Shown: positions 1 through 55,228 of the stretch, in pieces
Layout of the letters: each line of letters opens with the position of its first letter
Position numbering within the stretch: the first letter of the stretch is position 1
From: an uncultured bacterium
GTDB lineage: Bacteria; Bacillota; Clostridia; Lachnospirales; Lachnospiraceae
Reading direction: 5' to 3'
Assembly (NCBI GenBank): GCA_947177425.1
Contig: CAMWUN010000021.1
Coordinates: forward strand, 1-55,228
DNA length: 55,228 nucleotides
The notes under the pieces: generated by a model
Told to the model about the DNA's origin: nothing
Database searches by the model: none
Seen by the model: only the letters and a program-made list of their open reading frames with translations
Translations under genes and position numbers: made by a program

Positions 1-71
1 AAAATCCCATTGCCGAAGGCAATTTTCGATGGATTTTTGCATGTTACTGGTCACGAAGTGAGCAGTAACTG
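1..71 (-). repeat. Dispersed repeat family C, partial copy at window edge
   Basis: Positions 1-71 are nearly identical, in reverse complement, to about 26692-26762, with only a few differences in the terminal part. The core holds a small hairpin, ATTGCC-GAA-GGCAAT, nested in AAAATCC/GGATTTT. The end at 58-69 (GTGAGCAGTAAC) matches the terminal inverted repeat seen in the complete copies, so the other end should lie before position 1. Confidence 0.8.
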
Positions 72-150
72 TAACACGGCATTCGTCAAGGCAAATCCAG
101 CTTATTAAATGAAATTATTCCTGTCACCTTTCACTTCTTTCAAACGTGTA

Positions 151-156
151 TATAAT
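151..156 (+). promoter_or_regulatory. Candidate -10 box for the sigma factor gene
   Basis: A perfect TATAAT lies about 70 bases before the GTG start at 229. No good -35 box is visible at 16-18 bp (best is TTTCAC at 129-134). The promoter may therefore be weak or read by an alternative sigma factor, such as the gene's own product. Confidence 0.35.
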
Positions 157-228
157 AGAGACAGGCAAAGGTGCACCGAAGCCTTCCCTCCCCATACGGA
201 GATTATATTAACTATAAGGAGGCACAAT

Positions 229-708
229 GTGACTCGAAAAAGCGAAGAGGAAATCAAAAATGTAATACAGACCTACGGCAATCTGCTTTACCGCACGGCC
301 TGCGTAATTCTCGGCAATCCCCATGATGTACAGGATGTTTTGCAGGAAGTCCTCATCAAATACATGGAAAAGGCGCCCGCCTTTCACGATGCGGAATACG
401 AAAAATCCTGGCTTTTAAAGGTGACAGTCAATTTATGTAAGGACTATCTGCGCTTTAACAAACGCCATACTTATGTTAACCTTGAGCAGGCTGAGAATGT
501 ATGTGCATCGCCGGAGCAGATGGAAATTTTAAAGGAAGTCATCTCTCTGCCCCCCAAGTGGAAAACCGTACTTTTACTTCATTATGTGGAAGGCTACCAA
601 ATCAGGGAGATTTCCCACATTACAGGGCTTTCCGAGGGAGCCGTAAAGAAGCGTCTGCAAAGAGGCCGCGAAGCATTAAAACAAAAACTCTCAAACTTCA
701 ATCTTTAA
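229..708 (+). CDS. ECF-type RNA polymerase sigma factor
   Basis: The 159-residue product has sigma region 2 (about residues 12-75, with DVQDVLQEV and the aromatic WLLKVTVNLCKDYLR stretch) and sigma region 4 (about 100-153, a helix-turn-helix in EGYQIREISHITGLSEGAVKKR). It lacks regions 1 and 3, as in the extracytoplasmic-function group. The frame is open further upstream, but AAGGAGG at about 216-222 points to the GTG at 229; the ATG at 227 is out of frame. The next gene encodes a membrane protein with an anti-sigma-like layout, so the two probably form a sigma/anti-sigma pair. Target genes cannot be read from the sequence. Confidence 0.9.
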   Translation: MTRKSEEEIKNVIQTYGNLLYRTACVILGNPHDVQDVLQEVLIKYMEKAPAFHDAEYEKSWLLKVTVNLCKDYLRFNKRHTYVNLEQAENVCASPEQMEILKEVISLPPKWKTVLLLHYVEGYQIREISHITGLSEGAVKKRLQRGREALKQKLSNFNL

Positions 709-712
709 AAGC

Positions 713-897
713 AAACGCTGCTATGCTTCGCAAGCCAGCTTATTGCAACAAACGCTGCTATGCTTCGCAAGCCAGCTTATTGCAACAAACGCTGCCACGC
801 TTCGCAAGCCAGCTTATTGCAACAAACGCTGCTATGCTTCGCGGGCCAGCTTATTGTAACAAACGCTGCTATGCTTTGTGGGGCAACTTATTGTAAT
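713..897. repeat. Five 37-bp tandem units of repeat family A
   Basis: Five head-to-tail units start at 713, 750, 787, 824 and 861, each exactly 37 bp. The shared core is GCTTCGCAAGCCAGCTTATT. Each unit contains an imperfect hairpin, GCTG ... TGC-TTC-GCA ... CAGC. The array fills the whole gap between the sigma factor and its partner gene. A reading frame crosses it, but that is a by-product of the repeat. Confidence 0.9.
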
Positions 898-926
898 AAA
901 AATTTATGAAATCTGGAGGTTTTAAT

Positions 927-1454
927 ATGAGTAGAAATCATTTAAAAAGCACTATGGAAACAATTACCATGCCTAAGGAGATGCAGGATAAGCTTCTGGA
1001 TAACTGCATAAATACCAGACATTCCGGCAATATCCTGTTCCGGTATTCCAAGCTGGCCGCTGCCGTTGTCATGGCGGTCATTCTGACCGCCATAGGCTCC
1101 ACGTCCTACGCGGCTTATGACCTTTATCAGGTGAAAAATCTAAAAGTGTTCTTTGAAATCGGCATCACACAGGAAAAGATAGATGCAATCGGCGATGAAC
1201 TGAACAATATCCCCGGAATTTATTCCGTCCGCTTCGTAAGTGCCGACGAGGCATGGAACGATTTCCAGCGCAGTTTCTTTTCCGATATGGATGAAGATAT
1301 CACGGCATCTTTTACGGAAAATCCACTTAAGGATTCCTTCAATTATGATGTGATTGTTGAACTGAACGCCGACACCAAAGCTGTCAGAGACCAGATTGCA
1401 CAGCTTGACGGCGTAAGGCATATCTCAAACCTAAAGGAGGAAAAAACGCAGTAA
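927..1454 (+). CDS. Anti-sigma-like membrane protein with FtsX-type extracellular domain
   Basis: This 175-residue protein has a short cytoplasmic N-terminus (1-38), one membrane segment (about 40-62) and an outside domain (about 70-168). The outside domain resembles the FtsX extracellular domain: LKVFFEIGITQEKIDAIGDE, then VRFVSADEAWNDFQ, then ENPLKDSFNYDVIVEL. Real FtsX has four membrane segments and a permease region, which are absent here. The start at 927 is set by CTGGAGG at 913-919; an earlier ATG at 906 has no ribosome binding site. Following a sigma factor, the N-terminus probably binds that factor while the outer domain senses the envelope. That role is inference; the domain match is by eye. 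Confidence 0.75.
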   Translation: MSRNHLKSTMETITMPKEMQDKLLDNCINTRHSGNILFRYSKLAAAVVMAVILTAIGSTSYAAYDLYQVKNLKVFFEIGITQEKIDAIGDELNNIPGIYSVRFVSADEAWNDFQRSFFSDMDEDITASFTENPLKDSFNYDVIVELNADTKAVRDQIAQLDGVRHISNLKEEKTQ

Positions 1455-1799
1455 ACTTAATCCTAACCATTATCAATAACTGTCACGCTCCGTAAGCCAG
1501 TTTATTGTTCAAACACTATCGCATTTCACGAATCAGCTTGTTGGATTAAATGCTGGACTGGAACTGACAAGTCAACACCCCCGCTGCAGGCAACGGAGCA
1601 TCAATCTTGCAGCGCTGCAGAGTAGCGGGTTATGTGACCTCGCAGCAGTCGTCAAATGTTCATACAGGCATACCCATTTGGCTCGTTGCTCGCAGGAGTC
1701 AAATCTCCCATAATGCGTACGAAACAGGAAAGCAATCTGATTTCCTGTTTCGCGCTCCTAAGGGACATTCCCATTATGAAAAGGGGTCTGTCTGAATAT
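1455..1799. other. Intergenic region with degenerate repeats and hairpins
   Basis: No credible gene is present. Two decayed family A units lie at about 1479-1546. A stretch at 1570-1600 (GTCAACACCC, GCTGCAGGCAACGGAGCA) recurs at 54813-54843. A perfect palindrome TGCAGCGCTGCA lies at 1608-1619. An 11-bp inverted repeat GAAACAGGAAA/TTTCCTGTTTC lies at 1721-1731 and 1741-1751. None is followed by a clear T run, so I do not call a terminator for metY. Confidence 0.6.
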
Positions 1800-3107
1800 C
1801 TATCTGACCGCTTTAAAAGCCTCTTCCAAATCCTCTATAATATCATCAATATTTTCTGTACCGATAGATAAACGGATGGTATTGGGCCGTATGCCCTGTT
1901 CTTCCAATTCCTCTTCGTTCAACTGTGAATGGGTTGTTGACGCCGGATGGATTACCAGCGACTTCACATCCGCCACGTTTGCAAGCAGTGAAAACAATTC
2001 CAGATTATCAATGAAATCCTTTGCTTTCCGGGCATCCCCTTTTATCTCAAATGTAAAGATGGACCCGCCTCCTTTGGGGAAATACTTCCCATAAAGGGCC
2101 TGTTGCCGGGAATCCTCCGATACAGAAGGATGATGCACCTTTTCCACCTGGGGATGTCCGTTCAGATACGCAGCCACCTTTAATGCATTTTCCACATGCC
2201 GCTCCACTCTCAAAGAAAGCGTCTCAAGTCCCTGCAAAAATAGAAATGCATGAAACGGCGAAAGAGTAGCCCCTGTATCGCGGAGCAGGATTGCACGTAT
2301 TTTCGTGACAAAAGCTGCCGCTCCCACTGCCTTTGTAAAGCTGATTCCATGGTAGCTGGGATTAGGCTCTGTAAGGGAAGGGAATCTGCCGCTTTCTTCC
2401 CAGTCAAACTTTCCGCTGTCAATAATCACACCTCCGACGGCTGTCCCGTGTCCTCCGATAAATTTCGTTGCAGAATGAACCACAATATCTGCACCATATT
2501 CAATAGGACGTACCAGATATGGGGTGGCAAAAGTGTTGTCAATTACCAGCGGAATCCTGTGGGCATGGGCTATCTGCGCAATCTTTTCAATATCCACCAC
2601 CTCAGAATTGGGATTCCCCAGCGTCTCGATAAAGGCCGCTTTGGTATTCTCCTTTATAGCGCTATCCACTTCACCATAGTCAAAGGGATCTACGAAAGTA
2701 GTCGTGATACCATAGTCCTTCAGCGTATGTTCCAAAAGATTATAAGTTCCGCCATATATGTTCTTAGCCGCTACGATATGTTCCCCTGCATGAGCCAGAT
2801 TCTGGATGGTATAGGAAATCGCTGCCGCCCCGGATGCCACCGCCAGCGCTGCCACGCCGCCTTCTAGTGCCGCAATCCTCTTTTCAAATACATCTTCTGT
2901 AGGGTTTGTCAGCCTTCCGTAAATATTTCCCGGGTCGCTTAGGCCAAAACGGGCCGCTGCATGTTCGCAGTTTCTGAATACATAGGACGATGTCTGGTAA
3001 ATAGGAACCGCCCTTGCGTCTGTAGCCGGATCCGGCTCTTCCTGCCCTACATGCAACTGCAGGGTTTCAAATTTTAAATTTCTTTCTCCATAAACTTTTT
3101 TACTCAT
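1800..3107 (-). CDS. metY: O-acetylhomoserine sulfhydrylase (PLP-dependent)
   Basis: The 435-residue protein belongs to the Cys/Met-metabolism PLP enzymes. It converts O-acetylhomoserine and sulfide (or methanethiol) to homocysteine (or methionine) in the cytoplasm. Visible marks are YGRLTNPT (about 63-70), the PLP-binding lysine in SATKFIGGHG (K215), VIDNTFATPYL, and the C-terminal VIHPASTTHSQL. The length (about 430) and the long central insert fit the O-acetylhomoserine branch better than the roughly 380-residue cystathionine gamma-synthases. AGAGGAG sits just before the ATG. The gene stands alone, and an Rrf2 regulator lies 2.5 kb away. No S-box or T-box leader is visible in the short upstream region. 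Confidence 0.93.
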   Translation of the reverse strand: MSKKVYGERNLKFETLQLHVGQEEPDPATDARAVPIYQTSSYVFRNCEHAAARFGLSDPGNIYGRLTNPTEDVFEKRIAALEGGVAALAVASGAAAISYTIQNLAHAGEHIVAAKNIYGGTYNLLEHTLKDYGITTTFVDPFDYGEVDSAIKENTKAAFIETLGNPNSEVVDIEKIAQIAHAHRIPLVIDNTFATPYLVRPIEYGADIVVHSATKFIGGHGTAVGGVIIDSGKFDWEESGRFPSLTEPNPSYHGISFTKAVGAAAFVTKIRAILLRDTGATLSPFHAFLFLQGLETLSLRVERHVENALKVAAYLNGHPQVEKVHHPSVSEDSRQQALYGKYFPKGGGSIFTFEIKGDARKAKDFIDNLELFSLLANVADVKSLVIHPASTTHSQLNEEELEEQGIRPNTIRLSIGTENIDDIIEDLEEAFKAVR

Positions 3108-3300
3108 AATTCTCCTCTTTCCGCAGATATTTCCTGCTCATTATTTTATATATATCCTATCTGTTTACTATGGTATTATCATATAATAATTTCTCAGAGT
3201 CGTCCAATACATATAGCCACATGCCAGTAATAGGAAACTTCTATAACAACTTTGTATCGCCACGGAGTACTAGTACAGCATTGGATGATACTATAATCCA

Positions 3301-4671
3301 TCACCCTGTCATCAGCATGATACTGAGCCGGAATTCCCCATCCTCCAGCGATATATCTATATCGCCAAAATATTTCTCCGCCATCCTGCGGATATTTGAC
3401 AAGCCATACCCGTGTCCGTCAGTTTTTTCCTTTGTCGTAACCGGAAGCCCGCTCCGGGCATCCCACTGCAAAATCCCGGAAAAGCTGTTTCGGATTTCTA
3501 TCATGTAGGCGCTATTTTTACGGTAAGAGGAAACTGTTATGTGGGACTTACCGTTTTCAGAGGTATTCTCCATTGCATTTTGCAAAGCATTGTTCAATAT
3601 GACGCTGACATCAAAGGCATTAATACCGGCATCCCCGGGATAAAAAAAATCCGAATGAAATTTGATGCCCTTTTTCTCCGCCGCGTTTTTCATCCCCTGC
3701 AAAATCACGTCGGTTACAGGGTTCCCGCTTTTAATCTCCCCTGCCCCCCGGGAAAGCGCCGCCTTCAGCTCCTGGCCGTATGCCTTCGCCTCTCCGGTAT
3801 TGTTGCCGGAATAAAGTCTTTCCAGCGTAAAAATATGATTTGCCATATCATGCTTTATGCTGCGGATATCCTGATACAGACTCTCCACCTGCCCGATATG
3901 CTGCCGGATACTGTCAATCTGTGCGGCAAGCAGCTCACTTCGCAGATTTTCCTCCTGCTTTGCCTTAATATTCTGATACAATGAAATGACGACAACAACC
4001 GCAGCCGCAGCCACTATATAATACAACAGGGCAAGCATATCGTAACTGCCGGGAAATTCTTCTGTCTGCATAATATAAAAAAAACGAAAATGCTGCATAA
4101 TTGCAAACCCTGCCCATCCCATAAAAGAAGGAATCAGCATCATAAGCAGTTCCCTGACCGTCATATCTGCATACTTATATACATAAGTCTTTAAAATATA
4201 CCCTATTTCACAAGCAAGAAATACAAATTCCATAACCCGGTAAATAATGCACATATCCAGATACAGGGCATACCACAATTCCAGATGCTTTGCCATAAAA
4301 TCCGTCTGCTCTGCAAATCTGTATATATTGTCATATAAAATCTCCGTTGTTGCAATGGCAAGCCAGTGCAGGGTAAAAAAGGTCAGCGCAAGAAAGGTTT
4401 TCTGCCTGTAATTTTTCCGCTCCGCCCGGCACATCACCCCCAAAGCTGCCAGTACCCCTATACCGTATTTGGCAAAATAATCCGTCGGTACAGGCATAAT
4501 ATAAAACAGCAGGAGCATAGTCAGTACATACGCCCCTCCTGACCAGAATGCTCCTACTGTATTTTCCATAAAAGGGCTTATAAAACGGTAAAAACAATAT
4601 CCCAGCAGAAGTAATTCAGCCACCTGTGATATATGCGCCACCACTGTTTCACTTATTACAGCCCCTTCCAT
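3301..4671 (-). CDS. AgrC-like membrane sensor histidine kinase (GHKL type)
   Basis: The first 230 residues are hydrophobic with about six membrane segments and no obvious extracellular sensor domain, as in peptide-sensing AgrC/ComD/FsrC kinases. A coiled linker leads to the phospho-acceptor motif SIKHDMANH (H274). The ATPase domain follows, with N-box ILNNALQNAMENTS and G-box GHGYGLSNIRRM. The gene starts three bases after the stop of the LytTR response regulator, so the two are one operon. No propeptide gene of AgrD type is visible next to it, so the signal is unknown. Confidence 0.88.
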   Translation of the reverse strand: MEGAVISETVVAHISQVAELLLLGYCFYRFISPFMENTVGAFWSGGAYVLTMLLLFYIMPVPTDYFAKYGIGVLAALGVMCRAERKNYRQKTFLALTFFTLHWLAIATTEILYDNIYRFAEQTDFMAKHLELWYALYLDMCIIYRVMEFVFLACEIGYILKTYVYKYADMTVRELLMMLIPSFMGWAGFAIMQHFRFFYIMQTEEFPGSYDMLALLYYIVAAAAVVVVISLYQNIKAKQEENLRSELLAAQIDSIRQHIGQVESLYQDIRSIKHDMANHIFTLERLYSGNNTGEAKAYGQELKAALSRGAGEIKSGNPVTDVILQGMKNAAEKKGIKFHSDFFYPGDAGINAFDVSVILNNALQNAMENTSENGKSHITVSSYRKNSAYMIEIRNSFSGILQWDARSGLPVTTKEKTDGHGYGLSNIRRMAEKYFGDIDISLEDGEFRLSIMLMTG

Positions 4672-4674
4672 CCC

Positions 4675-5397
4675 CTATTCCCTTCCTTTTCTCTGGATAT
4701 ATTTCAAATATTTTTTCACAAAATCGCGGTAATTCTGTTTAGACATAAGCGCCTGCCCCTTTTCCAGATAAATTATCGAGCCATCATACTTCCTGACAAA
4801 GTTAAAGTTCACAAGAAATGCCCTGTGGGAACGGTAAAAATCATCTCCGGCTTTTTTTTCCAGTTCCTTCATCCTCCCGTAATATTCTATATCCGTATCC
4901 ATTGTATGGATAACTACCTTCCTATCGTATACCTCCGCATAAATAATCTCCTCCAGGTTTACAGCTATATGCCTGCCTCCTGTGTTTATGATAAGGGCTG
5001 GCAGATTCTTTTTCCCATTCGCATATTTCCCGCGCTTCCTTTCTAAAGACTCCTCTGCCGCATTTGACATCACTTCCATAAATTTCTTTTCATCAAAAGG
5101 CTTCACCAGATAGTGGAAAGCCCCCACGTCAAACGCCTGAAACACATAATCCTCCAGCGCTGTCACGAAAATAATAATGGTATTTTTATTGCTTCTGCGG
5201 AATTCCCTCGCAGTTTCCATCCCGTTTTTGCCCGGCATCTTAATGTCAAGCAGCAGAATGTCCGGCCGCACACATGCCAAAAGCAGTTCCTCCCCTGACT
5301 GATACAAAGACACTTCCGCGTCAGGATAAAGCTCCCGCACTTTCTCTGCACACATATCTCTGGTTTCCTTCTCATCGTCACATACCGCTATCCGCAT
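4675..5397 (-). CDS. AgrA-like response regulator with LytTR DNA-binding domain
   Basis: The 240-residue protein has a receiver domain (acid pocket CDDE near residue 6, phospho-acceptor D51 in LLLDIKMPGKNG, conserved Lys in YLVKPFDEKK) and a LytTR domain (about 135-237, including FYRSHRAFLVNFNFV). The frame extends eight codons further, but GGAGG about ten bases upstream selects the ATG at 5397. It pairs with the kinase just downstream. A candidate LytTR binding site lies in front of the promoter, which suggests autoregulation. Confidence 0.9.
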   Translation of the reverse strand: MRIAVCDDEKETRDMCAEKVRELYPDAEVSLYQSGEELLLACVRPDILLLDIKMPGKNGMETAREFRRSNKNTIIIFVTALEDYVFQAFDVGAFHYLVKPFDEKKFMEVMSNAAEESLERKRGKYANGKKNLPALIINTGGRHIAVNLEEIIYAEVYDRKVVIHTMDTDIEYYGRMKELEKKAGDDFYRSHRAFLVNFNFVRKYDGSIIYLEKGQALMSKQNYRDFVKKYLKYIQRKGRE

Positions 5398-5471
5398 CTT
5401 CCAACATCCTCCAGTGTCCATACCGCGCCCTGCTGCTGTACAAAAGCAAAATCATTTCTTGTCAGTCTCTT

Positions 5472-5535
5472 ATTATATCGGAAAGCTATTTAGAACAGGA
5501 TAAATCAATGCTGTGAAACGGACTTTTTCTGCTGT
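5472..5535 (-). promoter_or_regulatory. Promoter with LytTR-type direct repeats
   Basis: On the minus strand a TATAAT box (5472-5477) lacks a good -35 hexamer. Immediately upstream are two 9-bp direct repeats, ACAGCAGAA (5527-5535) and ACAGCATTG (5506-5514), separated by exactly 12 bp. Known AgrA/LytTR sites are 9-bp repeats spaced 12-13 bp just upstream of a weak -35 element, so layout and distance fit activation by the adjacent regulator. Binding is inferred. Confidence 0.5.
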
Positions 5536-5557
5536 AAAATGAATTGGCAAAAAACGT

Positions 5558-5992
5558 CTATATGACATACTGGTCTGCCTTTTCCTGCTGCCATCTGGCC
5601 AAATCCTCCAGTGTAATATTATCCACCACCTGATTGACCGCCTCATTAATCTGCTCCCAGACCCTGACCGTCACACATCCCTGCCTGCGCTCACATTCCA
5701 TACTGTTTTCCCCCACACAGCTTACCGGAGCCAGATCCCCTTCCGTAAGGCGCAGAATTCTGCCCACTGTGTACCAGGACGGCTCTTTGTTCAGCATATA
5801 TCCTCCCTGCGCCCCCCGTATACTCCTTACAAAACCTGCCTTGTTCAGCAGGGAAATAATCTGCTCCAGATATTTTTCTGAAATTTCCTGCCTTCTGGCT
5901 ATATCCTTAAGGCTGATGGGTTCTCCTGTATTATAAACTGCCAGATCCAGCATCAGCCGCAAAGCATATCTTCCCTTTGTAGATATTTTCAT
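5558..5992 (-). CDS. Rrf2-family transcriptional regulator
   Basis: The 144-residue protein starts with MKISTKGRYALRLMLDLA, typical of Rrf2 winged-helix regulators (IscR, CymR, NsrR). The recognition region is EISEKYLEQIISLLNKAGFVRSIRGAQGGY. Three cysteines (C92, C100, C106) lie where IscR-type members hold an Fe-S cluster, with spacing slightly longer than in E. coli IscR. Cluster binding is therefore plausible but unproven. GGAGG six bases before the ATG at 5992 fixes the start. The gene has its own strong promoter and is divergent from pdxS. Iron-sulfur or cysteine status are the likeliest inputs; no isc or suf genes are near. Confidence 0.9.
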   Translation of the reverse strand: MKISTKGRYALRLMLDLAVYNTGEPISLKDIARRQEISEKYLEQIISLLNKAGFVRSIRGAQGGYMLNKEPSWYTVGRILRLTEGDLAPVSCVGENSMECERRQGCVTVRVWEQINEAVNQVVDNITLEDLARWQQEKADQYVI

Positions 5993-6035
5993 GTACATCC
6001 TCCAAACGACCGCTATTCCTACTTTTAATATATGA

Positions 6036-6064
6036 ATTCTATTCCTTCCTGCATCAAAAGTCAA
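6036..6064 (-). promoter_or_regulatory. Sigma-A type promoter of the Rrf2 gene
   Basis: The minus strand reads TTGACT (6059-6064), 17 bp, TAGAAT (6036-6041). Transcription would begin about 37 bases before the start codon. The repeated sequence AGGAATAG overlaps and follows the -10 box (about 6014-6049) and could be an autoregulatory operator. Confidence 0.7.
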
Positions 6065-6247
6065 GGGTACGCAAACTGGTATGGTCAAATATATTCAAAT
6101 TGGCTATTTTATTACATCCACTTTTTCTTATAATAAAATTCAACATATGCATATGGAATCTGAAATCAGCAATCCCGCGGCCGTCGGCAAATATATACAT
6201 AAATGCACCTGCCTGCCCATTGCCGCGGAAAAAGGAGAAGATAAAAA

Positions 6248-7132
6248 ATGAATGAACAGGTAAACAACAGATATACTTTAAATAAACAGTTGGCACAGAT
6301 GTTAAAGGGCGGCGTTATCATGGATGTTACCACCCCGGAGCAGGCCAGAACCGCCCAGGAAGCCGGGGCATGTGCAGTCATGGCCCTTGAGCGCATTCCT
6401 GCAGATATCCGGGCTGCCGGGGGTGTCTCCCGTATGAGTGATCCAAAAATGATTAAGGGAATCCAGGATGCCGTTTCCATCCCCGTTATGGCCAAATGCC
6501 GTATCGGCCACTTTGTAGAAGCGCAGATTCTTGAATCCATTGAGATTGATTATATTGATGAAAGCGAAGTCCTTTCTCCCGCCGATGATAAATATCACAT
6601 TGATAAAACGCAGTTCAATGTCCCCTTTGTATGCGGCGCAAGGGATCTGGGAGAAGCCTTAAGGCGTATTGCGGAAGGCGCCTCCATGATCCGCACCAAA
6701 GGAGAGCCGGGAACCGGCGATGTGGTCCAGGCCGTCCGCCACATGCGGGTTATGAACGCAGACATACGCCGTATCCAAAATTTGCGGACGGACGAACTCT
6801 TTGAAGCGGCCAGACAGCTTCAGGTTCCCTTAGATCTGATACAGTATGTACACGATGCAGGCAGGCTCCCCGTAGTAAACTTTGCCGCCGGAGGCATTGC
6901 CACCCCTGCCGATGCAGCCCTGATGATGCAGCTTGGAGCCGAAGGTGTCTTTGTAGGCTCCGGCATCTTCAAATCCGGCAATCCCCAAAAACGGGCCGCC
7001 GCCATTGTCCAGGCCGTCACCAATTACACAGATGCCGGACTGATTGCCAGCTTATCTGAAGATTTAGGGGATGCCATGGTAGGCATCAACGAACAGGAAA
7101 TCCAGCTTATTATGGAAGAAAGGGGAAAATAA
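6248..7132 (+). CDS. pdxS: Pyridoxal 5'-phosphate synthase, synthase subunit
   Basis: This 294-residue protein is PdxS (Pdx1), the (beta/alpha)8 subunit that builds PLP from ribose 5-phosphate, glyceraldehyde 3-phosphate and ammonia in a 12+12 complex with PdxT. The active-site lysines are visible as K83 (MAKCRIGH) and K151 (RTKGEPGTG), with D26 in [16 protein letters not shown] precedes the ATG. A TATAAT box at 6129-6134 has only a poor -35. pdxT begins two bases after the pdxS stop. No MocR-type PdxR regulator gene is near. Confidence 0.98.
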
Positions 7133-7134
7133 CT

Positions 7135-7725
7135 GTGTGTAAACATAATCTTACCATCGCCATCCTTGCCCTGCAGGGCGCTTTTCGGGAGCACCAGCAG
7201 GCTTTGGAGAAATTAAATGTCTCCTGTTTTGAGATCCGCCAGTCCTCCGACCTCACCAGGCCCTTTGACGGGCTGATTCTTCCAGGAGGCGAGAGCACCG
7301 TTATGGGAAAACTGCTTTGGGAATTGAATCTTTTCAATTCCCTCAAAGCAAAGATTGAAGAGGGACTGCCTGTCTTCGGCACATGTGCCGGGCTGATACT
7401 TCTTGCAGGGAAAATAGAATCTGCAGTTCCCCACTTAGGAACCATGGAGATTACTGCCCGGCGGAACGCCTATGGCAGACAGCTTGGCAGTTTCCAAACC
7501 CATGCAGATTTTGGGGGGAACGGTATCATCCCCATGATTTTCATCCGCGCTCCTTACATAACTGCCGTGTCAGAAAATGCCGAAATCCTTGCCCGTGTAG
7601 ACGGAAATATTGTTGCCGCACGCCAGAAAAATCAACTGGCCACGGCCTTCCACCCGGAACTTTCCGAAGACCTGAGCGTCCATCAGTATTTTCTCAATAT
7701 GATTCAGGAAAGGGAATCTGCATAG
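7135..7725 (+). CDS. pdxT: Pyridoxal 5'-phosphate synthase, glutaminase subunit
   Basis: The 196-residue protein is the class I glutaminase that releases ammonia from glutamine and passes it to PdxS. The catalytic triad is visible: C84 in FGTCAGLILL, H173 and E175 in FHPEL. The glutamine-binding LPGGEST is at about 49-55. The start is GTG at 7135, two bases after the pdxS stop, with GAAAGGGG overlapping the end of pdxS. Translational coupling is likely. Confidence 0.97.
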   Translation: MCKHNLTIAILALQGAFREHQQALEKLNVSCFEIRQSSDLTRPFDGLILPGGESTVMGKLLWELNLFNSLKAKIEEGLPVFGTCAGLILLAGKIESAVPHLGTMEITARRNAYGRQLGSFQTHADFGGNGIIPMIFIRAPYITAVSENAEILARVDGNIVAARQKNQLATAFHPELSEDLSVHQYFLNMIQERESA

Positions 7726-7757
7726 CTTTAGGGAAAATATATTTTTATTCCGCATCC

Positions 7758-7866
7758 GTTACTATTCACGGTCTAAAGACCGCTCATAGCAACGACTCGG
7801 GGCGATAATACCCCTCATACCTGAATCATGTTCTCACGGAATGCGCAGGTCTGTGTGAACAGTAAC
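7758..7866 (+). repeat. Dispersed repeat family C, complete diverged copy
   Basis: The ends are inverted repeats GTTACTATTCAC (7758-7769) and GTGAACAGTAAC (7855-7866), with one mismatch. The right part carries GCGCAGGTCTGTGTGAAC, also found at about 26790. An inner hairpin CGGTCT-AA-AGACCG lies at 7769-7782. The middle differs from the 26692 copy. It fills the gap after pdxT and no gene is seen in it. Confidence 0.7.
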
Positions 7867-7990
7867 CGTGAATTCCGTGTTTGCCGTGGACTATCCGTCT
7901 GTAAATCTTGACTATACACCTTAATAATGATAGAATGTAAACATAATTCTGAAACATATATTATTGAAAGTCTGACCGGAACCGGAGTGA

Positions 7991-8842
7991 ATGATAATTA
8001 TGAAAAATCATTTCCATGCAATTTTCCCTAATGACAATTATCTTGATCTCAGACCCTATCAATATGGCTGGGAGATATGCTCACCACTACATTCCTTTGG
8101 CCCATTCATAAGGAATCACTATCTGTTCCATTATATAATCAGCGGATGTGGAATTTTGTATTCTCATGCCGTTAACGGTGATATTCATGAATACCAGCTT
8201 GAAGCAAATCAGGGATTTCTTATATGCCCCGGGCAGATTAATCTTTACACTGCCGATGCGGATCAGCCATGGAAATATGTATGGCTGGAATTTGATGGTA
8301 TGCGGGTCAGGGAATTTCTCTTAAAAGCGGGTCTTGACCAGGATCATCCTATTTACCGCCCTCAGACCATTGATCAGGGAACTTTACTGCAGGAGCATAT
8401 GCTTTATTTTACCAGCCATGCGGCCAAATCCTCTCTTCATTTAGTCGGACAGCTCTCTTTGTTCCTTGATGAGCTTATTGAATTTTCAGCAAACCGTCAG
8501 GAACTTGAGGAAACGAAAGAACATGATTATTATATTCATGAGGCCGTCATTTATATCCAGCAAAACTACCACCGCAATCTGTCCGTGGACGAAGTCGCAA
8601 ACTTCTGTAAGCTAAACCGTAACTATTTCAGCCGGCGTTTTAAAGAACTGATAGGAAGTACCCCGCAGGAATTTTTAATACAGCAGCGTCTAACCAAAGC
8701 TGCTGAACTGCTTAAGCTTACCAATCAGCCGATTAAAAATATCGCGGATCAATGCGGCTATCCAAATCAACTGCATTTTTCCCAGGCATTCAAGAAGCAC
8801 TATGGATTATCCCCCCGGGAGTGGCGTCAAAAAAATAGCTGA
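7991..8842 (+). CDS. AraC-family transcriptional regulator
   Basis: The 283-residue protein has an N-terminal cupin-like effector domain (about 10-150, with LEANQGFLICPGQ and WKYVWLEFDG) and a C-terminal double helix-turn-helix (about 180-282). The C-terminus shows the AraC signature: IADQCGYPNQLHFSQAFKKHYGLSPREWR. GGAG precedes two possible ATGs (7991 and 8000). It points toward the alpha-galactosidase operon, tail to tail. Proteins of this kind next to GH36 and Msm transporters usually activate them with the sugar as effector; that role is inferred from context. Confidence 0.9.
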   Translation: MIIMKNHFHAIFPNDNYLDLRPYQYGWEICSPLHSFGPFIRNHYLFHYIISGCGILYSHAVNGDIHEYQLEANQGFLICPGQINLYTADADQPWKYVWLEFDGMRVREFLLKAGLDQDHPIYRPQTIDQGTLLQEHMLYFTSHAAKSSLHLVGQLSLFLDELIEFSANRQELEETKEHDYYIHEAVIYIQQNYHRNLSVDEVANFCKLNRNYFSRRFKELIGSTPQEFLIQQRLTKAAELLKLTNQPIKNIADQCGYPNQLHFSQAFKKHYGLSPREWRQKNS

Positions 8843-8861
8843 CCACAAGCCAGCTATTTTT
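8831..8861 (+). terminator. Terminator overlapping the AraC gene stop codon
   Basis: A perfect 11-bp stem AAAAATAGCTG/CAGCTATTTTT with a 9-base loop starts inside the last codons of the AraC gene. A-rich and T-rich flanks would let it work in both directions, ending the convergent alpha-galactosidase operon too. Confidence 0.85.
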
Positions 8862-8867
8862 CTACTT

Positions 8868-8976
8868 ACAATAAGCTGGCCCGCGAAGCGTGACAGCGTT
8901 TGTTTAACAACGGACAGTTCGCAAATCGTACTGTCCGTTGTTTTAACATAAGGATGGCGGGCGCTGCCTGACATCC
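8868..8976. repeat. Composite of repeat families A and B
   Basis: A reversed family A unit (8868-8904) is followed by two family B hairpins. The first is a perfect 13-bp inverted repeat (8906-8918/8930-8942, core GGACAGT/ACTGTCC). The second has stem GGATG/CATCC (8952-8956/8972-8976). The same A-then-B order recurs at 15169 and 54840. Confidence 0.75.
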
Positions 8977-8983
8977 GTAGTTT

Positions 8984-11173
8984 TTATTTTGCTTTAAGAT
9001 AGAGTTGGATCGACTGATAATCTTCCCTGACTGCAGGAAGCGGATAGCCTGCATGCATCAGTATACTGCCGCTGTAAACTTCTTCCCCATAATTAATCTG
9101 GTACTCTTTGGAAGAATCCAGCCCTTTCAGATACAGTCTGCTAAAAGGGGAGGCCGGGCGGGCGCTGCCCATTACTACTGAAACCAGCGCTTCCTGTTTA
9201 TCTGCGGCCACATGTTCCCATGCTGTGAACAAATCTTTCCCAAAGGGATTACTTAACCGATAATAATCCCCCTGGCAGATTAACGCATAATGTGTTTTAT
9301 AACATTCCACCTGCCGCCGGATCTCCTCCTTTTCTGTCTCCGTACATTTACCCAAATCCATCTCGTAGCCAAAGGCTCCGCTCATAGCAACAATCCCACG
9401 TGTTTTCAGGGGTGTAATCCGCCCATTCTGCTCATTGGGCACAGCAGAAACATGGGCTCCCATGGTACAGGGCGGGTAGCAGAATGAAGTACCATATTGA
9501 ATCCGAAGCCGGTCAACGGCATCAGAGTCATCGCTACACCAAATCTGCGGCGTATAATAGAGCATTCCGCCATCAAATCTCCCGCCGCCCCCGCAACAGC
9601 CTTCGATAAGGATCTGTGGATAATCCCTGCGAATCCGTTCCAGCAGGTCATATACTCCTAAAACATACCTATGGTAAACCTCTCCCTGACGCTGCGGCGG
9701 CAAAGAGGCAGACCATACATCTGTCAGGCTCCGGTTCATGTCCCATTTGATATAGGCCACTGGAACATTTGAGAAAACAGCCTGTAACTGGCTATAAATA
9801 TGATCCCGGATATCTTTACGGGAAAAATCCAGTACAAGCTGTCCCCGCCCTCTGGCAGGATTCCGTCCTGGTATACGCAGTACCCAGTCAGGATGCTCTC
9901 TGTAGAGATCACTGTTTTCATTTACCATCTCCGGTTCCACCCATATACCAAATACCATTCCTGTATCATTGATTCTGCGAACCAGATTTTCCAGACCTCC
10001 GGGCAGCTTTGTTTCATTTACCTGCCAGTCGCCAAGGCCACTGTTATCATCATTGCGGCTGCCAAACCAGCCATCATCCATAACAAACAGTTCAATCCCC
10101 ATTTCTGATGCTTCTTTGGCAATATCCACCAGTTTATCCGTTGTAAAGTCAAAATAGGTGGCTTCCCAATTGTTAATTAAAACAGGTTTGCGTTTACTGC
10201 CATAAGGGTCGCGGAGCAAATGCTTTATTATGGCCCGGTGAAACTGCCTGCTCATCTGCCCGAAGCCTTCAGGCGAACATACCAATGCCGCTTCCGGGGA
10301 AACAAAAGCATCGCCATGTTCCAGCGTCCAGCAGAAATGACAGGGATTAATCCCCATCACAAGCCGGCTGCTCTCATATTGGCTGCACTCTACTGACGCT
10401 TCAAAATTACCGCTGTACAGAAGCATGGCGCCATAGCACAAACCGGCATCTTCATCTGCATTCTGGTCACAGAGCATGACAAAAGGATTATGCTGATGGC
10501 TGGAAGCTCCCCGTATACTTCCCACACTCTGTATCCCGGAGCGCAAAGGGCCGCGGTCAAGACAGCGTTCCATCAAATGATGTCCGTTAAAGGTGATGAA
10601 GTCCATATCAGACCGTAAAAAATCCAGACAAAGTGAAGCGCACCTGCACAGGCGGATCGGCACACTGCCATTATTTATCACTTTCACTGCACGGGTAATC
10701 AGGTCAAATTCTTCAAATACCCCAAAATACAATTCTACCGCCACACAGGCCGCCGCATCCTCCATATGGATAACCAGCGTATCTGCATCTTCTTTTCTTC
10801 CATAAAAAGCCGGCAGCTCCGGCAGCGCATATTTCCCTTTCTGCAAATCGTACCCCAGATACCGCAGATCGGCTGAATGGCTCCCATTAGGAAGTTCCAG
10901 TTCAATGGAAGGCAGACGAAAATCCCCCACCCCGCAGGTAGAATACTCCTGAGGCATGACATCAAGGGAATAAGTGCGATCCATTCCGGCTTCATTTGGA
11001 TTAGGAGAAAAACTGTAATCGGCACATTGGATTAGTCTGGAGAAATCACTGTTTTCAATACAGGAACCATAATAAGTATGCAGCAATACCCTGTAGCGAT
11101 CCACTTTCATCTGATAAACAGTATTACGGGTACGCAGTGTAAACAACTGATTTTGTTCATCATGTATAATCAT
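8984..11173 (-). CDS. Alpha-galactosidase, glycoside hydrolase family 36
   Basis: The 729-residue enzyme removes alpha-1,6-galactose from raffinose, stachyose or melibiose. The length and layout (N-terminal beta-supersandwich, catalytic barrel about 320-640, C-terminal beta domain) fit bacterial GH36. The nucleophile is D478 in YIKWDMNR and the acid/base is D548 in CSDDSDAVDR; MDDGWFGSRNDD and WQVNETKLPGG are further family marks. There is no signal peptide, so it acts on imported sugar. TAAGGAG precedes the ATG. It is the last gene of the transporter operon, 97 bases after the second permease. Confidence 0.96.
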   Translation of the reverse strand: MIIHDEQNQLFTLRTRNTVYQMKVDRYRVLLHTYYGSCIENSDFSRLIQCADYSFSPNPNEAGMDRTYSLDVMPQEYSTCGVGDFRLPSIELELPNGSHSADLRYLGYDLQKGKYALPELPAFYGRKEDADTLVIHMEDAAACVAVELYFGVFEEFDLITRAVKVINNGSVPIRLCRCASLCLDFLRSDMDFITFNGHHLMERCLDRGPLRSGIQSVGSIRGASSHQHNPFVMLCDQNADEDAGLCYGAMLLYSGNFEASVECSQYESSRLVMGINPCHFCWTLEHGDAFVSPEAALVCSPEGFGQMSRQFHRAIIKHLLRDPYGSKRKPVLINNWEATYFDFTTDKLVDIAKEASEMGIELFVMDDGWFGSRNDDNSGLGDWQVNETKLPGGLENLVRRINDTGMVFGIWVEPEMVNENSDLYREHPDWVLRIPGRNPARGRGQLVLDFSRKDIRDHIYSQLQAVFSNVPVAYIKWDMNRSLTDVWSASLPPQRQGEVYHRYVLGVYDLLERIRRDYPQILIEGCCGGGGRFDGGMLYYTPQIWCSDDSDAVDRLRIQYGTSFCYPPCTMGAHVSAVPNEQNGRITPLKTRGIVAMSGAFGYEMDLGKCTETEKEEIRRQVECYKTHYALICQGDYYRLSNPFGKDLFTAWEHVAADKQEALVSVVMGSARPASPFSRLYLKGLDSSKEYQINYGEEVYSGSILMHAGYPLPAVREDYQSIQLYLKAK

Positions 11174-11270
11174 AAAACACTCCTTATATATGCTTAAGAC
11201 TCATTCTCTGGCAGCTCCGGAGGACGATAACTTCCCCCGAAGCTGCCAATAGCAGAAAATAATGCATCTG

Positions 11271-12110
11271 TTATTTGCCGCCAGTCATGGCAATGCCTTC
11301 GATAAACTGTCTCTGGAAAATCAGATACAAAATAACCATGGGCAGCATAGCCAGCAGGCTTCCGGCCATTAACACCGGGAAGTTTGTGGAAAACTGACCT
11401 CTTAAGGTTGCCAGCCCTGAAGATAAGGTCATCATCTTCAGGTCAGAATTTACTACCAGAGGCCACATCAGGTCGCTATACGCAAACACTGCCGTAAACA
11501 CGGTCAGCGCAGCCACAGATGAACGTGTAAGGGGAAACATAATTTTTGAAAATGTCTGCCATTGGTTGCATCCATCCAGATAAGCGGCTTCACCTACTTC
11601 TTCCGGGATTGCCAGATAGGACTGGCGCAGAAAAAAGGTTCCAAAAGCACTGACAAGGCCAGGAAATACCAGCGCGGCTACTGAATTTGCAAATCCCAGC
11701 TTTGCCACCATCTGGTACTGGGGAATAATAAAAATCTGGCTGGGCAGCATCATCTGCATCAATACAATACCAAACAGAAAATTTTTGCCTTTAAATCTAA
11801 GTTTTGCAAAAGCGTAACCTGCCATAGAACTGAAAAGTACAGCAAAAATCACACGGAATATAATCATTAATATTGTGTTTATATACATATTTAAAAAGGG
11901 CAGACTTGCAATCGCTTCCGCAAAATTATCCGCCATAATCCGGCTGGGAAAGATTGTCGGAGGAATCTGCATACTTTCCGACACTGTTTTTGAACTGGTC
12001 AAAATCATCCAGACAAAAGGAAATATCATAATAATGGAACCAAAAATGAGGGCTGCATAAGTAATGATTTTTCCCATACGTTTTGAATTTTCCATAGATT
12101 TCTTTCGCAT
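11271..12110 (-). CDS. Sugar ABC transporter permease (MsmG type)
   Basis: The 279-residue protein has six predicted membrane segments and the permease loop motif EAAYLDGCNQWQTFSKIMFPL (the EAA motif that contacts the ATPase). It ends with QRQFIEGIAMTGGK, typical of the second permease in carbohydrate uptake family 1. AGGAGG lies six bases before the ATG. It pairs with the permease immediately upstream. No ATPase gene is in the cluster, so a shared MsmK-type ATPase encoded elsewhere probably powers it. Confidence 0.94.
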   Translation of the reverse strand: MRKKSMENSKRMGKIITYAALIFGSIIMIFPFVWMILTSSKTVSESMQIPPTIFPSRIMADNFAEAIASLPFLNMYINTILMIIFRVIFAVLFSSMAGYAFAKLRFKGKNFLFGIVLMQMMLPSQIFIIPQYQMVAKLGFANSVAALVFPGLVSAFGTFFLRQSYLAIPEEVGEAAYLDGCNQWQTFSKIMFPLTRSSVAALTVFTAVFAYSDLMWPLVVNSDLKMMTLSSGLATLRGQFSTNFPVLMAGSLLAMLPMVILYLIFQRQFIEGIAMTGGK

Positions 12111-12121
12111 TGTTGTCCCTC

Positions 12122-13012
12122 CTATACTTCGTAATTAACCCACTTTTTCTGGCCAATAAACTGGAAAACAGTGACAATACCGATAAGCAGCACTGTCCAG
12201 ACCGCAATTGCCGATCCGGATCCCCGGCTTCCAGCTACAAAGGACTCACGATAGAACAGGTAAATAAGGCTTTGCACACTGGTCAGTGCCGGATTTGTCT
12301 CCTCCACCATCATATAAATCAAATCATACACTTTCAGCGAAGTCATCAGACGCATAATCATCGTTACAAATAATGTAGGCGAGATCATAGGCAGTGTAAT
12401 TTTGAAAAACTGCGTAATCTTACCGGCCCCATCAATTGACGCCGCCTCATAATAAGATTTTGAGATGTTCTGCAGCCCCGACAAAAGCAAAACTGCGTCA
12501 TAGCCGATAGCACTCCAGATAGCTACAACAGCACATGATATTAACGCCACACGGGAGTCTGTAACCCAGGCTATCCGGGTACCCAGAATCTGATTGAGGA
12601 TACCATACTCACTGTTGAAAATCCAGCGCCACACCATGGTAATTGCCGCAGGCGCACAGACCATCGGCAGGAAAAAAATCGTCCGGAACCCACTTTTAAA
12701 ACTCACTCTGGCATTCAGAAGTATCGCTACCATCAGTGATAAAAAGATGCCGACAGGAACTGTCAGTATACAGAACAGCAAAGTATTGCCGGTCGCTCTC
12801 CAGAAATCACTGTCCCGGAACATGTTGATATAATTATCCAGGCCAATGAATTTATAATGTCCAAACCCCAAATGCTCACAGAAACTTGCATAAATTGTCT
12901 GAATAAAAGGCCATACATTCAATACAACCAGACCGATAATGGTAGGCGCCACCATAAGATATCCCCAATTTTGTTCACGTCTGGCCGCAGTAGATAATTT
13001 TCCGCTCTTCAT
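12122..13012 (-). CDS. Sugar ABC transporter permease (MsmF type)
   Basis: The 296-residue protein has six membrane segments, an N-terminal start typical of first permeases (WGYLMVAPTIIGLVVLNVWPF) and the loop motif YYEAASIDGAGKITQFFKITLP. It lies 14 bases after the solute-binding protein gene and 11 bases before the second permease. The three transporter genes and alpha-galactosidase read as one operon, which suggests an alpha-galactoside such as raffinose as substrate. Confidence 0.94.
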   Translation of the reverse strand: MKSGKLSTAARREQNWGYLMVAPTIIGLVVLNVWPFIQTIYASFCEHLGFGHYKFIGLDNYINMFRDSDFWRATGNTLLFCILTVPVGIFLSLMVAILLNARVSFKSGFRTIFFLPMVCAPAAITMVWRWIFNSEYGILNQILGTRIAWVTDSRVALISCAVVAIWSAIGYDAVLLLSGLQNISKSYYEAASIDGAGKITQFFKITLPMISPTLFVTMIMRLMTSLKVYDLIYMMVEETNPALTSVQSLIYLFYRESFVAGSRGSGSAIAVWTVLLIGIVTVFQFIGQKKWVNYEV

Positions 13013-13026
13013 ACAAAATCCTCCTT

Positions 13027-14322
13027 TCAGTTATCCGCCAGCTTCTTGGCGGTCTCCGTATCCACAATTGCCTGCATATTTTGCAGCCCTGTCATTAAAT
13101 CCTGTTCACCGGAATAAACTTTTGTGAGCTGATCCAAAACCTGGCTTTTCCACTTGGGACTTGCGGAATTGTACACTGCCTGAACAGCATAATCAAATTG
13201 TTCAAAAATGATATCCAGATCCAGTTTATCGTCATATGCATCAAATGCGCTCCGCCATGTTTCCTCTGTGCCCAGATATGCGGGAATTGCGGCGCCATTT
13301 TCTCCCTGGATGCGCTGTGCCTCCTCCGTTCCAAAATACTTAATTACATCTAAAGCTGCTTCCAGCTTTTTGCCATGGGCCCCTGTAGAATAACACAGTC
13401 CATTAGACATCGTAGCCCTTCCATCACCGCTAAGTGGATCCGGGCACTTTGGAAGTTTTGCAATATCCCATTTTCCACGCATTTCAGGATAATTTTCCAT
13501 TAGCTGTGGCAGGTTCCAGTTTCCTTCCATATACATAGCCCCGACTTCAGAGAAAAATGCTGTAGCAGGACTTGTTTCTGTAAAATATGTCTGTGCAGGA
13601 CACCAGTCGTAATTCTGCATTCCAACATAAAATTCCATTCCTTTCACAGAAGCAGGCTGCGTATACCCGGCAGATGTCCTGTCATCATTCAGAATATAAC
13701 CCCCTGCCTGGTAAACAAATGGCCAGTACCCAAGCTGGTCATCATTATAAGCCATGAAACCGTATTTGCCGGTGGCATTGTATATCTTTTCGGAAGCGCT
13801 GATCAGGTCATCCCATGTCCAGTCATCATTAGGATACGCAACGCCTGCCGCATCAAACATATCTTTGTTGTACACCAGATGCCCATTATCCTTGTCTTTT
13901 GGAACCCCATACATATTTCCGTCACTGCCACTGGCATTACTGCGGGAGATTTCGGAAAAATGATTCTCATAATAATTGGGATCTATATCATCATAGAGAT
14001 GAGTAACATCCGCCAGCATGCCAAAATCAGCATAGTACAAAAGCTGGTTGGTATGCATCCAGAAAATATCCGGCAAAGTATTGCTCTCAGCCGCCGCTTC
14101 CAGTTTTGTCCAATATTCATTCCAACTGGTAGCCTGTACTTCTATAATCACGTCAGGATGCTGTGCAGTATACGCATCGCACATGGCCTGCATCCCAGGA
14201 CGCTGGTAAACATCCCAGATCTGGAATGTCAGGTGAATTCTGCCGTCTGATGACCCGCACCCGGTCACAGACAGCATTAACAGTATGGAAAAAACAATGG
14301 CAATCATATGTAATTTTTTCAT
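13027..14322 (-). CDS. Sugar ABC transporter solute-binding lipoprotein (MsmE type)
   Basis: The 431-residue protein has a lipoprotein signal (MKKLHMIAIVF ... SVTGC, lipidated C22) and an extracellular-solute-binding family 1 fold, with FQIWDVYQRPGMQAMCDAY near the start and PNDDWTWDDLISASEKI in the middle. It captures the sugar outside the membrane for the two permeases. The frame is open 25 codons further upstream, but AAAAGGAG before 14322 and the signal peptide fix the start. It is the first gene of the operon. Confidence 0.94.
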   Translation of the reverse strand: MKKLHMIAIVFSILLMLSVTGCGSSDGRIHLTFQIWDVYQRPGMQAMCDAYTAQHPDVIIEVQATSWNEYWTKLEAAAESNTLPDIFWMHTNQLLYYADFGMLADVTHLYDDIDPNYYENHFSEISRSNASGSDGNMYGVPKDKDNGHLVYNKDMFDAAGVAYPNDDWTWDDLISASEKIYNATGKYGFMAYNDDQLGYWPFVYQAGGYILNDDRTSAGYTQPASVKGMEFYVGMQNYDWCPAQTYFTETSPATAFFSEVGAMYMEGNWNLPQLMENYPEMRGKWDIAKLPKCPDPLSGDGRATMSNGLCYSTGAHGKKLEAALDVIKYFGTEEAQRIQGENGAAIPAYLGTEETWRSAFDAYDDKLDLDIIFEQFDYAVQAVYNSASPKWKSQVLDQLTKVYSGEQDLMTGLQNMQAIVDTETAKKLADN

Positions 14323-14412
14323 GTATCTTCTCCTTTTCTGATATTTTGCTCTGCAATGTATAGAAAAGTGTCCGGACTCTGTCTCTATGCATCCCATTAA
14401 GTTGATGGAATA

Positions 14413-14518
14413 ATTATAATTTGTATGAAAGAATTCTGTAAATAAAGCCGTGTATCCAAAATATACTATGATTTTATAAAAGTGTGATTTTTATATATTA
14501 AAGTAAAATTTTTATATA
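14413..14518 (-). promoter_or_regulatory. Promoter and possible AraC operator of the alpha-galactoside operon
   Basis: On the minus strand TTTACA (14437-14442) and TATAAT (14413-14418) are 18 bp apart, about 90 bases before the binding-protein gene. Further upstream the plus-strand sequence TTTTTATATA occurs twice (14488-14497 and 14509-14518) with a 21-bp period, two helical turns. This is the arrangement used by AraC-type activators. The promoter is well supported; the operator is a guess. Confidence 0.6.
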
Positions 14519-14524
14519 ATATGG

Positions 14525-14600
14525 TTGACAGCCCCACCGTCAGTGATTAGACTAATATATGGAAAAATCTTAAAGATAGCCGCCAAAGGCGGCATGGAGG
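14525..14600 (+). promoter_or_regulatory. Promoter and leader hairpin of the GNAT gene
   Basis: TTGACA (14525-14530) and TAGACT (14548-14553) are spaced 17 bp. The short leader holds a GC-rich hairpin, GCCGCC-AAA-GGCGGC (14579-14593), ending three bases before the GGAGG at 14596-14600. The hairpin could limit ribosome access. Confidence 0.55.
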
Positions 14601-14606
14601 ATTATT

Positions 14607-15077
14607 ATGGAGATCAGACGTGCAAAAGAACAGGATATGGACGGAATCAACAACTTACTGATGCAGGTATGTCTGGTGCATCACAACGGACGCCCCGATT
14701 TATTTAAATACGGAGCAAAAAAATATACCGACGACCAGCTTAGGGCCATCATCCATGACAGCCAGCGGCCAATCTTTACCGCAGTAGATGAAAATGAAAA
14801 TGTTTTAGGATATGCTTTCTGTATTTTCCAGCAGCATATTGATGACAATATCCTGACTGATATTAAGACATTATATATTGATGATTTGTGCGTAGATGAA
14901 AAATTAAGGGGACAGCACATCGGCAGACACCTCTATGAAGCCGTGCTTGCCTTTGCCAGAGAGCAGCGTTGTTACAATGTGACATTAAATGTGTGGAGTT
15001 TAAACGAACCCGCCATGAAATTTTACCAGTCCTGCGGATTAAAACCACAGAAAGTAGGCATGGAAACCATTCTATAA
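14607..15077 (+). CDS. GNAT-family N-acetyltransferase
   Basis: The 156-residue protein matches the GNAT fold. The acetyl-CoA binding motif A is YIDDLCVDEKLRGQHIGRHLY (about 91-111), and motif B ends in SLNEPAMKFYQSCGLKPQK. The substrate cannot be predicted; small-molecule or protein N-acetylation are both possible. It has its own promoter and terminator, so it is a single-gene unit divergent from the sugar operon. Confidence 0.9.
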   Translation: MEIRRAKEQDMDGINNLLMQVCLVHHNGRPDLFKYGAKKYTDDQLRAIIHDSQRPIFTAVDENENVLGYAFCIFQQHIDDNILTDIKTLYIDDLCVDEKLRGQHIGRHLYEAVLAFAREQRCYNVTLNVWSLNEPAMKFYQSCGLKPQKVGMETIL

Positions 15078-15099
15078 TAACAACATTGATAATATATAG

Positions 15100-15130
15100 G
15101 CAGCCACCAGTTGTACTGTGGCTGCTTTTT
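15100..15130 (+). terminator. Rho-independent terminator after the GNAT gene
   Basis: The stem GCAGCCAC/GTGGCTGC (15100-15107/15118-15125) with a 10-base loop is followed by TTTTT. Confidence 0.88.
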
Positions 15131-15245
15131 CAATAAGACGACTTGCGCCAGCATGTCGGCGTTTGATTCCAATATACTGTCTCGCAAAGCATGGCAGCGT
15201 TTGTTTAACATAAGGACAGGGCGCGGAATGTACTGTCCGTTGTTA
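15131..15245. repeat. Repeat families A and B between convergent genes
   Basis: Two reversed family A units (about 15131-15165 and 15169-15205) are followed by a family B hairpin with stem GGACAG/CTGTCC (15214-15219/15233-15238) and the usual flanks AACATAA and GTTGTT. Confidence 0.7.
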
Positions 15246-15262
15246 ACATAAGGGTTTGTTTG

Positions 15263-15985
15263 TTACCGCAGGAAAATATCATAAATAACAGGCACAATCA
15301 GTGCCGGAAGCATATTCCCCACCCGGAATTTCTTGCCAAAGCCGATATTGACTCCCACACAGAAAATCAATACCGACCCGATAAAGGTCAGGTCATCTAT
15401 AACCGTCTGGCTGATAAAGGATCCCAAAAACGCGGCTGTTAAGGTTATGGCTCCCTGATATAAGAATACAGGCAGGGCTGAAAAGACTGCCCCAACCCCG
15501 TAGGCCGCCGCAAAGACCACCACAATAATCATATCAAGAACTGCTTTAGCAGTAAGCAGTGAATAGTCCCCGCTGATGCCGTCCTGAATGGCGCCCACAA
15601 TTGCCATGGCTCCAATACAGATAATCAGGGACACATTCACAAACCCTTCTACAAACAGATTATCATTTTCGGCCTTTACCGCTTTCTTAATCTTCTCCCC
15701 AAGGATATCCATTTTCTGTTCTATCCCTATCCATTCGCCCAAAAGCGCCCCCAGCACAAGAGAAAGGATGAGGAGCATTGTTCCCTGGACAGAAAACTTT
15801 CCCTCCTCAAAAACAAGCATTTTGGCCAATGCGCCTCCGGCACCGATAAAAACTGTCGCCACACCGCACGCCTGCATCATAATCTCCTGCATGTTTTTCT
15901 TTATCCCGTTTTTCAGTCCCATTCCAATCAGACCGCCTGCTATTACGGCTGCCGTGTTGATAATCGTTCCAATCCCTATTATCAT
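15263..15985 (-). CDS. DUF554 family membrane protein
   Basis: The 240-residue protein has about six to seven membrane segments and begins MIIGIGTIINTAAVIAGG, the typical start of DUF554 (YdfK/YqgA-like) proteins. Its function is unknown. It begins three bases after the stop of the HD-domain gene, so the two are probably co-transcribed. Confidence 0.85.
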   Translation of the reverse strand: MIIGIGTIINTAAVIAGGLIGMGLKNGIKKNMQEIMMQACGVATVFIGAGGALAKMLVFEEGKFSVQGTMLLILSLVLGALLGEWIGIEQKMDILGEKIKKAVKAENDNLFVEGFVNVSLIICIGAMAIVGAIQDGISGDYSLLTAKAVLDMIIVVVFAAAYGVGAVFSALPVFLYQGAITLTAAFLGSFISQTVIDDLTFIGSVLIFCVGVNIGFGKKFRVGNMLPALIVPVIYDIFLR

Positions 15986-15988
15986 GGC

Positions 15989-16567
15989 CTATTCCATTTC
16001 TTCCTGTATCTGTTTTTCGCAGGAACGCATTGCAAGAATGGTCTTTTCAAATAAATCATTCAGTTCCCACCCCAGCGCTTCCGCTCCCTTTGCAATCACG
16101 TCACGGGAACATCCTGCAGCAAACTTTTTATCTTTAAATTTCTTCTTTACACTGGAAACCTCCATGTCCATCACGCTCTTTGAAGGACGCATAAGAGCTG
16201 CCGCACCGATAAGCCCGGTAAGTTCGTCCACTGCAAACAATACCTTCTCCATTTCATGTTCCGGTCTGATATCACTGCAAAGGCCGTATCCATGGGAGCA
16301 GACGGAATGAATCATATCCTCAGATACACCACCCTCCCTCAAAAGTTCAGGCGCTTTCACACAGTGCTGTTCCGGGTATAATTCAAAATCAATATCATGC
16401 AAAAGTCCGGTAACTGCCCAATAGTCCGCCTCACTGCCATACCCCAGCTCATTGGCATACCAGCGCATAACACCCTCCACCGTAAGGGCGTGCTGGATAT
16501 GGAAAGGTTCCTTGTTGTATTTCTTTAATAATGCAAGCGCTTCTTCCCTTGTCAGATTGTTTTCCAT
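15989..16567 (-). CDS. HD-domain hydrolase
   Basis: The 192-residue protein has the HD metal-binding pattern: H26 in IQHALTVEGVMR, the H57-D58 pair in TGLLHDID, and later histidines in VCSHGYG. It belongs to the group of small predicted HD phosphohydrolases annotated as HDIG-domain proteins; the substrate is unknown. A cysteine-containing tail follows the core. It lies upstream of the DUF554 gene and downstream of the DUF3021 gene (24-base gap). Confidence 0.85.
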   Translation of the reverse strand: MENNLTREEALALLKKYNKEPFHIQHALTVEGVMRWYANELGYGSEADYWAVTGLLHDIDFELYPEQHCVKAPELLREGGVSEDMIHSVCSHGYGLCSDIRPEHEMEKVLFAVDELTGLIGAAALMRPSKSVMDMEVSSVKKKFKDKKFAAGCSRDVIAKGAEALGWELNDLFEKTILAMRSCEKQIQEEME

Positions 16568-16591
16568 TGTGTATCATCCTCCGTTTACCCG

Positions 16592-17056
16592 TTAACTATT
16601 TGTTTTTCTTCCGCAGTCATTATAGCACAATTGCTGATTTTGGTAAACCTTTAGCTTTTCGTTAAAGAGAGCGGCGCTTCTTAGGTCGTTCATCCATATT
16701 ACCCCGTAGACCGTCACGAAAACTATGGCAATCGCCAGGGCAAGAACGCAGAATTCCATCAGGGAAAATGTAATGCCACAGACATAATTAAGTCCAAATA
16801 CCATCGTCTCTATCATAAGAAGGTGAATCAGCCTGCGGAATAAAACCTGCCTGATGCCAAGTTCCTTTTTTGAATTAGTAACGGCTCCGAACAAAACGGA
16901 GAAAAAACCAAAAAACGGAGGGGAAAAGAAGGCGTCATAGCCTATCTTCTCCTCCGGGAAAAACAGCATCCCCATGACCCCCTCCAAAATCGTGATACAG
17001 GCGGTACAGACTAAAAATGTTATTACGAATTCCGGCAAAGTGTCTCTACGCTTCAT
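16592..17056 (-). CDS. DUF3021 membrane protein, partner of the LytTR regulator
   Basis: The 154-residue protein has four hydrophobic segments and resembles DUF3021. In streptococcal LytTR regulatory systems (BrsRM, HdrRM) the membrane partner inhibits the LytTR activator encoded next to it. The gene overlaps the LytTR gene by 11 bases, which supports that pairing. The start is ATG at 17056, with GGGAGG eight bases upstream; a GTG directly before it is an alternative. A 25-residue polar tail faces the cytoplasm. Confidence 0.78.
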   Translation of the reverse strand: MKRRDTLPEFVITFLVCTACITILEGVMGMLFFPEEKIGYDAFFSPPFFGFFSVLFGAVTNSKKELGIRQVLFRRLIHLLMIETMVFGLNYVCGITFSLMEFCVLALAIAIVFVTVYGVIWMNDLRSAALFNEKLKVYQNQQLCYNDCGRKTNS

Positions 17057-17504
17057 CACTGCTTCCTCCCATTACAACCTGTTTTATTTTCTGTGCATAC
17101 CCTCTGGATATCATCAGCCGTTCCCCGTTTTTCATATGGGCAAAAAAGCGGCCGTTCAGTGCCGGGCTGATGCCTTCCAGCAGCATTAAATTTAAGACCA
17201 CCGACTTGGAACACCGGATAAAGTGGTGTAAGGCATACGCCGCCTCCACCTCGTAAAGCCGCATCTTTATTTCATACACCTGCTTTCCGGTGTAAGCAAA
17301 AACTTTTTCATCCAGGGCTTCAAAATAATAAACATCCTCTAAACAAAACTGCTCCATCCTCTGATTATCTGTCAGCCCCGGAATTTTCGTTTCCTTTGTC
17401 AGTGCATAGCTGTAAATATCCTTAACTTCCTGTGTCACTTCCACACATTCAATGACCACCTGCTCTTCTTCTTTTTTCAAAATCTTTCTGATTTTAACCT
17501 TCAT
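17046..17504 (-). CDS. Stand-alone LytTR DNA-binding regulator
   Basis: The 152-residue protein has an N-terminal half of unknown fold (about 1-45) and a LytTR domain (about 50-148, with VYYFEALDEKVFAYTGKQVYEIK, FIRCSKSVVLNLMLLEGISP and GRFFAHMKNGERLMISRGYAQKIK). It has no receiver domain, so control is not by phosphorylation. With the overlapping DUF3021 gene it forms a two-gene LytTR regulatory system. Targets are unknown. Confidence 0.88.
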   Translation of the reverse strand: MKVKIRKILKKEEEQVVIECVEVTQEVKDIYSYALTKETKIPGLTDNQRMEQFCLEDVYYFEALDEKVFAYTGKQVYEIKMRLYEVEAAYALHHFIRCSKSVVLNLMLLEGISPALNGRFFAHMKNGERLMISRGYAQKIKQVVMGGSSDEA

Positions 17505-17566
17505 TCTGAATAAATATGCCTTTCTGTCCGCTTATGTCACACCTTACAACAACGGCTCTGCCAGAC

Positions 17567-18646
17567 TTATGAATACTCCTCTTTTATGTCAGGTTCTCCT
17601 TTGCCTTTCAAATAATAGTCAAACCAGGCAAGCACTACCTCATTTACATTTTCAATACAGATCCGGGCATCCACTTTACCTATCCCCAGCAATTTTGCCA
17701 GAATAGGGGAAACTAAAGGTAAATCCGTAAAATTAAGGTGCCCGGCACCGTTAAAAATTACTTCCCTGAACTCTTTTGCCCGTTCCCCTGTATAAAAGTT
17801 GATATACTGCCGGGGAAAGGACTGGGCCGCTTCATAAGCCGCCCTTGAATTTATATCCAGAAGAGGCACGGGATAGGGTTCTTCATTGTATATCTGCCTG
17901 CCCTCTTCAAATCCCACATATTCTCCAAACATGGTGCCTTCCAGAACAATGACCGCATCTATATCATCACGTATCCTTCCAAGGGCCGCCGAGGAAGCGC
18001 CGCCCATAGAGTGTCCGAAAAGGCCAATCTTTTCCCTGTCCACCATGGCAAAAAGACCGTTTTCTCCTCCTTTTGCCTTTTCCAGAATCGTGTCTATCAC
18101 AAAATTTTCATCTGCTGTGCGAAGCTCCATCCACTCCCTGCTGTGCCTGTAAATCCGCTCCTCCGCCTCCGGGTCGCCTGTGCCGTTTTCTGCATAAATA
18201 TCCTTTACAAACTGCATATCCGCCATCGTCACTTTCCCGTTTACATCCTTTACAAACATGGCGTGGTAGGGATGGGCAATGCTTGCCACCACATAACCGT
18301 TGGAAGCCAGTTCCATGCAGGTTGAATAATTGCTGTCAATCACCCCGAATGCCCCATGGGAAAATACCACAAGAGGGTAGCTCCCGTTTTCTTTCGGATA
18401 CCAGAATTTCACTGTAAGCGCCCGTTTCTCCCCTGTATCTGTAAAAGTTTCCACCCGGCTTTCGTCCACCCAGGTAAATTCCTCCACCGCAACTTCAAGA
18501 TTCCCCGTCACCTTTGGCTGTTTATATGGAGGAAACAGGATAAGCCGGAACAGGCCCCCTAAAAGAACCAGCATCCCAAATATCTTAATGCCCCTGATTA
18601 CCCACTTTCTCCCCTTACGGCTGTCATCCGCTTTCTTTTCCCTCAT
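17567..18646 (-). CDS. Membrane-anchored alpha/beta hydrolase
   Basis: The 359-residue protein has an N-terminal membrane anchor (about 17-38) and an outside alpha/beta-hydrolase domain. The nucleophile elbow is GHSMGG (S213), the oxyanion region is VVFSHGAFG, and the late histidine is in FNGAGHLNFTD. It resembles platelet-activating-factor acetylhydrolase or dienelactone hydrolase-like proteins; ester or lipid cleavage is likely but the substrate is unknown. AGGAGG precedes the ATG. It ends 62 bases upstream of the LytTR gene with no clear terminator between. Confidence 0.87.
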   Translation of the reverse strand: MREKKADDSRKGRKWVIRGIKIFGMLVLLGGLFRLILFPPYKQPKVTGNLEVAVEEFTWVDESRVETFTDTGEKRALTVKFWYPKENGSYPLVVFSHGAFGVIDSNYSTCMELASNGYVVASIAHPYHAMFVKDVNGKVTMADMQFVKDIYAENGTGDPEAEERIYRHSREWMELRTADENFVIDTILEKAKGGENGLFAMVDREKIGLFGHSMGGASSAALGRIRDDIDAVIVLEGTMFGEYVGFEEGRQIYNEEPYPVPLLDINSRAAYEAAQSFPRQYINFYTGERAKEFREVIFNGAGHLNFTDLPLVSPILAKLLGIGKVDARICIENVNEVVLAWFDYYLKGKGEPDIKEEYS

Positions 18647-18797
18647 ACGTCATCCTCCTGTCTTTGCTGTATGGAAATTGCTCCTGCGGCAGCCGCTGAT
18701 ACATACACAGGCGCATCTGCACAGCTTACTGACCGCTGGCTTCCATACTTCTTACAGGATTAACATAACATAGCTTTTCCAGGGCATGAATACCAGA

Positions 18798-18830
18798 AAG
18801 GATGAAATGCTTTTTTTAAGGATGAAATGC
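18798..18830. repeat. 13-bp direct repeat
   Basis: AAGGATGAAATGC occurs at 18798-18810 and 18818-18830, separated by seven T/A bases. It lies between the hydrolase promoter region and a terminator. The rest of 18647-18797 shows no gene. Confidence 0.6.
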
Positions 18831-18876
18831 AAAAAAGCCTATGCAGGGCAAAATCTTCTTGCCACTGTGCATAGGC
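18831..18876 (-). terminator. Rho-independent terminator of the 83-residue protein gene
   Basis: On the minus strand a 9-bp stem, GCCTATGCA (18868-18876) and TGCATAGGC (18837-18845), is followed by six T. A second GC-rich hairpin, GGGCGG/CCGCCC, lies just before it (about 18894-18920). Confidence 0.85.
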
Positions 18877-18931
18877 CCATACTGCCTTTGTCCGGGCGGA
18901 CAGAGCCGTCTGCCGCCCCGCTGGTTTGCTG

Positions 18932-19183
18932 TTATCCTTTTAGTCCTCTCGACTGGCGGTCCATATCTTCCACTACGATGTCGTAGATTTCCCCAAGGGT
19001 GGAGCAGTACTCCAGCACTTTCCACGGCTCGTTTGTATGAAAGTGAATCTTAATTAACTCCTCATCTCCCACTGCCAGAAGACAGTCCCCTTTGAAATTT
19101 TCCGTGAAATATTCGGAAATTACATCCTCATCCAAATCCTCGCCTTCAATTAATAACTGCGTGTCATACTTAAATTCCAGCAT
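18932..19183 (-). CDS. Stand-alone FakA/YloV-type middle domain (83 residues)
   Basis: The product, with VISEYFTENFKGDCLLAVGD and LIKIHFHTNEPWKVLEYCSTLGEIYDI, matches the central domain of FakA/YloV, the fatty-acid kinase, or its DAK-phosphatase-like segment. It lacks the N-terminal nucleotide-binding DhaL domain and the C-terminal DegV-like part. AAAGGAGGG lies seven bases before the ATG and a terminator follows, so this looks like a true small gene, not a leftover. It may bind a partner or a fatty-acid carrier; the function is unknown. Confidence 0.75.
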   Translation of the reverse strand: MLEFKYDTQLLIEGEDLDEDVISEYFTENFKGDCLLAVGDEELIKIHFHTNEPWKVLEYCSTLGEIYDIVVEDMDRQSRGLKG

Positions 19184-19317
19184 GTTTGCCCTCCTTTAAA
19201 GCCATCCTGTTCCTATATTTTCCTGCATTGCTTCTATCCGCTATTATATCCAATTCTGCATTCTCCTGTAAAGAACTTATACGAAACATGCACACAAATT
19301 TTGAGAACTCATTTACT

Positions 19318-19360
19318 GTTCACTCCGTGACCGGCAACCTGCAAAAATCTATTGTCATAA
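19318..19360 (+). repeat. Fragment of dispersed repeat family C
   Basis: The sequence matches the left end of the copy at 26692 (TACTGTTCACTCCGTGACC, then GCAAAAATCTAT). The right end is missing; the flavoprotein gene ends at 19365. Nothing else is seen between 19184 and 19317. Confidence 0.6.
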
Positions 19361-19364
19361 AAAG

Positions 19365-20030
19365 TCAGCAGATAGCATACAGGGACTTAAAAGTCTGGAC
19401 AATAATTTCCACGTATTTTTCTATATTTTCCTCCAGCATCTTCCAGTCGTATTCCTGACAGGGGAATATTCCATTTTTCTGTGTCACATTTTTTACCGGA
19501 AGGGAAATCCCCGTGTTCCACTTGGAGTTGTAGGGAACCACCTTAAGCTGGATTGTATCAAGTGCATTGGCAATGGTATCGTTCACCATGGCTTTGTAGC
19601 TTTCCAGGGCCGTAATCCCTCCGCCCCCATGGGAAATAATGCCTGCCAGTGTGCCGTGTATTTCTGACTGGTACCTCTGGTCCTGCCACCAGTGCAGAAA
19701 AGTAATCTGCTCCATTTTTTCCAGAAGCATACACAGCTTTGCCGGAATGGGCGCATAGTGAGGGGACACGAAAAACACATAGTCTGCGGTCACAAGTTCC
19801 TCATAAATGCTGTTGAAACTCCTGTCCTGCACACATCTTTTCCCCTCATAGCACTGGCCGCACCCGGTACAGGGATTCAGCGCACATTTGCGTAAATCTA
19901 TAATTTTACATGGAATTTTCTTTTTATGGAGCACACCGGCAATCAGCTTACAGATGCGATAAGTGGTGCTGTTATCCTGACTTTCCATGATGTTTGATGC
20001 TGATATGCATACTGCTTTCTGTTCTTTCAC
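19365..20030 (-). CDS. Iron-sulfur flavoprotein-type NAD(P)H-dependent reductase
   Basis: The 221-residue protein has a flavodoxin-like fold, with phosphate-loop region CISASNIMESQDNSTTYRI and FVSPHYAPIPAKLCMLLEKME. Cysteines C54, C57, C60 and C66 (CX2CX2CX5C) match the compact 4Fe-4S motif of archaeal and clostridial iron-sulfur flavoproteins. It probably passes electrons between ferredoxin-like donors and a quinone, oxygen or other acceptor. The start is GTG after AGGGGG. It stands alone on the minus strand. Confidence 0.85.
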   Translation of the reverse strand: MKEQKAVCISASNIMESQDNSTTYRICKLIAGVLHKKKIPCKIIDLRKCALNPCTGCGQCYEGKRCVQDRSFNSIYEELVTADYVFFVSPHYAPIPAKLCMLLEKMEQITFLHWWQDQRYQSEIHGTLAGIISHGGGGITALESYKAMVNDTIANALDTIQLKVVPYNSKWNTGISLPVKNVTQKNGIFPCQEYDWKMLEENIEKYVEIIVQTFKSLYAIC

Positions 20031-20128
20031 CTTTATTTACCCCCTATATTCCAAAAGTCAACCGCTGAGTTGTTGATTGCGCTCTGGCAGTTCTTTACGA
20101 AGCGGCCCTGCTGCAGCTTCTCTTCGCG

Positions 20129-21592
20129 CTAATACCCTAAATCCCTGTCAATTATGGTTCCGTCCATGGCATTGATGGTCAGTCTGCTTGCGTAGGGAAC
20201 GGCATCCGTCATAGGCTCCTTTCCCTCCGGGTAAAAAACCTCCCTTCCAAAGAAATCCCACACGGGAATCATCTCTCCTTCCATGGGATTGCCTTTTTCA
20301 AACACCCGCATGTATCCCAGTCTCACTTCGTCAATGAAAAAGTCCAGTTTCATCTTGTCCGCCTCCTCATAGATATCCCCGTACTTTTTCAAAATCATTT
20401 CCTCAAATATATCCTGGATTTCTGAAAAAGGAAGCAGAAATACATACTCATCCGACACCTTTTCCACATGATAGGGATTCACCCAGTTAAAGCTTGCAAA
20501 ACCTTCCGGATCATATACCAGTTCCAGCCGCTCATAAGGCCATACGACTATATCGTCATTTTCCAGCGTGCCGCCTTCGTTTGCCGTATATGTTACCGGT
20601 ATTCCGTCTATCATCCGTGTAAAGTAAAATGCATACCCCACCACATCCGTGTGCACATTCCCCTCTTTTTCTTCTACCGAAACTGCCTGGACATATTCCT
20701 CCCCGGCCAGGGCAAAGTCCGTAAATCCCATAGCTTCCACGGTTTCCTGTGCCTTTTGGCGCGCCTTTGCCCTATCAATTTCTGCCGCCTGGGCGCTTCC
20801 GTTCTGCTCGTCAAAGAAATTATAAAAATTGCTGTTTACTCTGCTGCATCTTATCTGAAAGCTTATCCACCGCCATGTATCAGATAAATTATTGTCCAGG
20901 GAAACATGGAAGTCCTCCCCATTTACTGTCGCCATTCCTCCCAGGTAGTTTTCCTCCGCATTTGTCCCTGAACCGTCATAGGCTACAATCTCCGGTACTT
21001 CTATTATAATAGCTTCCCTGGGTGCTTCCTTTGCCAATGCACGCCAGTTATCTATCCGCGCATCATAATCTATTTCTTTCGCATTTACTCTCTTGTCCTT
21101 TACCGCCTCTTCTACAGATTCGGCCTTTTGCTTCTCCAGTAAAGCAATGTTATTTTCCACCTCTTCCAGCGTAAATCCATTGGAACTTTCCATCCGTTCA
21201 TAGTCTCTGTCCCAGAGAGATGCTCCATTTAAAAGAATCCCGCTTACCCTGTCATAGTCCTCCTGGGTAAATACCCTGCTGGTCACTTTGTAGGTCTTAA
21301 ATCCGTCCGCCTTGGGAATTACTACAGCGGCGTCCGCCTTTACGGAAACCACTCCACTACTTCCTTCCCATTTATAATGCTCCGGCGCCTGTACCAGTTC
21401 CGCCGCCGTCCCTTCCGTCCCCTGCTGGCTGGCTGCCTCCATTCCCCCATCTCCAGTCTGCCATGCAGCTTCCTGTCTGGGAACCACAATTTCCTCCCGC
21501 GTCTGCATATCGCTGCTACACCCGGATGCCGTAAACATCATAGCTGCTACACACAGCATCGCCAGTTTCTTTCCTTTCACTTTCTCCCTCAT
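20129..21592 (-). CDS. Predicted lipoprotein in a two-component operon
   Basis: From the ATG at 21592 the 487-residue protein starts with a lipoprotein signal (KKLAMLCVAAMMFTASGC). A TTG-started frame (21664) would add 24 residues and overlap the kinase gene. I do not recognise the mature domain; it is mostly mixed alpha/beta with repeated Tyr/Asp/Glu-rich strands and ends NAMDGTIIDRDLGY, reminiscent of PepSY/YycI-like outer-surface proteins. It is the third gene after an OmpR regulator and a kinase, so it may be their output or a sensory partner. Confidence 0.75.
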   Translation of the reverse strand: MREKVKGKKLAMLCVAAMMFTASGCSSDMQTREEIVVPRQEAAWQTGDGGMEAASQQGTEGTAAELVQAPEHYKWEGSSGVVSVKADAAVVIPKADGFKTYKVTSRVFTQEDYDRVSGILLNGASLWDRDYERMESSNGFTLEEVENNIALLEKQKAESVEEAVKDKRVNAKEIDYDARIDNWRALAKEAPREAIIIEVPEIVAYDGSGTNAEENYLGGMATVNGEDFHVSLDNNLSDTWRWISFQIRCSRVNSNFYNFFDEQNGSAQAAEIDRAKARQKAQETVEAMGFTDFALAGEEYVQAVSVEEKEGNVHTDVVGYAFYFTRMIDGIPVTYTANEGGTLENDDIVVWPYERLELVYDPEGFASFNWVNPYHVEKVSDEYVFLLPFSEIQDIFEEMILKKYGDIYEEADKMKLDFFIDEVRLGYMRVFEKGNPMEGEMIPVWDFFGREVFYPEGKEPMTDAVPYASRLTINAMDGTIIDRDLGY

Positions 21593-21653
21593 TTCTTCAC
21601 TGCCTTCTACACCATAGCCTGTTTGAAAATCATCCATTAAATTCTTTCGCAGA

Positions 21654-23036
21654 TTATCTTTCAAAGATAACCGACACTTTCGTGCCTTTTCCCACTTTAC
21701 TTTCTATCAGAACCCGCGCACCGTGAAGCTGGGCAATCAAAATGCACAGGGCAAGTCCAAGGCCGCATCCCCCTGCTTTCCGGCTCCGGGCTTTATCCAC
21801 CATATAAAAGGCTTCCGTCACCCTTCCGATTTCCTCTTCCGGAATCCCGCACCCAAAGTCCTGTACAGTGATGATATTTCCCTCTCCTTTTAATAAGATA
21901 ACATCCCCTTCCCGGCTGGCTTTCGCCCCGTTGTCTATCAGATTGACCAGAAGGCTTTCAAACAAATCTTTATCTATTTTTTTTGGTTCCATGGCACATG
22001 AGTATTCCAGCCTGACTTTCCTCTGCTGTAAATGATGTTCCTCCAGTCTCGCCACCTGCCCAAACAACTCATCCATGGAGGTTTCTTCCATATAAATACT
22101 GTCATTCTCATAAAGCCCAATAAGGCTCATAAGCTTACTGCTAAGATGCTCCAGCCGTCTGCACTCTTCTTTGATGTGCCACAAGGCCCTCTCCTGCTGT
22201 CCCTTTTTCAGATTCACATGAAGAAGGGTATCCGAATAGCCGATGATGGATGTCATGGGGGTTTTCAGTTCATGGGTAAGGCTTCCAAGCATCTGCCTGC
22301 GCTGTTCAGAAACCTTGGACAATTCCGTGACCTGATTTTCTATTCTGTCCGCCATGCTGTTAAATGCCTGCGCCATAAGGCCCACTTCATCTCTTGTGTG
22401 GACATCGGCTCTCCGTTTAAGCTTTCCCTGACTGATGTCCTGGGCCGCCTGCTGCAGCTCCCGCAAAGGCTGCATGATTTTTCTGGTGACAAAAAAAACA
22501 ATGACCATGGCAAGAACTGCCGCCAACGCCAGAATCATCAAATCTGCAACTATCTGTTTTTGTATATCCCTGTATAAATCAGAAATGTCCTTTACAAGTA
22601 CCAGCTTGTATTCCCGTTCTCCCGCCGCCGGAACCTTTTTCCCTGAAATGAGAATGTACTGCTCCCCCTTCACCTGTATGATGCTGAAACCCTCTGTCCG
22701 GCTCCACCGGTCGTCCTGGGGATTTTTCAGTTCAAAAGGAGTCAGATTACAAATCACCTTATCATCTTCAATCAGTATGTATTTGGAAGCGCTGTATTTT
22801 TTTATCAGATAAGTAATATAAGAATTTTTGGCAGCCTCGCTGCGGTCTTTAGCCGGGCTGTTTTCCAGTTCCCTTGCCAGCGCATAGGCTGTGGAATGAA
22901 GCTGCTGTTCGCAGCTTTCTATGGTTTTCTCCTGATTATAACCCACAGAACGGTAAATCACCGTTGCCCCTGATATGCCGGTAGCCATGAGGATTACTGT
23001 TACCGTCACCAAAGACAGCTTTTTCCATAATTTCAT
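21654..23036 (-). CDS. Sensor histidine kinase (HAMP-HisKA-HATPase)
   Basis: The 460-residue kinase has a membrane segment (about 8-28), an outside sensor of about 130 residues, a second membrane segment (about 163-184), a HAMP linker, a HisKA domain with SLTHELKTPMTS (phospho-acceptor H255) and an ATPase domain (N-box LLVNLIDNGAKAS, G1 DFGCGIP, G2 GGCGLGLALC). Its ATG directly follows the TAA of the response regulator. The signal is unknown. Confidence 0.92.
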   Translation of the reverse strand: MKLWKKLSLVTVTVILMATGISGATVIYRSVGYNQEKTIESCEQQLHSTAYALARELENSPAKDRSEAAKNSYITYLIKKYSASKYILIEDDKVICNLTPFELKNPQDDRWSRTEGFSIIQVKGEQYILISGKKVPAAGEREYKLVLVKDISDLYRDIQKQIVADLMILALAAVLAMVIVFFVTRKIMQPLRELQQAAQDISQGKLKRRADVHTRDEVGLMAQAFNSMADRIENQVTELSKVSEQRRQMLGSLTHELKTPMTSIIGYSDTLLHVNLKKGQQERALWHIKEECRRLEHLSSKLMSLIGLYENDSIYMEETSMDELFGQVARLEEHHLQQRKVRLEYSCAMEPKKIDKDLFESLLVNLIDNGAKASREGDVILLKGEGNIITVQDFGCGIPEEEIGRVTEAFYMVDKARSRKAGGCGLGLALCILIAQLHGARVLIESKVGKGTKVSVIFER

Positions 23037-23735
23037 TTAATCCAAATCCTCCAGACGGTATCCTTTCTTGGAAATCGTGCGGATGACATCATGAAAATCC
23101 AGCTTTTTCCGAAGCTGCCCAATATGTACATCCACTGTCCTTGTCTCCCCCATATAGTCGGTTCCCCAGATTCTGTTCAGCAGTTCTTCCCTTGAAAAAG
23201 CCACGTTCTTACTGCCTGCCAGGGTCACTAACAGTTCGTATTCCAAAGGCTTTAAAGGCACCTGTACACCGCCCTTTACGACACTGTGCTGTTTCAGGTC
23301 GATAACCACATCCCGTATCTGTATCTTTTCCCTGCTGCGGCCTGTCCTTTGCAGCACCTTCTCCATCCGCACCAGAAGTTCCAGCACCTCAAAAGGCTTG
23401 ACAATGTAATCCTCCGCACCGGATGTCAGCCCGTAAACCTTAGAGGCCACATCATCCTTTGCTGTCAGGTAAATCACTGGAATGTCAGCCCTTTGAAAAT
23501 CCTCCATCAGTTCAAATCCATCCTTCCCCGGCAGCATCACATCCACCAGGGCAAGGGCAATTTCCTGTCCTTCCATATCCTTTAAAATTCTTTCCGCCAC
23601 AATCCCATCGGAAACAGGCAGCGTTTCATACCCTGCCGCATCCAGATTCATGCAAATCAGTTCCGAAATAGAACTGTCATCCTCAACCACCAAAATTTTA
23701 GTTTTTATGACTCTCCCCCCACTCCTGCTTAACAC
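23037..23735 (-). CDS. OmpR/PhoB-family response regulator
   Basis: The protein has a receiver domain (VVEDDSS acid pocket, phospho-acceptor in LALVDVMLPGKDGF, conserved Lys in YIVKPFEVLEL) and a winged-helix output domain ending VRTISKKGYRLEDLD. The start is uncertain. The only in-frame canonical start before the conserved KILVVEDD is GTG at 23735, which has no Shine-Dalgarno sequence; GGGGGGAGAG sits just before an ATA codon at 23708. The upstream sequence GTGTTAAG is repeated with an 18-bp offset and could be an operator. Confidence 0.9.
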   Translation of the reverse strand: MLSRSGGRVIKTKILVVEDDSSISELICMNLDAAGYETLPVSDGIVAERILKDMEGQEIALALVDVMLPGKDGFELMEDFQRADIPVIYLTAKDDVASKVYGLTSGAEDYIVKPFEVLELLVRMEKVLQRTGRSREKIQIRDVVIDLKQHSVVKGGVQVPLKPLEYELLVTLAGSKNVAFSREELLNRIWGTDYMGETRTVDVHIGQLRKKLDFHDVIRTISKKGYRLEDLD

Positions 23736-23764
23736 ACAGATTTATCTTAACACAGCTCCTGCAC

Positions 23765-23812
23765 AAAAAAAGCATCAAAATGTAAACATTATTTACATTT
23801 TAATGCTTTTTT
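23765..23812 (-). terminator. Long AT-rich terminator hairpin
   Basis: The left arm (about 23765-23786, AAGCAT then AAAATGTAAA) pairs with the right arm (about 23792-23812, TTTACATTTT then ATGCTT), and A/T runs flank both sides. It separates the ECF/DUF4430 operon from the response-regulator operon. Confidence 0.8.
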
Positions 23813-23853
23813 CTTTATTTTGTCTCTAAAAAGAACAATTATATAGCAACTTA

Positions 23854-24375
23854 TTACTGGTCTTTCAAGGCATTTTTTTCTGCAAACCGCAGAAGTGATA
23901 CGATGGGCATAACCAATATTCCACAAAAAAAGTTGCTCACGCCGTGGATAAAATCCCATGGCAGTCCCGCCACGATCCAGGCCCACATTCCTTTGATGCT
24001 TAATCCATAAAGAACCGCCTGCGCAGGCGCATACAGGGTACCAAACAGGAATCCATGCATGGCGCATACAATCATATAGACAACTGGCCGTACCTTTTGG
24101 GGCATATTTTTAGGGAGAAGCATAACCACCCCCCAAAGGACTGTCCACACATAAAGATAGGGAACCCACCATGACGCAAAGCCACAAAAAAGCCCATTTA
24201 AAATCACATAGGTGTAAATTGGGTACAACGCCTTTTTCCTGTAAACCACAGTATAGGCAATGGTAAATGTCCCCAGAAGATGGATATTGGGAGCGGCCTC
24301 CATAATCATCTTTGATCCGTACATAATGACTCCCAGCATTGCAAACACTGTGATTTCCCGTGTTGATACCTTCAT
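23854..24375 (-). CDS. ECF transporter S component
   Basis: The 173-residue membrane protein has about five to six membrane segments and resembles substrate-binding S components of energy-coupling factor transporters (FAMLGVIMYGSKMIMEAAPN, LPWDFIHGVSNFFCG). It would use a shared EcfAAT module encoded elsewhere. It starts two bases after the DUF4430 lipoprotein stop. The upstream cobalamin-type riboswitch suggests that a corrinoid or precursor is the substrate. Confidence 0.8.
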   Translation of the reverse strand: MKVSTREITVFAMLGVIMYGSKMIMEAAPNIHLLGTFTIAYTVVYRKKALYPIYTYVILNGLFCGFASWWVPYLYVWTVLWGVVMLLPKNMPQKVRPVVYMIVCAMHGFLFGTLYAPAQAVLYGLSIKGMWAWIVAGLPWDFIHGVSNFFCGILVMPIVSLLRFAEKNALKDQ

Positions 24376-24377
24376 CC

Positions 24378-24836
24378 TTATTCTACCCTGAAAGAATAAC
24401 TTTCCCCTTCGGTAATAGGTGTGGTGTCAACGCCGGAGGACGCATACTCGCCGTTTACATAAAATGCCCAGTATACACCGTCTTTGTCATAATCGGCAGT
24501 AATCCCGTTTACCGTCTTAACGAAAAGGCCGTACTCGCCTTCCTCCCCTGCAATCAGTCCAAGTCCAGCCAAAGCCTCCCCTACGGTTTCTTTGTCTGTG
24601 TGAATCTCAAACTGCGTTTCATTGCCGTCCTTATCCACCACTGTAAAAGGAAACTCCCGGCTCCCTTCCCCCAGCACGCCTCCCGGCTGCTGTCCGCCGA
24701 CTTCCGCCTCCGTACCGGCGGCCGCTTCTTTCCTGTCTGCACTGCCATTACAACCGATTGTACCAAACGCCATAGCCGCAATAAGCGCCATACAAAGGAT
24801 GCATGACAAAAATTTTTTTCTGCATTTCATCTGCAT
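24378..24836 (-). CDS. DUF4430 lipoprotein, likely corrinoid-binding
   Basis: The 152-residue protein has a lipoprotein signal ending GTIGC (C29) and a DUF4430-type domain, related to the C-terminal domain of transcobalamin and intrinsic factor: TVGEALAGLGLIAGE, LFVKTVNGITADYD, YWAFYVNGEYASSGVDT. Capture of a corrinoid on the outer face and delivery to the S component is inferred from the domain, the neighbour and the riboswitch. The ATG at 24836 follows AAAGGAG; the upstream GTG (24866) is not needed. Confidence 0.82.
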   Translation of the reverse strand: MQMKCRKKFLSCILCMALIAAMAFGTIGCNGSADRKEAAAGTEAEVGGQQPGGVLGEGSREFPFTVVDKDGNETQFEIHTDKETVGEALAGLGLIAGEEGEYGLFVKTVNGITADYDKDGVYWAFYVNGEYASSGVDTTPITEGESYSFRVE

Positions 24837-25039
24837 ATTCCTTATCTCCTTTGTTTTTATTCCCACAGTCCATCATTCAAAATCAGGCAACCTGCCTGGC
24901 AAATTCTGCGGGTGCTGCATCCTCCGTAAACCGGCGCTCGCGGTCCTAAAAAAGAGGATTCCTTTGTCCGGATATTTCGACTTGGCACTTTAAGACAGTC
25001 CATAAATTCACATCCAGACTGCTCCTTATGTCCGCCGGC

Positions 25040-25178
25040 CTTCTCAGAATTATCAATTTATTCCAATGGCTTTTCCCAGCTTACGGCTTCTGGTCAGACG
25101 GGCAAATACTTCCATGTGCTTCACGGCGACGGGCTCGTACAGGATTTGCACCTGTTTCCCCGGACATTCCGGTTACTA
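25040..25178 (-). promoter_or_regulatory. Cobalamin-type riboswitch
   Basis: The minus strand reads GGGGAAACAGGTGCAAATCC, then TGTACGAGCCCGTCGCCGTGA, then GTCTGACCAGAAGCC. This matches the conserved core of cobalamin riboswitches (GGGAA, GGTGnAAnTCC, CCCGCCnCTGTGA, then a B12-box-like part). A leader of about 200 bases remains before the DUF4430 gene, but I could not assign a clear terminator or sequestering hairpin. Boundaries are approximate. Confidence 0.78.
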
Positions 25179-25206
25179 TCATAATATTTTATGGTCAAAT
25201 GGTCAA
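25178..25206 (-). promoter_or_regulatory. Promoter of the riboswitch-controlled operon
   Basis: TTGACC (25201-25206) and TATGAT (25178-25183) are spaced exactly 17 bp on the minus strand, directly before the riboswitch core. Confidence 0.72.
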
Positions 25207-25250
25207 GCTGATATTTTCCTCAAAACCAGCTTTTTGCCCTCCCGGTTCAT

Positions 25251-25300
25251 TTTCTTACTATCAGCGCAGTAAATGTGCAGGTCTGTGTGTACATTGCGCA
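25251..25300 (+). repeat. Fragment of dispersed repeat family C
   Basis: The sequence TCAGCGCAGTAAATGTGCAG followed by GTCTGTGTG matches the right end of the copy at about 26781-26814. The left end is absent. Confidence 0.6.
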
Positions 25301-25318
25301 ATAAACGGCATAAAGCGT

Positions 25319-26083
25319 TTATGCCCGGGCGCTCTTCAATCTGGTCTCCGTGAGCAGTTTTAATCTGTCCTGAATCCGGGGATAAACCTGCCGTACAAAA
25401 TTTATGTACTCATCACTGATAATTTCCCCGTGGACACCCCTGTTTGCGATCCCAACAACTTCCATAATCAAATCTGCCGTCATTCCGTCAAGGATTTCAT
25501 GCTGTACCAGACGTTTTATCATATATGCCAGCCCAAATCTGCGCCTGTCATTCTCACTTCCCACTGATTCATATAATGGGACTATTGCTTTTTCTATCCC
25601 CAGCCGGACCTTAAACAGATAGACGTCCTTCTCCTTGGGCATTTCCTCCTCGTCCATGCCTCCCGTATTGTCCTCCTTTTTATTCAGGCCCCGCACCAAC
25701 TGCATCAGCTCTTCCAGCTTTTCCTCGGAAGGCAGGGCCGGGGCACCTATCTGAATATGATTTGCCATACTGTTGGTAATCGTTAACTCCTGAAGCTGCT
25801 GCTCTATCCCCCTGATATCATCTTTTATTTCCTTATTGGCTGACTCTACTGCCTTTTTTATCTTCACCCCAAGTAACTCCATTTCCGAAAAAAGGGGCAG
25901 GAGAAGCAGGCCGATCCAGATAAGAAAAACGAGGTTTCTTGCATTCAGCGTCTTCAACTGATACAGTTCATACCTATAGTAAAATACGTAAAGCGTACTT
26001 ATCAACAGAAGAAAACTGTACCAGATGTTTTTCCTGACCCATTTTAATAAAACCTGCAGTCCCTTTTCCAAAATCTCTTTCAT
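25319..26083 (-). CDS. Membrane protein with possible HEPN-like C-terminal domain
   Basis: The 254-residue product has two membrane segments (about 18-36 and 48-68), a coiled linker and a helical C-terminal domain of about 110 residues. I do not recognise the family. The C-terminal domain (IMEVVGIANRGVHGEIISDEY) recalls DUF4145/HEPN helical bundles, but the R-x4-6-H motif is not clear. The start is ATG at 26083 after AGGAGGG. It lies 52 bases downstream of the small frameshifted gene and may be in the same operon. Function unknown. Confidence 0.7.
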   Translation of the reverse strand: MKEILEKGLQVLLKWVRKNIWYSFLLLISTLYVFYYRYELYQLKTLNARNLVFLIWIGLLLLPLFSEMELLGVKIKKAVESANKEIKDDIRGIEQQLQELTITNSMANHIQIGAPALPSEEKLEELMQLVRGLNKKEDNTGGMDEEEMPKEKDVYLFKVRLGIEKAIVPLYESVGSENDRRRFGLAYMIKRLVQHEILDGMTADLIMEVVGIANRGVHGEIISDEYINFVRQVYPRIQDRLKLLTETRLKSARA

Positions 26084-26135
26084 TCCTCTTTCCCTCCTTA
26101 ATCTTATATTTACATCTGTCAAAATACAGAAAACT

Positions 26136-26370
26136 CTACAGCATCCCGAATATACTGCCTGCCGTAACCAGATTCGCCGCAAGAGTTGTAAACGAAATAA
26201 TTATTTCCCATATGCCTATCGATATCTTGTCCTGCATCAGCTTTTCCTTTGCCAAAAGAATGCGCTCCTTCTTGTCCCGTTTTCCGGCATGCTGGTATTT
26301 CTTTTCAAGTATTTCAGAATACTGCTGATTTCTTTTCAACATGTTTTGCCACCCATTCCATAATTTCCAT
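26136..26370 (-). pseudogene. Small membrane protein gene, probably frameshifted
   Basis: An ATG at 26370 with AGGAG at good spacing opens MEIMEWVAKHVEKK but hits a stop after about 18 codons. One frame over, NQQYSEILEKKYQHAGKRDKK continues to 26136 with one C-terminal membrane segment. Removing a single A from the run after GAAAAG (about 26327-26333) joins the two into one protein of about 77 residues. The alternative is a 68-residue protein from the ATG at 26342, which has a poor ribosome binding site. A recent mutation or an assembly error are both possible. Confidence 0.55.
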
Positions 26371-26513
26371 ACCGCTTACTCCTGAATCCCCCTTTTTCCC
26401 CATTCCTCTATCCTGCTGGAATGCTTCTTATCTTCCTTGTTATAATTGACTCCGACCAGAAGAGTACTGCCACCCCTTTCCTGATGGCATTTCACAAACC
26501 AATGTATATTCAT

Positions 26514-26552
26514 TGAACGCGTTCATTTGTATACTCTAATTTGTATACTCTA
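26514..26552. promoter_or_regulatory. Palindrome and tandem 14-bp repeat, possible operator
   Basis: A perfect palindrome TGAACGCGTTCA (26514-26525), with the central CG typical of LacI-family operators, touches two head-to-tail copies of ATTTGTATACTCTA (26525-26538 and 26539-26552). It lies about 150 bases upstream of the small gene at 26370. No regulator gene is next to it. I see no gene in 26371-26691. Confidence 0.4.
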
Positions 26553-26691
26553 TCAACCCGGTTTTACCTACAGAGTTTCTTCTGCACGCATTTTCCTTCC
26601 AGCCAGACGCCTGATTTTATTATAGATAACAGCCACAGTAAATACAACCGCTTTCATACTGCTTTTTTCATCTTATTTATGGTTGCTGTTC

Positions 26692-26814
26692 ACTCCGTGA
26701 CCAGTAACATGCAAAAATCCATCGAAAATTGCCTTCGGCAATGGGATTTTTGCACTCCCGAAGCACTTTCTTACGACCAGCGCAGTAAATGCGCAGGTCT
26801 GTGTGAAAAGTAAC
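26692..26814 (+). repeat. Dispersed repeat family C, complete copy
   Basis: The ends are inverted repeats GTTGCTGTTCAC and GTGAAAAGTAAC. The inside holds the hairpin TTGCC-TTC-GGCAA and the motif CGCAGTAAATGCGCAGGTCT. The left 60 bases match window positions 1-71 in reverse, and the right end matches 25251-25290 and 7840-7866. No coding sequence is present, as expected for a MITE-like or REP-like element. Confidence 0.75.
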
Positions 26815-26857
26815 TATTTATGACCTGGCCGGCTATGGATGCAGATGCCGGGCAGAC

Positions 26858-26899
26858 AAAACGCCTTACACTGACATGCAGGCCAATGTAAGGCGTTTT
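26858..26899 (-). terminator. Terminator at the end of the Tad/kinase operon
   Basis: A 13-bp perfect stem AAAACGCCTTACA/TGTAAGGCGTTTT (26858-26870/26887-26899) with a 16-base loop lies just after the last gene of the operon. T runs lie on both sides, so it may act in both directions. Confidence 0.85.
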
Positions 26900-26923
26900 C
26901 CTTTTTTTCAATTATAAAATTTC

Positions 26924-27451
26924 CTACTGAAAAACCTGCACAATATCTTTCCAGACTGCCGAAACCCCATCTATCACCGTAGAAGCCTTTTCAATCCAGC
27001 CTAAAAACAAATCAAGTCCCTGCACGCAGAAATCCGTCAGACCGGAAACCGCTTCAAATCCACTGTTATAAGACGCCATGCTGCGGAACTGTCTAAGTCC
27101 GGCTTCCGCTTCAATTACCTTTACCTGTATTTCACCGTATCCACACTTGCTGGCGGCCTCTTCCATTATCTCCTCCGCCATCTCCGGCTCATCCATGGCG
27201 GTGTAAACCTCAGCAAGTCCAAGGTAAGCCTCGTAATTTTTATCATCGATACTTATGATATGTTCAAAAGTTACTTCGGCCTGCTCATAATCCATCTCCG
27301 AAAGGTATTTATATCCCAAATCCAACTGTTCGGAATGTGTATCCCCGGACACTTTACCGTACGCATACATATTAACAAATCCGAAAACAATAAGCAGTAT
27401 GATTCCGCCTATCATAAATCTTTTAACTTTTCTATTCATCCCCTGCGCCAT
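26924..27451 (-). CDS. Membrane-anchored TPR protein, end of the Tad/kinase operon
   Basis: The 175-residue protein has an N-terminal membrane anchor (about 12-30) and two TPR repeats (about 40-105). The block QLDLGYKYLSEMDYEQAEVT and AYLGLAEVYTAMDEPEMAEEIME closely resembles the TPR block of the 845-residue protein at 32291, so the two share an ancestor module. The C-terminal 60 residues are not recognised. It starts nine bases after the phosphatase gene and is last before the terminator. A scaffolding role on the membrane is plausible. Confidence 0.8.
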   Translation of the reverse strand: MAQGMNRKVKRFMIGGIILLIVFGFVNMYAYGKVSGDTHSEQLDLGYKYLSEMDYEQAEVTFEHIISIDDKNYEAYLGLAEVYTAMDEPEMAEEIMEEAASKCGYGEIQVKVIEAEAGLRQFRSMASYNSGFEAVSGLTDFCVQGLDLFLGWIEKASTVIDGVSAVWKDIVQVFQ

Positions 27452-27460
27452 CCTATTTGC

Positions 27461-28309
27461 TTAAAGACCCGATGCTTTAACAAGAACAACTGTTATGTTA
27501 TCCCGCTCCCCCCGTTCCTTCACTAATGAAACGGCATCTGCAATACATTTTTTTATAGATGAACGGTTCACTAACAACGCCGGGCTTAAAATCTTTTTTA
27601 TTTCATTATCTTCCAGTTCATGGACGAAACCGTCCGAGCAGAGCATGAATACATCTTCCCTGCCGACATTTCCGCTTCCAAACGCAATCTGCAGATTTTC
27701 TGACGCGCCCACGCACTGCAGAATTATATTACGTCGCTTATCATACTTTGCCTCTCTGGGCGAAAGCCGTCCCGCCCTGATTTCCCTTGCCACCACACTC
27801 TGGTCTTCTGTCAACTGCTGCAATTCATGATTTATACGGTAAGCCCTGCTGTCGCCAATCTGCGCCGTAATATAACTCTCATTGATGATGACCAACAATG
27901 TCAGTGTAGTGCCTGTCCTGATTCCTTTGTCCTGTGCATATTCATAAAGCAGGCGGTTCTGTTTTTGAATACACTGCTCTATTTCATCATGTAAATACTT
28001 CATAAGCTGTTCCTGGTTTTTCCCACGGATATTTTTGCTTACCGTATAGTCAAACCAGTTATTTAAAAACTGAATTGTGCTTTTGCTTGCGTAACCGCCT
28101 TCCTGCATACCGCCCACACCGTCACATACGGCTGCCAGAACCAGTGAGTATCCGTCTATTTTCATCATCCTTACACAGCACGCGTCCTGATTGACCAGAC
28201 GGCAGGTGCCTATATCTGAATTCATATCTGAAATAAACTGTAAGCCGGAAGCAGGCGCAGAATGCCGGGGAGCGCTTCCGTCCTTAATCTGTATTGTTTT
28301 CTCTTTCAT
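27461..28309 (-). CDS. PP2C-family Ser/Thr protein phosphatase
   Basis: The 282-residue protein has the PP2C metal and catalytic motifs in order: NQDACCV, AAVCDGVGGMQEGG, GTTLTLLV, IGDSRAYR, LCSDGFVHEL and RDNITVVLV. It probably reverses the action of the kinase encoded three genes upstream. It has no membrane segment. It sits between the vWA-FHA gene (18 bases) and the small TPR gene. The pairing with kinase and FHA proteins is as in other bacterial phospho-threonine modules. Confidence 0.94.
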   Translation of the reverse strand: MKEKTIQIKDGSAPRHSAPASGLQFISDMNSDIGTCRLVNQDACCVRMMKIDGYSLVLAAVCDGVGGMQEGGYASKSTIQFLNNWFDYTVSKNIRGKNQEQLMKYLHDEIEQCIQKQNRLLYEYAQDKGIRTGTTLTLLVIINESYITAQIGDSRAYRINHELQQLTEDQSVVAREIRAGRLSPREAKYDKRRNIILQCVGASENLQIAFGSGNVGREDVFMLCSDGFVHELEDNEIKKILSPALLVNRSSIKKCIADAVSLVKERGERDNITVVLVKASGL

Positions 28310-28327
28310 ATTCCGCTCCAGTCCAGA

Positions 28328-29836
28328 TTATATAGGCATAAACTCTACGCTAAACTCTACCTCGCCAAGTCTGACGATGCTTCCTGATATGATTTCCCTT
28401 TCGCCGTTTACCACTCCGCCTTCTAAATAGGTATGGTTGGCAGAATTCATATCCCGGATAAAAAACCGGTTATTCTTTATATAAAATTCACAATGCTGGC
28501 CGGAAACCGTCAGATTATAATCTACCGGAATCTGAACCATGTCAATATTTCTTCCGACGATCACATGGCCATCCATCGGATATCTGAAGATTCTATCGGG
28601 ATTTGACCTGTCCCGTAAGACCAGAAGATATCTTCCTCCCAGAATTGTTGTCACATCTTCCTCCGGTCTGTCCTGTGGGCCGATTTCCTGCACCTCAGGC
28701 CTCGCTGGTACCGGAGCCTTTGCTTTCCGGGCTTTCTTATCGCTTTTACCTTTATTCTTTTTCTGGTAAAAAACCAGAAAACCTGCTGCGATAATTAATA
28801 CAATTATCCCTGCTGTTTTTTCAACCCCAATGTTCTTATTTGAAGGCTCCGGCACAGATACGGGCTCCTGCGTGGGTGATGCTGTCGGCGCCAGTGTCGG
28901 CCCGGGCGTCGGCTCCGGTGTCGGTTCAGGCTCCGGCTCCTCCTGGGCCAGTGTGAAAGGCATGGAAACCTCTCCTGTCACTTCCATATCCCCGTCATCC
29001 GTATGAAGATTCATCAGAATATGCCTGCTGCCGCCATCCATGACATTTTCAGGCACATCCATTCTGACAGAATATATGTGGGAAAAATCATGGATTTCAT
29101 TTACAATCATGCTGGTATCTTCATAATCTTCTATGAGAAGTTCCTTACCGCCTGTTGCACGGGATAAGGCAAACATATTTTTTAATTCATCGGAATTATC
29201 CTTATACACATGTCCAATGGTATAAACAGGTCTTGGCGTCTCCTTCAGTTTTGAAACCAGTTCCTCCTTTGTAATACCGATTGCCTTATTATCAACGCCG
29301 TCAGAAATTACAATAAACCTGGTATACGCCGGGTCGTTTTCAATTTTTTCCACTGCTTCAAACAAATAATCGGTCAAATAAGTATCCTGGTTCTGAAACC
29401 CGATTTCATCTATCATCCTTACCATTTCTTCTTTATCCTGTGACTTTTCCGCCAAAAACTGAATGTCCTCGCCAAACACGGCAAGGCTGACCGTTTCATT
29501 TTCCGGAAGTTCCTGCACATACTGCCTCAAAATATTTTTTATATTTTCCCTGTTGCTTTCAGATATGGACAAAGAGTTATCCATTAGGATAACCGTATGG
29601 ACTGTAATATCCCCAGGCTGGATTATCTCCACATTTTCGCAGGGATATTGGGAAACCTGGGCATCAGCAGAATTTACAGTGCTTCCGCACTTTATGTATG
29701 AAACAATCTGTTTTTCATCTACTAATATCTGCAAAAGAGAACATTCCTGTACAGCCCACACCTTCCCCGGACTTCCCAGAGTTAATAATATAATAAATAG
29801 CCCTGCCAATTTTCTCCAAACCTCTGCTTTTTTCAC
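28328..29836 (-). CDS. Secreted/membrane vWA domain protein with cytoplasmic FHA domain
   Basis: The 502-residue protein has a signal peptide (ending near KVWA), a von Willebrand A domain outside (MIDAS motif DNSLS at about 86-90, VISDGVDNKA), a Pro/Glu-rich stalk with PEPTP repeats, a membrane segment (GIIVLIIAAGFLVFY, about 345-360) and a C-terminal FHA domain inside (HVIVGRNIDM, SGQHCEFYI, MNSANHTYLEGG). The stretch EEDVTTILGG just before the FHA could be a phospho-threonine site. It could connect surface adhesion to the internal kinase. The start is GTG, three bases after the small membrane protein gene. Confidence 0.92.
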   Translation of the reverse strand: MKKAEVWRKLAGLFIILLTLGSPGKVWAVQECSLLQILVDEKQIVSYIKCGSTVNSADAQVSQYPCENVEIIQPGDITVHTVILMDNSLSISESNRENIKNILRQYVQELPENETVSLAVFGEDIQFLAEKSQDKEEMVRMIDEIGFQNQDTYLTDYLFEAVEKIENDPAYTRFIVISDGVDNKAIGITKEELVSKLKETPRPVYTIGHVYKDNSDELKNMFALSRATGGKELLIEDYEDTSMIVNEIHDFSHIYSVRMDVPENVMDGGSRHILMNLHTDDGDMEVTGEVSMPFTLAQEEPEPEPTPEPTPGPTLAPTASPTQEPVSVPEPSNKNIGVEKTAGIIVLIIAAGFLVFYQKKNKGKSDKKARKAKAPVPARPEVQEIGPQDRPEEDVTTILGGRYLLVLRDRSNPDRIFRYPMDGHVIVGRNIDMVQIPVDYNLTVSGQHCEFYIKNNRFFIRDMNSANHTYLEGGVVNGEREIISGSIVRLGEVEFSVEFMPI

Positions 29837-29839
29837 CTT

Positions 29840-29977
29840 TTATACCTCTCTATACTCATTGTTTATCTGCTCAATCAGCTTTTCCCTCTGCTTTTTAAAA
29901 AAAACTACCGCTAAAATCAGAGCCGCCAAACCCGCCAGGCACAAAAAACCTCCTGCCATAAATAAAACTTTTCCCAT
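29840..29977 (-). CDS. Small single-pass membrane protein (45 residues)
   Basis: The product starts MGKVLFMAGGFLCLAGLAAL, continues with one membrane helix (about 4-27) and ends in a charged tail (KKQREKLIEQINNEYREV). GGGAGAG lies five bases before the ATG. It fits exactly between the kinase gene (33 bases after it) and the vWA-FHA gene (three bases before it), so it is part of the operon. No family is recognised; it could be an accessory subunit of the kinase or the vWA protein. Confidence 0.78.
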   Translation of the reverse strand: MGKVLFMAGGFLCLAGLAALILAVVFFKKQREKLIEQINNEYREV

Positions 29978-30010
29978 ACTGTCTCTCCCATTTTCCTAAA
30001 CATGTAAACT

Positions 30011-32269
30011 TTACAGCCATCCGGCCTGTACCAGTTCTGTATAAACCTTTTCCAAAAGGGGCATTTCCGGGTCGTCCGTCTCCACTTCCCGGAACAGCTC
30101 CACTGCCATCCGGTAATTCTCTCCAAATCCATGATAATCTCTCTGTGAAACATCTTTATTTGCCTGTTCATCCGCTTCCAGAAAAGCCTTACGCTTATAA
30201 GAAATATAATTGTTCCCATATAAATCGATTGCTTTATCTATAATCCCGTGCGCCTGTTCAAAGTCCCCTGTCTGCTCGTACAAAATTGTAAGGTTGATAT
30301 ACGTCTGATAGGAGGCCAGTCCGTTACTGATAATATCGTTAAATACCTGTATCGCTTTTCTGCTGTACTGCAAATCTCCTGTATTTGCCTGGAGATTGAT
30401 GTACATCTGGGCAAGTCTTTCATATAAAATCCCTTTGCTTCCAAGAGGCAGTTCACGAATTCCCTTTTCCAGCATCCGGGCACTGTCCAGCAGCCCCTCC
30501 GTACTGTTCTTATCCAAATCGCTGTAAAAAACATAAGCTCTTGTGCGTATCGTGTCATCCACTGTAACATCAAGACATTCTTTTAATTTTTCCTTTGCCG
30601 TTCCTATGTCTTTCTGACTTCCCGCTATCTCCCCCTGTACAAGGTAAATCTGATCTTCTTCCAGTCCCCTTTCAATGGCTTTATTCAGAATATCCTGCGC
30701 GTCGCCGCTTCTCTCCATTCCCGCATATACAATCGCAAGATCCCGGTAGATGGCTTTATTCTGCCCGTCCAGTTCCAGCGCCGTCTCCAGCACCTTTGCC
30801 GCGTCCTGATAAGCGCCCTGTTCATAATAACAGTTTCCAAGCAGCAGATACAAATTTGCCGCCGCCACCTGGTCTTCAAACTGATATTCTGCGGTCATTT
30901 CCTGTATATACCCTGCACATCCTTCGTAATCCCTGTTTTTATACATCCACAGAGCCCTTTCATAATAAGCCCTTGGGTCATATTTGTTTAGCGCCAGACA
31001 CGCTTCATAATTCTCTTCAAAAGTATTCTGGTCCCGCTGTGCAATGGCCTCTTCCATTCTGGAAATATATGTTCCATACAAATTTTCCTGTTCTTCATGT
31101 CCTGTCCTTAAACCTGCAAAAACAAGCACGATTCCCAAAAGAACCGCTGTAAACGAAACCAGCAGTTCCACTCTCTGCTTAAACAACAGCTTCTTGTACC
31201 GTTTGTCAAGTTTTGCAATCTGGTTAAGCGCCTCCAGCATCTTCCCGGCAGACTGAAAACGGTCTTCCTTCCTGTATGCCATGGCTGTGGTAAGAATATA
31301 GGCAAAGGCATCGGAAGACAGTGCGCTTAACTGCTCATAAGTCAAATCGGGCTGCCCGTCATCAGGTCTTCTTCCCGACAGTAAATGATATAAAGTTGCT
31401 CCCAGACTGTAGATATCCGAACGGACGTCAATCTGCTGCTGCGGGTTGTCCACAAAAATACTGTCCATTGTGGTTTCTAAAAAAGCCGTCTCCTTTTCAT
31501 CCCTCTGGTTTTCCTGCAAATATAAGGTTTCTGTGTCATTCTCTGTATTTAAAAACAGTGTTTCGTTCTCTGCACTATCTTCCAGAAGCACTGTTGTATT
31601 TTCTAATCCAATGGTTTTTGTCTCACGGGGCGTCGCCTGAATGCTGCTTTCGTCCCGTAGTTCTGGTCTTTCATTGTTTACTGTATACTGCTGTATTCTA
31701 TTCTGGATTTCCAGCACCAGAGCTTTCTGCTCCGGCGCCGCATATCCCTTGCTGTATCCTACAGCCATAATTTCATTCTGTTCAAAAAAGCCTGAAATGT
31801 TAAAGTCAATCAGGCATACATTGTCTGACGGGGTCAGCATAATATTTGCAGGCTTAATATCCCCGTGCAGGACCGGTATCTCCCGACTGTGGAGATAAAT
31901 CAGCGCTTCACACAACTGCCTTGCATATTTGATAATCTTTTCCATTGGGAACCTGACCCCCTTATCCAGCAGTTGCTGGAAGGATTCTCCCGGAATAAAG
32001 TCTATGACTGTATAAACAGCTTCTCCTGCTTCAATAAAATCCAATACCTGAGGTAAATAAGAATGGCGGAGATTTTTCAGTATATCCGCCTCCTGACGGT
32101 TTTTCAGTTGGTTTCCTGATTTCATATGCATTTTTTTGATTACCACTTCCTTTTGGAGACGCTTGTGATAAGCCTTGTAAACAGAGCCTCCCCCGCCTTC
32201 TCCAATCTGCCCGGTAACATCATATGTATCTTTTAACTGCGCCTGAATATTTGCTGTAAAATCTCCCAT
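30011..32269 (-). CDS. Membrane Ser/Thr protein kinase with Thr-rich insert and TPR tail
   Basis: The roughly 750-residue protein starts with a Hanks-type kinase domain: glycine loop GEGGGGSVYKA, lysine in VVIKKMH, catalytic loop HGDIKPANIM (HGD in place of HRD), metal site DFN in place of DFG, and AAPEQ. About 95 residues rich in Thr and acidic residues (NTTVLLED, NDTETLYL, KETAFLETT) are inserted between AAPEQ and DVRSDIYSLG. One membrane segment (about 371-390) and a TPR domain of about 350 residues follow. PASTA repeats are absent. A TTG nine bases earlier is an alternative start. It probably phosphorylates the FHA partners in the same operon. Confidence 0.93.
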   Translation of the reverse strand: MGDFTANIQAQLKDTYDVTGQIGEGGGGSVYKAYHKRLQKEVVIKKMHMKSGNQLKNRQEADILKNLRHSYLPQVLDFIEAGEAVYTVIDFIPGESFQQLLDKGVRFPMEKIIKYARQLCEALIYLHSREIPVLHGDIKPANIMLTPSDNVCLIDFNISGFFEQNEIMAVGYSKGYAAPEQKALVLEIQNRIQQYTVNNERPELRDESSIQATPRETKTIGLENTTVLLEDSAENETLFLNTENDTETLYLQENQRDEKETAFLETTMDSIFVDNPQQQIDVRSDIYSLGATLYHLLSGRRPDDGQPDLTYEQLSALSSDAFAYILTTAMAYRKEDRFQSAGKMLEALNQIAKLDKRYKKLLFKQRVELLVSFTAVLLGIVLVFAGLRTGHEEQENLYGTYISRMEEAIAQRDQNTFEENYEACLALNKYDPRAYYERALWMYKNRDYEGCAGYIQEMTAEYQFEDQVAAANLYLLLGNCYYEQGAYQDAAKVLETALELDGQNKAIYRDLAIVYAGMERSGDAQDILNKAIERGLEEDQIYLVQGEIAGSQKDIGTAKEKLKECLDVTVDDTIRTRAYVFYSDLDKNSTEGLLDSARMLEKGIRELPLGSKGILYERLAQMYINLQANTGDLQYSRKAIQVFNDIISNGLASYQTYINLTILYEQTGDFEQAHGIIDKAIDLYGNNYISYKRKAFLEADEQANKDVSQRDYHGFGENYRMAVELFREVETDDPEMPLLEKVYTELVQAGWL

Positions 32270-32290
32270 GCCATTCAACTCATCTTTCTG

Positions 32291-34828
32291 TTACTCAATT
32301 ACTCCTTGGGCAGAACCGCCCACATTCCTGTTCTCTTCTTCCAGCCCTTCATTTTCGGAACTTTCAGCATTTTCCTCAGATTCCACCATTTCTGTCTCAT
32401 CTAAAGGGGTACTGCTCTCTTCGGGCATTAAGCACTCTTCCGGTGCTGCTGTTTCCTGTTGCTCTGTGGTTTCTTCTGTTTCCGCCTCTCCCGGCTCCTG
32501 ATTATCTGCCGTTTCGGCTTCACCCGGCTCCTCTGCTTCCGCTTCCTCCGGCTCTGACGATTCTTCTGTCTCCGTTTCGCCCGGTTCTTCTGCTTCCGTT
32601 TCATCAGCCCCAAGGTTCTCTTCTGCCCCGGCTTCTTCTGATTTTTCCGGTTCCTCTGATACATTTTCCTCCGGTTCCACTGTCTCTTCTATTTCAGCTT
32701 CTTCCGGCTCTGACACTTCTTCTGCTTCCTCCGGTTCCAAAGTTTCTTCCGCTTCAGCCTCTTCCGGCTCTACAGTTTCTTCCGCTTCCGGCTCTACAGC
32801 TTCCCCTGCTTCAATTTCTTCTGGTACAGATTCTTCAGTTACGTTTTCTTTTGCGGCTGAAATTCCCTCTGTTACAGACTCTTCTGCTTCTGTTTCTATC
32901 AATTCTACCGCTTTTCCATCATCCGCTAATGCCAGCGCTGCCGGTTCCCCGGCGCCATCAGCCTCTGCCGTCATCAGTGAATAATTGCCAGTCAAATCGC
33001 CTGGATGCGTAAAACTTACACTATTTTTTACCACCAGCCGGCCATTTTCAATCCGGAATACTTCCCATGTGGTTCCCTCTTTGTTCACTGGTACATTGCC
33101 GTCAAAAATAATTCCGTCATCCCCATAGACTACAACTCTGGCCCCTGAATTCGCCAGATTCCATGACCCGCTTTGTCCCGGCCCTGTCCAGCCGTTTGTA
33201 AAGTTGTGGACTGCGTAGATATAAGAATTGCCATCCCCAATCTTTACCGTAGTTGTCTCAGGCCCGTAAGAAGACGTATCATCCCAATCCAGCGATGCAT
33301 TTCCGTCGCTTGAATTTTTGTTGCCAAAATAAACATGATAATTGTCGTTTCCGGTACAGATCAAATGGGAATCCAGATCTCTGGGCTCTTCCCCCCAGGT
33401 AAGTACAATGCGGTATTCTCCCTGTGTCTGTATGACAGGAGACATATTAATTGTGAGGTCATTTTCTCCCGGTTTAATTGTTTCGTTATGAATGTACGTG
33501 GAATAACCGTCTTTGGACGCTTCTACCGTATAATATCCGGCTGTCACATCATCATCAATCGAAAACCTTCCGTCGCTTCCTGTGGTTGTATGCTTATTGC
33601 TTTCAATAATGCTCTGATTGCCGTTTGACCCATTGTCAAAACCGTTGATAAGCACTATGGTAGCCCCTTCCACTCCCTGGGAATCTGTTGCATTAATTGC
33701 AACGCCCTTTAAGGATGCTGACTGTCTGCTCTCTTCCTCTGTCAGCATAACGAAGCTACTGCTTGTTAAAGCCTCATTTACAACTGAAACCACTGTACTT
33801 AAATCGGCATATCCCTCTTTTGAAAGAACGATTCTGTAACTGCCTGCCATTAATTCCTGTAAATATTTTCCTATGTTATCCGTATTTACTAAAACAGGAT
33901 TCTCACTATTGCCAGAATATACGCTTATGGTAACGCCTTCAATTCCCTGTCCGTCAATACCGTATATATTTCCGGTAATTCCTGTTGTGGGCAGAACAGG
34001 TTCAACAACAGTACCTGAGTTGTCATCAGAACCGCCCTCCTGACTTCCACCGCTGCTATCAGAACCGCCCTCTTGACTTTCTCCTCCGCCCGATGAACTG
34101 CCGCCGGAATTTTCATTGCTGTCTGTCCCATTATCTTCGCTTTCGCTGACCGCGGGCGCTGGCTGGGATACTGGAGCAGTCAGAGGAATCCTTGCCGGTT
34201 CCTCATCATTCCGTGTAATAACCAGCACAGGCGCCTGGTTCTGGTTCCTGTTATCTTGTTCCAGTCCGATTACAAGAGATGGGACTTCCTCTTCATCTTC
34301 CTGTGTCTGGGAAGGCTGTTCCTCTTCTGCATCCCCGTCTTCCTGACTGCTTTCTGCTACCTGCACAGGCGCCTCTTCTCCGGGCTGGTATTCCCGCAGC
34401 ATTTCCCTTAAGCGGTCTGAATTGGTAGCCAGAATTCCCGCTTCCAGAGTTGACACTACCAGGTCAATTTGTTCCCGGGATGCATACAACTGTGCCAGAC
34501 TTATGTATACCTCAACGCTGTCCGGCAACATGGCTTTCGCCTGTTCCATAATCTCTATTGCCTTATCCTGCTGGCCCAGCGCCATATAAGCGTCTGACAG
34601 CCCTAGGTATGCATCCAGACAATAGGGATCAATTTCCAGAGCCTGCTCATATGCAATTACTGCATTTTCGTAGTCCAGCTCTGAAATATACTTTTCTCCT
34701 AAATCCAATTGTGCCTGTAAGTCACTGCCGGAATGACTCACACTTACTGCAATCACTGCCGCCGCTGCTACTGCCGCTACTGCCAGTACCGCACTTATGA
34801 ATATTTTAGATTTAAGTATATTCTGCAT
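32291..34828 (-). CDS. Large surface protein: TPR, two CarboxypepD-like domains, DUF2135-like domain, acidic tail
   Basis: The 845-residue protein has an N-terminal membrane anchor (about 10-28), a TPR block (about 37-115), a Ser/Gly/Glu-rich linker, two carboxypeptidase-regulatory-like beta domains (about 280-365 and 375-470, with GQGIEGVTISVY and SQGVEGATIVLI), and a domain like DUF2135/YfaP (YRIVLTWGEEPRDLDSHLI, about 475-620). The tail of about 200 residues is almost only Glu, Ala, Pro and Thr in EEPEEAE-type repeats. AAGGAGG precedes the ATG. Its place between the FHA and kinase genes suggests a structural or calcium-binding partner; the function is unknown. Confidence 0.85.
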   Translation of the reverse strand: MQNILKSKIFISAVLAVAAVAAAAVIAVSVSHSGSDLQAQLDLGEKYISELDYENAVIAYEQALEIDPYCLDAYLGLSDAYMALGQQDKAIEIMEQAKAMLPDSVEVYISLAQLYASREQIDLVVSTLEAGILATNSDRLREMLREYQPGEEAPVQVAESSQEDGDAEEEQPSQTQEDEEEVPSLVIGLEQDNRNQNQAPVLVITRNDEEPARIPLTAPVSQPAPAVSESEDNGTDSNENSGGSSSGGGESQEGGSDSSGGSQEGGSDDNSGTVVEPVLPTTGITGNIYGIDGQGIEGVTISVYSGNSENPVLVNTDNIGKYLQELMAGSYRIVLSKEGYADLSTVVSVVNEALTSSSFVMLTEEESRQSASLKGVAINATDSQGVEGATIVLINGFDNGSNGNQSIIESNKHTTTGSDGRFSIDDDVTAGYYTVEASKDGYSTYIHNETIKPGENDLTINMSPVIQTQGEYRIVLTWGEEPRDLDSHLICTGNDNYHVYFGNKNSSDGNASLDWDDTSSYGPETTTVKIGDGNSYIYAVHNFTNGWTGPGQSGSWNLANSGARVVVYGDDGIIFDGNVPVNKEGTTWEVFRIENGRLVVKNSVSFTHPGDLTGNYSLMTAEADGAGEPAALALADDGKAVELIETEAEESVTEGISAAKENVTEESVPEEIEAGEAVEPEAEETVEPEEAEAEETLEPEEAEEVSEPEEAEIEETVEPEENVSEEPEKSEEAGAEENLGADETEAEEPGETETEESSEPEEAEAEEPGEAETADNQEPGEAETEETTEQQETAAPEECLMPEESSTPLDETEMVESEENAESSENEGLEEENRNVGGSAQGVIE

Positions 34829-34902
34829 TGCTTTCTCCTCCTTCTTTTTTATATTATAAAAAACCGTTGATACGGAATTTTACCTAAAGTTCTCTGCGGG
34901 AA

Positions 34903-36273
34903 TCAATCCTTAATAAACGCAAAGTCTTCATTGGCAAGTTTCAGGAGCATTTCGTCATAAAGAGGTTCTCTTACCCCTGCCTGTATCCGCCTCCCGCCTA
35001 TAAAAGTGCCATTTCTTGACTGCGTATCTTCTATAAAATAATTGCCGCATTCATGGAAAATCACTGCATGGCTTCGGCTGATAGCATTATTATTAATTCT
35101 GATATCTGCCGCCGCTCCTGAACCTATTGTCATTTTGTCTTTGTCTATCCGGTATTCCCTCCCGTCCTGCCTGCTGACCAGCTTGGCAAAGGACTGCATG
35201 GCAAATTCCGGCTGTTCCAAAATGACTGTTCCCTCATGGCTTCCCGGCATAACAGGTTCCGGCATAATTACTGTATGCTCATAACTTTCGTACATCCCCT
35301 GTCCCCTCTTCGCTCCATAATCAGGGGCAGATTTCGGAGACGGGGGCAGCTTACGGCTTTCATCCTCCTTATGGCCGATTTCATCCTTTTTATGTTTTGA
35401 GGTTTTCCCAAAAATCCCCCATTTTTTCTTTCCTTCCTTTTTATCTTCCCCATCCTCCCCGGCAGGTTCCTTCTTTACAGGTTCCTGTACGGGAATCCTG
35501 GGAACCTCTTTTGCCCCCGGTTCCCTGCCGGGTATATTAATAACCGGAATCCGGGAAGGCGCCGCCTTTGGACTTACCGCAGGCTTTTTCCCCTGCTTCT
35601 TTTCTGCTGCTTCCGGCTCCGCCGCCTTTATTACCTTTCCTTCTTTTTCCTGTGGTTTTACAGGCAATTCCGGCCTGCTTTCCATTGCCTGTTCCTGCTT
35701 TTCTTCCCTATATCCCACGTCAGAAATATTTGCGCTTTTTTTGATTACCTCCCTAAAATCAGATAACTTCTGTATGGCTCCTCTGCTGAATGAATTCTGA
35801 ATATCAAACAAATAGGTATCCTTTTCCTGATAATCCGGCTGTACCCTGTTTACCACCTCCTGCAGGAAATCGATTTTATCCTTGCTGAAAGTGTGATCAA
35901 AGGGAAGGTACATCAGCATACAGTTCCCCTGCCCATCCAGATAAATATATTCCCATTCCAAAAACAAATGATCCATATCCAGCATATAGGCATCCACCTC
36001 CTCAAAAGCATTTAAAATGCTGTTGAAAATACCCAAAACCTCTCTCTTCGGCCTTGGAATGGATATCCTGCTGTTCAGCTTCAGCAGCCCGGTAACGTTA
36101 AACTGAATCTGCCGTTTTTCATTAATCCTGACAATCTGTGTCTGGACAATATTGGTGAATCTGTTATTTGCCATCATTCGCATGGCAAAAGAATCAATCT
36201 CAAGATTATCATCAACCTCAAAAATTAAATAAGTTGTTTCCCCTACACTCTGCTGTTTAAATTTGAAATTCAT
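34903..36273 (-). CDS. Cytoplasmic FHA-domain protein
   Basis: The 456-residue protein has an N-terminal domain of about 190 residues (MNFKFKQQSVGETTYLIFEV; from memory like DUF6382), a charged Pro/Lys/Glu-rich linker and a C-terminal FHA domain (MTIGSGAAADIRINNNAISR, SHAVIFHECGNYFIED, QSRNGTFIGG). Two repeats before the FHA, YEHTVIMPEP and HEGTVILEQP, look like phospho-threonine sites that the FHA itself or another FHA could bind. GGCGG lies four bases before the ATG at 36273; a GTG at 36312 is an alternative. It most likely couples kinase activity to the pilus or secretion machine. Confidence 0.88.
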   Translation of the reverse strand: MNFKFKQQSVGETTYLIFEVDDNLEIDSFAMRMMANNRFTNIVQTQIVRINEKRQIQFNVTGLLKLNSRISIPRPKREVLGIFNSILNAFEEVDAYMLDMDHLFLEWEYIYLDGQGNCMLMYLPFDHTFSKDKIDFLQEVVNRVQPDYQEKDTYLFDIQNSFSRGAIQKLSDFREVIKKSANISDVGYREEKQEQAMESRPELPVKPQEKEGKVIKAAEPEAAEKKQGKKPAVSPKAAPSRIPVINIPGREPGAKEVPRIPVQEPVKKEPAGEDGEDKKEGKKKWGIFGKTSKHKKDEIGHKEDESRKLPPSPKSAPDYGAKRGQGMYESYEHTVIMPEPVMPGSHEGTVILEQPEFAMQSFAKLVSRQDGREYRIDKDKMTIGSGAAADIRINNNAISRSHAVIFHECGNYFIEDTQSRNGTFIGGRRIQAGVREPLYDEMLLKLANEDFAFIKD

Positions 36274-36312
36274 CTGTCCGCCTATACCTTTCCATACAGT
36301 TCCCCTATACAC

Positions 36313-37611
36313 TCATTCCATAATCTTAAGCTGGAGCAGGGTCCATGTACTGTCGTGGCACACGGGAGCCGCCCCGTCCCGGGTCATAAGCCCTGCGTCA
36401 TTAAAAACAGGCGCGATGGCCATATAATTATTCCTGTCAATATATCCCCAGATTCCGTTTTCCCTTACGGCCGCATATCCGTTGGTAAAGGATTTGGCAT
36501 CTTCATAAGTACATGCAATATTCAGATTTTCATCCTTATCAATATAGCCCCATTTTCCGTTTATGCGCACAGCGCACATATCGTCTGCTTCAAAAGCTTT
36601 TATTTCTTCATAAGTCTGCTCTGATATTCTTTCTCCTTTTTCATTAATAAAAAAGAAAACATCCCCCTGCTTTACGGCAATCATTTTATTCACACTACAG
36701 ATTCCCTTACTGTTCCTTACAATGTCGTCATACACAAAATCCGTAACCAGTTCTCCCTTTCTGTCAATAACCGCCCATTTATCTCCCTGTCTCACAGCCC
36801 CTGTCCCTTCGTACAAAGGCGTTGCATCGTCATAGACAAACTCTGTTTTTTCCTTAAAATTCTTGTCCAGATATCCGTATTTACCGCCCTTTACTGCCAC
36901 CACACGGCTTTGGGAAAGAATACCTATTTCCGTGTACGCCTCTTCTTCCGGCATCCGGGTCTTATTTCCCTTCTGATTGATAAAAAAGCAGTCCTTCCCG
37001 TCTTTTACTGAAATTGCATCCTTATCTTTTCCGTTATATGCAATTTCATCATAGACCGCTTCCACCACCACTTTTCCATCAAGTCCAATCAATCCCTTTT
37101 TTCCATTCTGCACATAAACGGCATAGTCCCCTGCGAAGTCATAAATCCGCTCATAAGCGCAGGCACGCTCCACATATATTCCTTTTACGCCGTCGTAATA
37201 GTCCTGCACAATTTTACTGTCGGGATACTTCTCATATAAACCGCTTACCAGATCAATGACGCTGTCCTGTGAAAGATGTTCTCTGGTAAATTCATACAGT
37301 TTTACCACATCTCTCTCCACAGGCCCGTAATCAGAAATGATTTCATTCATCTTCTTCCGGTATTCCTTGTATTCCTCCAGCGCCAGATAATCCTCTGCTA
37401 TGGCCTCCTCCAGAAAGAGCGTCTCGCCCTTTACCCCTTTCGCCTCTTCATACTTGGCTATGGCATCCAGATACAGTCCTTTTCCTTCCAGCCGCTGTGC
37501 CTCCGCAACTATATCGTTGTACTTCTTTTCATTTCCCAGCCATGTGGACAATGTGATATACCATGCAAGGGCCAGCAATGCCAGCATGGCAGCAGAAAGA
37601 TTCTTTTTCAT
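36313..37611 (-). CDS. WG-repeat protein with TPR-like N-terminus
   Basis: The 432-residue protein begins with a membrane segment (about 5-22), continues with a TPR-like region (about 30-150) and ends with about six WG (KWG) repeats, such as GKKGLIGLDGKVVVEAVYDE, GKYGYLDKNFKEK, DKWAVIDRKGELV, GKWGYIDKDENLN and GIWGYIDRNNYMA. WG-repeat proteins are common on the surfaces of Lachnospiraceae, and their ligands are unknown. It lies between the prepilin peptidase (four bases) and the FHA gene (directly adjacent), so it belongs to the operon. Confidence 0.9.
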   Translation of the reverse strand: MKKNLSAAMLALLALAWYITLSTWLGNEKKYNDIVAEAQRLEGKGLYLDAIAKYEEAKGVKGETLFLEEAIAEDYLALEEYKEYRKKMNEIISDYGPVERDVVKLYEFTREHLSQDSVIDLVSGLYEKYPDSKIVQDYYDGVKGIYVERACAYERIYDFAGDYAVYVQNGKKGLIGLDGKVVVEAVYDEIAYNGKDKDAISVKDGKDCFFINQKGNKTRMPEEEAYTEIGILSQSRVVAVKGGKYGYLDKNFKEKTEFVYDDATPLYEGTGAVRQGDKWAVIDRKGELVTDFVYDDIVRNSKGICSVNKMIAVKQGDVFFFINEKGERISEQTYEEIKAFEADDMCAVRINGKWGYIDKDENLNIACTYEDAKSFTNGYAAVRENGIWGYIDRNNYMAIAPVFNDAGLMTRDGAAPVCHDSTWTLLQLKIME

Positions 37612-37615
37612 AGCA

Positions 37616-38272
37616 CTATGCTCCTATTAACAGAACGAGGAATGTGCCGGCCGCCGCAAAGGGGCCGAATGCAATTTCGTCCTTCATATTCTTTTTCTTC
37701 CCCAATACCATACAGCCTCCATAAATGGCTGACAGTATCAGAGATACAATCATCACCAGATAGGTAGTCTTAATTCCCAGACACATCCCAATGACCGCAA
37801 ATAACTTCACATCCCCCATGCCGATGGCATGACGGGAAACCACATAGGCCATAAAGAAGATTATGCCGCTCACCGCTCCCCCGGCCAGGGTAAATCTGAT
37901 ATTTTCCAGCCATAAGCTGGGAAAACATACAATTTCCGCCATAAACAGCACTGCCCGGATTATCAGAATATAGACCAGCCATCTGTTTGGAATAATTTTC
38001 TCCTTTGCATCCCTCAGGGCAATGGGATACAAAAGGGCAAGCAATAACAAATAACGTATTACCTTCAAAGGCCCATAATGATACTGTACAAAAAGCCAGG
38101 TCAGCCCCAGACACAATGCCAGACATACCGCAAATGTGACAGCCCTGTGCCTGTCCATCCGCATTAAATATCTTCCCCTGCCGTTTTCCCTTTCCGTCTC
38201 CCTGTCATACATGCACATGACATTTAGGAAATAGCTGGCTATCCCTGTCCCAACTGCTATGCAAACAAACAT
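37616..38272 (-). CDS. Type IV prepilin peptidase (TadV/CpaA type)
   Basis: The protein of about 218 residues is an A24-family aspartyl membrane protease that cuts the leader from Flp pilin and TadE-like pseudopilins. The two catalytic aspartates lie in LRDAKEKIIPN and GMGDVKLFAV. It has about six membrane segments and lacks the N-methyltransferase domain of PilD. The ATG at 38272 lies after the stop of the TadE-like gene; a longer frame (to 38329) would overlap it by about 50 bases. Confidence 0.92.
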   Translation of the reverse strand: MFVCIAVGTGIASYFLNVMCMYDRETERENGRGRYLMRMDRHRAVTFAVCLALCLGLTWLFVQYHYGPLKVIRYLLLLALLYPIALRDAKEKIIPNRWLVYILIIRAVLFMAEIVCFPSLWLENIRFTLAGGAVSGIIFFMAYVVSRHAIGMGDVKLFAVIGMCLGIKTTYLVMIVSLILSAIYGGCMVLGKKKNMKDEIAFGPFAAAGTFLVLLIGA

Positions 38273-38276
38273 AAAT

Positions 38277-38987
38277 TCACCATAGTGCGGTCTTCGCACA
38301 TACCTTAAACGTTCTCGGTTCCAGTTCAATGATGCCTAAGTGGAAATCAATTGTATACACAATACAGACCTCCAGCTCCGGCATACCGCCGCTGGATGCA
38401 TTTGCCCAGTGGCTGCTGCCAAAATCCAGACCTGCCATCCCGCCGTCAATTCCCAAATCCTTTAAATATTCATCTGCCCCTTTGGCCGACATATTTTCTA
38501 TCTGCGCTTCCACAATCCCTTCCACAATAGCTTCAATAACCATACTGCTTAGCATATCCGCCCCCTGGGTTTTGATCAGGCTGAAAATATTGTTCATAAG
38601 GGCATTCGGATCGCTGAAAAAATCGTACACATGCTGTCCGGCCTGCTGCGCCGCCCCTGCTGCGCCTGTGCCTGTGGATATGGCGTTTCCCACTTCCTCT
38701 ATATCATCCAGAAGGCTGGCGGCATCCGCCGTAAAAGCCGCCGCCTGTGAGGAAGTGGAGACCCGCTTGTCCACAATACCTGTTTTCGTAAGCACATAAC
38801 TGTACTGGGAAATCTCTCTTGCCGCCTCATTGGCGGCATACTGCAGAACGACCTGCGCCCTGGCAATCTGGATGAAGTCCATCATGATAAGATAAAATAC
38901 AATGAATATCACCAGGAAAATGGACGCTTCCAGCGTAATGCTTCCATTTTCAGTTTTTTCCCTGCCTTTAATAACCCTGAATTCCAT
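38277..38987 (-). CDS. TadE-like pseudopilin
   Basis: The 236-residue protein starts with a short basic leader followed by a pilin-type segment NGSITLEASIFLVIFIVFYL, where E19 corresponds to the conserved glutamate after the prepilin cleavage site. A mostly helical, Ala-rich outside domain follows. TadE-like proteins are minor pilin subunits. Its start overlaps the end of the large TadG-like gene by 20 bases, which suggests coupling. Confidence 0.87.
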   Translation of the reverse strand: MEFRVIKGREKTENGSITLEASIFLVIFIVFYLIMMDFIQIARAQVVLQYAANEAAREISQYSYVLTKTGIVDKRVSTSSQAAAFTADAASLLDDIEEVGNAISTGTGAAGAAQQAGQHVYDFFSDPNALMNNIFSLIKTQGADMLSSMVIEAIVEGIVEAQIENMSAKGADEYLKDLGIDGGMAGLDFGSSHWANASSGGMPELEVCIVYTIDFHLGIIELEPRTFKVCAKTALW

Positions 38988-41610
38988 GATACTTCACCTT
39001 AAATGCATCCTCACTATAGCTGACATCGTACCCCTCTCCGCCCAGCTTCTGCAAAAAGAATGTGTCAATAGATACAACAGCGTCAACAGATACCATCGTG
39101 TACATATTTTTTAATGTGTTTGAATTATTGGTCTTTTTTTCTGTCAGATTCAGTTCAATACAGTCCGCGGTCCTTCCCAGCAGTTTGGTCTGCTGTGACG
39201 GGATATACATGTTGACACAGACCAGAATCCAGAGATAATCCTCATAGGTAAAACCTGAACCGTCATTGTTGTAAGGCGTTGGTGCCCCGAGCCATGTTCT
39301 CCACTTGTCCGGCTTCTTAATAAGCGGCACCGCCTTACCGTTCATCAAATCAACCATGTTGTCAACTGTCTCAATCGTAGCCGCAATTGTCAGAAGTGCG
39401 CATTTAATGGCTATCCTCCCCATCATTCCCACCGGGAAAAATGCGGCAATGGTTCTTGCCTGATTATTTAATTTGCTATTGGTAAATGCAAAGCACATAT
39501 TAAAAACAAAGTTTGCCGCAAAAATGATTGCCTTGGTTTTGTTTATATTGCTTCTCACATTGGGACTGCCCCACAATATGTATTCTACCTCTGCCCGGTA
39601 AATGGCATTGCTGTCCAATGAAGCCCTGCTCAGGGACTTGGGACTGGCTATTTCGCTCCCGTCCCTGTTCCGGTTTACCGTATAATAGGAAAACATGTCC
39701 ATTACATATTCCGTAAAATACAGCGGCTCTATTACGGCTTCGCCTATCCCCGCCATTTTGGAGCTTAAGGAAGACATCTGGGTCAGTGTGGCATTATCCT
39801 CATTCAGATTGTCACTACCGCTTTCAGCCGCTTTCTTTCTCGTGTCCTTGTCGTCCAGACTTCCTTCGGCTTTGATGGAATCTCCCCCATAGTCCCCTTC
39901 CGGCGCAATTCCAAGCCACACGGAAGGGAGTTCATTTCCCGCAATGTTTCTCACATTATCATCCGGAATATCCTGGGTCGTGAGCAAATTCACTAATTCA
40001 TTCTTTTTCTCGTTTAATGCATTTTTCCATGTTGTTGTTGCTTCATCGGCTTTTGCTTTATCCGAACTGTCTGTATTGCAATATTCCTCTTTCAGCTTCT
40101 TCACGAAAGCATCCTGTTCATCCACGGTTTTATCAATTACTACAGACAGCGCCATCCTGTCCGGCGTATGGTAACGCACCATGAAATCACTGGCTGCACG
40201 GCTTACCTCACTGCTTTCAATTATTTGTCCATAATCAGCCTCCCCCATGAAGACAGATTTGGAGGAAACATCATAATCAATACGGTACCCCGTAAATGTC
40301 ACCTGGTCTAAAGAAGCTGTCACCTCATCAAAGTAAACTTTATTGTTATTGATTTTCTGCTCAAATGCATCAATAATTCCCCCGTTTTCAAACAGACCGC
40401 TTACCTCGTCGATGCTTTCCTGATAAGCTGCCCTGGATTCTCCGTTAGACAGATTATCTACCGCATTTTTCCAATTTTCATATTTCCCTTCGCAGTCCGA
40501 AAGCTTTTCCCTGATTTCATCCAGCTTATCCACTATATCCGTACAGTTTTCACTGCCGCCTTTGGCGCATTCCCACTGTGCATGCATCTTTGTATAGGAT
40601 GTCTGCACAAGTTCGTCCAGCCTGCGCTCCACTCTTTCCGTGCCGTCCGCCAGTATGGATTTGGCGTTGTCATATTCTGAAATAATTCTCTGTATTTCGT
40701 CATATTCATCGCTGTCCCTGTCCACCCCTTCCAGCAAATCGGAAGGATTCTGTCCCCGCATGGCATTTTCAATCCTTTTCATTTTAATCAGATTGGAGGC
40801 CGTTTCCGCTGTAATACTGCTTATGTCACAGGCCAGATCCGCCATCCGCTCCATTAAGTCTTTCATATCACCAAAGTCACTGTCACTACAGTGCGTCAGA
40901 CGATAATGTGTTACCGCCAGCAGCGTAATTTCCTCATAATTATTTTTCGTTTCAGACAATAACTGGTTCAGTGACTGTTCAGTGCCTATACTGTTTACAT
41001 ATTGTATCTGTCCCTTCTGACTGCCCTTTCCATAAATTAAATCCTTCAAATCATCCAGCAGTTTCTGGACATCATTTAACTCTTTTTCAAATTTGAGCTC
41101 CGCGTCCGCCGCGGCCCTCTCCTCCGCTATGGTTTCCAGACTGCTTACCCTGTCTTCCATAGCACGGTCAAGCAGCATGACCGGCCCGCGGTATTTCATG
41201 TATTCCAATACTTCCTGCTTAAAAACTTCTGTCTGGTAAATTTCCGTATCAACAAGGTCGGAAGCAGTAAAACCGCCTTCCGTCAGTTCCAGATACACCA
41301 GCGCCTTGGCAAAATCTTCTCCTGATACCCCGCTGGCATTTAAGGACATCTCAAAGCATTCCTGCATAATGCTTTCTATCTCTTCCGCGGTATCGGCCAT
41401 TGCCAGCAGCCCATATACTTCATTTAACTGCTCATGGTAATTGGACAGGGCGGCGTTCATTGCCAGATCCCCTGCCCCCGAGACAAGATTTTTGCTTGCC
41501 AGAATCCTGCTTCCATCAATTATGACGCCGCTGAATATAAAAGTTGGAATCAGAATCAATGTCAGAAAGACCGCAATTGTCCCCTCGTGTTTTCTACAGA
41601 AATTTACCAT
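38968..41610 (-). CDS. Large TadG-like pilus assembly protein (DUF5702 type)
   Basis: The roughly 880-residue protein begins with a TadG-like N-terminal segment, FCRKHEGTIAVFLTLILIPTFIFSGVIIDGSR, followed by a very long, mostly helical outside region (about 60-560, many coiled stretches) and a C-terminal part with two hydrophobic segments (TKAIIFAANFVFNMCFAF and MMGRIAIKCALLTIAA). Most TadG proteins lack the coiled insertion, so this one is unusually long. AGGTGG lies five bases before the ATG at 41610. It would act as a minor pilin or tip/anchor protein. Confidence 0.82.
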   Translation of the reverse strand: MVNFCRKHEGTIAVFLTLILIPTFIFSGVIIDGSRILASKNLVSGAGDLAMNAALSNYHEQLNEVYGLLAMADTAEEIESIMQECFEMSLNASGVSGEDFAKALVYLELTEGGFTASDLVDTEIYQTEVFKQEVLEYMKYRGPVMLLDRAMEDRVSSLETIAEERAAADAELKFEKELNDVQKLLDDLKDLIYGKGSQKGQIQYVNSIGTEQSLNQLLSETKNNYEEITLLAVTHYRLTHCSDSDFGDMKDLMERMADLACDISSITAETASNLIKMKRIENAMRGQNPSDLLEGVDRDSDEYDEIQRIISEYDNAKSILADGTERVERRLDELVQTSYTKMHAQWECAKGGSENCTDIVDKLDEIREKLSDCEGKYENWKNAVDNLSNGESRAAYQESIDEVSGLFENGGIIDAFEQKINNNKVYFDEVTASLDQVTFTGYRIDYDVSSKSVFMGEADYGQIIESSEVSRAASDFMVRYHTPDRMALSVVIDKTVDEQDAFVKKLKEEYCNTDSSDKAKADEATTTWKNALNEKKNELVNLLTTQDIPDDNVRNIAGNELPSVWLGIAPEGDYGGDSIKAEGSLDDKDTRKKAAESGSDNLNEDNATLTQMSSLSSKMAGIGEAVIEPLYFTEYVMDMFSYYTVNRNRDGSEIASPKSLSRASLDSNAIYRAEVEYILWGSPNVRSNINKTKAIIFAANFVFNMCFAFTNSKLNNQARTIAAFFPVGMMGRIAIKCALLTIAATIETVDNMVDLMNGKAVPLIKKPDKWRTWLGAPTPYNNDGSGFTYEDYLWILVCVNMYIPSQQTKLLGRTADCIELNLTEKKTNNSNTLKNMYTMVSVDAVVSIDTFFLQKLGGEGYDVSYSEDAFKVKYHGIQGY

Positions 41611-41619
41611 TTTCACCAC

Positions 41620-42279
41620 CTAAAATACGTACTTCCTTATACCATCCATAATTTTTCCGATATCATCTGCAATGCCAAGCTTTTCGCTTGCTACCGTAAG
41701 GGCATCTCCAGCCAGATCCACCATCCGCACAAAATTTGCAGGATCCATAGCCACAGCTATTGCCGACTGTTTAAAGGCCAGGGAATCGGGATAACCAAAA
41801 TACTGCATGACCCCCGGCGTTGGAAAGCTGAAAGTCACTTCCGCCATAATCTGGGTGGCAAACAATCCCCGGTCAATGGTCACGGTGTTATCCGCATAGG
41901 CTCCCCCGGCCAGTATCAGTGTGCTTTCCGCTACCTTGTCCATAAACCGCTGTAACTCTCCCTGACTTGTCCATGCCCCATATCCGGCAATCTCCCGATA
42001 GAGCACAAGCAGATTGTCGTGGGCCGCCTTGTAGTAGGCATTGACATCCGCAGGGTCTGACGAAAAATCAATGGCCTTCTGTGTATAATCCCCCAGCTCC
42101 CGGTAGCCGGGATTGGCCAGCACATGGGCGCCCTGGTGGGCCACCCGCTGTACCTGATAAAGCATTGCCATTTCCTGCAGCTTAAATAGTCCTAAATAAA
42201 TAAGGGCAAAAACAGTCAGCAACACAATAGGAAAAACAATGACCGCTTCCACCATGACTGCGCCTTTTTCTTTCTTCAT
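41620..42279 (-). CDS. TadE/TadF-like pseudopilin
   Basis: The 219-residue protein starts with KKEKGAVMVEAVIVFPIVLL, a pilin-type leader with the conserved glutamate after the cleavage site, and has an outside domain of about 180 residues. It lies nine bases after the Flp pilin gene and nine bases before the TadG-like gene. A TTG six bases earlier is an alternative start. A role as minor pilin is inferred from the family. Confidence 0.87.
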   Translation of the reverse strand: MKKEKGAVMVEAVIVFPIVLLTVFALIYLGLFKLQEMAMLYQVQRVAHQGAHVLANPGYRELGDYTQKAIDFSSDPADVNAYYKAAHDNLLVLYREIAGYGAWTSQGELQRFMDKVAESTLILAGGAYADNTVTIDRGLFATQIMAEVTFSFPTPGVMQYFGYPDSLAFKQSAIAVAMDPANFVRMVDLAGDALTVASEKLGIADDIGKIMDGIRKYVF

Positions 42280-42288
42280 AATCAAAAA

Positions 42289-42501
42289 TCAGCCGCCAAT
42301 AAACTCTGTCAACTGCCCAAATACATTTTGTACTGCTGCTGTTAGCTGATCTTTGAAAATAACCGCAATGGCGATCACAATTACCATAATCAGAATAATA
42401 GACACAAAGTTAGTATCCCCATCCTCTTTTAGCAATTCTTCCAGCTTTTCATTCAAAATCTGTTTTAAATGTAATTTTTTGATTTGTAAAAATGTTTTCA
42501 T
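42289..42501 (-). CDS. Flp-type pilin (major subunit)
   Basis: The 70-residue protein has a charged leader (KTFLQIKKLHLKQILNEKLEELLKEDGD), one long hydrophobic segment (about 31-48, TNFVSIILIMVIVIAIAVIF) and a short tail (QNVFGQLTEFIGG). This fits Flp1-like pilins of clostridia, with cleavage likely near the DGD. AGAGGAATC precedes the ATG at 42501. An inverted repeat (AAGCAT/ATGCTT) lies upstream at about 42556-42571. It lies between tadC and the TadE/TadF-like gene. Confidence 0.85.
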   Translation of the reverse strand: MKTFLQIKKLHLKQILNEKLEELLKEDGDTNFVSIILIMVIVIAIAVIFKDQLTAAVQNVFGQLTEFIGG

Positions 42502-42593
42502 GCCCGATTCCTCTTTTCTTTCTTTTTCTGTTTTTTGTGCAACCTTTATCTCAAAGCATATGAATGCTTCGGAAACTATGTAACGCCAGTTTC

Positions 42594-43460
42594 CTATAAC
42601 CCCGAAATAATCGGAGCCATAATCATAAATAATATACCGATGAAAATAATCACCGTGGGCATCAGCAGTTTTGCATTTGCCTTTTCCCCTTTCTGTTTCA
42701 CCAGATTTCTCTTTTCCAGCCACAGTTCATCTGCCATATCTTTTAAAAACATGGTCAGTTCCGCCGCACCCTTTTCCAGTCCCTGAATTACCATGGAGGA
42801 AAACTTCCGCACTTCCTTAATGCCGCACCGCTCTGCAAATTCCCGGTATGCCGCCGCTTCCTGCACACCATTTTCAAGTTGTGCCGCGGTCAGACGCATT
42901 TCCTGGAACAAAACCGTATCGGACTGCTGGGCAATCAGATTCCAGGCGTCCCTAAGCAGCATCCCCGAATTCACAAGCAGAGTCATCTTGGACAACACCT
43001 GTGGGAATTCCGCCAGAATTTCTTCCCTTCTGGCTGTAAGCTTGTCCTTGAAACTTTCATTCATGTACCATACAAAAATCGCCGCAAGGACCGCCCCGAA
43101 AAGCAGGGCAATGGGATTGTTGGCTAAAAGGGCCAGCAGGAAAATAATGGGAAGTACCGTAATCACATAGGTAATCTTCCCTCCCACAGACACATAGTAA
43201 TAGTACTCTGCATACTTCTTTCCATACACTTCCGACATCAGCTTAATCTTCTTTCTGGATGAATCGGATTTTATGTTAAAATGAATAATTTCCATAATTT
43301 GAAACCCGATATAAAACAGTTCGCTTAAATAATAATCATCAGGATTGATGGAGGAAGTCATTTCCCTGAACTTTTCCTCATATTTTGCCGCCAGTATCAC
43401 CCAGAACAGGACAACCACTGTTGTAGGCACCAGCATTGCAAGCTGAAATGTACTCTGCAT
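42594..43460 (-). CDS. tadC: TadC-type inner-membrane platform protein
   Basis: The 288-residue protein belongs to the type II secretion system F family. It has an N-terminal membrane segment (STFQLAMLVPTTVVVLFWVIL), central segments, the T2SSF helical domain (EEILAEFPQVLSKMTLLVNSGM, LENGVQEAAAYREFAERCG) and a C-terminal membrane segment. It forms the platform for pilus assembly together with TadB, the next upstream gene, separated by 92 bases that contain a strong hairpin. Confidence 0.92.
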   Translation of the reverse strand: MQSTFQLAMLVPTTVVVLFWVILAAKYEEKFREMTSSINPDDYYLSELFYIGFQIMEIIHFNIKSDSSRKKIKLMSEVYGKKYAEYYYYVSVGGKITYVITVLPIIFLLALLANNPIALLFGAVLAAIFVWYMNESFKDKLTARREEILAEFPQVLSKMTLLVNSGMLLRDAWNLIAQQSDTVLFQEMRLTAAQLENGVQEAAAYREFAERCGIKEVRKFSSMVIQGLEKGAAELTMFLKDMADELWLEKRNLVKQKGEKANAKLLMPTVIIFIGILFMIMAPIISGL

Positions 43461-43489
43461 GTTTCACACCTTTCCTTTTATTCCCGCAG

Positions 43490-43529
43490 GCAGCCGTCAA
43501 ATTCAGGCTCGTCTGGCCTTGACGACTGC
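43490..43529 (-). other. Hairpin between tadB and tadC
   Basis: On the plus strand GCAGCCGTCAA (43490-43500) and TTGACGACTGC (43519-43529) form an 11-bp stem with one G-T pair, with an inner GGC/GCC. No T run follows on the minus strand, so this is more likely an RNA processing or stabilising structure than a terminator. Its arms resemble pieces of the intergenic repeat at about 1640-1660. Confidence 0.55.
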
Positions 43530-43552
43530 AGCGTGAGTAGTCCCCCACTGTT

Positions 43553-44353
43553 TCAGACTTTGATATCTGTAAATTTCCGTCCCAGGTGATAAGCCAGATA
43601 AAACATCCCCAAAGCTATCAGTTTAATCACCACATTTATAACTGTATTGGAAGCCGCCGTCATGTCGCTGCCCATTCCGCCCAGACTTACCAGTATGATC
43701 AAAGGCATAATCATCATGATATTGAGTTCGTTTTTGTTACCTGCAATGATTGTCTGGATTTCCATTTCTATTTCGATTTTGTCATTAATCACATCCCGGG
43801 TGGATGCAATAATATTCTGGATATTGGCCCCCTGCCTTAAGGAAACCCGGAACACGTCCGCAAAGCTTGCCACATCCTCCAGGCCGCTGCGCTGGGCAAA
43901 ATTAGTCAGCAGGTCTTCTATATTAATATTGTTTTCCATCCCCGTCACAATGATTGCCAGTTCTGTGGTTATGTCCGCCTGATCCCCATAAATCTGTTCT
44001 AAATCGTTCCAAGCATCTTTGAAAGAATCCAGCGTATTTTTGCCTGTGGCATAAGATGAGGTAAGGGATTCCAGTAAATCCTTAAACTGTAAGAGCAGCT
44101 CCTTTGATCTTTTCTTCTGCCTGCTTTCCCGGTAAATTCCCTGTGCCAGAATTGCAACAGCGATGGATGCAGCAATCGTCACTGCCACGTTTTTAAAAAA
44201 CAGATAAGATACCAGCGCTCCTATCCCTGCGCCCATCAGACCTGCTACAATTCTATCCTGGGGGGACATATGATACACATGATAGTCGTCACCGCCGCCT
44301 ATCAACGATTCTACCGGTTCGTATTTTTCTTCCTTTTTGTGAAAAAAAGCCAT
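43553..44353 (-). CDS. tadB: TadB-type inner-membrane platform protein
   Basis: The 266-residue protein is a second type II secretion F-family protein, with two N-terminal membrane segments (about 32-70), the helical T2SSF domain (FKDLLESLTSSYATGKNTLD and FAQRSGLEDVASFADVFRVS) and C-terminal segments (LNIMMIMPLIILVSLGGMG). It starts nine bases after the CpaF gene. It is paired with TadC, as in all Tad systems. Confidence 0.92.
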   Translation of the reverse strand: MAFFHKKEEKYEPVESLIGGGDDYHVYHMSPQDRIVAGLMGAGIGALVSYLFFKNVAVTIAASIAVAILAQGIYRESRQKKRSKELLLQFKDLLESLTSSYATGKNTLDSFKDAWNDLEQIYGDQADITTELAIIVTGMENNINIEDLLTNFAQRSGLEDVASFADVFRVSLRQGANIQNIIASTRDVINDKIEIEMEIQTIIAGNKNELNIMMIMPLIILVSLGGMGSDMTAASNTVINVVIKLIALGMFYLAYHLGRKFTDIKV

Positions 44354-44362
44354 ATCACACCT

Positions 44363-45601
44363 CTATATTTTTCCTCTGTAACCCATCAGCTTTAACTTAA
44401 AATCATTGATAAGCGGATTTTCTGTCCTTTTCAGCGTCCCAATCACCTTATCGATTGTGGAAGTTTCATCCTCCTCAAACATATAAAGGGGATTCAGTTT
44501 TATTTCCCCGCTTTCATATTTCACTACTTCTGTAATCTCCATGGTTTTTCTGGAACGGTCACGGAGCCTGGACAAATGGACGATAATATCCACCGCCGAC
44601 GCTATCTGCTGTCGCACCGCATCTAAGGGAAGTCCCTCCGCCCCTGTCAAAACCATAGTTTCCAGACGGCTTAACATATCTCTTGTGGAATTGGCATGGC
44701 CTGTTGACAGGGAACCGTCATGGCCTGTATTCATGGCCTGCAGCATGTCCAGCGCTTCCGCTCCCCTGACTTCCCCTACAACAATACGGTCGGGCCGCAT
44801 ACGGAGCGCCGATTTTATCAGATCCCGGATAGTAACTGCTCCCACCCCTGCGGTATTGGCGTTTCTGGTTTCCAGACTGACCAGATTATCCACACTGGCT
44901 ATCTGCAGTTCAGCCGAATCCTCAATGGTAATTACCCGTTCATCGCAGGGAATAAAGTTGGAAATTGCGTTCAGAAAAGTGGTCTTGCCGGAACCTGTTC
45001 CCCCGCAGATAAAAATATTGTACTTTGCCCTTACCAGCAGCCGGAGTACATCCGCAATCTGCGGTGTAATGGAACCATACTGAATCAGCTTTTCCACTGT
45101 CATGGGTTCTTTGGAAAATTTTCGTATTGTGACAATAGGGCCTTTCAGCGATATGGGAGGCAGTACCACATTCACACGGGAGCCGTCTGGCAGTCTGGTA
45201 TCCACAATGGGATTTGCCTGATTGACTTCCCTGCCTGCCAGCGCTACAATTCTCTGTATAATATCCTGCAGCTTTTCCTCACTTTCGAATTCTTCTTCCA
45301 GTTTCATCAGCTTCCCGGATTTTTCTATAAAAATATCTGCCGGCCCGTTAATCATCACTTCCGTAACCGTATCATCATTTATGATCGTGTCTAAAAGGCC
45401 AAATCCTCTGATAGCGCTGATTATCTGGTCAATCAGAAATGCCTTGTCCCCTATGGACACATACTTTCCATCAAAATATAAATCCACTTCCTCCCTGACC
45501 TGTTTCTCCAACATCTCATCCGTTGTTTTAGTCAGGTTAATGCTTTCCAGAATTTTTCTGCGGATATCCTCCTGGGCCTTTCCCATTATTTCCTGAGCCA
45601 T
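44363..45601 (-). CDS. cpaF: CpaF/TadA-type secretion ATPase
   Basis: The 412-residue protein is the hexameric ATPase that drives Flp pilus assembly. It has the N-terminal helical region, Walker A GGTGSGKTT (about 200-208), the acidic box ITIEDSAELQ, and the Walker B region VVGEVRGAEALDMLQAM with the histidine box TGHDGSLSTGHAN. It lies 20 bases after the TadZ-like gene. The protein is complete and normal in length. Confidence 0.96.
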   Translation of the reverse strand: MAQEIMGKAQEDIRRKILESINLTKTTDEMLEKQVREEVDLYFDGKYVSIGDKAFLIDQIISAIRGFGLLDTIINDDTVTEVMINGPADIFIEKSGKLMKLEEEFESEEKLQDIIQRIVALAGREVNQANPIVDTRLPDGSRVNVVLPPISLKGPIVTIRKFSKEPMTVEKLIQYGSITPQIADVLRLLVRAKYNIFICGGTGSGKTTFLNAISNFIPCDERVITIEDSAELQIASVDNLVSLETRNANTAGVGAVTIRDLIKSALRMRPDRIVVGEVRGAEALDMLQAMNTGHDGSLSTGHANSTRDMLSRLETMVLTGAEGLPLDAVRQQIASAVDIIVHLSRLRDRSRKTMEITEVVKYESGEIKLNPLYMFEEDETSTIDKVIGTLKRTENPLINDFKLKLMGYRGKI

Positions 45602-45621
45602 GTTACATCTCTCCTTCGCAA

Positions 45622-46692
45622 TTATTTTATACCCTGCAGCAGTTCCATTTTGGCTATTTTATCAATAATGCCTGTGAAATTGCCGTTTTCAATCATTGGG
45701 AAAGCACCGCCCACACGAATCTGTGAAATCTGGTCCGGTATCTGTGCATTTTTTAGGATTTTGTTAAAGTAAATTTGTATTTTGGAAATAATATCAACTT
45801 TCTTTACTTCTTCCACAGTCTGGACAAATTCCAGATAGCGTCCCAGTTTCAGCAATGCAATCTCACTGTTATCTGTCACCATCACCACACGGTTTGCCAT
45901 GGACATTACCGCAATTTCCTTATCCTGCAAGCCGTTTCCCAGGTCAATGATAACCTTGTCATAAACTTTCGCTGTCTCAATTGCTTTCAGCAATTCTTTT
46001 ATTTCTTCCGGAAGCAGACTTTGCAAATCCATGGGATTGGAACATTCCTTAAAATAATATGTCCCTGTTTCATCCCGCGAGACAGAACTTTCAATTTTCA
46101 GTCCCAGGGTATTACGCCTGCTCTTTACTGCATAAACCAGTTCATCAAGCCCCGGTTTTTCTTCTCCCCTAAATGACATCTTACAGGAGCCGGTATTTTC
46201 CAAATTTAAGTACAGGGTTTTTTCCATTTGGGAAAATGATTTTGCAGCTGCGCAGGCAATCGTTGACGCGCCAAGCCCTCCTGCCGCCGATATAAAGGCA
46301 ATAAAAGTCGTTTTTCCGCTGACAATGGATGTATTTTCATACCGGGCGTGTTCTTTTCTGGCATATAAATCCAATAAATCTTTATAAATCTGGTCAGCGC
46401 GCCGGTATTTTGCAAGATACCATATACCCTCTTCCTGTCCGTCGTCCTCATCCACAAGATATGCCCACAGACGGCCGTCCCTTAATTTTTCATCCAGACT
46501 TTGCAGTCCGGATTCCATTTCCCCACCCACTAATATGAGGTCTGCCGTATCAGATTCAAATATATGCTGTAAATATTCAGATTGTGTATAGACATTCCAT
46601 TGAAATTTGTCATAGTAGTGTGAATTAAAATAATTTACCAGTCTTTCACAATACAATGCATCATCAGAACAGACAGATACTTTGATTTTCAT
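45622..46692 (-). CDS. TadZ/CpaE-like ParA-type ATPase
   Basis: The 356-residue protein has an atypical receiver-like N-terminal domain (about 1-110) and a ParA/MinD-like domain (about 125-350). The Walker A is GGLGAST (about 138-144), in which the lysines of ParA are replaced, as in many TadZ proteins; the downstream motif KVIIDLGNGLQDKE fits Walker B. TadZ places the Tad machine in the cell. It is the first gene of the long operon, about 60 bases downstream of the candidate invertible segment. Confidence 0.88.
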   Translation of the reverse strand: MKIKVSVCSDDALYCERLVNYFNSHYYDKFQWNVYTQSEYLQHIFESDTADLILVGGEMESGLQSLDEKLRDGRLWAYLVDEDDGQEEGIWYLAKYRRADQIYKDLLDLYARKEHARYENTSIVSGKTTFIAFISAAGGLGASTIACAAAKSFSQMEKTLYLNLENTGSCKMSFRGEEKPGLDELVYAVKSRRNTLGLKIESSVSRDETGTYYFKECSNPMDLQSLLPEEIKELLKAIETAKVYDKVIIDLGNGLQDKEIAVMSMANRVVMVTDNSEIALLKLGRYLEFVQTVEEVKKVDIISKIQIYFNKILKNAQIPDQISQIRVGGAFPMIENGNFTGIIDKIAKMELLQGIK

Positions 46693-46751
46693 AAGAAATT
46701 CCCCATACCCTCACAATTATTGGCAGACATGTCTGCCTGCCGTCATCCGGT

Positions 46752-46888
46752 TTTGTTTCAGAAAGCAGACTTTTTGAAACAAAGCGATTATAATGAAAAA
46801 AAGAAGCGATAAATTGATTTAGAACATGAAATAATTCTTTTTTATAAATTGTTTTACATGTTTCAAAAAGTCTACATTTTAAAACAAA
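46752..46888. promoter_or_regulatory. Candidate invertible promoter segment upstream of the Tad operon
   Basis: Two sequences of about 30 bp (46752-46781 and 46859-46888) are inverted copies of each other: 15 bp are identical (AGACTTTTTGAAACA) and the rest matches about 11 of 15. Each arm is itself an imperfect dyad, and the left is close to perfect (TTTGTTTCA...TGAAACAAA) with centre CAGA versus TAGA in the right arm. They enclose 77 bp that hold TATAAT on the minus strand (46787-46792), facing the Tad operon, with a poor -35. A serine recombinase gene lies on the other side. Inversion would turn the promoter away from the operon. Confidence 0.5.
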
Positions 46889-46926
46889 TTTATCCATTTT
46901 TTTCCAGTTGCTATGCAACAGACTGT

Positions 46927-47544
46927 TCAGATACCTTCACTGTTGCGCTGCTCTTCATATTCCCTGCATCTCCTGTAAAAGGTTGAATAGCTTATATGAA
47001 GCTTTCCCGCTGCGGCACGGGCTGAAATCCTTCCATTTTCCCATTCCTCAAACATTTTTTCAAACATATTTGTCACTTCCACCCTTTTCCGCCCAAACTG
47101 GACACCATTTCTTCTGGCAAGGGCAATCCCTTCCGCCTGCCTGCTTTTAATAAAAGAATGTTCCGTCTCCGCCACATAAGCCAGTATCTGCAATACCAAA
47201 TCCGCCACAAAAGTGCCTGTCAAATCTCCGTTGACAGAAGCCGTGTTCAATAACGGCATGTCAATCACAATAATATTTGCTTCCATTTCCTTGACAATCT
47301 TACGCCACTGTTCCAGAATTTCCTGATAGTTCCTCCCCAGCCTGTCTATGCTCTTAATGCAGATCACATCTCCCACTTTCAATTTGTGTATCAAATCATG
47401 ATAGGCAGGACGCAGGAAACTTTTACCAGACACCTTATCCACATAAATGTCCTCTTTTTGTATTCCCATTTCCAACATCGCTTCCACCTGTCTTGCCGGA
47501 TTCTGGTCTTTTGACGAAACTCTCACATAACCGTATTTTCTCAT
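46927..47544 (-). CDS. Serine recombinase, resolvase/invertase type
   Basis: The 205-residue protein has an N-terminal resolvase domain with catalytic S10 (YVRVSSKDQ), the arginine motif SIDRLGRNYQEI, the long E-helix, and a C-terminal helix-turn-helix (NGRISARAAAGKLHISYSTFYRRCREY). Its size matches Hin/Gin-type invertases and Tn3-type resolvases, without the large domain of integrases. ATG at 47544 follows AGGAAAGG. It may act on the inverted repeats between its end and the Tad operon. A transposon resolvase is the alternative, but no transposase is near. Confidence 0.9.
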   Translation of the reverse strand: MRKYGYVRVSSKDQNPARQVEAMLEMGIQKEDIYVDKVSGKSFLRPAYHDLIHKLKVGDVICIKSIDRLGRNYQEILEQWRKIVKEMEANIIVIDMPLLNTASVNGDLTGTFVADLVLQILAYVAETEHSFIKSRQAEGIALARRNGVQFGRKRVEVTNMFEKMFEEWENGRISARAAAGKLHISYSTFYRRCREYEEQRNSEGI

Positions 47545-47631
47545 TTGTATAACCTTTCCTTTCTTCAAATTTCTATAAGAAAGTATACACAGCCATCAGA
47601 ATTGCCGATATCTTTTTATTCCCACAAGCAG

Positions 47632-47670
47632 CAAAAGAATGCCACGCTTCGCAAGTTAAATTATTGTAAT
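47632..47670 (+). repeat. Single copy of repeat family A
   Basis: The unit GCCACGCTTCGCAAG followed by TTATTGTAAT matches the 37-bp unit of 713-897. It lies between the recombinase gene and the terminator of the next operon. Confidence 0.75.
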
Positions 47671-47709
47671 AAAAAGCACCTTGCGCTGACTTTTTCAGTC
47701 AACACAAGG
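47671..47709 (-). terminator. Terminator of the DUF2142 gene
   Basis: On the minus strand a two-part stem (CCTTG/CAAGG with inner TGACT/AGTCA) is followed by TTTTTATT. It separates the recombinase gene from the upstream gene. Confidence 0.8.
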
Positions 47710-47738
47710 CGTTCTGCTCATTTTTCCATGATAAAATT

Positions 47739-49686
47739 TTATCCAATATAAGAACTAAATGAAATCACATCCATTAAAACCAGTAAATTAATCAAATACA
47801 GCCCAATAATTCCACCACTGCATCCCTGTACATCAGTCTGCCCGGATTTTCCCATGCTTAAAAATCCGCAGCATATCAATGGCAGTACAGGCAGGAAATA
47901 TCTTCCCTGCAGACCTTCTATGGAATACGTGGACGCCGCAATGTCTGTCCATTGTATATACAGACTGGTTGCAATGAGAAGAACAATGCCCAGACTTAAG
48001 ACAAGCATAGCCGCTTCCGCCAGATAATCAGGACTTTCTCTTTTTCCCTTTTCCTTATAATATACTTTGTAGAACAACATCACGATAAACAAAATCAGAA
48101 TACCGTTTACCTCAATATTCAGACTGCCAAGTTTGGAGCCAAGCATCTCTCCAATGAATCCTTCCTCATTCTTCCAGAACATCTTATCCAGTATATACAA
48201 ATACCTTCCCGGATTCTGCAAAATAAACTGTATTTTTTCAGCGGTGTCTCCCCCGGCCCGGGTATTTCCAAGATAACTCTTTGCAATCAGAAGCCAGCCC
48301 ATCGAACAGACGGCAACCTCTGCCACACCAGCCGCTTTATGAATCCATTCCTTTTTCCTGCTTCCAAATCCTTCCATGGGAATAAGCAAAAACAAAAAGG
48401 CCGCAGGGAAATATACCACCTTGCATGAGGAAACCAGCGCAATCAGCAGATACATAACTACAATTTCCTGCCTGCTCATTTTTGCTTTCCTATTCCGCAT
48501 ATACAGACAGAAAGATAAGACAGCCACCACAGCCGCATAAGTAATGGCATCCACCGACAAACTTGCACGCTCCTGCAATGCCATGGGCAGAAGGGAAATG
48601 AATACAACCGCTTCTTTTCCATAAGGAATATATTTCACGCCATAATACAGCAGTGCCGTACACCCTGCCACATTGGCAATGCTTCCTGCCAAAACCAGAA
48701 GGTACGTATTGTTGCACAGTAAATCGGCAATTCCAATTCCCAATACCTGAAATATATAAGATACAGGGGAATATAATGCCATATTGACGTTATTATGCAT
48801 GATACTTCCTGCCGGATTAATCTGCATGTTAAAATGCTTCCATAAAATAAAGGGCGAATAGGTATACCATTCATAAGGAATCAAATTATCCGGAATCGGA
48901 ATATTTCCGCCCTCCGGCGACAAAAAGTACCCATGCACGATTCCATATGCCCTGACATAATGATTCACCTCATCCGGCACTTGAAAAACGGGAACACAAA
49001 ACAGATATAAAGGACATAAAATCAATGACAGCAAAAGAAAAAGATTTTCTGGCTTTGAAAAGAACTCCCTTTTCTTTTGCCCAATCAGACATACGGCCGC
49101 CAATAAAATAAAGGCAGTCCACGCAAATACACGTTTTCTTGCAGATACGCTCAATAACAGATAGGTCATACGGTTCCAGATTGTACCGTCATTGTTCAGA
49201 CGGAAAGCAAATGCCTGGTGATCCTCCTGCACATCACTTGAAATCCGAATCGTATATTCTTTTCCGGCATCAATTTTTACCCCCCCCCGGCCAAAAAAGC
49301 TCTACAGCACTTCCAAGGGAGTCCGTGACTTCATAAAAATTATTGTTTGAAAGCAGGATGGACGCTGTCAACCGGCCCCCATCATATAAGTCAACCGCTG
49401 TGGACGCCTCTGATGCTGTCTCAGGATTCAACAAACTAAACAAAACCGAATTTATTTTACTTCCGGCCGCTCTGACTGTCACCTCAACAGGTTTGTCGTT
49501 CGTTATAAATACATAATTATCTGATGGCTCTATATAGGCATCAGCCGCGATATAGTCATCACGTATGATATAAGTGTAAGAAACAATAAGCAGAATAGAA
49601 AATATAATTAATTTGTTTCTTATCAGTTGTTTAAATAAAAATGCTCCTGCTTCATGCATAGACTTAATTTCCTTTCCGGCGGTCAC
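47739..49686 (-). pseudogene. DUF2142-type membrane protein, broken at a G9 tract
   Basis: Two frames together make one protein of about 650 residues. The N-terminal part (49270-49686) has a membrane segment (KLIIFSILLIVSYTYII) and a beta-rich outside domain. The C-terminal part (47739-49290) has about 12 membrane segments and FVCPxFQVPDE-like marks (PVFQVPDEVNHYVRAYG) of DUF2142, a family tied to surface polysaccharide glycosyl transfer. The frames switch at nine G on the minus strand (49280-49288); eight G would restore FWPGGVKIDAGKEY. Either slipped-strand phase variation or a sequencing error explains it. GTG at 49686 follows AAAAGGAG; ATG at 49659 is another start. Confidence 0.78.
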
Positions 49687-49744
49687 AAAAGCCTGCTCCT
49701 TTTCCACAGTCAAGGAGCCAATGCCGGGCCTGCCCCTGGCTGCA

Positions 49745-51430
49745 TTAACCAATCAACACCTTTTTTCCCTCAAATGCAAATCCATACTTTCTGATACGTT
49801 CAGCAGGAATCCCCTCAGCTTCAAGCAGGGCTGTATAGTGTTTTTTCTCGATTTGCAATAACGCCGCATCAACTGTATCTTTCAGTGTTTTTTCTTCTTC
49901 CGCATCATGTACTTTAAATTCCAAGATAACAGCATCATCTGGTGTCGCTCTTGGTTTAAGCATCACATCATATCGCCCAAATCCGCTCTCCCGGTTTGAA
50001 GTAATTATGTACCTGTCTGATAATTCTACCATAAGCCCAAGTACAAATCCATGATAAAAGCGTTCCGGCTCCGCATTTTCAGAAGGCTTATTCCCGGCAT
50101 CAAAACTGCTGAATGTTGCAAGTGCCACTTTATTCATATAATAGTTCATTGCTTTTTTATCATCCTGCTGCAACGCCTTAACGAAGTCATTGTATTCCGG
50201 TGCATAATTTTTGAACCAGCCCTCAATCATGCTCTGAAACATCAGGTTTACTTCTTTATTCGTCAATTTCAAACCGTATTCTTCTTTTCCGGTATCAACA
50301 TCCAATACATGATTTTCCACTTTTAAGTACCCGCTGGCAAGCAGCAGGCTCCATATGGCATATTCATTATAATCAAGCTGGCTGAATACAATCTGCTCAT
50401 CTATCTTTGTATGAAACACTTCTCCTTTTAGCAGATTTTCCATAATCATTTTTACATCTTTGCTTCCCCTGCGTATCAGTTTTCCTATCAGACTGTTACT
50501 GCTGGTATTTGCCCAATACATGGAAAATTCCCGCTTATCAAGAAAATTGATAATTGACCAGGGATTATAAATGCCTGCCTTTTTTCCAAAAATAAAGCCA
50601 TCATACCAGTCCTTAACCCTTTCCTCACTTTCAGACAGGCCAAACTCTGACAAGGCGTACGATACCTCTGGCTGTGTAAAGCCAAAAGCATCAGTATACT
50701 TATTGGAAGTCGTTGTTACCACTTCCAGATTGTTCAAATCGGAGAAAATACTTTCTTTACTGATTCTTGTAATTCCAGTCAGAATCGCTCTGTCCATAAA
50801 TGGATTTGTCTTAAATGTTGAATTAAACAGGTTCCTCATGAATACGGTAATTTCATCCCAAAATCCGCCTATATATGCTTCCTGCAAGGGTGTATCATAT
50901 TCATCCAGCAAAACAATCACCTTTTTACCATAATAACGCTGCATAAAATCACAAAGCTTATGAAGCGCAATTACTGCATCCGTCTCATCCATATTTTCAG
51001 AAACTCTGTCAAAATATCTCAAATCTTTGTCAGTAAGCATTCCGCTTTCTTTCAGGAACTCATTTTTAATATACAAATCTGAAATAATCTGACAAATCCT
51101 TATCTTTGTCTTTGCAAACGTATTATCCTTTACATTCGCAAAGCTGAGACTGATTACCGGATATGTTCCCTGTAAACGCCGGAATTTTTCTTCCTTCCAC
51201 ACATTCAGCTTTTCAAAGATTTCGCTCTGCCCGGCATATTTTAAAGAAAAAAAACGCTCTATCATACTCATATTAAGTGTCTTTCCAAAGCGCCCTGGCC
51301 GGGTGATCAGGGTTACGCTGTCTCCATTTTTCCACCATTCACGAATAAAATCAGTTTTATCCACATAAAAATAATCACTTATAATTATCGTTTCAAAATC
51401 CTGTATCCCTACCGCTATCGTTCTTGCCAT
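49745..51430 (-). CDS. AAA-ATPase-like protein with PD-(D/E)XK nuclease domain
   Basis: The roughly 561-residue protein has an N-terminal AAA-ATPase-like domain ([26 protein letters not shown] as P-loop, [16 protein letters not shown] as Walker B) and a C-terminal PD-(D/E)XK nuclease-like domain ([29 protein letters not shown]). Such proteins occur in many copies in clostridia and Bacteroidetes; their function is not settled. GGAAGGAAC precedes the ATG at 51430; an ATG 33 bases upstream is an alternative. The catalytic residues appear intact. Confidence 0.9.
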
Positions 51431-51463
51431 CCAGTTCCTTCCATTTTTGAATGTCTTTCTCAT

Positions 51464-51639
51464 TTAATTTCCAATTATCTTACATGCATATTATAACATT
51501 TTACCCAAAGTGTCACAATAGCAATCCTTTTTCCGGCTATACATACACTCGAATGAATAGTAACAATGAATGTCTGAACAGGGGGCTGCGAAATTGTCTA
51601 AGGGGGAAAATGATGCTGCGAAATCATCTATAAATCTAC
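51464..51639. repeat. Intergenic region with 16-bp direct repeats
   Basis: GCTGCGAAATTGTCTA (51585-51600) and GCTGCGAAATCATCTA (51615-51630) match in 14 of 16 positions with a 30-bp period, near runs of five G. This could be the decayed end of an insertion sequence. No gene is seen. Confidence 0.45.
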
Positions 51640-51683
51640 AAAAAGAAAAAATCGGCTCATTTTTCAACAAATAAACCGATTTT
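51640..51683 (-). terminator. Terminator of the DUF1385-prmC-prfA operon
   Basis: On the minus strand AAAATCGG (51676-51683) and CCGATTTT (51648-51655) form an 8-bp stem with a 20-base loop, followed by TTCTTTTT. Confidence 0.8.
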
Positions 51684-51746
51684 CAGTCAAAATTATGAAA
51701 TGGCCAACCCCCTATAAAACCGCGAAACCCGCATAAAATCAGCCTT

Positions 51747-52823
51747 TTACATCTCCTGGTTTAAGATGCACAACTTGCGGGCCTGATCCGCCGCAATACA
51801 TGCGTCAATAATCTCCTGTATATCCCCATCCATAATCTTATCCAGCTTGTACAATGTCAGTCCAATTCTATGGTCTGTCACCCGTCCCTGGGGGAAATTA
51901 TAGGTACGTATTTTCTCTGAACGGTCTCCGGTTCCAATCTGACTCCGTCTAAGCTCCGCCTCCGCGTCATGGGCCTTTTGCTGTTCAATATCGTAAAGTT
52001 TTGCACGAAGCAATGCGAATGCCTTCGCCTTATTCTGTAGCTGTGACTTTTCCGTCTGGCTGTAAACCACAATTCCTGTAGGATAATGGGTCAGGCGCAC
52101 CGCCGAATCCGTGGTGTTGACACACTGGCCGCCATTTCCCGAAGCACGCATAACGTCAATTCGGATATCCTTTTCATCAATGACTACATCTACATCTTCC
52201 ACTTCCGGCATAACCGCCACAGTAATGGTGGATGTATGAATACGTCCCCCTGACTCTGTCTCCGGTACTCGCTGCACCCGGTGGACGCCGCTTTCGTATT
52301 TCAGTCTGGAATAAGCGCCCTGGCCGCTTATCATAAAGTTCACTTCCTTCATGCCGCCAATACCGATTTCGTCCACGTTCATGGTTTCCACCTTCCAGCG
52401 CTGCCCCTCTGCATAGTGGACATAAAGACGGTAAATCTCCGCTGCAAAAAGAGCCGCCTCATCCCCCCCTGCGCCTGCCCGGATTTCCACAATAACGTTT
52501 TTGTCGTCATTGGGGTCTTTAGGCAGGAGGAGAATCTTCAATTCCTGTTCCAGTTCTTCAATGCGCTTCTTGGCAGCGTTCAGCTCTTCTTTCAGCATTT
52601 CCCGCATATCCTCGTCAGACTCTTCCTCCAGCATGGCAAGCGAGTCTTCCACATCCTGCTTCGACTTCTTATACTCTTTATATGCGTTCACGATGGGCGT
52701 AAGGTCGCTCTGCTCCTTCATCAGCTTCCGGAACCTTTCCTGATTGTTCGCCACTGTAGGCTCCCCAAGTTCGCCCATAATTTCCTCAAATCGTATTAAT
52801 AAATCTTCCAGTTTATCAAACAC
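51747..52823 (-). CDS. prfA: Peptide chain release factor 1
   Basis: The 358-residue protein ends translation at UAA and UAG. The PXT-type stop codon recognition tripeptide is PET (about 187-189) in [17 protein letters not shown], and the peptidyl-tRNA hydrolysis motif is GGQ (about 231-233) in [17 protein letters not shown]. The GGQ glutamine is the target of PrmC, whose gene lies four bases upstream. GGAGG before the GTG at 52823 fixes the start (MFDKLEDLL); a TTG at 52838 is not needed. Confidence 0.98.
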
Positions 52824-52827
52824 GTTT

Positions 52828-53661
52828 CTAACCTCCAAATCTTCCTGACACTACCCTGTCACGGCCTGTAAAATCTTCACAGACCAGAATATCCTTGTAG
52901 CCTGCCTGCTTCATAAGCCCCTTCACGTCCGCCGCCTGTTCACAGCCAATCTCTAAAAAGAGCATACCGCCGGGATGCAGATATTCTCCTGCCTTAGGAA
53001 TAATCTCCCGGTAAAAGAAAAGCCCGTCTTCCCCACCGTCCAGTGCCGTCAACGGATCAAAGTCCCTTACTTCCTCCATCAGTCCGGGGATTTCACCGCT
53101 AGGGATATAGGGTGGATTGGACACAATAATCTCATATTTTCCGCTGACATTTTCAAACAGATCGCTTTGTAAAAACTGCGCCTCCAGCCCAAGGCTGACA
53201 GCATTTGTCCGGGCCGTTTCAATGGCTTTTTCTGAAATATCACAGCCCACCCCTGTACAGTCATTGGAGTACCGTAAAAGACTTAGCAGAATGCATCCTG
53301 AACCGGTACACATATCCAGAATGGACATTCCGTCATGAAGACTGCGCAGGACTTCCTCCACAAGGGTTTCCGTATCCTGCCGGGGTATCAGTACACTGCC
53401 GTCCACTCCAAACCGAAGCCCCATGAACTCCTGGTATCCCAAAATATGCTGCAGAGGAACATGCCTGCCCCTTTTTTCTATCCAGTTTACATAATGCTTA
53501 TGCTGCTCCTCCGTCACCAATTCCCTGCCATGCACCAGAAGGTGATTCCTGTCCGTACCGCAGCACTCTTCCAGCAAAAGGCGGGCGTCCAGAGCCGCTT
53601 CCTCTATTCCGGACGCTTTCAGTTTCTCTACACCCCACTCATAAAGCCCTTTGTATTCCAT
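52828..53661 (-). CDS. prmC: Release factor glutamine methyltransferase
   Basis: The 277-residue protein transfers a methyl group from SAM to the GGQ glutamine of release factors. It has the N-terminal helical domain that binds the factor, the SAM-binding motif [15 protein letters not shown] (about 115-129) and the catalytic NPPY (182-185). GGAGG five bases before the ATG at 53661 fixes the start; an ATG 12 bases earlier is less likely. It is co-transcribed with prfA. Confidence 0.97.
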
Positions 53662-53700
53662 CAAAACCTCCATGCTGCCGTCTTGCCAGACCTCAAATCC

Positions 53701-54726
53701 CTATTTTTCTTTTTCAGATTCATTTTCGGCATCTTCCTCATCTGTATACGGCTCGTCAACCATCCATGATTCGTCAATTTCATATCCAAAGGTATTTTCA
53801 ATATATACTTTCCAGTCAAATACGGCCTCCACGGATTTCATGGCAACCTCTACCATGGACTCGTCAGGTTCCTTGGTGGTCAGTCTCTGCAGCATCATGC
53901 CCGGAGCCGAAATGATACGCACAAAAATATTATCGGTTCTGCCTGCCAGGCGGATAATCTCATAGGAAATCCCTGCAATCACAGGTATCAGCGCAATACG
54001 GAGCAGTATCTTCACCGCCGGATTTTCCACCCGGATAAAGAAAAACAAAATAATGCTGACAAACATTACAAAAAATAAAAAACTGGTTCCGCAACGTTTA
54101 TGGATGCGGGAACTTCTCATCACATTGTGCACCGTAAGGGGCCTTCCCTTTTCAATACAGTTAATGCATTTATGCTCTGCGCCATGATACTGGTACAGCC
54201 TGTGGATATCTTTCATAAGACTGATTCCCACCACATAGGCAAGAAAAATCAGAATCCTTATAGCACCCTCAATAATCGCCAGCAGGGATGCATTTCTTAC
54301 ATATTCATTCAGCAGTGAAGTGATAAAATAGGGAAGCAAAATGAAAACACCAACTGCAATCACTACGGAAAATACTGTAGTAACAGCCATTAAAATTCCT
54401 TCGCCCCTTCCTCCCGATACCTTGTCAAGGGCTTTGTCCAGCTTCGTCTCCCCGGTCTCATCGTCTTCGTAAAAGGAGGCCGAATAGTTCAGGGTCCTCA
54501 TCCCAAGGCGCAAGGAATCGATGAAATTAAATACCCCCCTGATAAAAGGCATCCGGGTCAGTCTGCTTCCATGCATACAGCCATGAAATACATCCACCTC
54601 CACCTCAATTTCACCATTGGGCTTTCTGACGGCCACTGCATAATCATCTTTGTTCCTCATCATTACGCCTTCTAAAACAGCCTGTCCACCGATTCCCGAT
54701 GAACGGCTGCATTTCTTCTTTTTCAT
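53701..54726 (-). CDS. DUF1385 family membrane protein
   Basis: The 341-residue protein starts GIGGQAVLEGVMMRNKDDYA, the hallmark of DUF1385, and has about four membrane segments plus a conserved cytoplasmic motif with histidines and cysteines (YQYHGAEHKCINCIEKG, SSRIHKRCGTSFLFFV). The His/Cys pattern led to the label of predicted metal-dependent enzyme, but the function is unknown. In clostridia the gene usually precedes prmC and prfA, as here (39 bases to prmC). ATG at 54726 follows AGGATTTT; an upstream ATG is possible. The acidic tail (DEEDAENESEKEK) is unusual only in charge. Confidence 0.93.
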   Translation of the reverse strand: MKKKKCSRSSGIGGQAVLEGVMMRNKDDYAVAVRKPNGEIEVEVDVFHGCMHGSRLTRMPFIRGVFNFIDSLRLGMRTLNYSASFYEDDETGETKLDKALDKVSGGRGEGILMAVTTVFSVVIAVGVFILLPYFITSLLNEYVRNASLLAIIEGAIRILIFLAYVVGISLMKDIHRLYQYHGAEHKCINCIEKGRPLTVHNVMRSSRIHKRCGTSFLFFVMFVSIILFFFIRVENPAVKILLRIALIPVIAGISYEIIRLAGRTDNIFVRIISAPGMMLQRLTTKEPDESMVEVAMKSVEAVFDWKVYIENTFGYEIDESWMVDEPYTDEEDAENESEKEK

Positions 54727-54780
54727 AAAATCCTCATGCCCTTTCCACAACCTGTAACATTCCTGCGCTCATTTCCCATC

Positions 54781-54930
54781 AAACGCTGCCATATTTCGCA
54801 GGCCATTTATTGAGTCAACACCCCGCTGCAAGCAAACGGAGCAGCGTTTGCCAACATAAGGATGTCTCGCTTTGCATGGCATCCGTTGTCAACATAAGGA
54901 TGTCTCGCTTTGCAAGACATCCGTTGTTTG
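54781..54930. repeat. Repeat families A and B upstream of the DUF1385 operon
   Basis: A family A unit (54781-54815) is followed by a sequence shared with 1570-1600 (CAACACCCCGCTGCAAGC) and two family B hairpins: GGATG/CATCC (54860-54864/54880-54884) and GGATGTCT/AGACATCC (54898-54905/54915-54922). The flanks AACATAA and GTTGT are as in other copies. Confidence 0.75.
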
Positions 54931-55044
54931 TTATCTGCGAGAATAAAAAAGCGCAAGCCCGGCGGCCTGCACTCACAAGAATTGCATCGCAACTCTTCCT
55001 GAACCCCACCACGATTACAGCAGTTTTCTATCTATTAAAACAAT

Positions 55045-55070
55045 CGAGTAGGGAATTCTTCACCTACTCG
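55045..55070. other. Hairpin in intergenic DNA
   Basis: CGAGTAGG/CCTACTCG (55045-55052/55063-55070) forms an 8-bp stem with a 10-base loop. No T run follows. The surrounding 54931-55127 shows no credible gene. Confidence 0.45.
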
Positions 55071-55127
55071 CCGCATGGGGCGCACACTGCCCCCGGCAGC
55101 CGTTTTTCTTATGCTCCCCTGTGTAAC

Positions 55128-55228
55128 AAACGCTGCCACGTTTCGTGAGCCAGCTTATTAACAAACACTGCCACGCTCCGCGAGTCAGCTTATCAACAAA
55201 CGCTGCCGCGCTCCGCGAGTCAGCTTAT
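55128..55228. repeat. Tandem array of repeat family A, cut by the window edge
   Basis: Units start at 55128, 55163 and 55198, a 35-bp period (37 bp at 713-897). The hairpin arms differ but stay paired: CACG-TTT-CGTG in the first and CGC-TCC-GCG in the next two. The array runs off the end of the window. Confidence 0.85.

Follow-up and report, generated by a model that had tools for sequence, protein, structure and literature searches.

A predicted Tad pilus operon of Lachnospiraceae with a co-inherited DUF6382-FHA protein and a candidate phosphothreonine control system

Does a phosphothreonine signalling set that is encoded next to Tad pilus genes belong to the pilus? In type VI secretion systems, a threonine phosphorylation pathway made of the kinase PpkA, the phosphatase PppA and the FHA protein Fha is encoded with the machine. 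The window analysed here, the whole 55,228-nucleotide contig CAMWUN010000021.1 of an uncultured Lachnospiraceae bacterium, likewise has a kinase, a phosphatase and FHA genes beside machine genes. However, the machine is another one, and control within the window operon is something that we infer. Our analysis suggests, somewhat more strongly than it speaks against it, that this is a subtype of Tad operon with phosphothreonine control of its own.

The open reading frame list and Pfam gave a predicted operon of 17 tightly packed minus-strand genes, running from 46692 to 26924 and closed by a hairpin. This agrees with the first-pass annotation, which had linked a Tad pilus to a phosphothreonine set in 17 same-strand genes and whose gene names are consistent with the Pfam assignments. 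Sixteen of the genes are listed reading frames on this strand, and the other one is a 45-residue frame at 29977-29840. The Tad pilus set comes first, followed by the genes for the WG-repeat, DUF6382-FHA, TPR, kinase, putative small membrane, vWA-FHA, PP2C and second TPR proteins (Table 1). The gaps range from overlaps to 92 bases and are mostly below 75, as had been claimed; the larger ones are TadB-TadC (92) and TadC-Flp (80), while FHA-TPR has 74 and tadV-WG 4. The WG-FHA gap is 0 with the listed GTG start and about 39 with a later ATG. The start of the Flp gene was placed at an internal ATG (42513) inside a longer listed frame.

Table 1. Features of the predicted operon and its 3′ hairpin, with positions in the window.
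Feature	Positions	Strand	Evidence
TadZ/CpaE-like protein, TadZ-type receiver domain	45622..46692	-	PF21194 E 2.3e-12
CpaF/TadA motor ATPase	44363..45601	-	PF00437 E 1.5e-62
TadB platform protein	43553..44353	-	T2SSF E 1.1e-4 (under Pfam cut-off); position and membrane segments
TadC platform protein	42594..43460	-	PF00482 E 6.1e-10
Flp-type pilin	42289..42513	-	PF16982 E 1.8e-12; internal ATG start
TadE-like pseudopilin	41620..42285	-	No Pfam match; grouped with TadE by a profile from the same set; N-terminal membrane segment
TadG-like protein, DUF5702	38968..41619	-	PF18960 E 2.1e-29
TadE-like pseudopilin (second)	38277..38987	-	PF07811 E 1.4e-5
TadV prepilin peptidase	37616..38329	-	PF01478 E 7.7e-13
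WG-repeat protein, single N-terminal membrane segment	36313..37611	-	PF14903 E 1.7e-44
DUF6382 (pseudokinase-like fold), disordered linker and FHA; without membrane segment	34903..36312	-	PF19909 E 6.7e-22, PF00498 E 9.1e-14; models, fold searches
TPR and carboxypeptidase-regulatory-like protein, membrane-anchored, acidic repeats	32291..34828	-	
Ser/Thr kinase (cytosolic), membrane segment 372-390, TPR	30011..32278	-	PF00069 E 5.9e-38; catalytic residues
45-residue ORF, one hydrophobic segment	29840..29977	-	Translation
vWA, membrane segment 338-356, FHA; receptor-like	28328..29836	-	PF00092 E 1.3e-9, PF00498 E 9.3e-12
PP2C-type phosphatase	27461..28309	-	PF13672 E 3.3e-10; active-site Asp residues conserved
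TPR protein, membrane-anchored	26924..27451	-	PF14559 E 1.2e-7
Hairpin 3′ of last gene, probable terminator	26850..26912	-	-27.8 kcal/mol, z -5.94

The terminal hairpin has 21 pairs, its 3′ arm ends in UUUU, and it is probably a terminator. In the consensus scan, terminator-like sites numbered 18, about as many as chance would give (16.9 expected), and the six on the minus strand are all intragenic. There were 52 promoter-like sites where 36.4 (sd 6.2) were expected. A weak promoter match (9/12) lies at 34906-34877, within the FHA-TPR gap, so a second transcription start may exist there. A search of 24000-50000 with Rfam gave nothing at gathering score.

A CpaF-type ATPase, two T2SSF platform proteins (TadB being under the Pfam cut-off), TadZ, Flp pilin, TadV peptidase and TadE/TadG pseudopilins are all encoded in this gene run. 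By its gene content, the set is assigned to a Tad (type IVc) pilus machine, and a filament is predicted. A Tad-derived export device under the control of the signalling set, rather than a pilus, is most improbable. It would suit the large DUF5702 TadG-like protein, the Ig-like repeat proteins near some relatives and the requirement of the Tad-like Kil machine for prey killing, as given in the available text of PMC8460266, but the window encodes a prepilin peptidase along with an Flp-type pilin and pseudopilin-like proteins.

We then asked how regularly the two halves occur together. Among 118 genomes of the class, both Tad-type CpaF and DUF6382 were found in 35, CpaF alone in 8, DUF6382 alone in 3 and neither in 72 (Fisher 8e-19); as far as DUF6382-FHA is concerned, the halves are not apart as often as together. 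For 28 of the 42 DUF6382 matches, a strong cpaF match lies no more than 12 kb upstream on the same strand, and none of 37 weak CpaF-like matches was linked to DUF6382. In 200 sampled genomes of the window's family, CpaF was found in 193 and DUF6382 in 192. On the CpaF tree the DUF6382 label changes 9 times, against 31.3 in shuffles. DUF6382 follows Tad genes in all ten loci fetched from Paenibacillaceae and in none of four from Bacillaceae. No FHA domain was detected beside DUF6382 in 5 of 18 sister-type loci. In these genomes, DUF6382 is a near-constant companion of one Tad subtype. A chance neighbourhood of Tad and signalling genes was ruled out by the co-occurrence, the CpaF-tree shuffles and the locus-type counts.

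Of 24 window-type loci, 15 have the kinase and 16 have PP2C; neither was found in any of the 18 sister-type loci. Blautia sp. An81 and Catenibacillus scindens, both cultured commensals, also have window-type loci. Of the nine window-type stretches without a kinase, L095, L100, L112 and L113 are cut by contig ends, and L105 has a kinase upstream (L139); neither a contig-end cut nor an upstream kinase accounts for the absence in L098, L099, L108 and L116. In some loci the kinase, PP2C or vWA-FHA gene lies upstream of the Tad genes, and this variable position indicates that the association is not merely frozen gene order. In the loci compared, the three thus placed are optional additions, upstream or downstream, and the signalling set is not a single block. 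Co-conservation with cpaF, which the first-pass annotation had named as a check, held strongly for DUF6382-FHA with this Tad subtype and for kinase and PP2C in a sub-lineage, but not for the block as one unit. Among annotated loci, the profile of the window vWA found a single match beyond the window itself, in L140, a Butyrivibrio bin. The genes that follow the kinase in some relatives (10 + 9 proteins scanned) revealed no further component in common. The proteins there have Ig-like repeats or belong to YkuD, FtsX, mannosyltransferase-like and housekeeping families.

The window kinase has the beta3 Lys, Glu, catalytic Asp, Asn and metal-binding Asp, with DFN in place of DFG. The metal-binding residues of PP2C are conserved, and vWA-FHA retains the Arg, Ser, His and Asn of the FHA phosphothreonine site. 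Past its activation segment, the kinase also carries a Thr-rich insert; long kinase inserts occur in only some of the loci. Pairing of these inserts with FHA-linker motifs within a locus was striking by eye and gave p 0.12 (n=4), then p 0.06 (n=22), at which it was dropped.

Could the signalling set belong to a type VII secretion system instead? According to the available text of PMC11217815, which also touches on T6SS control, DUF6382-FHA, kinase and PPM belong to sets of T7SSe and T7SSj, for which regulation was proposed. The J component of T7SSe, T7SSf and T7SSj (TseJ, TsfJ, TsjJ) resembles the window protein in having DUF6382 at the N-terminus and FHA at the C-terminus, with a PPM phosphatase in all three and a kinase in T7SSe and T7SSj; the T7SSj kinase, like that of the window, has predicted TPR. 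But there the J component accompanies the T7SS ATPase and WXG100 proteins, whereas the window protein is encoded among Tad genes, with no T7SS alongside. The same text describes Tad genes adjoining T7SSg and T7SSh, and the core parts that it lists for both do not include the J component. In the window's own genome, EssC is on another contig (C73), away from the operon, so that an EssC-type ATPase is not encoded with the DUF6382-FHA gene. All 10 EssC places in the 118 genomes lacked a DUF6382 place within 12 kb, as judged with a T7SSb model, which could miss divergent T7SS; on this result, T7SS ownership of the set was ruled out for this operon. Two DUF6382 matches were found in the own genome, each beside Tad. 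Its three detected FHA domains are all within its two Tad loci, and it has three kinases and three PP2C, one of each inside the window operon. A reading of the kinase set as a module of T7SS or of general envelope stress, with only its transcript in common with the pilus, is very unlikely: the published T7SSe/T7SSj sets and the variable position of the kinase would agree with this, but the location of EssC and the position of both own-genome DUF6382 matches beside Tad argue against it.

Our fold search with the whole DUF6382-FHA protein returned FHA matches only, and DUF6382 was therefore folded separately. Modelled alone, it has a kinase-like fold and matches kinases, including YukC/EssB (rank 3), with loose Foldseek superpositions (TMq 0.39-0.63). 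A DUF6382 profile found nothing convincing among PDB sequences (best E 0.12). Among the columns of a 25-sequence comparison, Pro124 is the sole invariant residue, and neither a conserved Lys nor a catalytic Asp or a DFG stands out. We suggest from the model that DUF6382 is a degenerate kinase with a pseudokinase-like fold, which is new here. In the FHA domain, the window protein has Ser after the conserved glycine, a position occupied by Arg/Lys in 73 of 88 proteins, with the window's among the 88. Since Ser replaces a phosphate-contacting residue, the window's DUF6382-FHA may be unable to bind phosphothreonine.

A short threonine motif was found about 30 residues N-terminal of the FHA domain, in a disordered stretch; the window linker has two copies. 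The first pattern tried, TTx[hydrophobic], occurred in 20 of 59 proteins against 7.8 expected. The strict motif, which was written after viewing these 59 sequences, occurred in 37 of them against 1.28 expected and was absent from 22. In a further set of 29 proteins, taken from named records, a fairer test that shares at least one protein with the first (L142, without the motif, is L107), it was present in 12 against 0.45 expected and absent from 17. CpaF is also rich in the strict pattern (75 motifs against 13.6 expected), so the pattern by itself is uninformative outside FHA linkers. The positioned motif is a new observation and, on our analysis, looks like the GarA phospho-switch. A conserved threonine motif in a disordered stretch ahead of FHA marks switches of this type, of which GarA/OdhI is the known example (PMC5448819 and PMC12321487, available text); GarA, however, regulates metabolic enzymes and its phosphorylation was measured, whereas that of the window protein is proposed.

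These features bear on whether DUF6382-FHA is a structural, phospho-independent Tad scaffold, comparable to the YukC/EssB pseudokinase and YukB/EssC FHA of T7SSb, with the kinase and phosphatase having targets elsewhere. We regard this as rather unlikely. The resemblance of the DUF6382 model to kinase folds including YukC/EssB, the Ser in the window FHA and the lack of a local kinase in all sister-type loci speak for it, as does the YukC-YukB FHA contact, judged phospho-independent in the available text of PMC9600267. But, in contrast to T7SSb FHA, most relatives keep Arg/Lys, His and Asn at the FHA site; a scaffold would have no evident use for the positioned threonine motif; and one Tad sub-lineage repeatedly has kinase and PP2C genes. 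YukC/EssB-YukB and MviN-FhaA also combine a pseudokinase and FHA in an envelope machine, but as two proteins rather than the single fused protein found here (PMC9600267, PMC12599244, available text).

Phosphothreonine control of the pilus is the reading that we develop, from the gene order, the co-inheritance, the intact catalytic residues, the kinase-like model of DUF6382 and the positioned threonine motif. Its constant piece would be a soluble protein of pseudokinase-like DUF6382, disordered linker and usually FHA. DUF6382 may dock on the inner-membrane Tad machine, at the motor CpaF or at TadZ, while the FHA domain and the linker motif could act as a GarA-type switch. The kinase would phosphorylate the linker motif, or itself, upon which the FHA partner and then pilus assembly would change. 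In the sub-lineage the operon adds a trans-membrane kinase with outside TPR, a vWA-FHA receptor and, as a proposed reset, PP2C; with these additions, we propose, contact or another signal from outside could determine the state of the pilus.

We put forward only tentatively that the switch extends across a Bacillota Tad clade of Lachnospiraceae, other Clostridia and Paenibacillaceae. There, a core pseudokinase-FHA subunit with a GarA-like threonine tail would switch the pilus motor through phosphothreonine. Housekeeping kinases would serve this switch in most species, and in a sub-lineage the kinase, phosphatase and vWA-FHA receptor of the operon itself would do so. If so, the pseudokinase-FHA pairing would be a general control joint of unrelated envelope machines (Tad, T7SS, MviN).

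The first-pass annotation knew of no such case for a clostridial Tad pilus. None was found in the literature searched, nor anything on control of Tad pili in the window's family, but links between FHA and Tad have been published. The Kil system of Myxococcus xanthus, like this locus, has a Tad-like machine and several FHA proteins, and its authors suggest a signalling cascade; it differs in that FHA is fused to the ATPase, and neither kinase nor DUF6382 is mentioned in the available text (PMC8460266). Class III CpaF also ties an FHA domain to the Tad motor, but as an N-terminal fusion, mostly in betaproteobacteria (PMC12019362, available text), whereas FHA is on a separate protein here. FHA-CpaF fusions were found by us in L211 and L214.

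Nearly all sampled genomes of the window's family (193 of 200) carry Tad-type cpaF, and the pseudokinase-FHA subunit inherited with the machine offers a direct experimental handle on the proposed pilus control. If the proposal is true, phosphothreonine control would be extended to a type IV pilus, and DUF6382 would gain a fold and a role.

Our analysis bore out the operon of 17 minus-strand genes described in the first-pass annotation, including its coordinates. The contig belongs to a draft genome of 4.19 Mb, and the widest gap in the gene run is 92 bases. A strong hairpin lies directly 3′ of the last gene, and all six minus-strand terminator-like sites found in a consensus scan of the window are intragenic. 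The same scan placed a weak promoter-like match in the FHA-TPR gap, with 52 promoter-like matches overall versus 36.4 in shuffles (sd 6.2). A resolvase-type recombinase gene (PF00239) immediately precedes tadZ on its strand. The TPR/carboxypeptidase-regulatory protein has a long, Glu-rich, repetitive C-terminal tail.

Positions and gene order of the features discussed
Feature	Position	Strand	Content
Operon	window 46692 to 26924	−	17 genes
Pilus half (5′ to 3′)		−	TadZ, CpaF, TadB, TadC, Flp, TadE-like, DUF5702 TadG-like, TadE, TadV
Second half (5′ to 3′)		−	WG-repeat, DUF6382-FHA, TPR/carboxypeptidase-regulatory, kinase-TPR, 45-residue ORF, vWA-FHA, PP2C, small TPR
TPR/carboxypeptidase-regulatory gene	window 32291-34828	−	
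Recombinase gene	window 46927-47568	−	
EssC-type T7SS ATPase gene	G000:C73:13118-16549		
DUF6382-FHA gene, locus L068	L068:8904-10580		
DUF6382-FHA gene, locus L145	L145:137-2053	−	
Gene group of locus L088	G087:C3:46000-63699		Two DUF6382-FHA genes, PP2C, kinase

The first-pass annotation had united the pilus with phospho-signalling, and the two sets of genes are truly joined, as the co-inheritance of DUF6382 indicates. Of 118 class genomes searched, 38 had a DUF6382 match and 57 a match to the window CpaF (E 1e-20). Strong CpaF matches (identity 41% or more) numbered 49, across 43 genomes; 35 genomes had both, 8 strong CpaF only, 3 DUF6382 only and 72 neither (Fisher 8e-19). Twenty-nine of 42 DUF6382 places were within 12 kb of a strong cpaF, 28 of them downstream on the same strand. 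For the 37 weaker CpaF-like matches in these genomes, no DUF6382 lay within 12 kb. The other 13 comprised eight on contigs with adjoining genes labelled tad, one adjoining flp, two next to a kinase and PP2C 21-23 kb from cpaF, one apart from Tad (L068) and one weak, broken match. DUF6382 was absent within 12 kb of 20 of the 49 strong cpaF places, several of which are on contigs cut off; L077-L081 have a Tad gene order of another kind, without DUF6382, and the L084 gene, missed in the Pfam search, was found by a purpose-built profile. Of 200 genomes from the family, 193 had a CpaF match (E 1e-70) and 192 a DUF6382 match, with positions listed for part of the matches.

Some loci are unusual in their surroundings. 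The L068 gene lacks a clear Tad neighbour; a gene for HSP90 and one for a GGDEF/STAND-TPR protein are nearby. The L088 group, about 21 kb from the cpaF of its genome, adjoins a 1703-residue Ig-like repeat protein. Two genomes (L063, L064) have very small Tad clusters of CpaF, a single T2SSF-type ORF (about 550 residues), Flp and DUF6382-FHA.

Among the best 80 of 588 loci from named records, DUF6382 was found in 37, fused with FHA in one ORF in 29; many loci without it are short stretches or other Tad types. In this sample it was present in 10/10 Paenibacillus/Cohnella loci and in none of four Bacillaceae or eight Chloroflexi loci, some of them short. On a CpaF tree (FastTree, 166 rows, long-branch warning; 100 with DUF6382, 35 without, 31 unknown), the label required 9 changes versus 31.3 in shuffles, and 0 of 500 shuffles were as low. 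One side of the tree held 99 with and 8 without, the opposite side 1 with and 27 without. The L145 gene runs on the strand opposite that of cpaF; its record bears the title uncultured Cellulomonadaceae, and the other cases are from a different phylum.

The kinase, PP2C and vWA-FHA set is an extra layer, added in one sub-lineage, and in this part the union first proposed has to be narrowed. Window-type loci (n=24: the window, its 21 next best CpaF matches in the family search, and the lower L116 and L117, chosen by eye) had a kinase in 15 and PP2C in 16; sister-type loci (n=18: 17 chosen from family CpaF/DUF6382 searches and the C14 locus of the home genome) had neither in any. Of the nine window-type loci without a kinase, four end at contig ends (L095, L100, L112, L113), and L105, from Catenibacillus, has a longer copy, L139, with a kinase upstream; L098, L099, L108 and L116 remain. 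Among the best 80 of 588, the Tad genes are preceded by a kinase or PP2C in L136, L139, L140, L147, L150, L165, L166 and L171; in L140 vWA-FHA is also upstream, and in L156 a kinase is on the opposite strand. The beta3 Lys, Glu, catalytic Asp, Asn and metal-binding Asp were retained in 20/20 aligned kinases, and the active-site Asp residues in all 26 PP2C rows with letters. In the kinase domains of L109, L115 and L117, Thr/Asp-rich inserts separate the activation segment from the next helix.

The home genome contains both types: contig C14 carries a second Tad locus, which includes a further DUF6382-FHA gene and lacks an adjacent kinase or PP2C. At Pfam sensitivity, this genome has three kinases and three PP2C genes, one of each in the window operon, and three FHA domains, all within its two Tad loci, a count to which any undetected FHA domains of the C73 EssC protein would add. 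The EssC gene is on a different contig from both Tad loci.

Hydropathy predicted no membrane segments in the window DUF6382-FHA and PP2C proteins, and a single one in the kinase (residues 372-390, separating kinase from TPR) and in vWA-FHA (residues 338-356, separating vWA from FHA). An N-terminal segment was predicted for the WG protein and for both the TPR/carboxypeptidase-regulatory and the small TPR protein. These predictions, from hydropathy alone, suggest that the sensors are extracellular and that the kinase, phosphatase and both FHA domains are cytosolic.

In GarA, as described in PMC5448819 and PMC12321487, a phosphorylated threonine motif lies in an unstructured extension N-terminal to the FHA domain. 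We found the motif x-T-[T/V]-hydrophobic-hydrophobic in the 80 residues ahead of FHA in 37/59 DUF6382-FHA proteins versus 1.28 expected from shuffling, and elsewhere in the linker in 6 versus 1.89. It starts 26-35 residues before the FHA match in 33/44 occurrences and at 41-49 in 9/44. Among named records, 12/29 proteins have it (0.45 expected). The window DUF6382-FHA protein has it twice, the window kinase insert carries it, and a similar stretch precedes the FHA domain of vWA-FHA. A test of whether kinases and their FHA partners carry matching motifs did not reach significance.

The DUF6382-FHA protein might instead act independently of phosphorylation; T7SSb provides a precedent for phospho-independent pairing of a pseudokinase with FHA (PMC9600267). 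After the conserved FHA glycine, Arg or Lys is present in 73/88 proteins (regular expression, 3 unmatched) and Arg in the window vWA-FHA; the Ser of the window DUF6382-FHA protein counts against phospho reading, as do loci with DUF6382 but no FHA. FHA was undetected alongside DUF6382 in 5/18 sister-type loci (L123, L126, L127, L129, L133), and at least 25 DUF6382 places among the family matches listed have open frames below 330 residues, a length that probably cannot hold the two domains. Therefore, the constant partner of Tad may be DUF6382, with the phospho-reader optional.

In the literature searched, DUF6382 is named in a single paper, as a component of T7SSe/f/j (PMC11217815). Published FHA links to Tad are Myxococcus Kil (PMC8460266) and FHA-CpaF fusions (PMC12019362); we also found such fusions in L211 and L214, genome bins of Candidatus Auribacterota and Hydrogenophaga. 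The searched text of PMC3244431, which surveys type IV pili in Gram-positive bacteria, contains neither FHA nor forkhead. Among the literature matches listed on Tad with FHA, kinase, phosphatase, pseudokinase or Lachnospiraceae, with most subscription papers and all preprints outside their scope, none described the association found here. Our results indicate that the evolutionarily kept joint is the pseudokinase-like DUF6382 protein, usually with FHA; the proposed phosphothreonine mechanism is likely for this Tad pilus.
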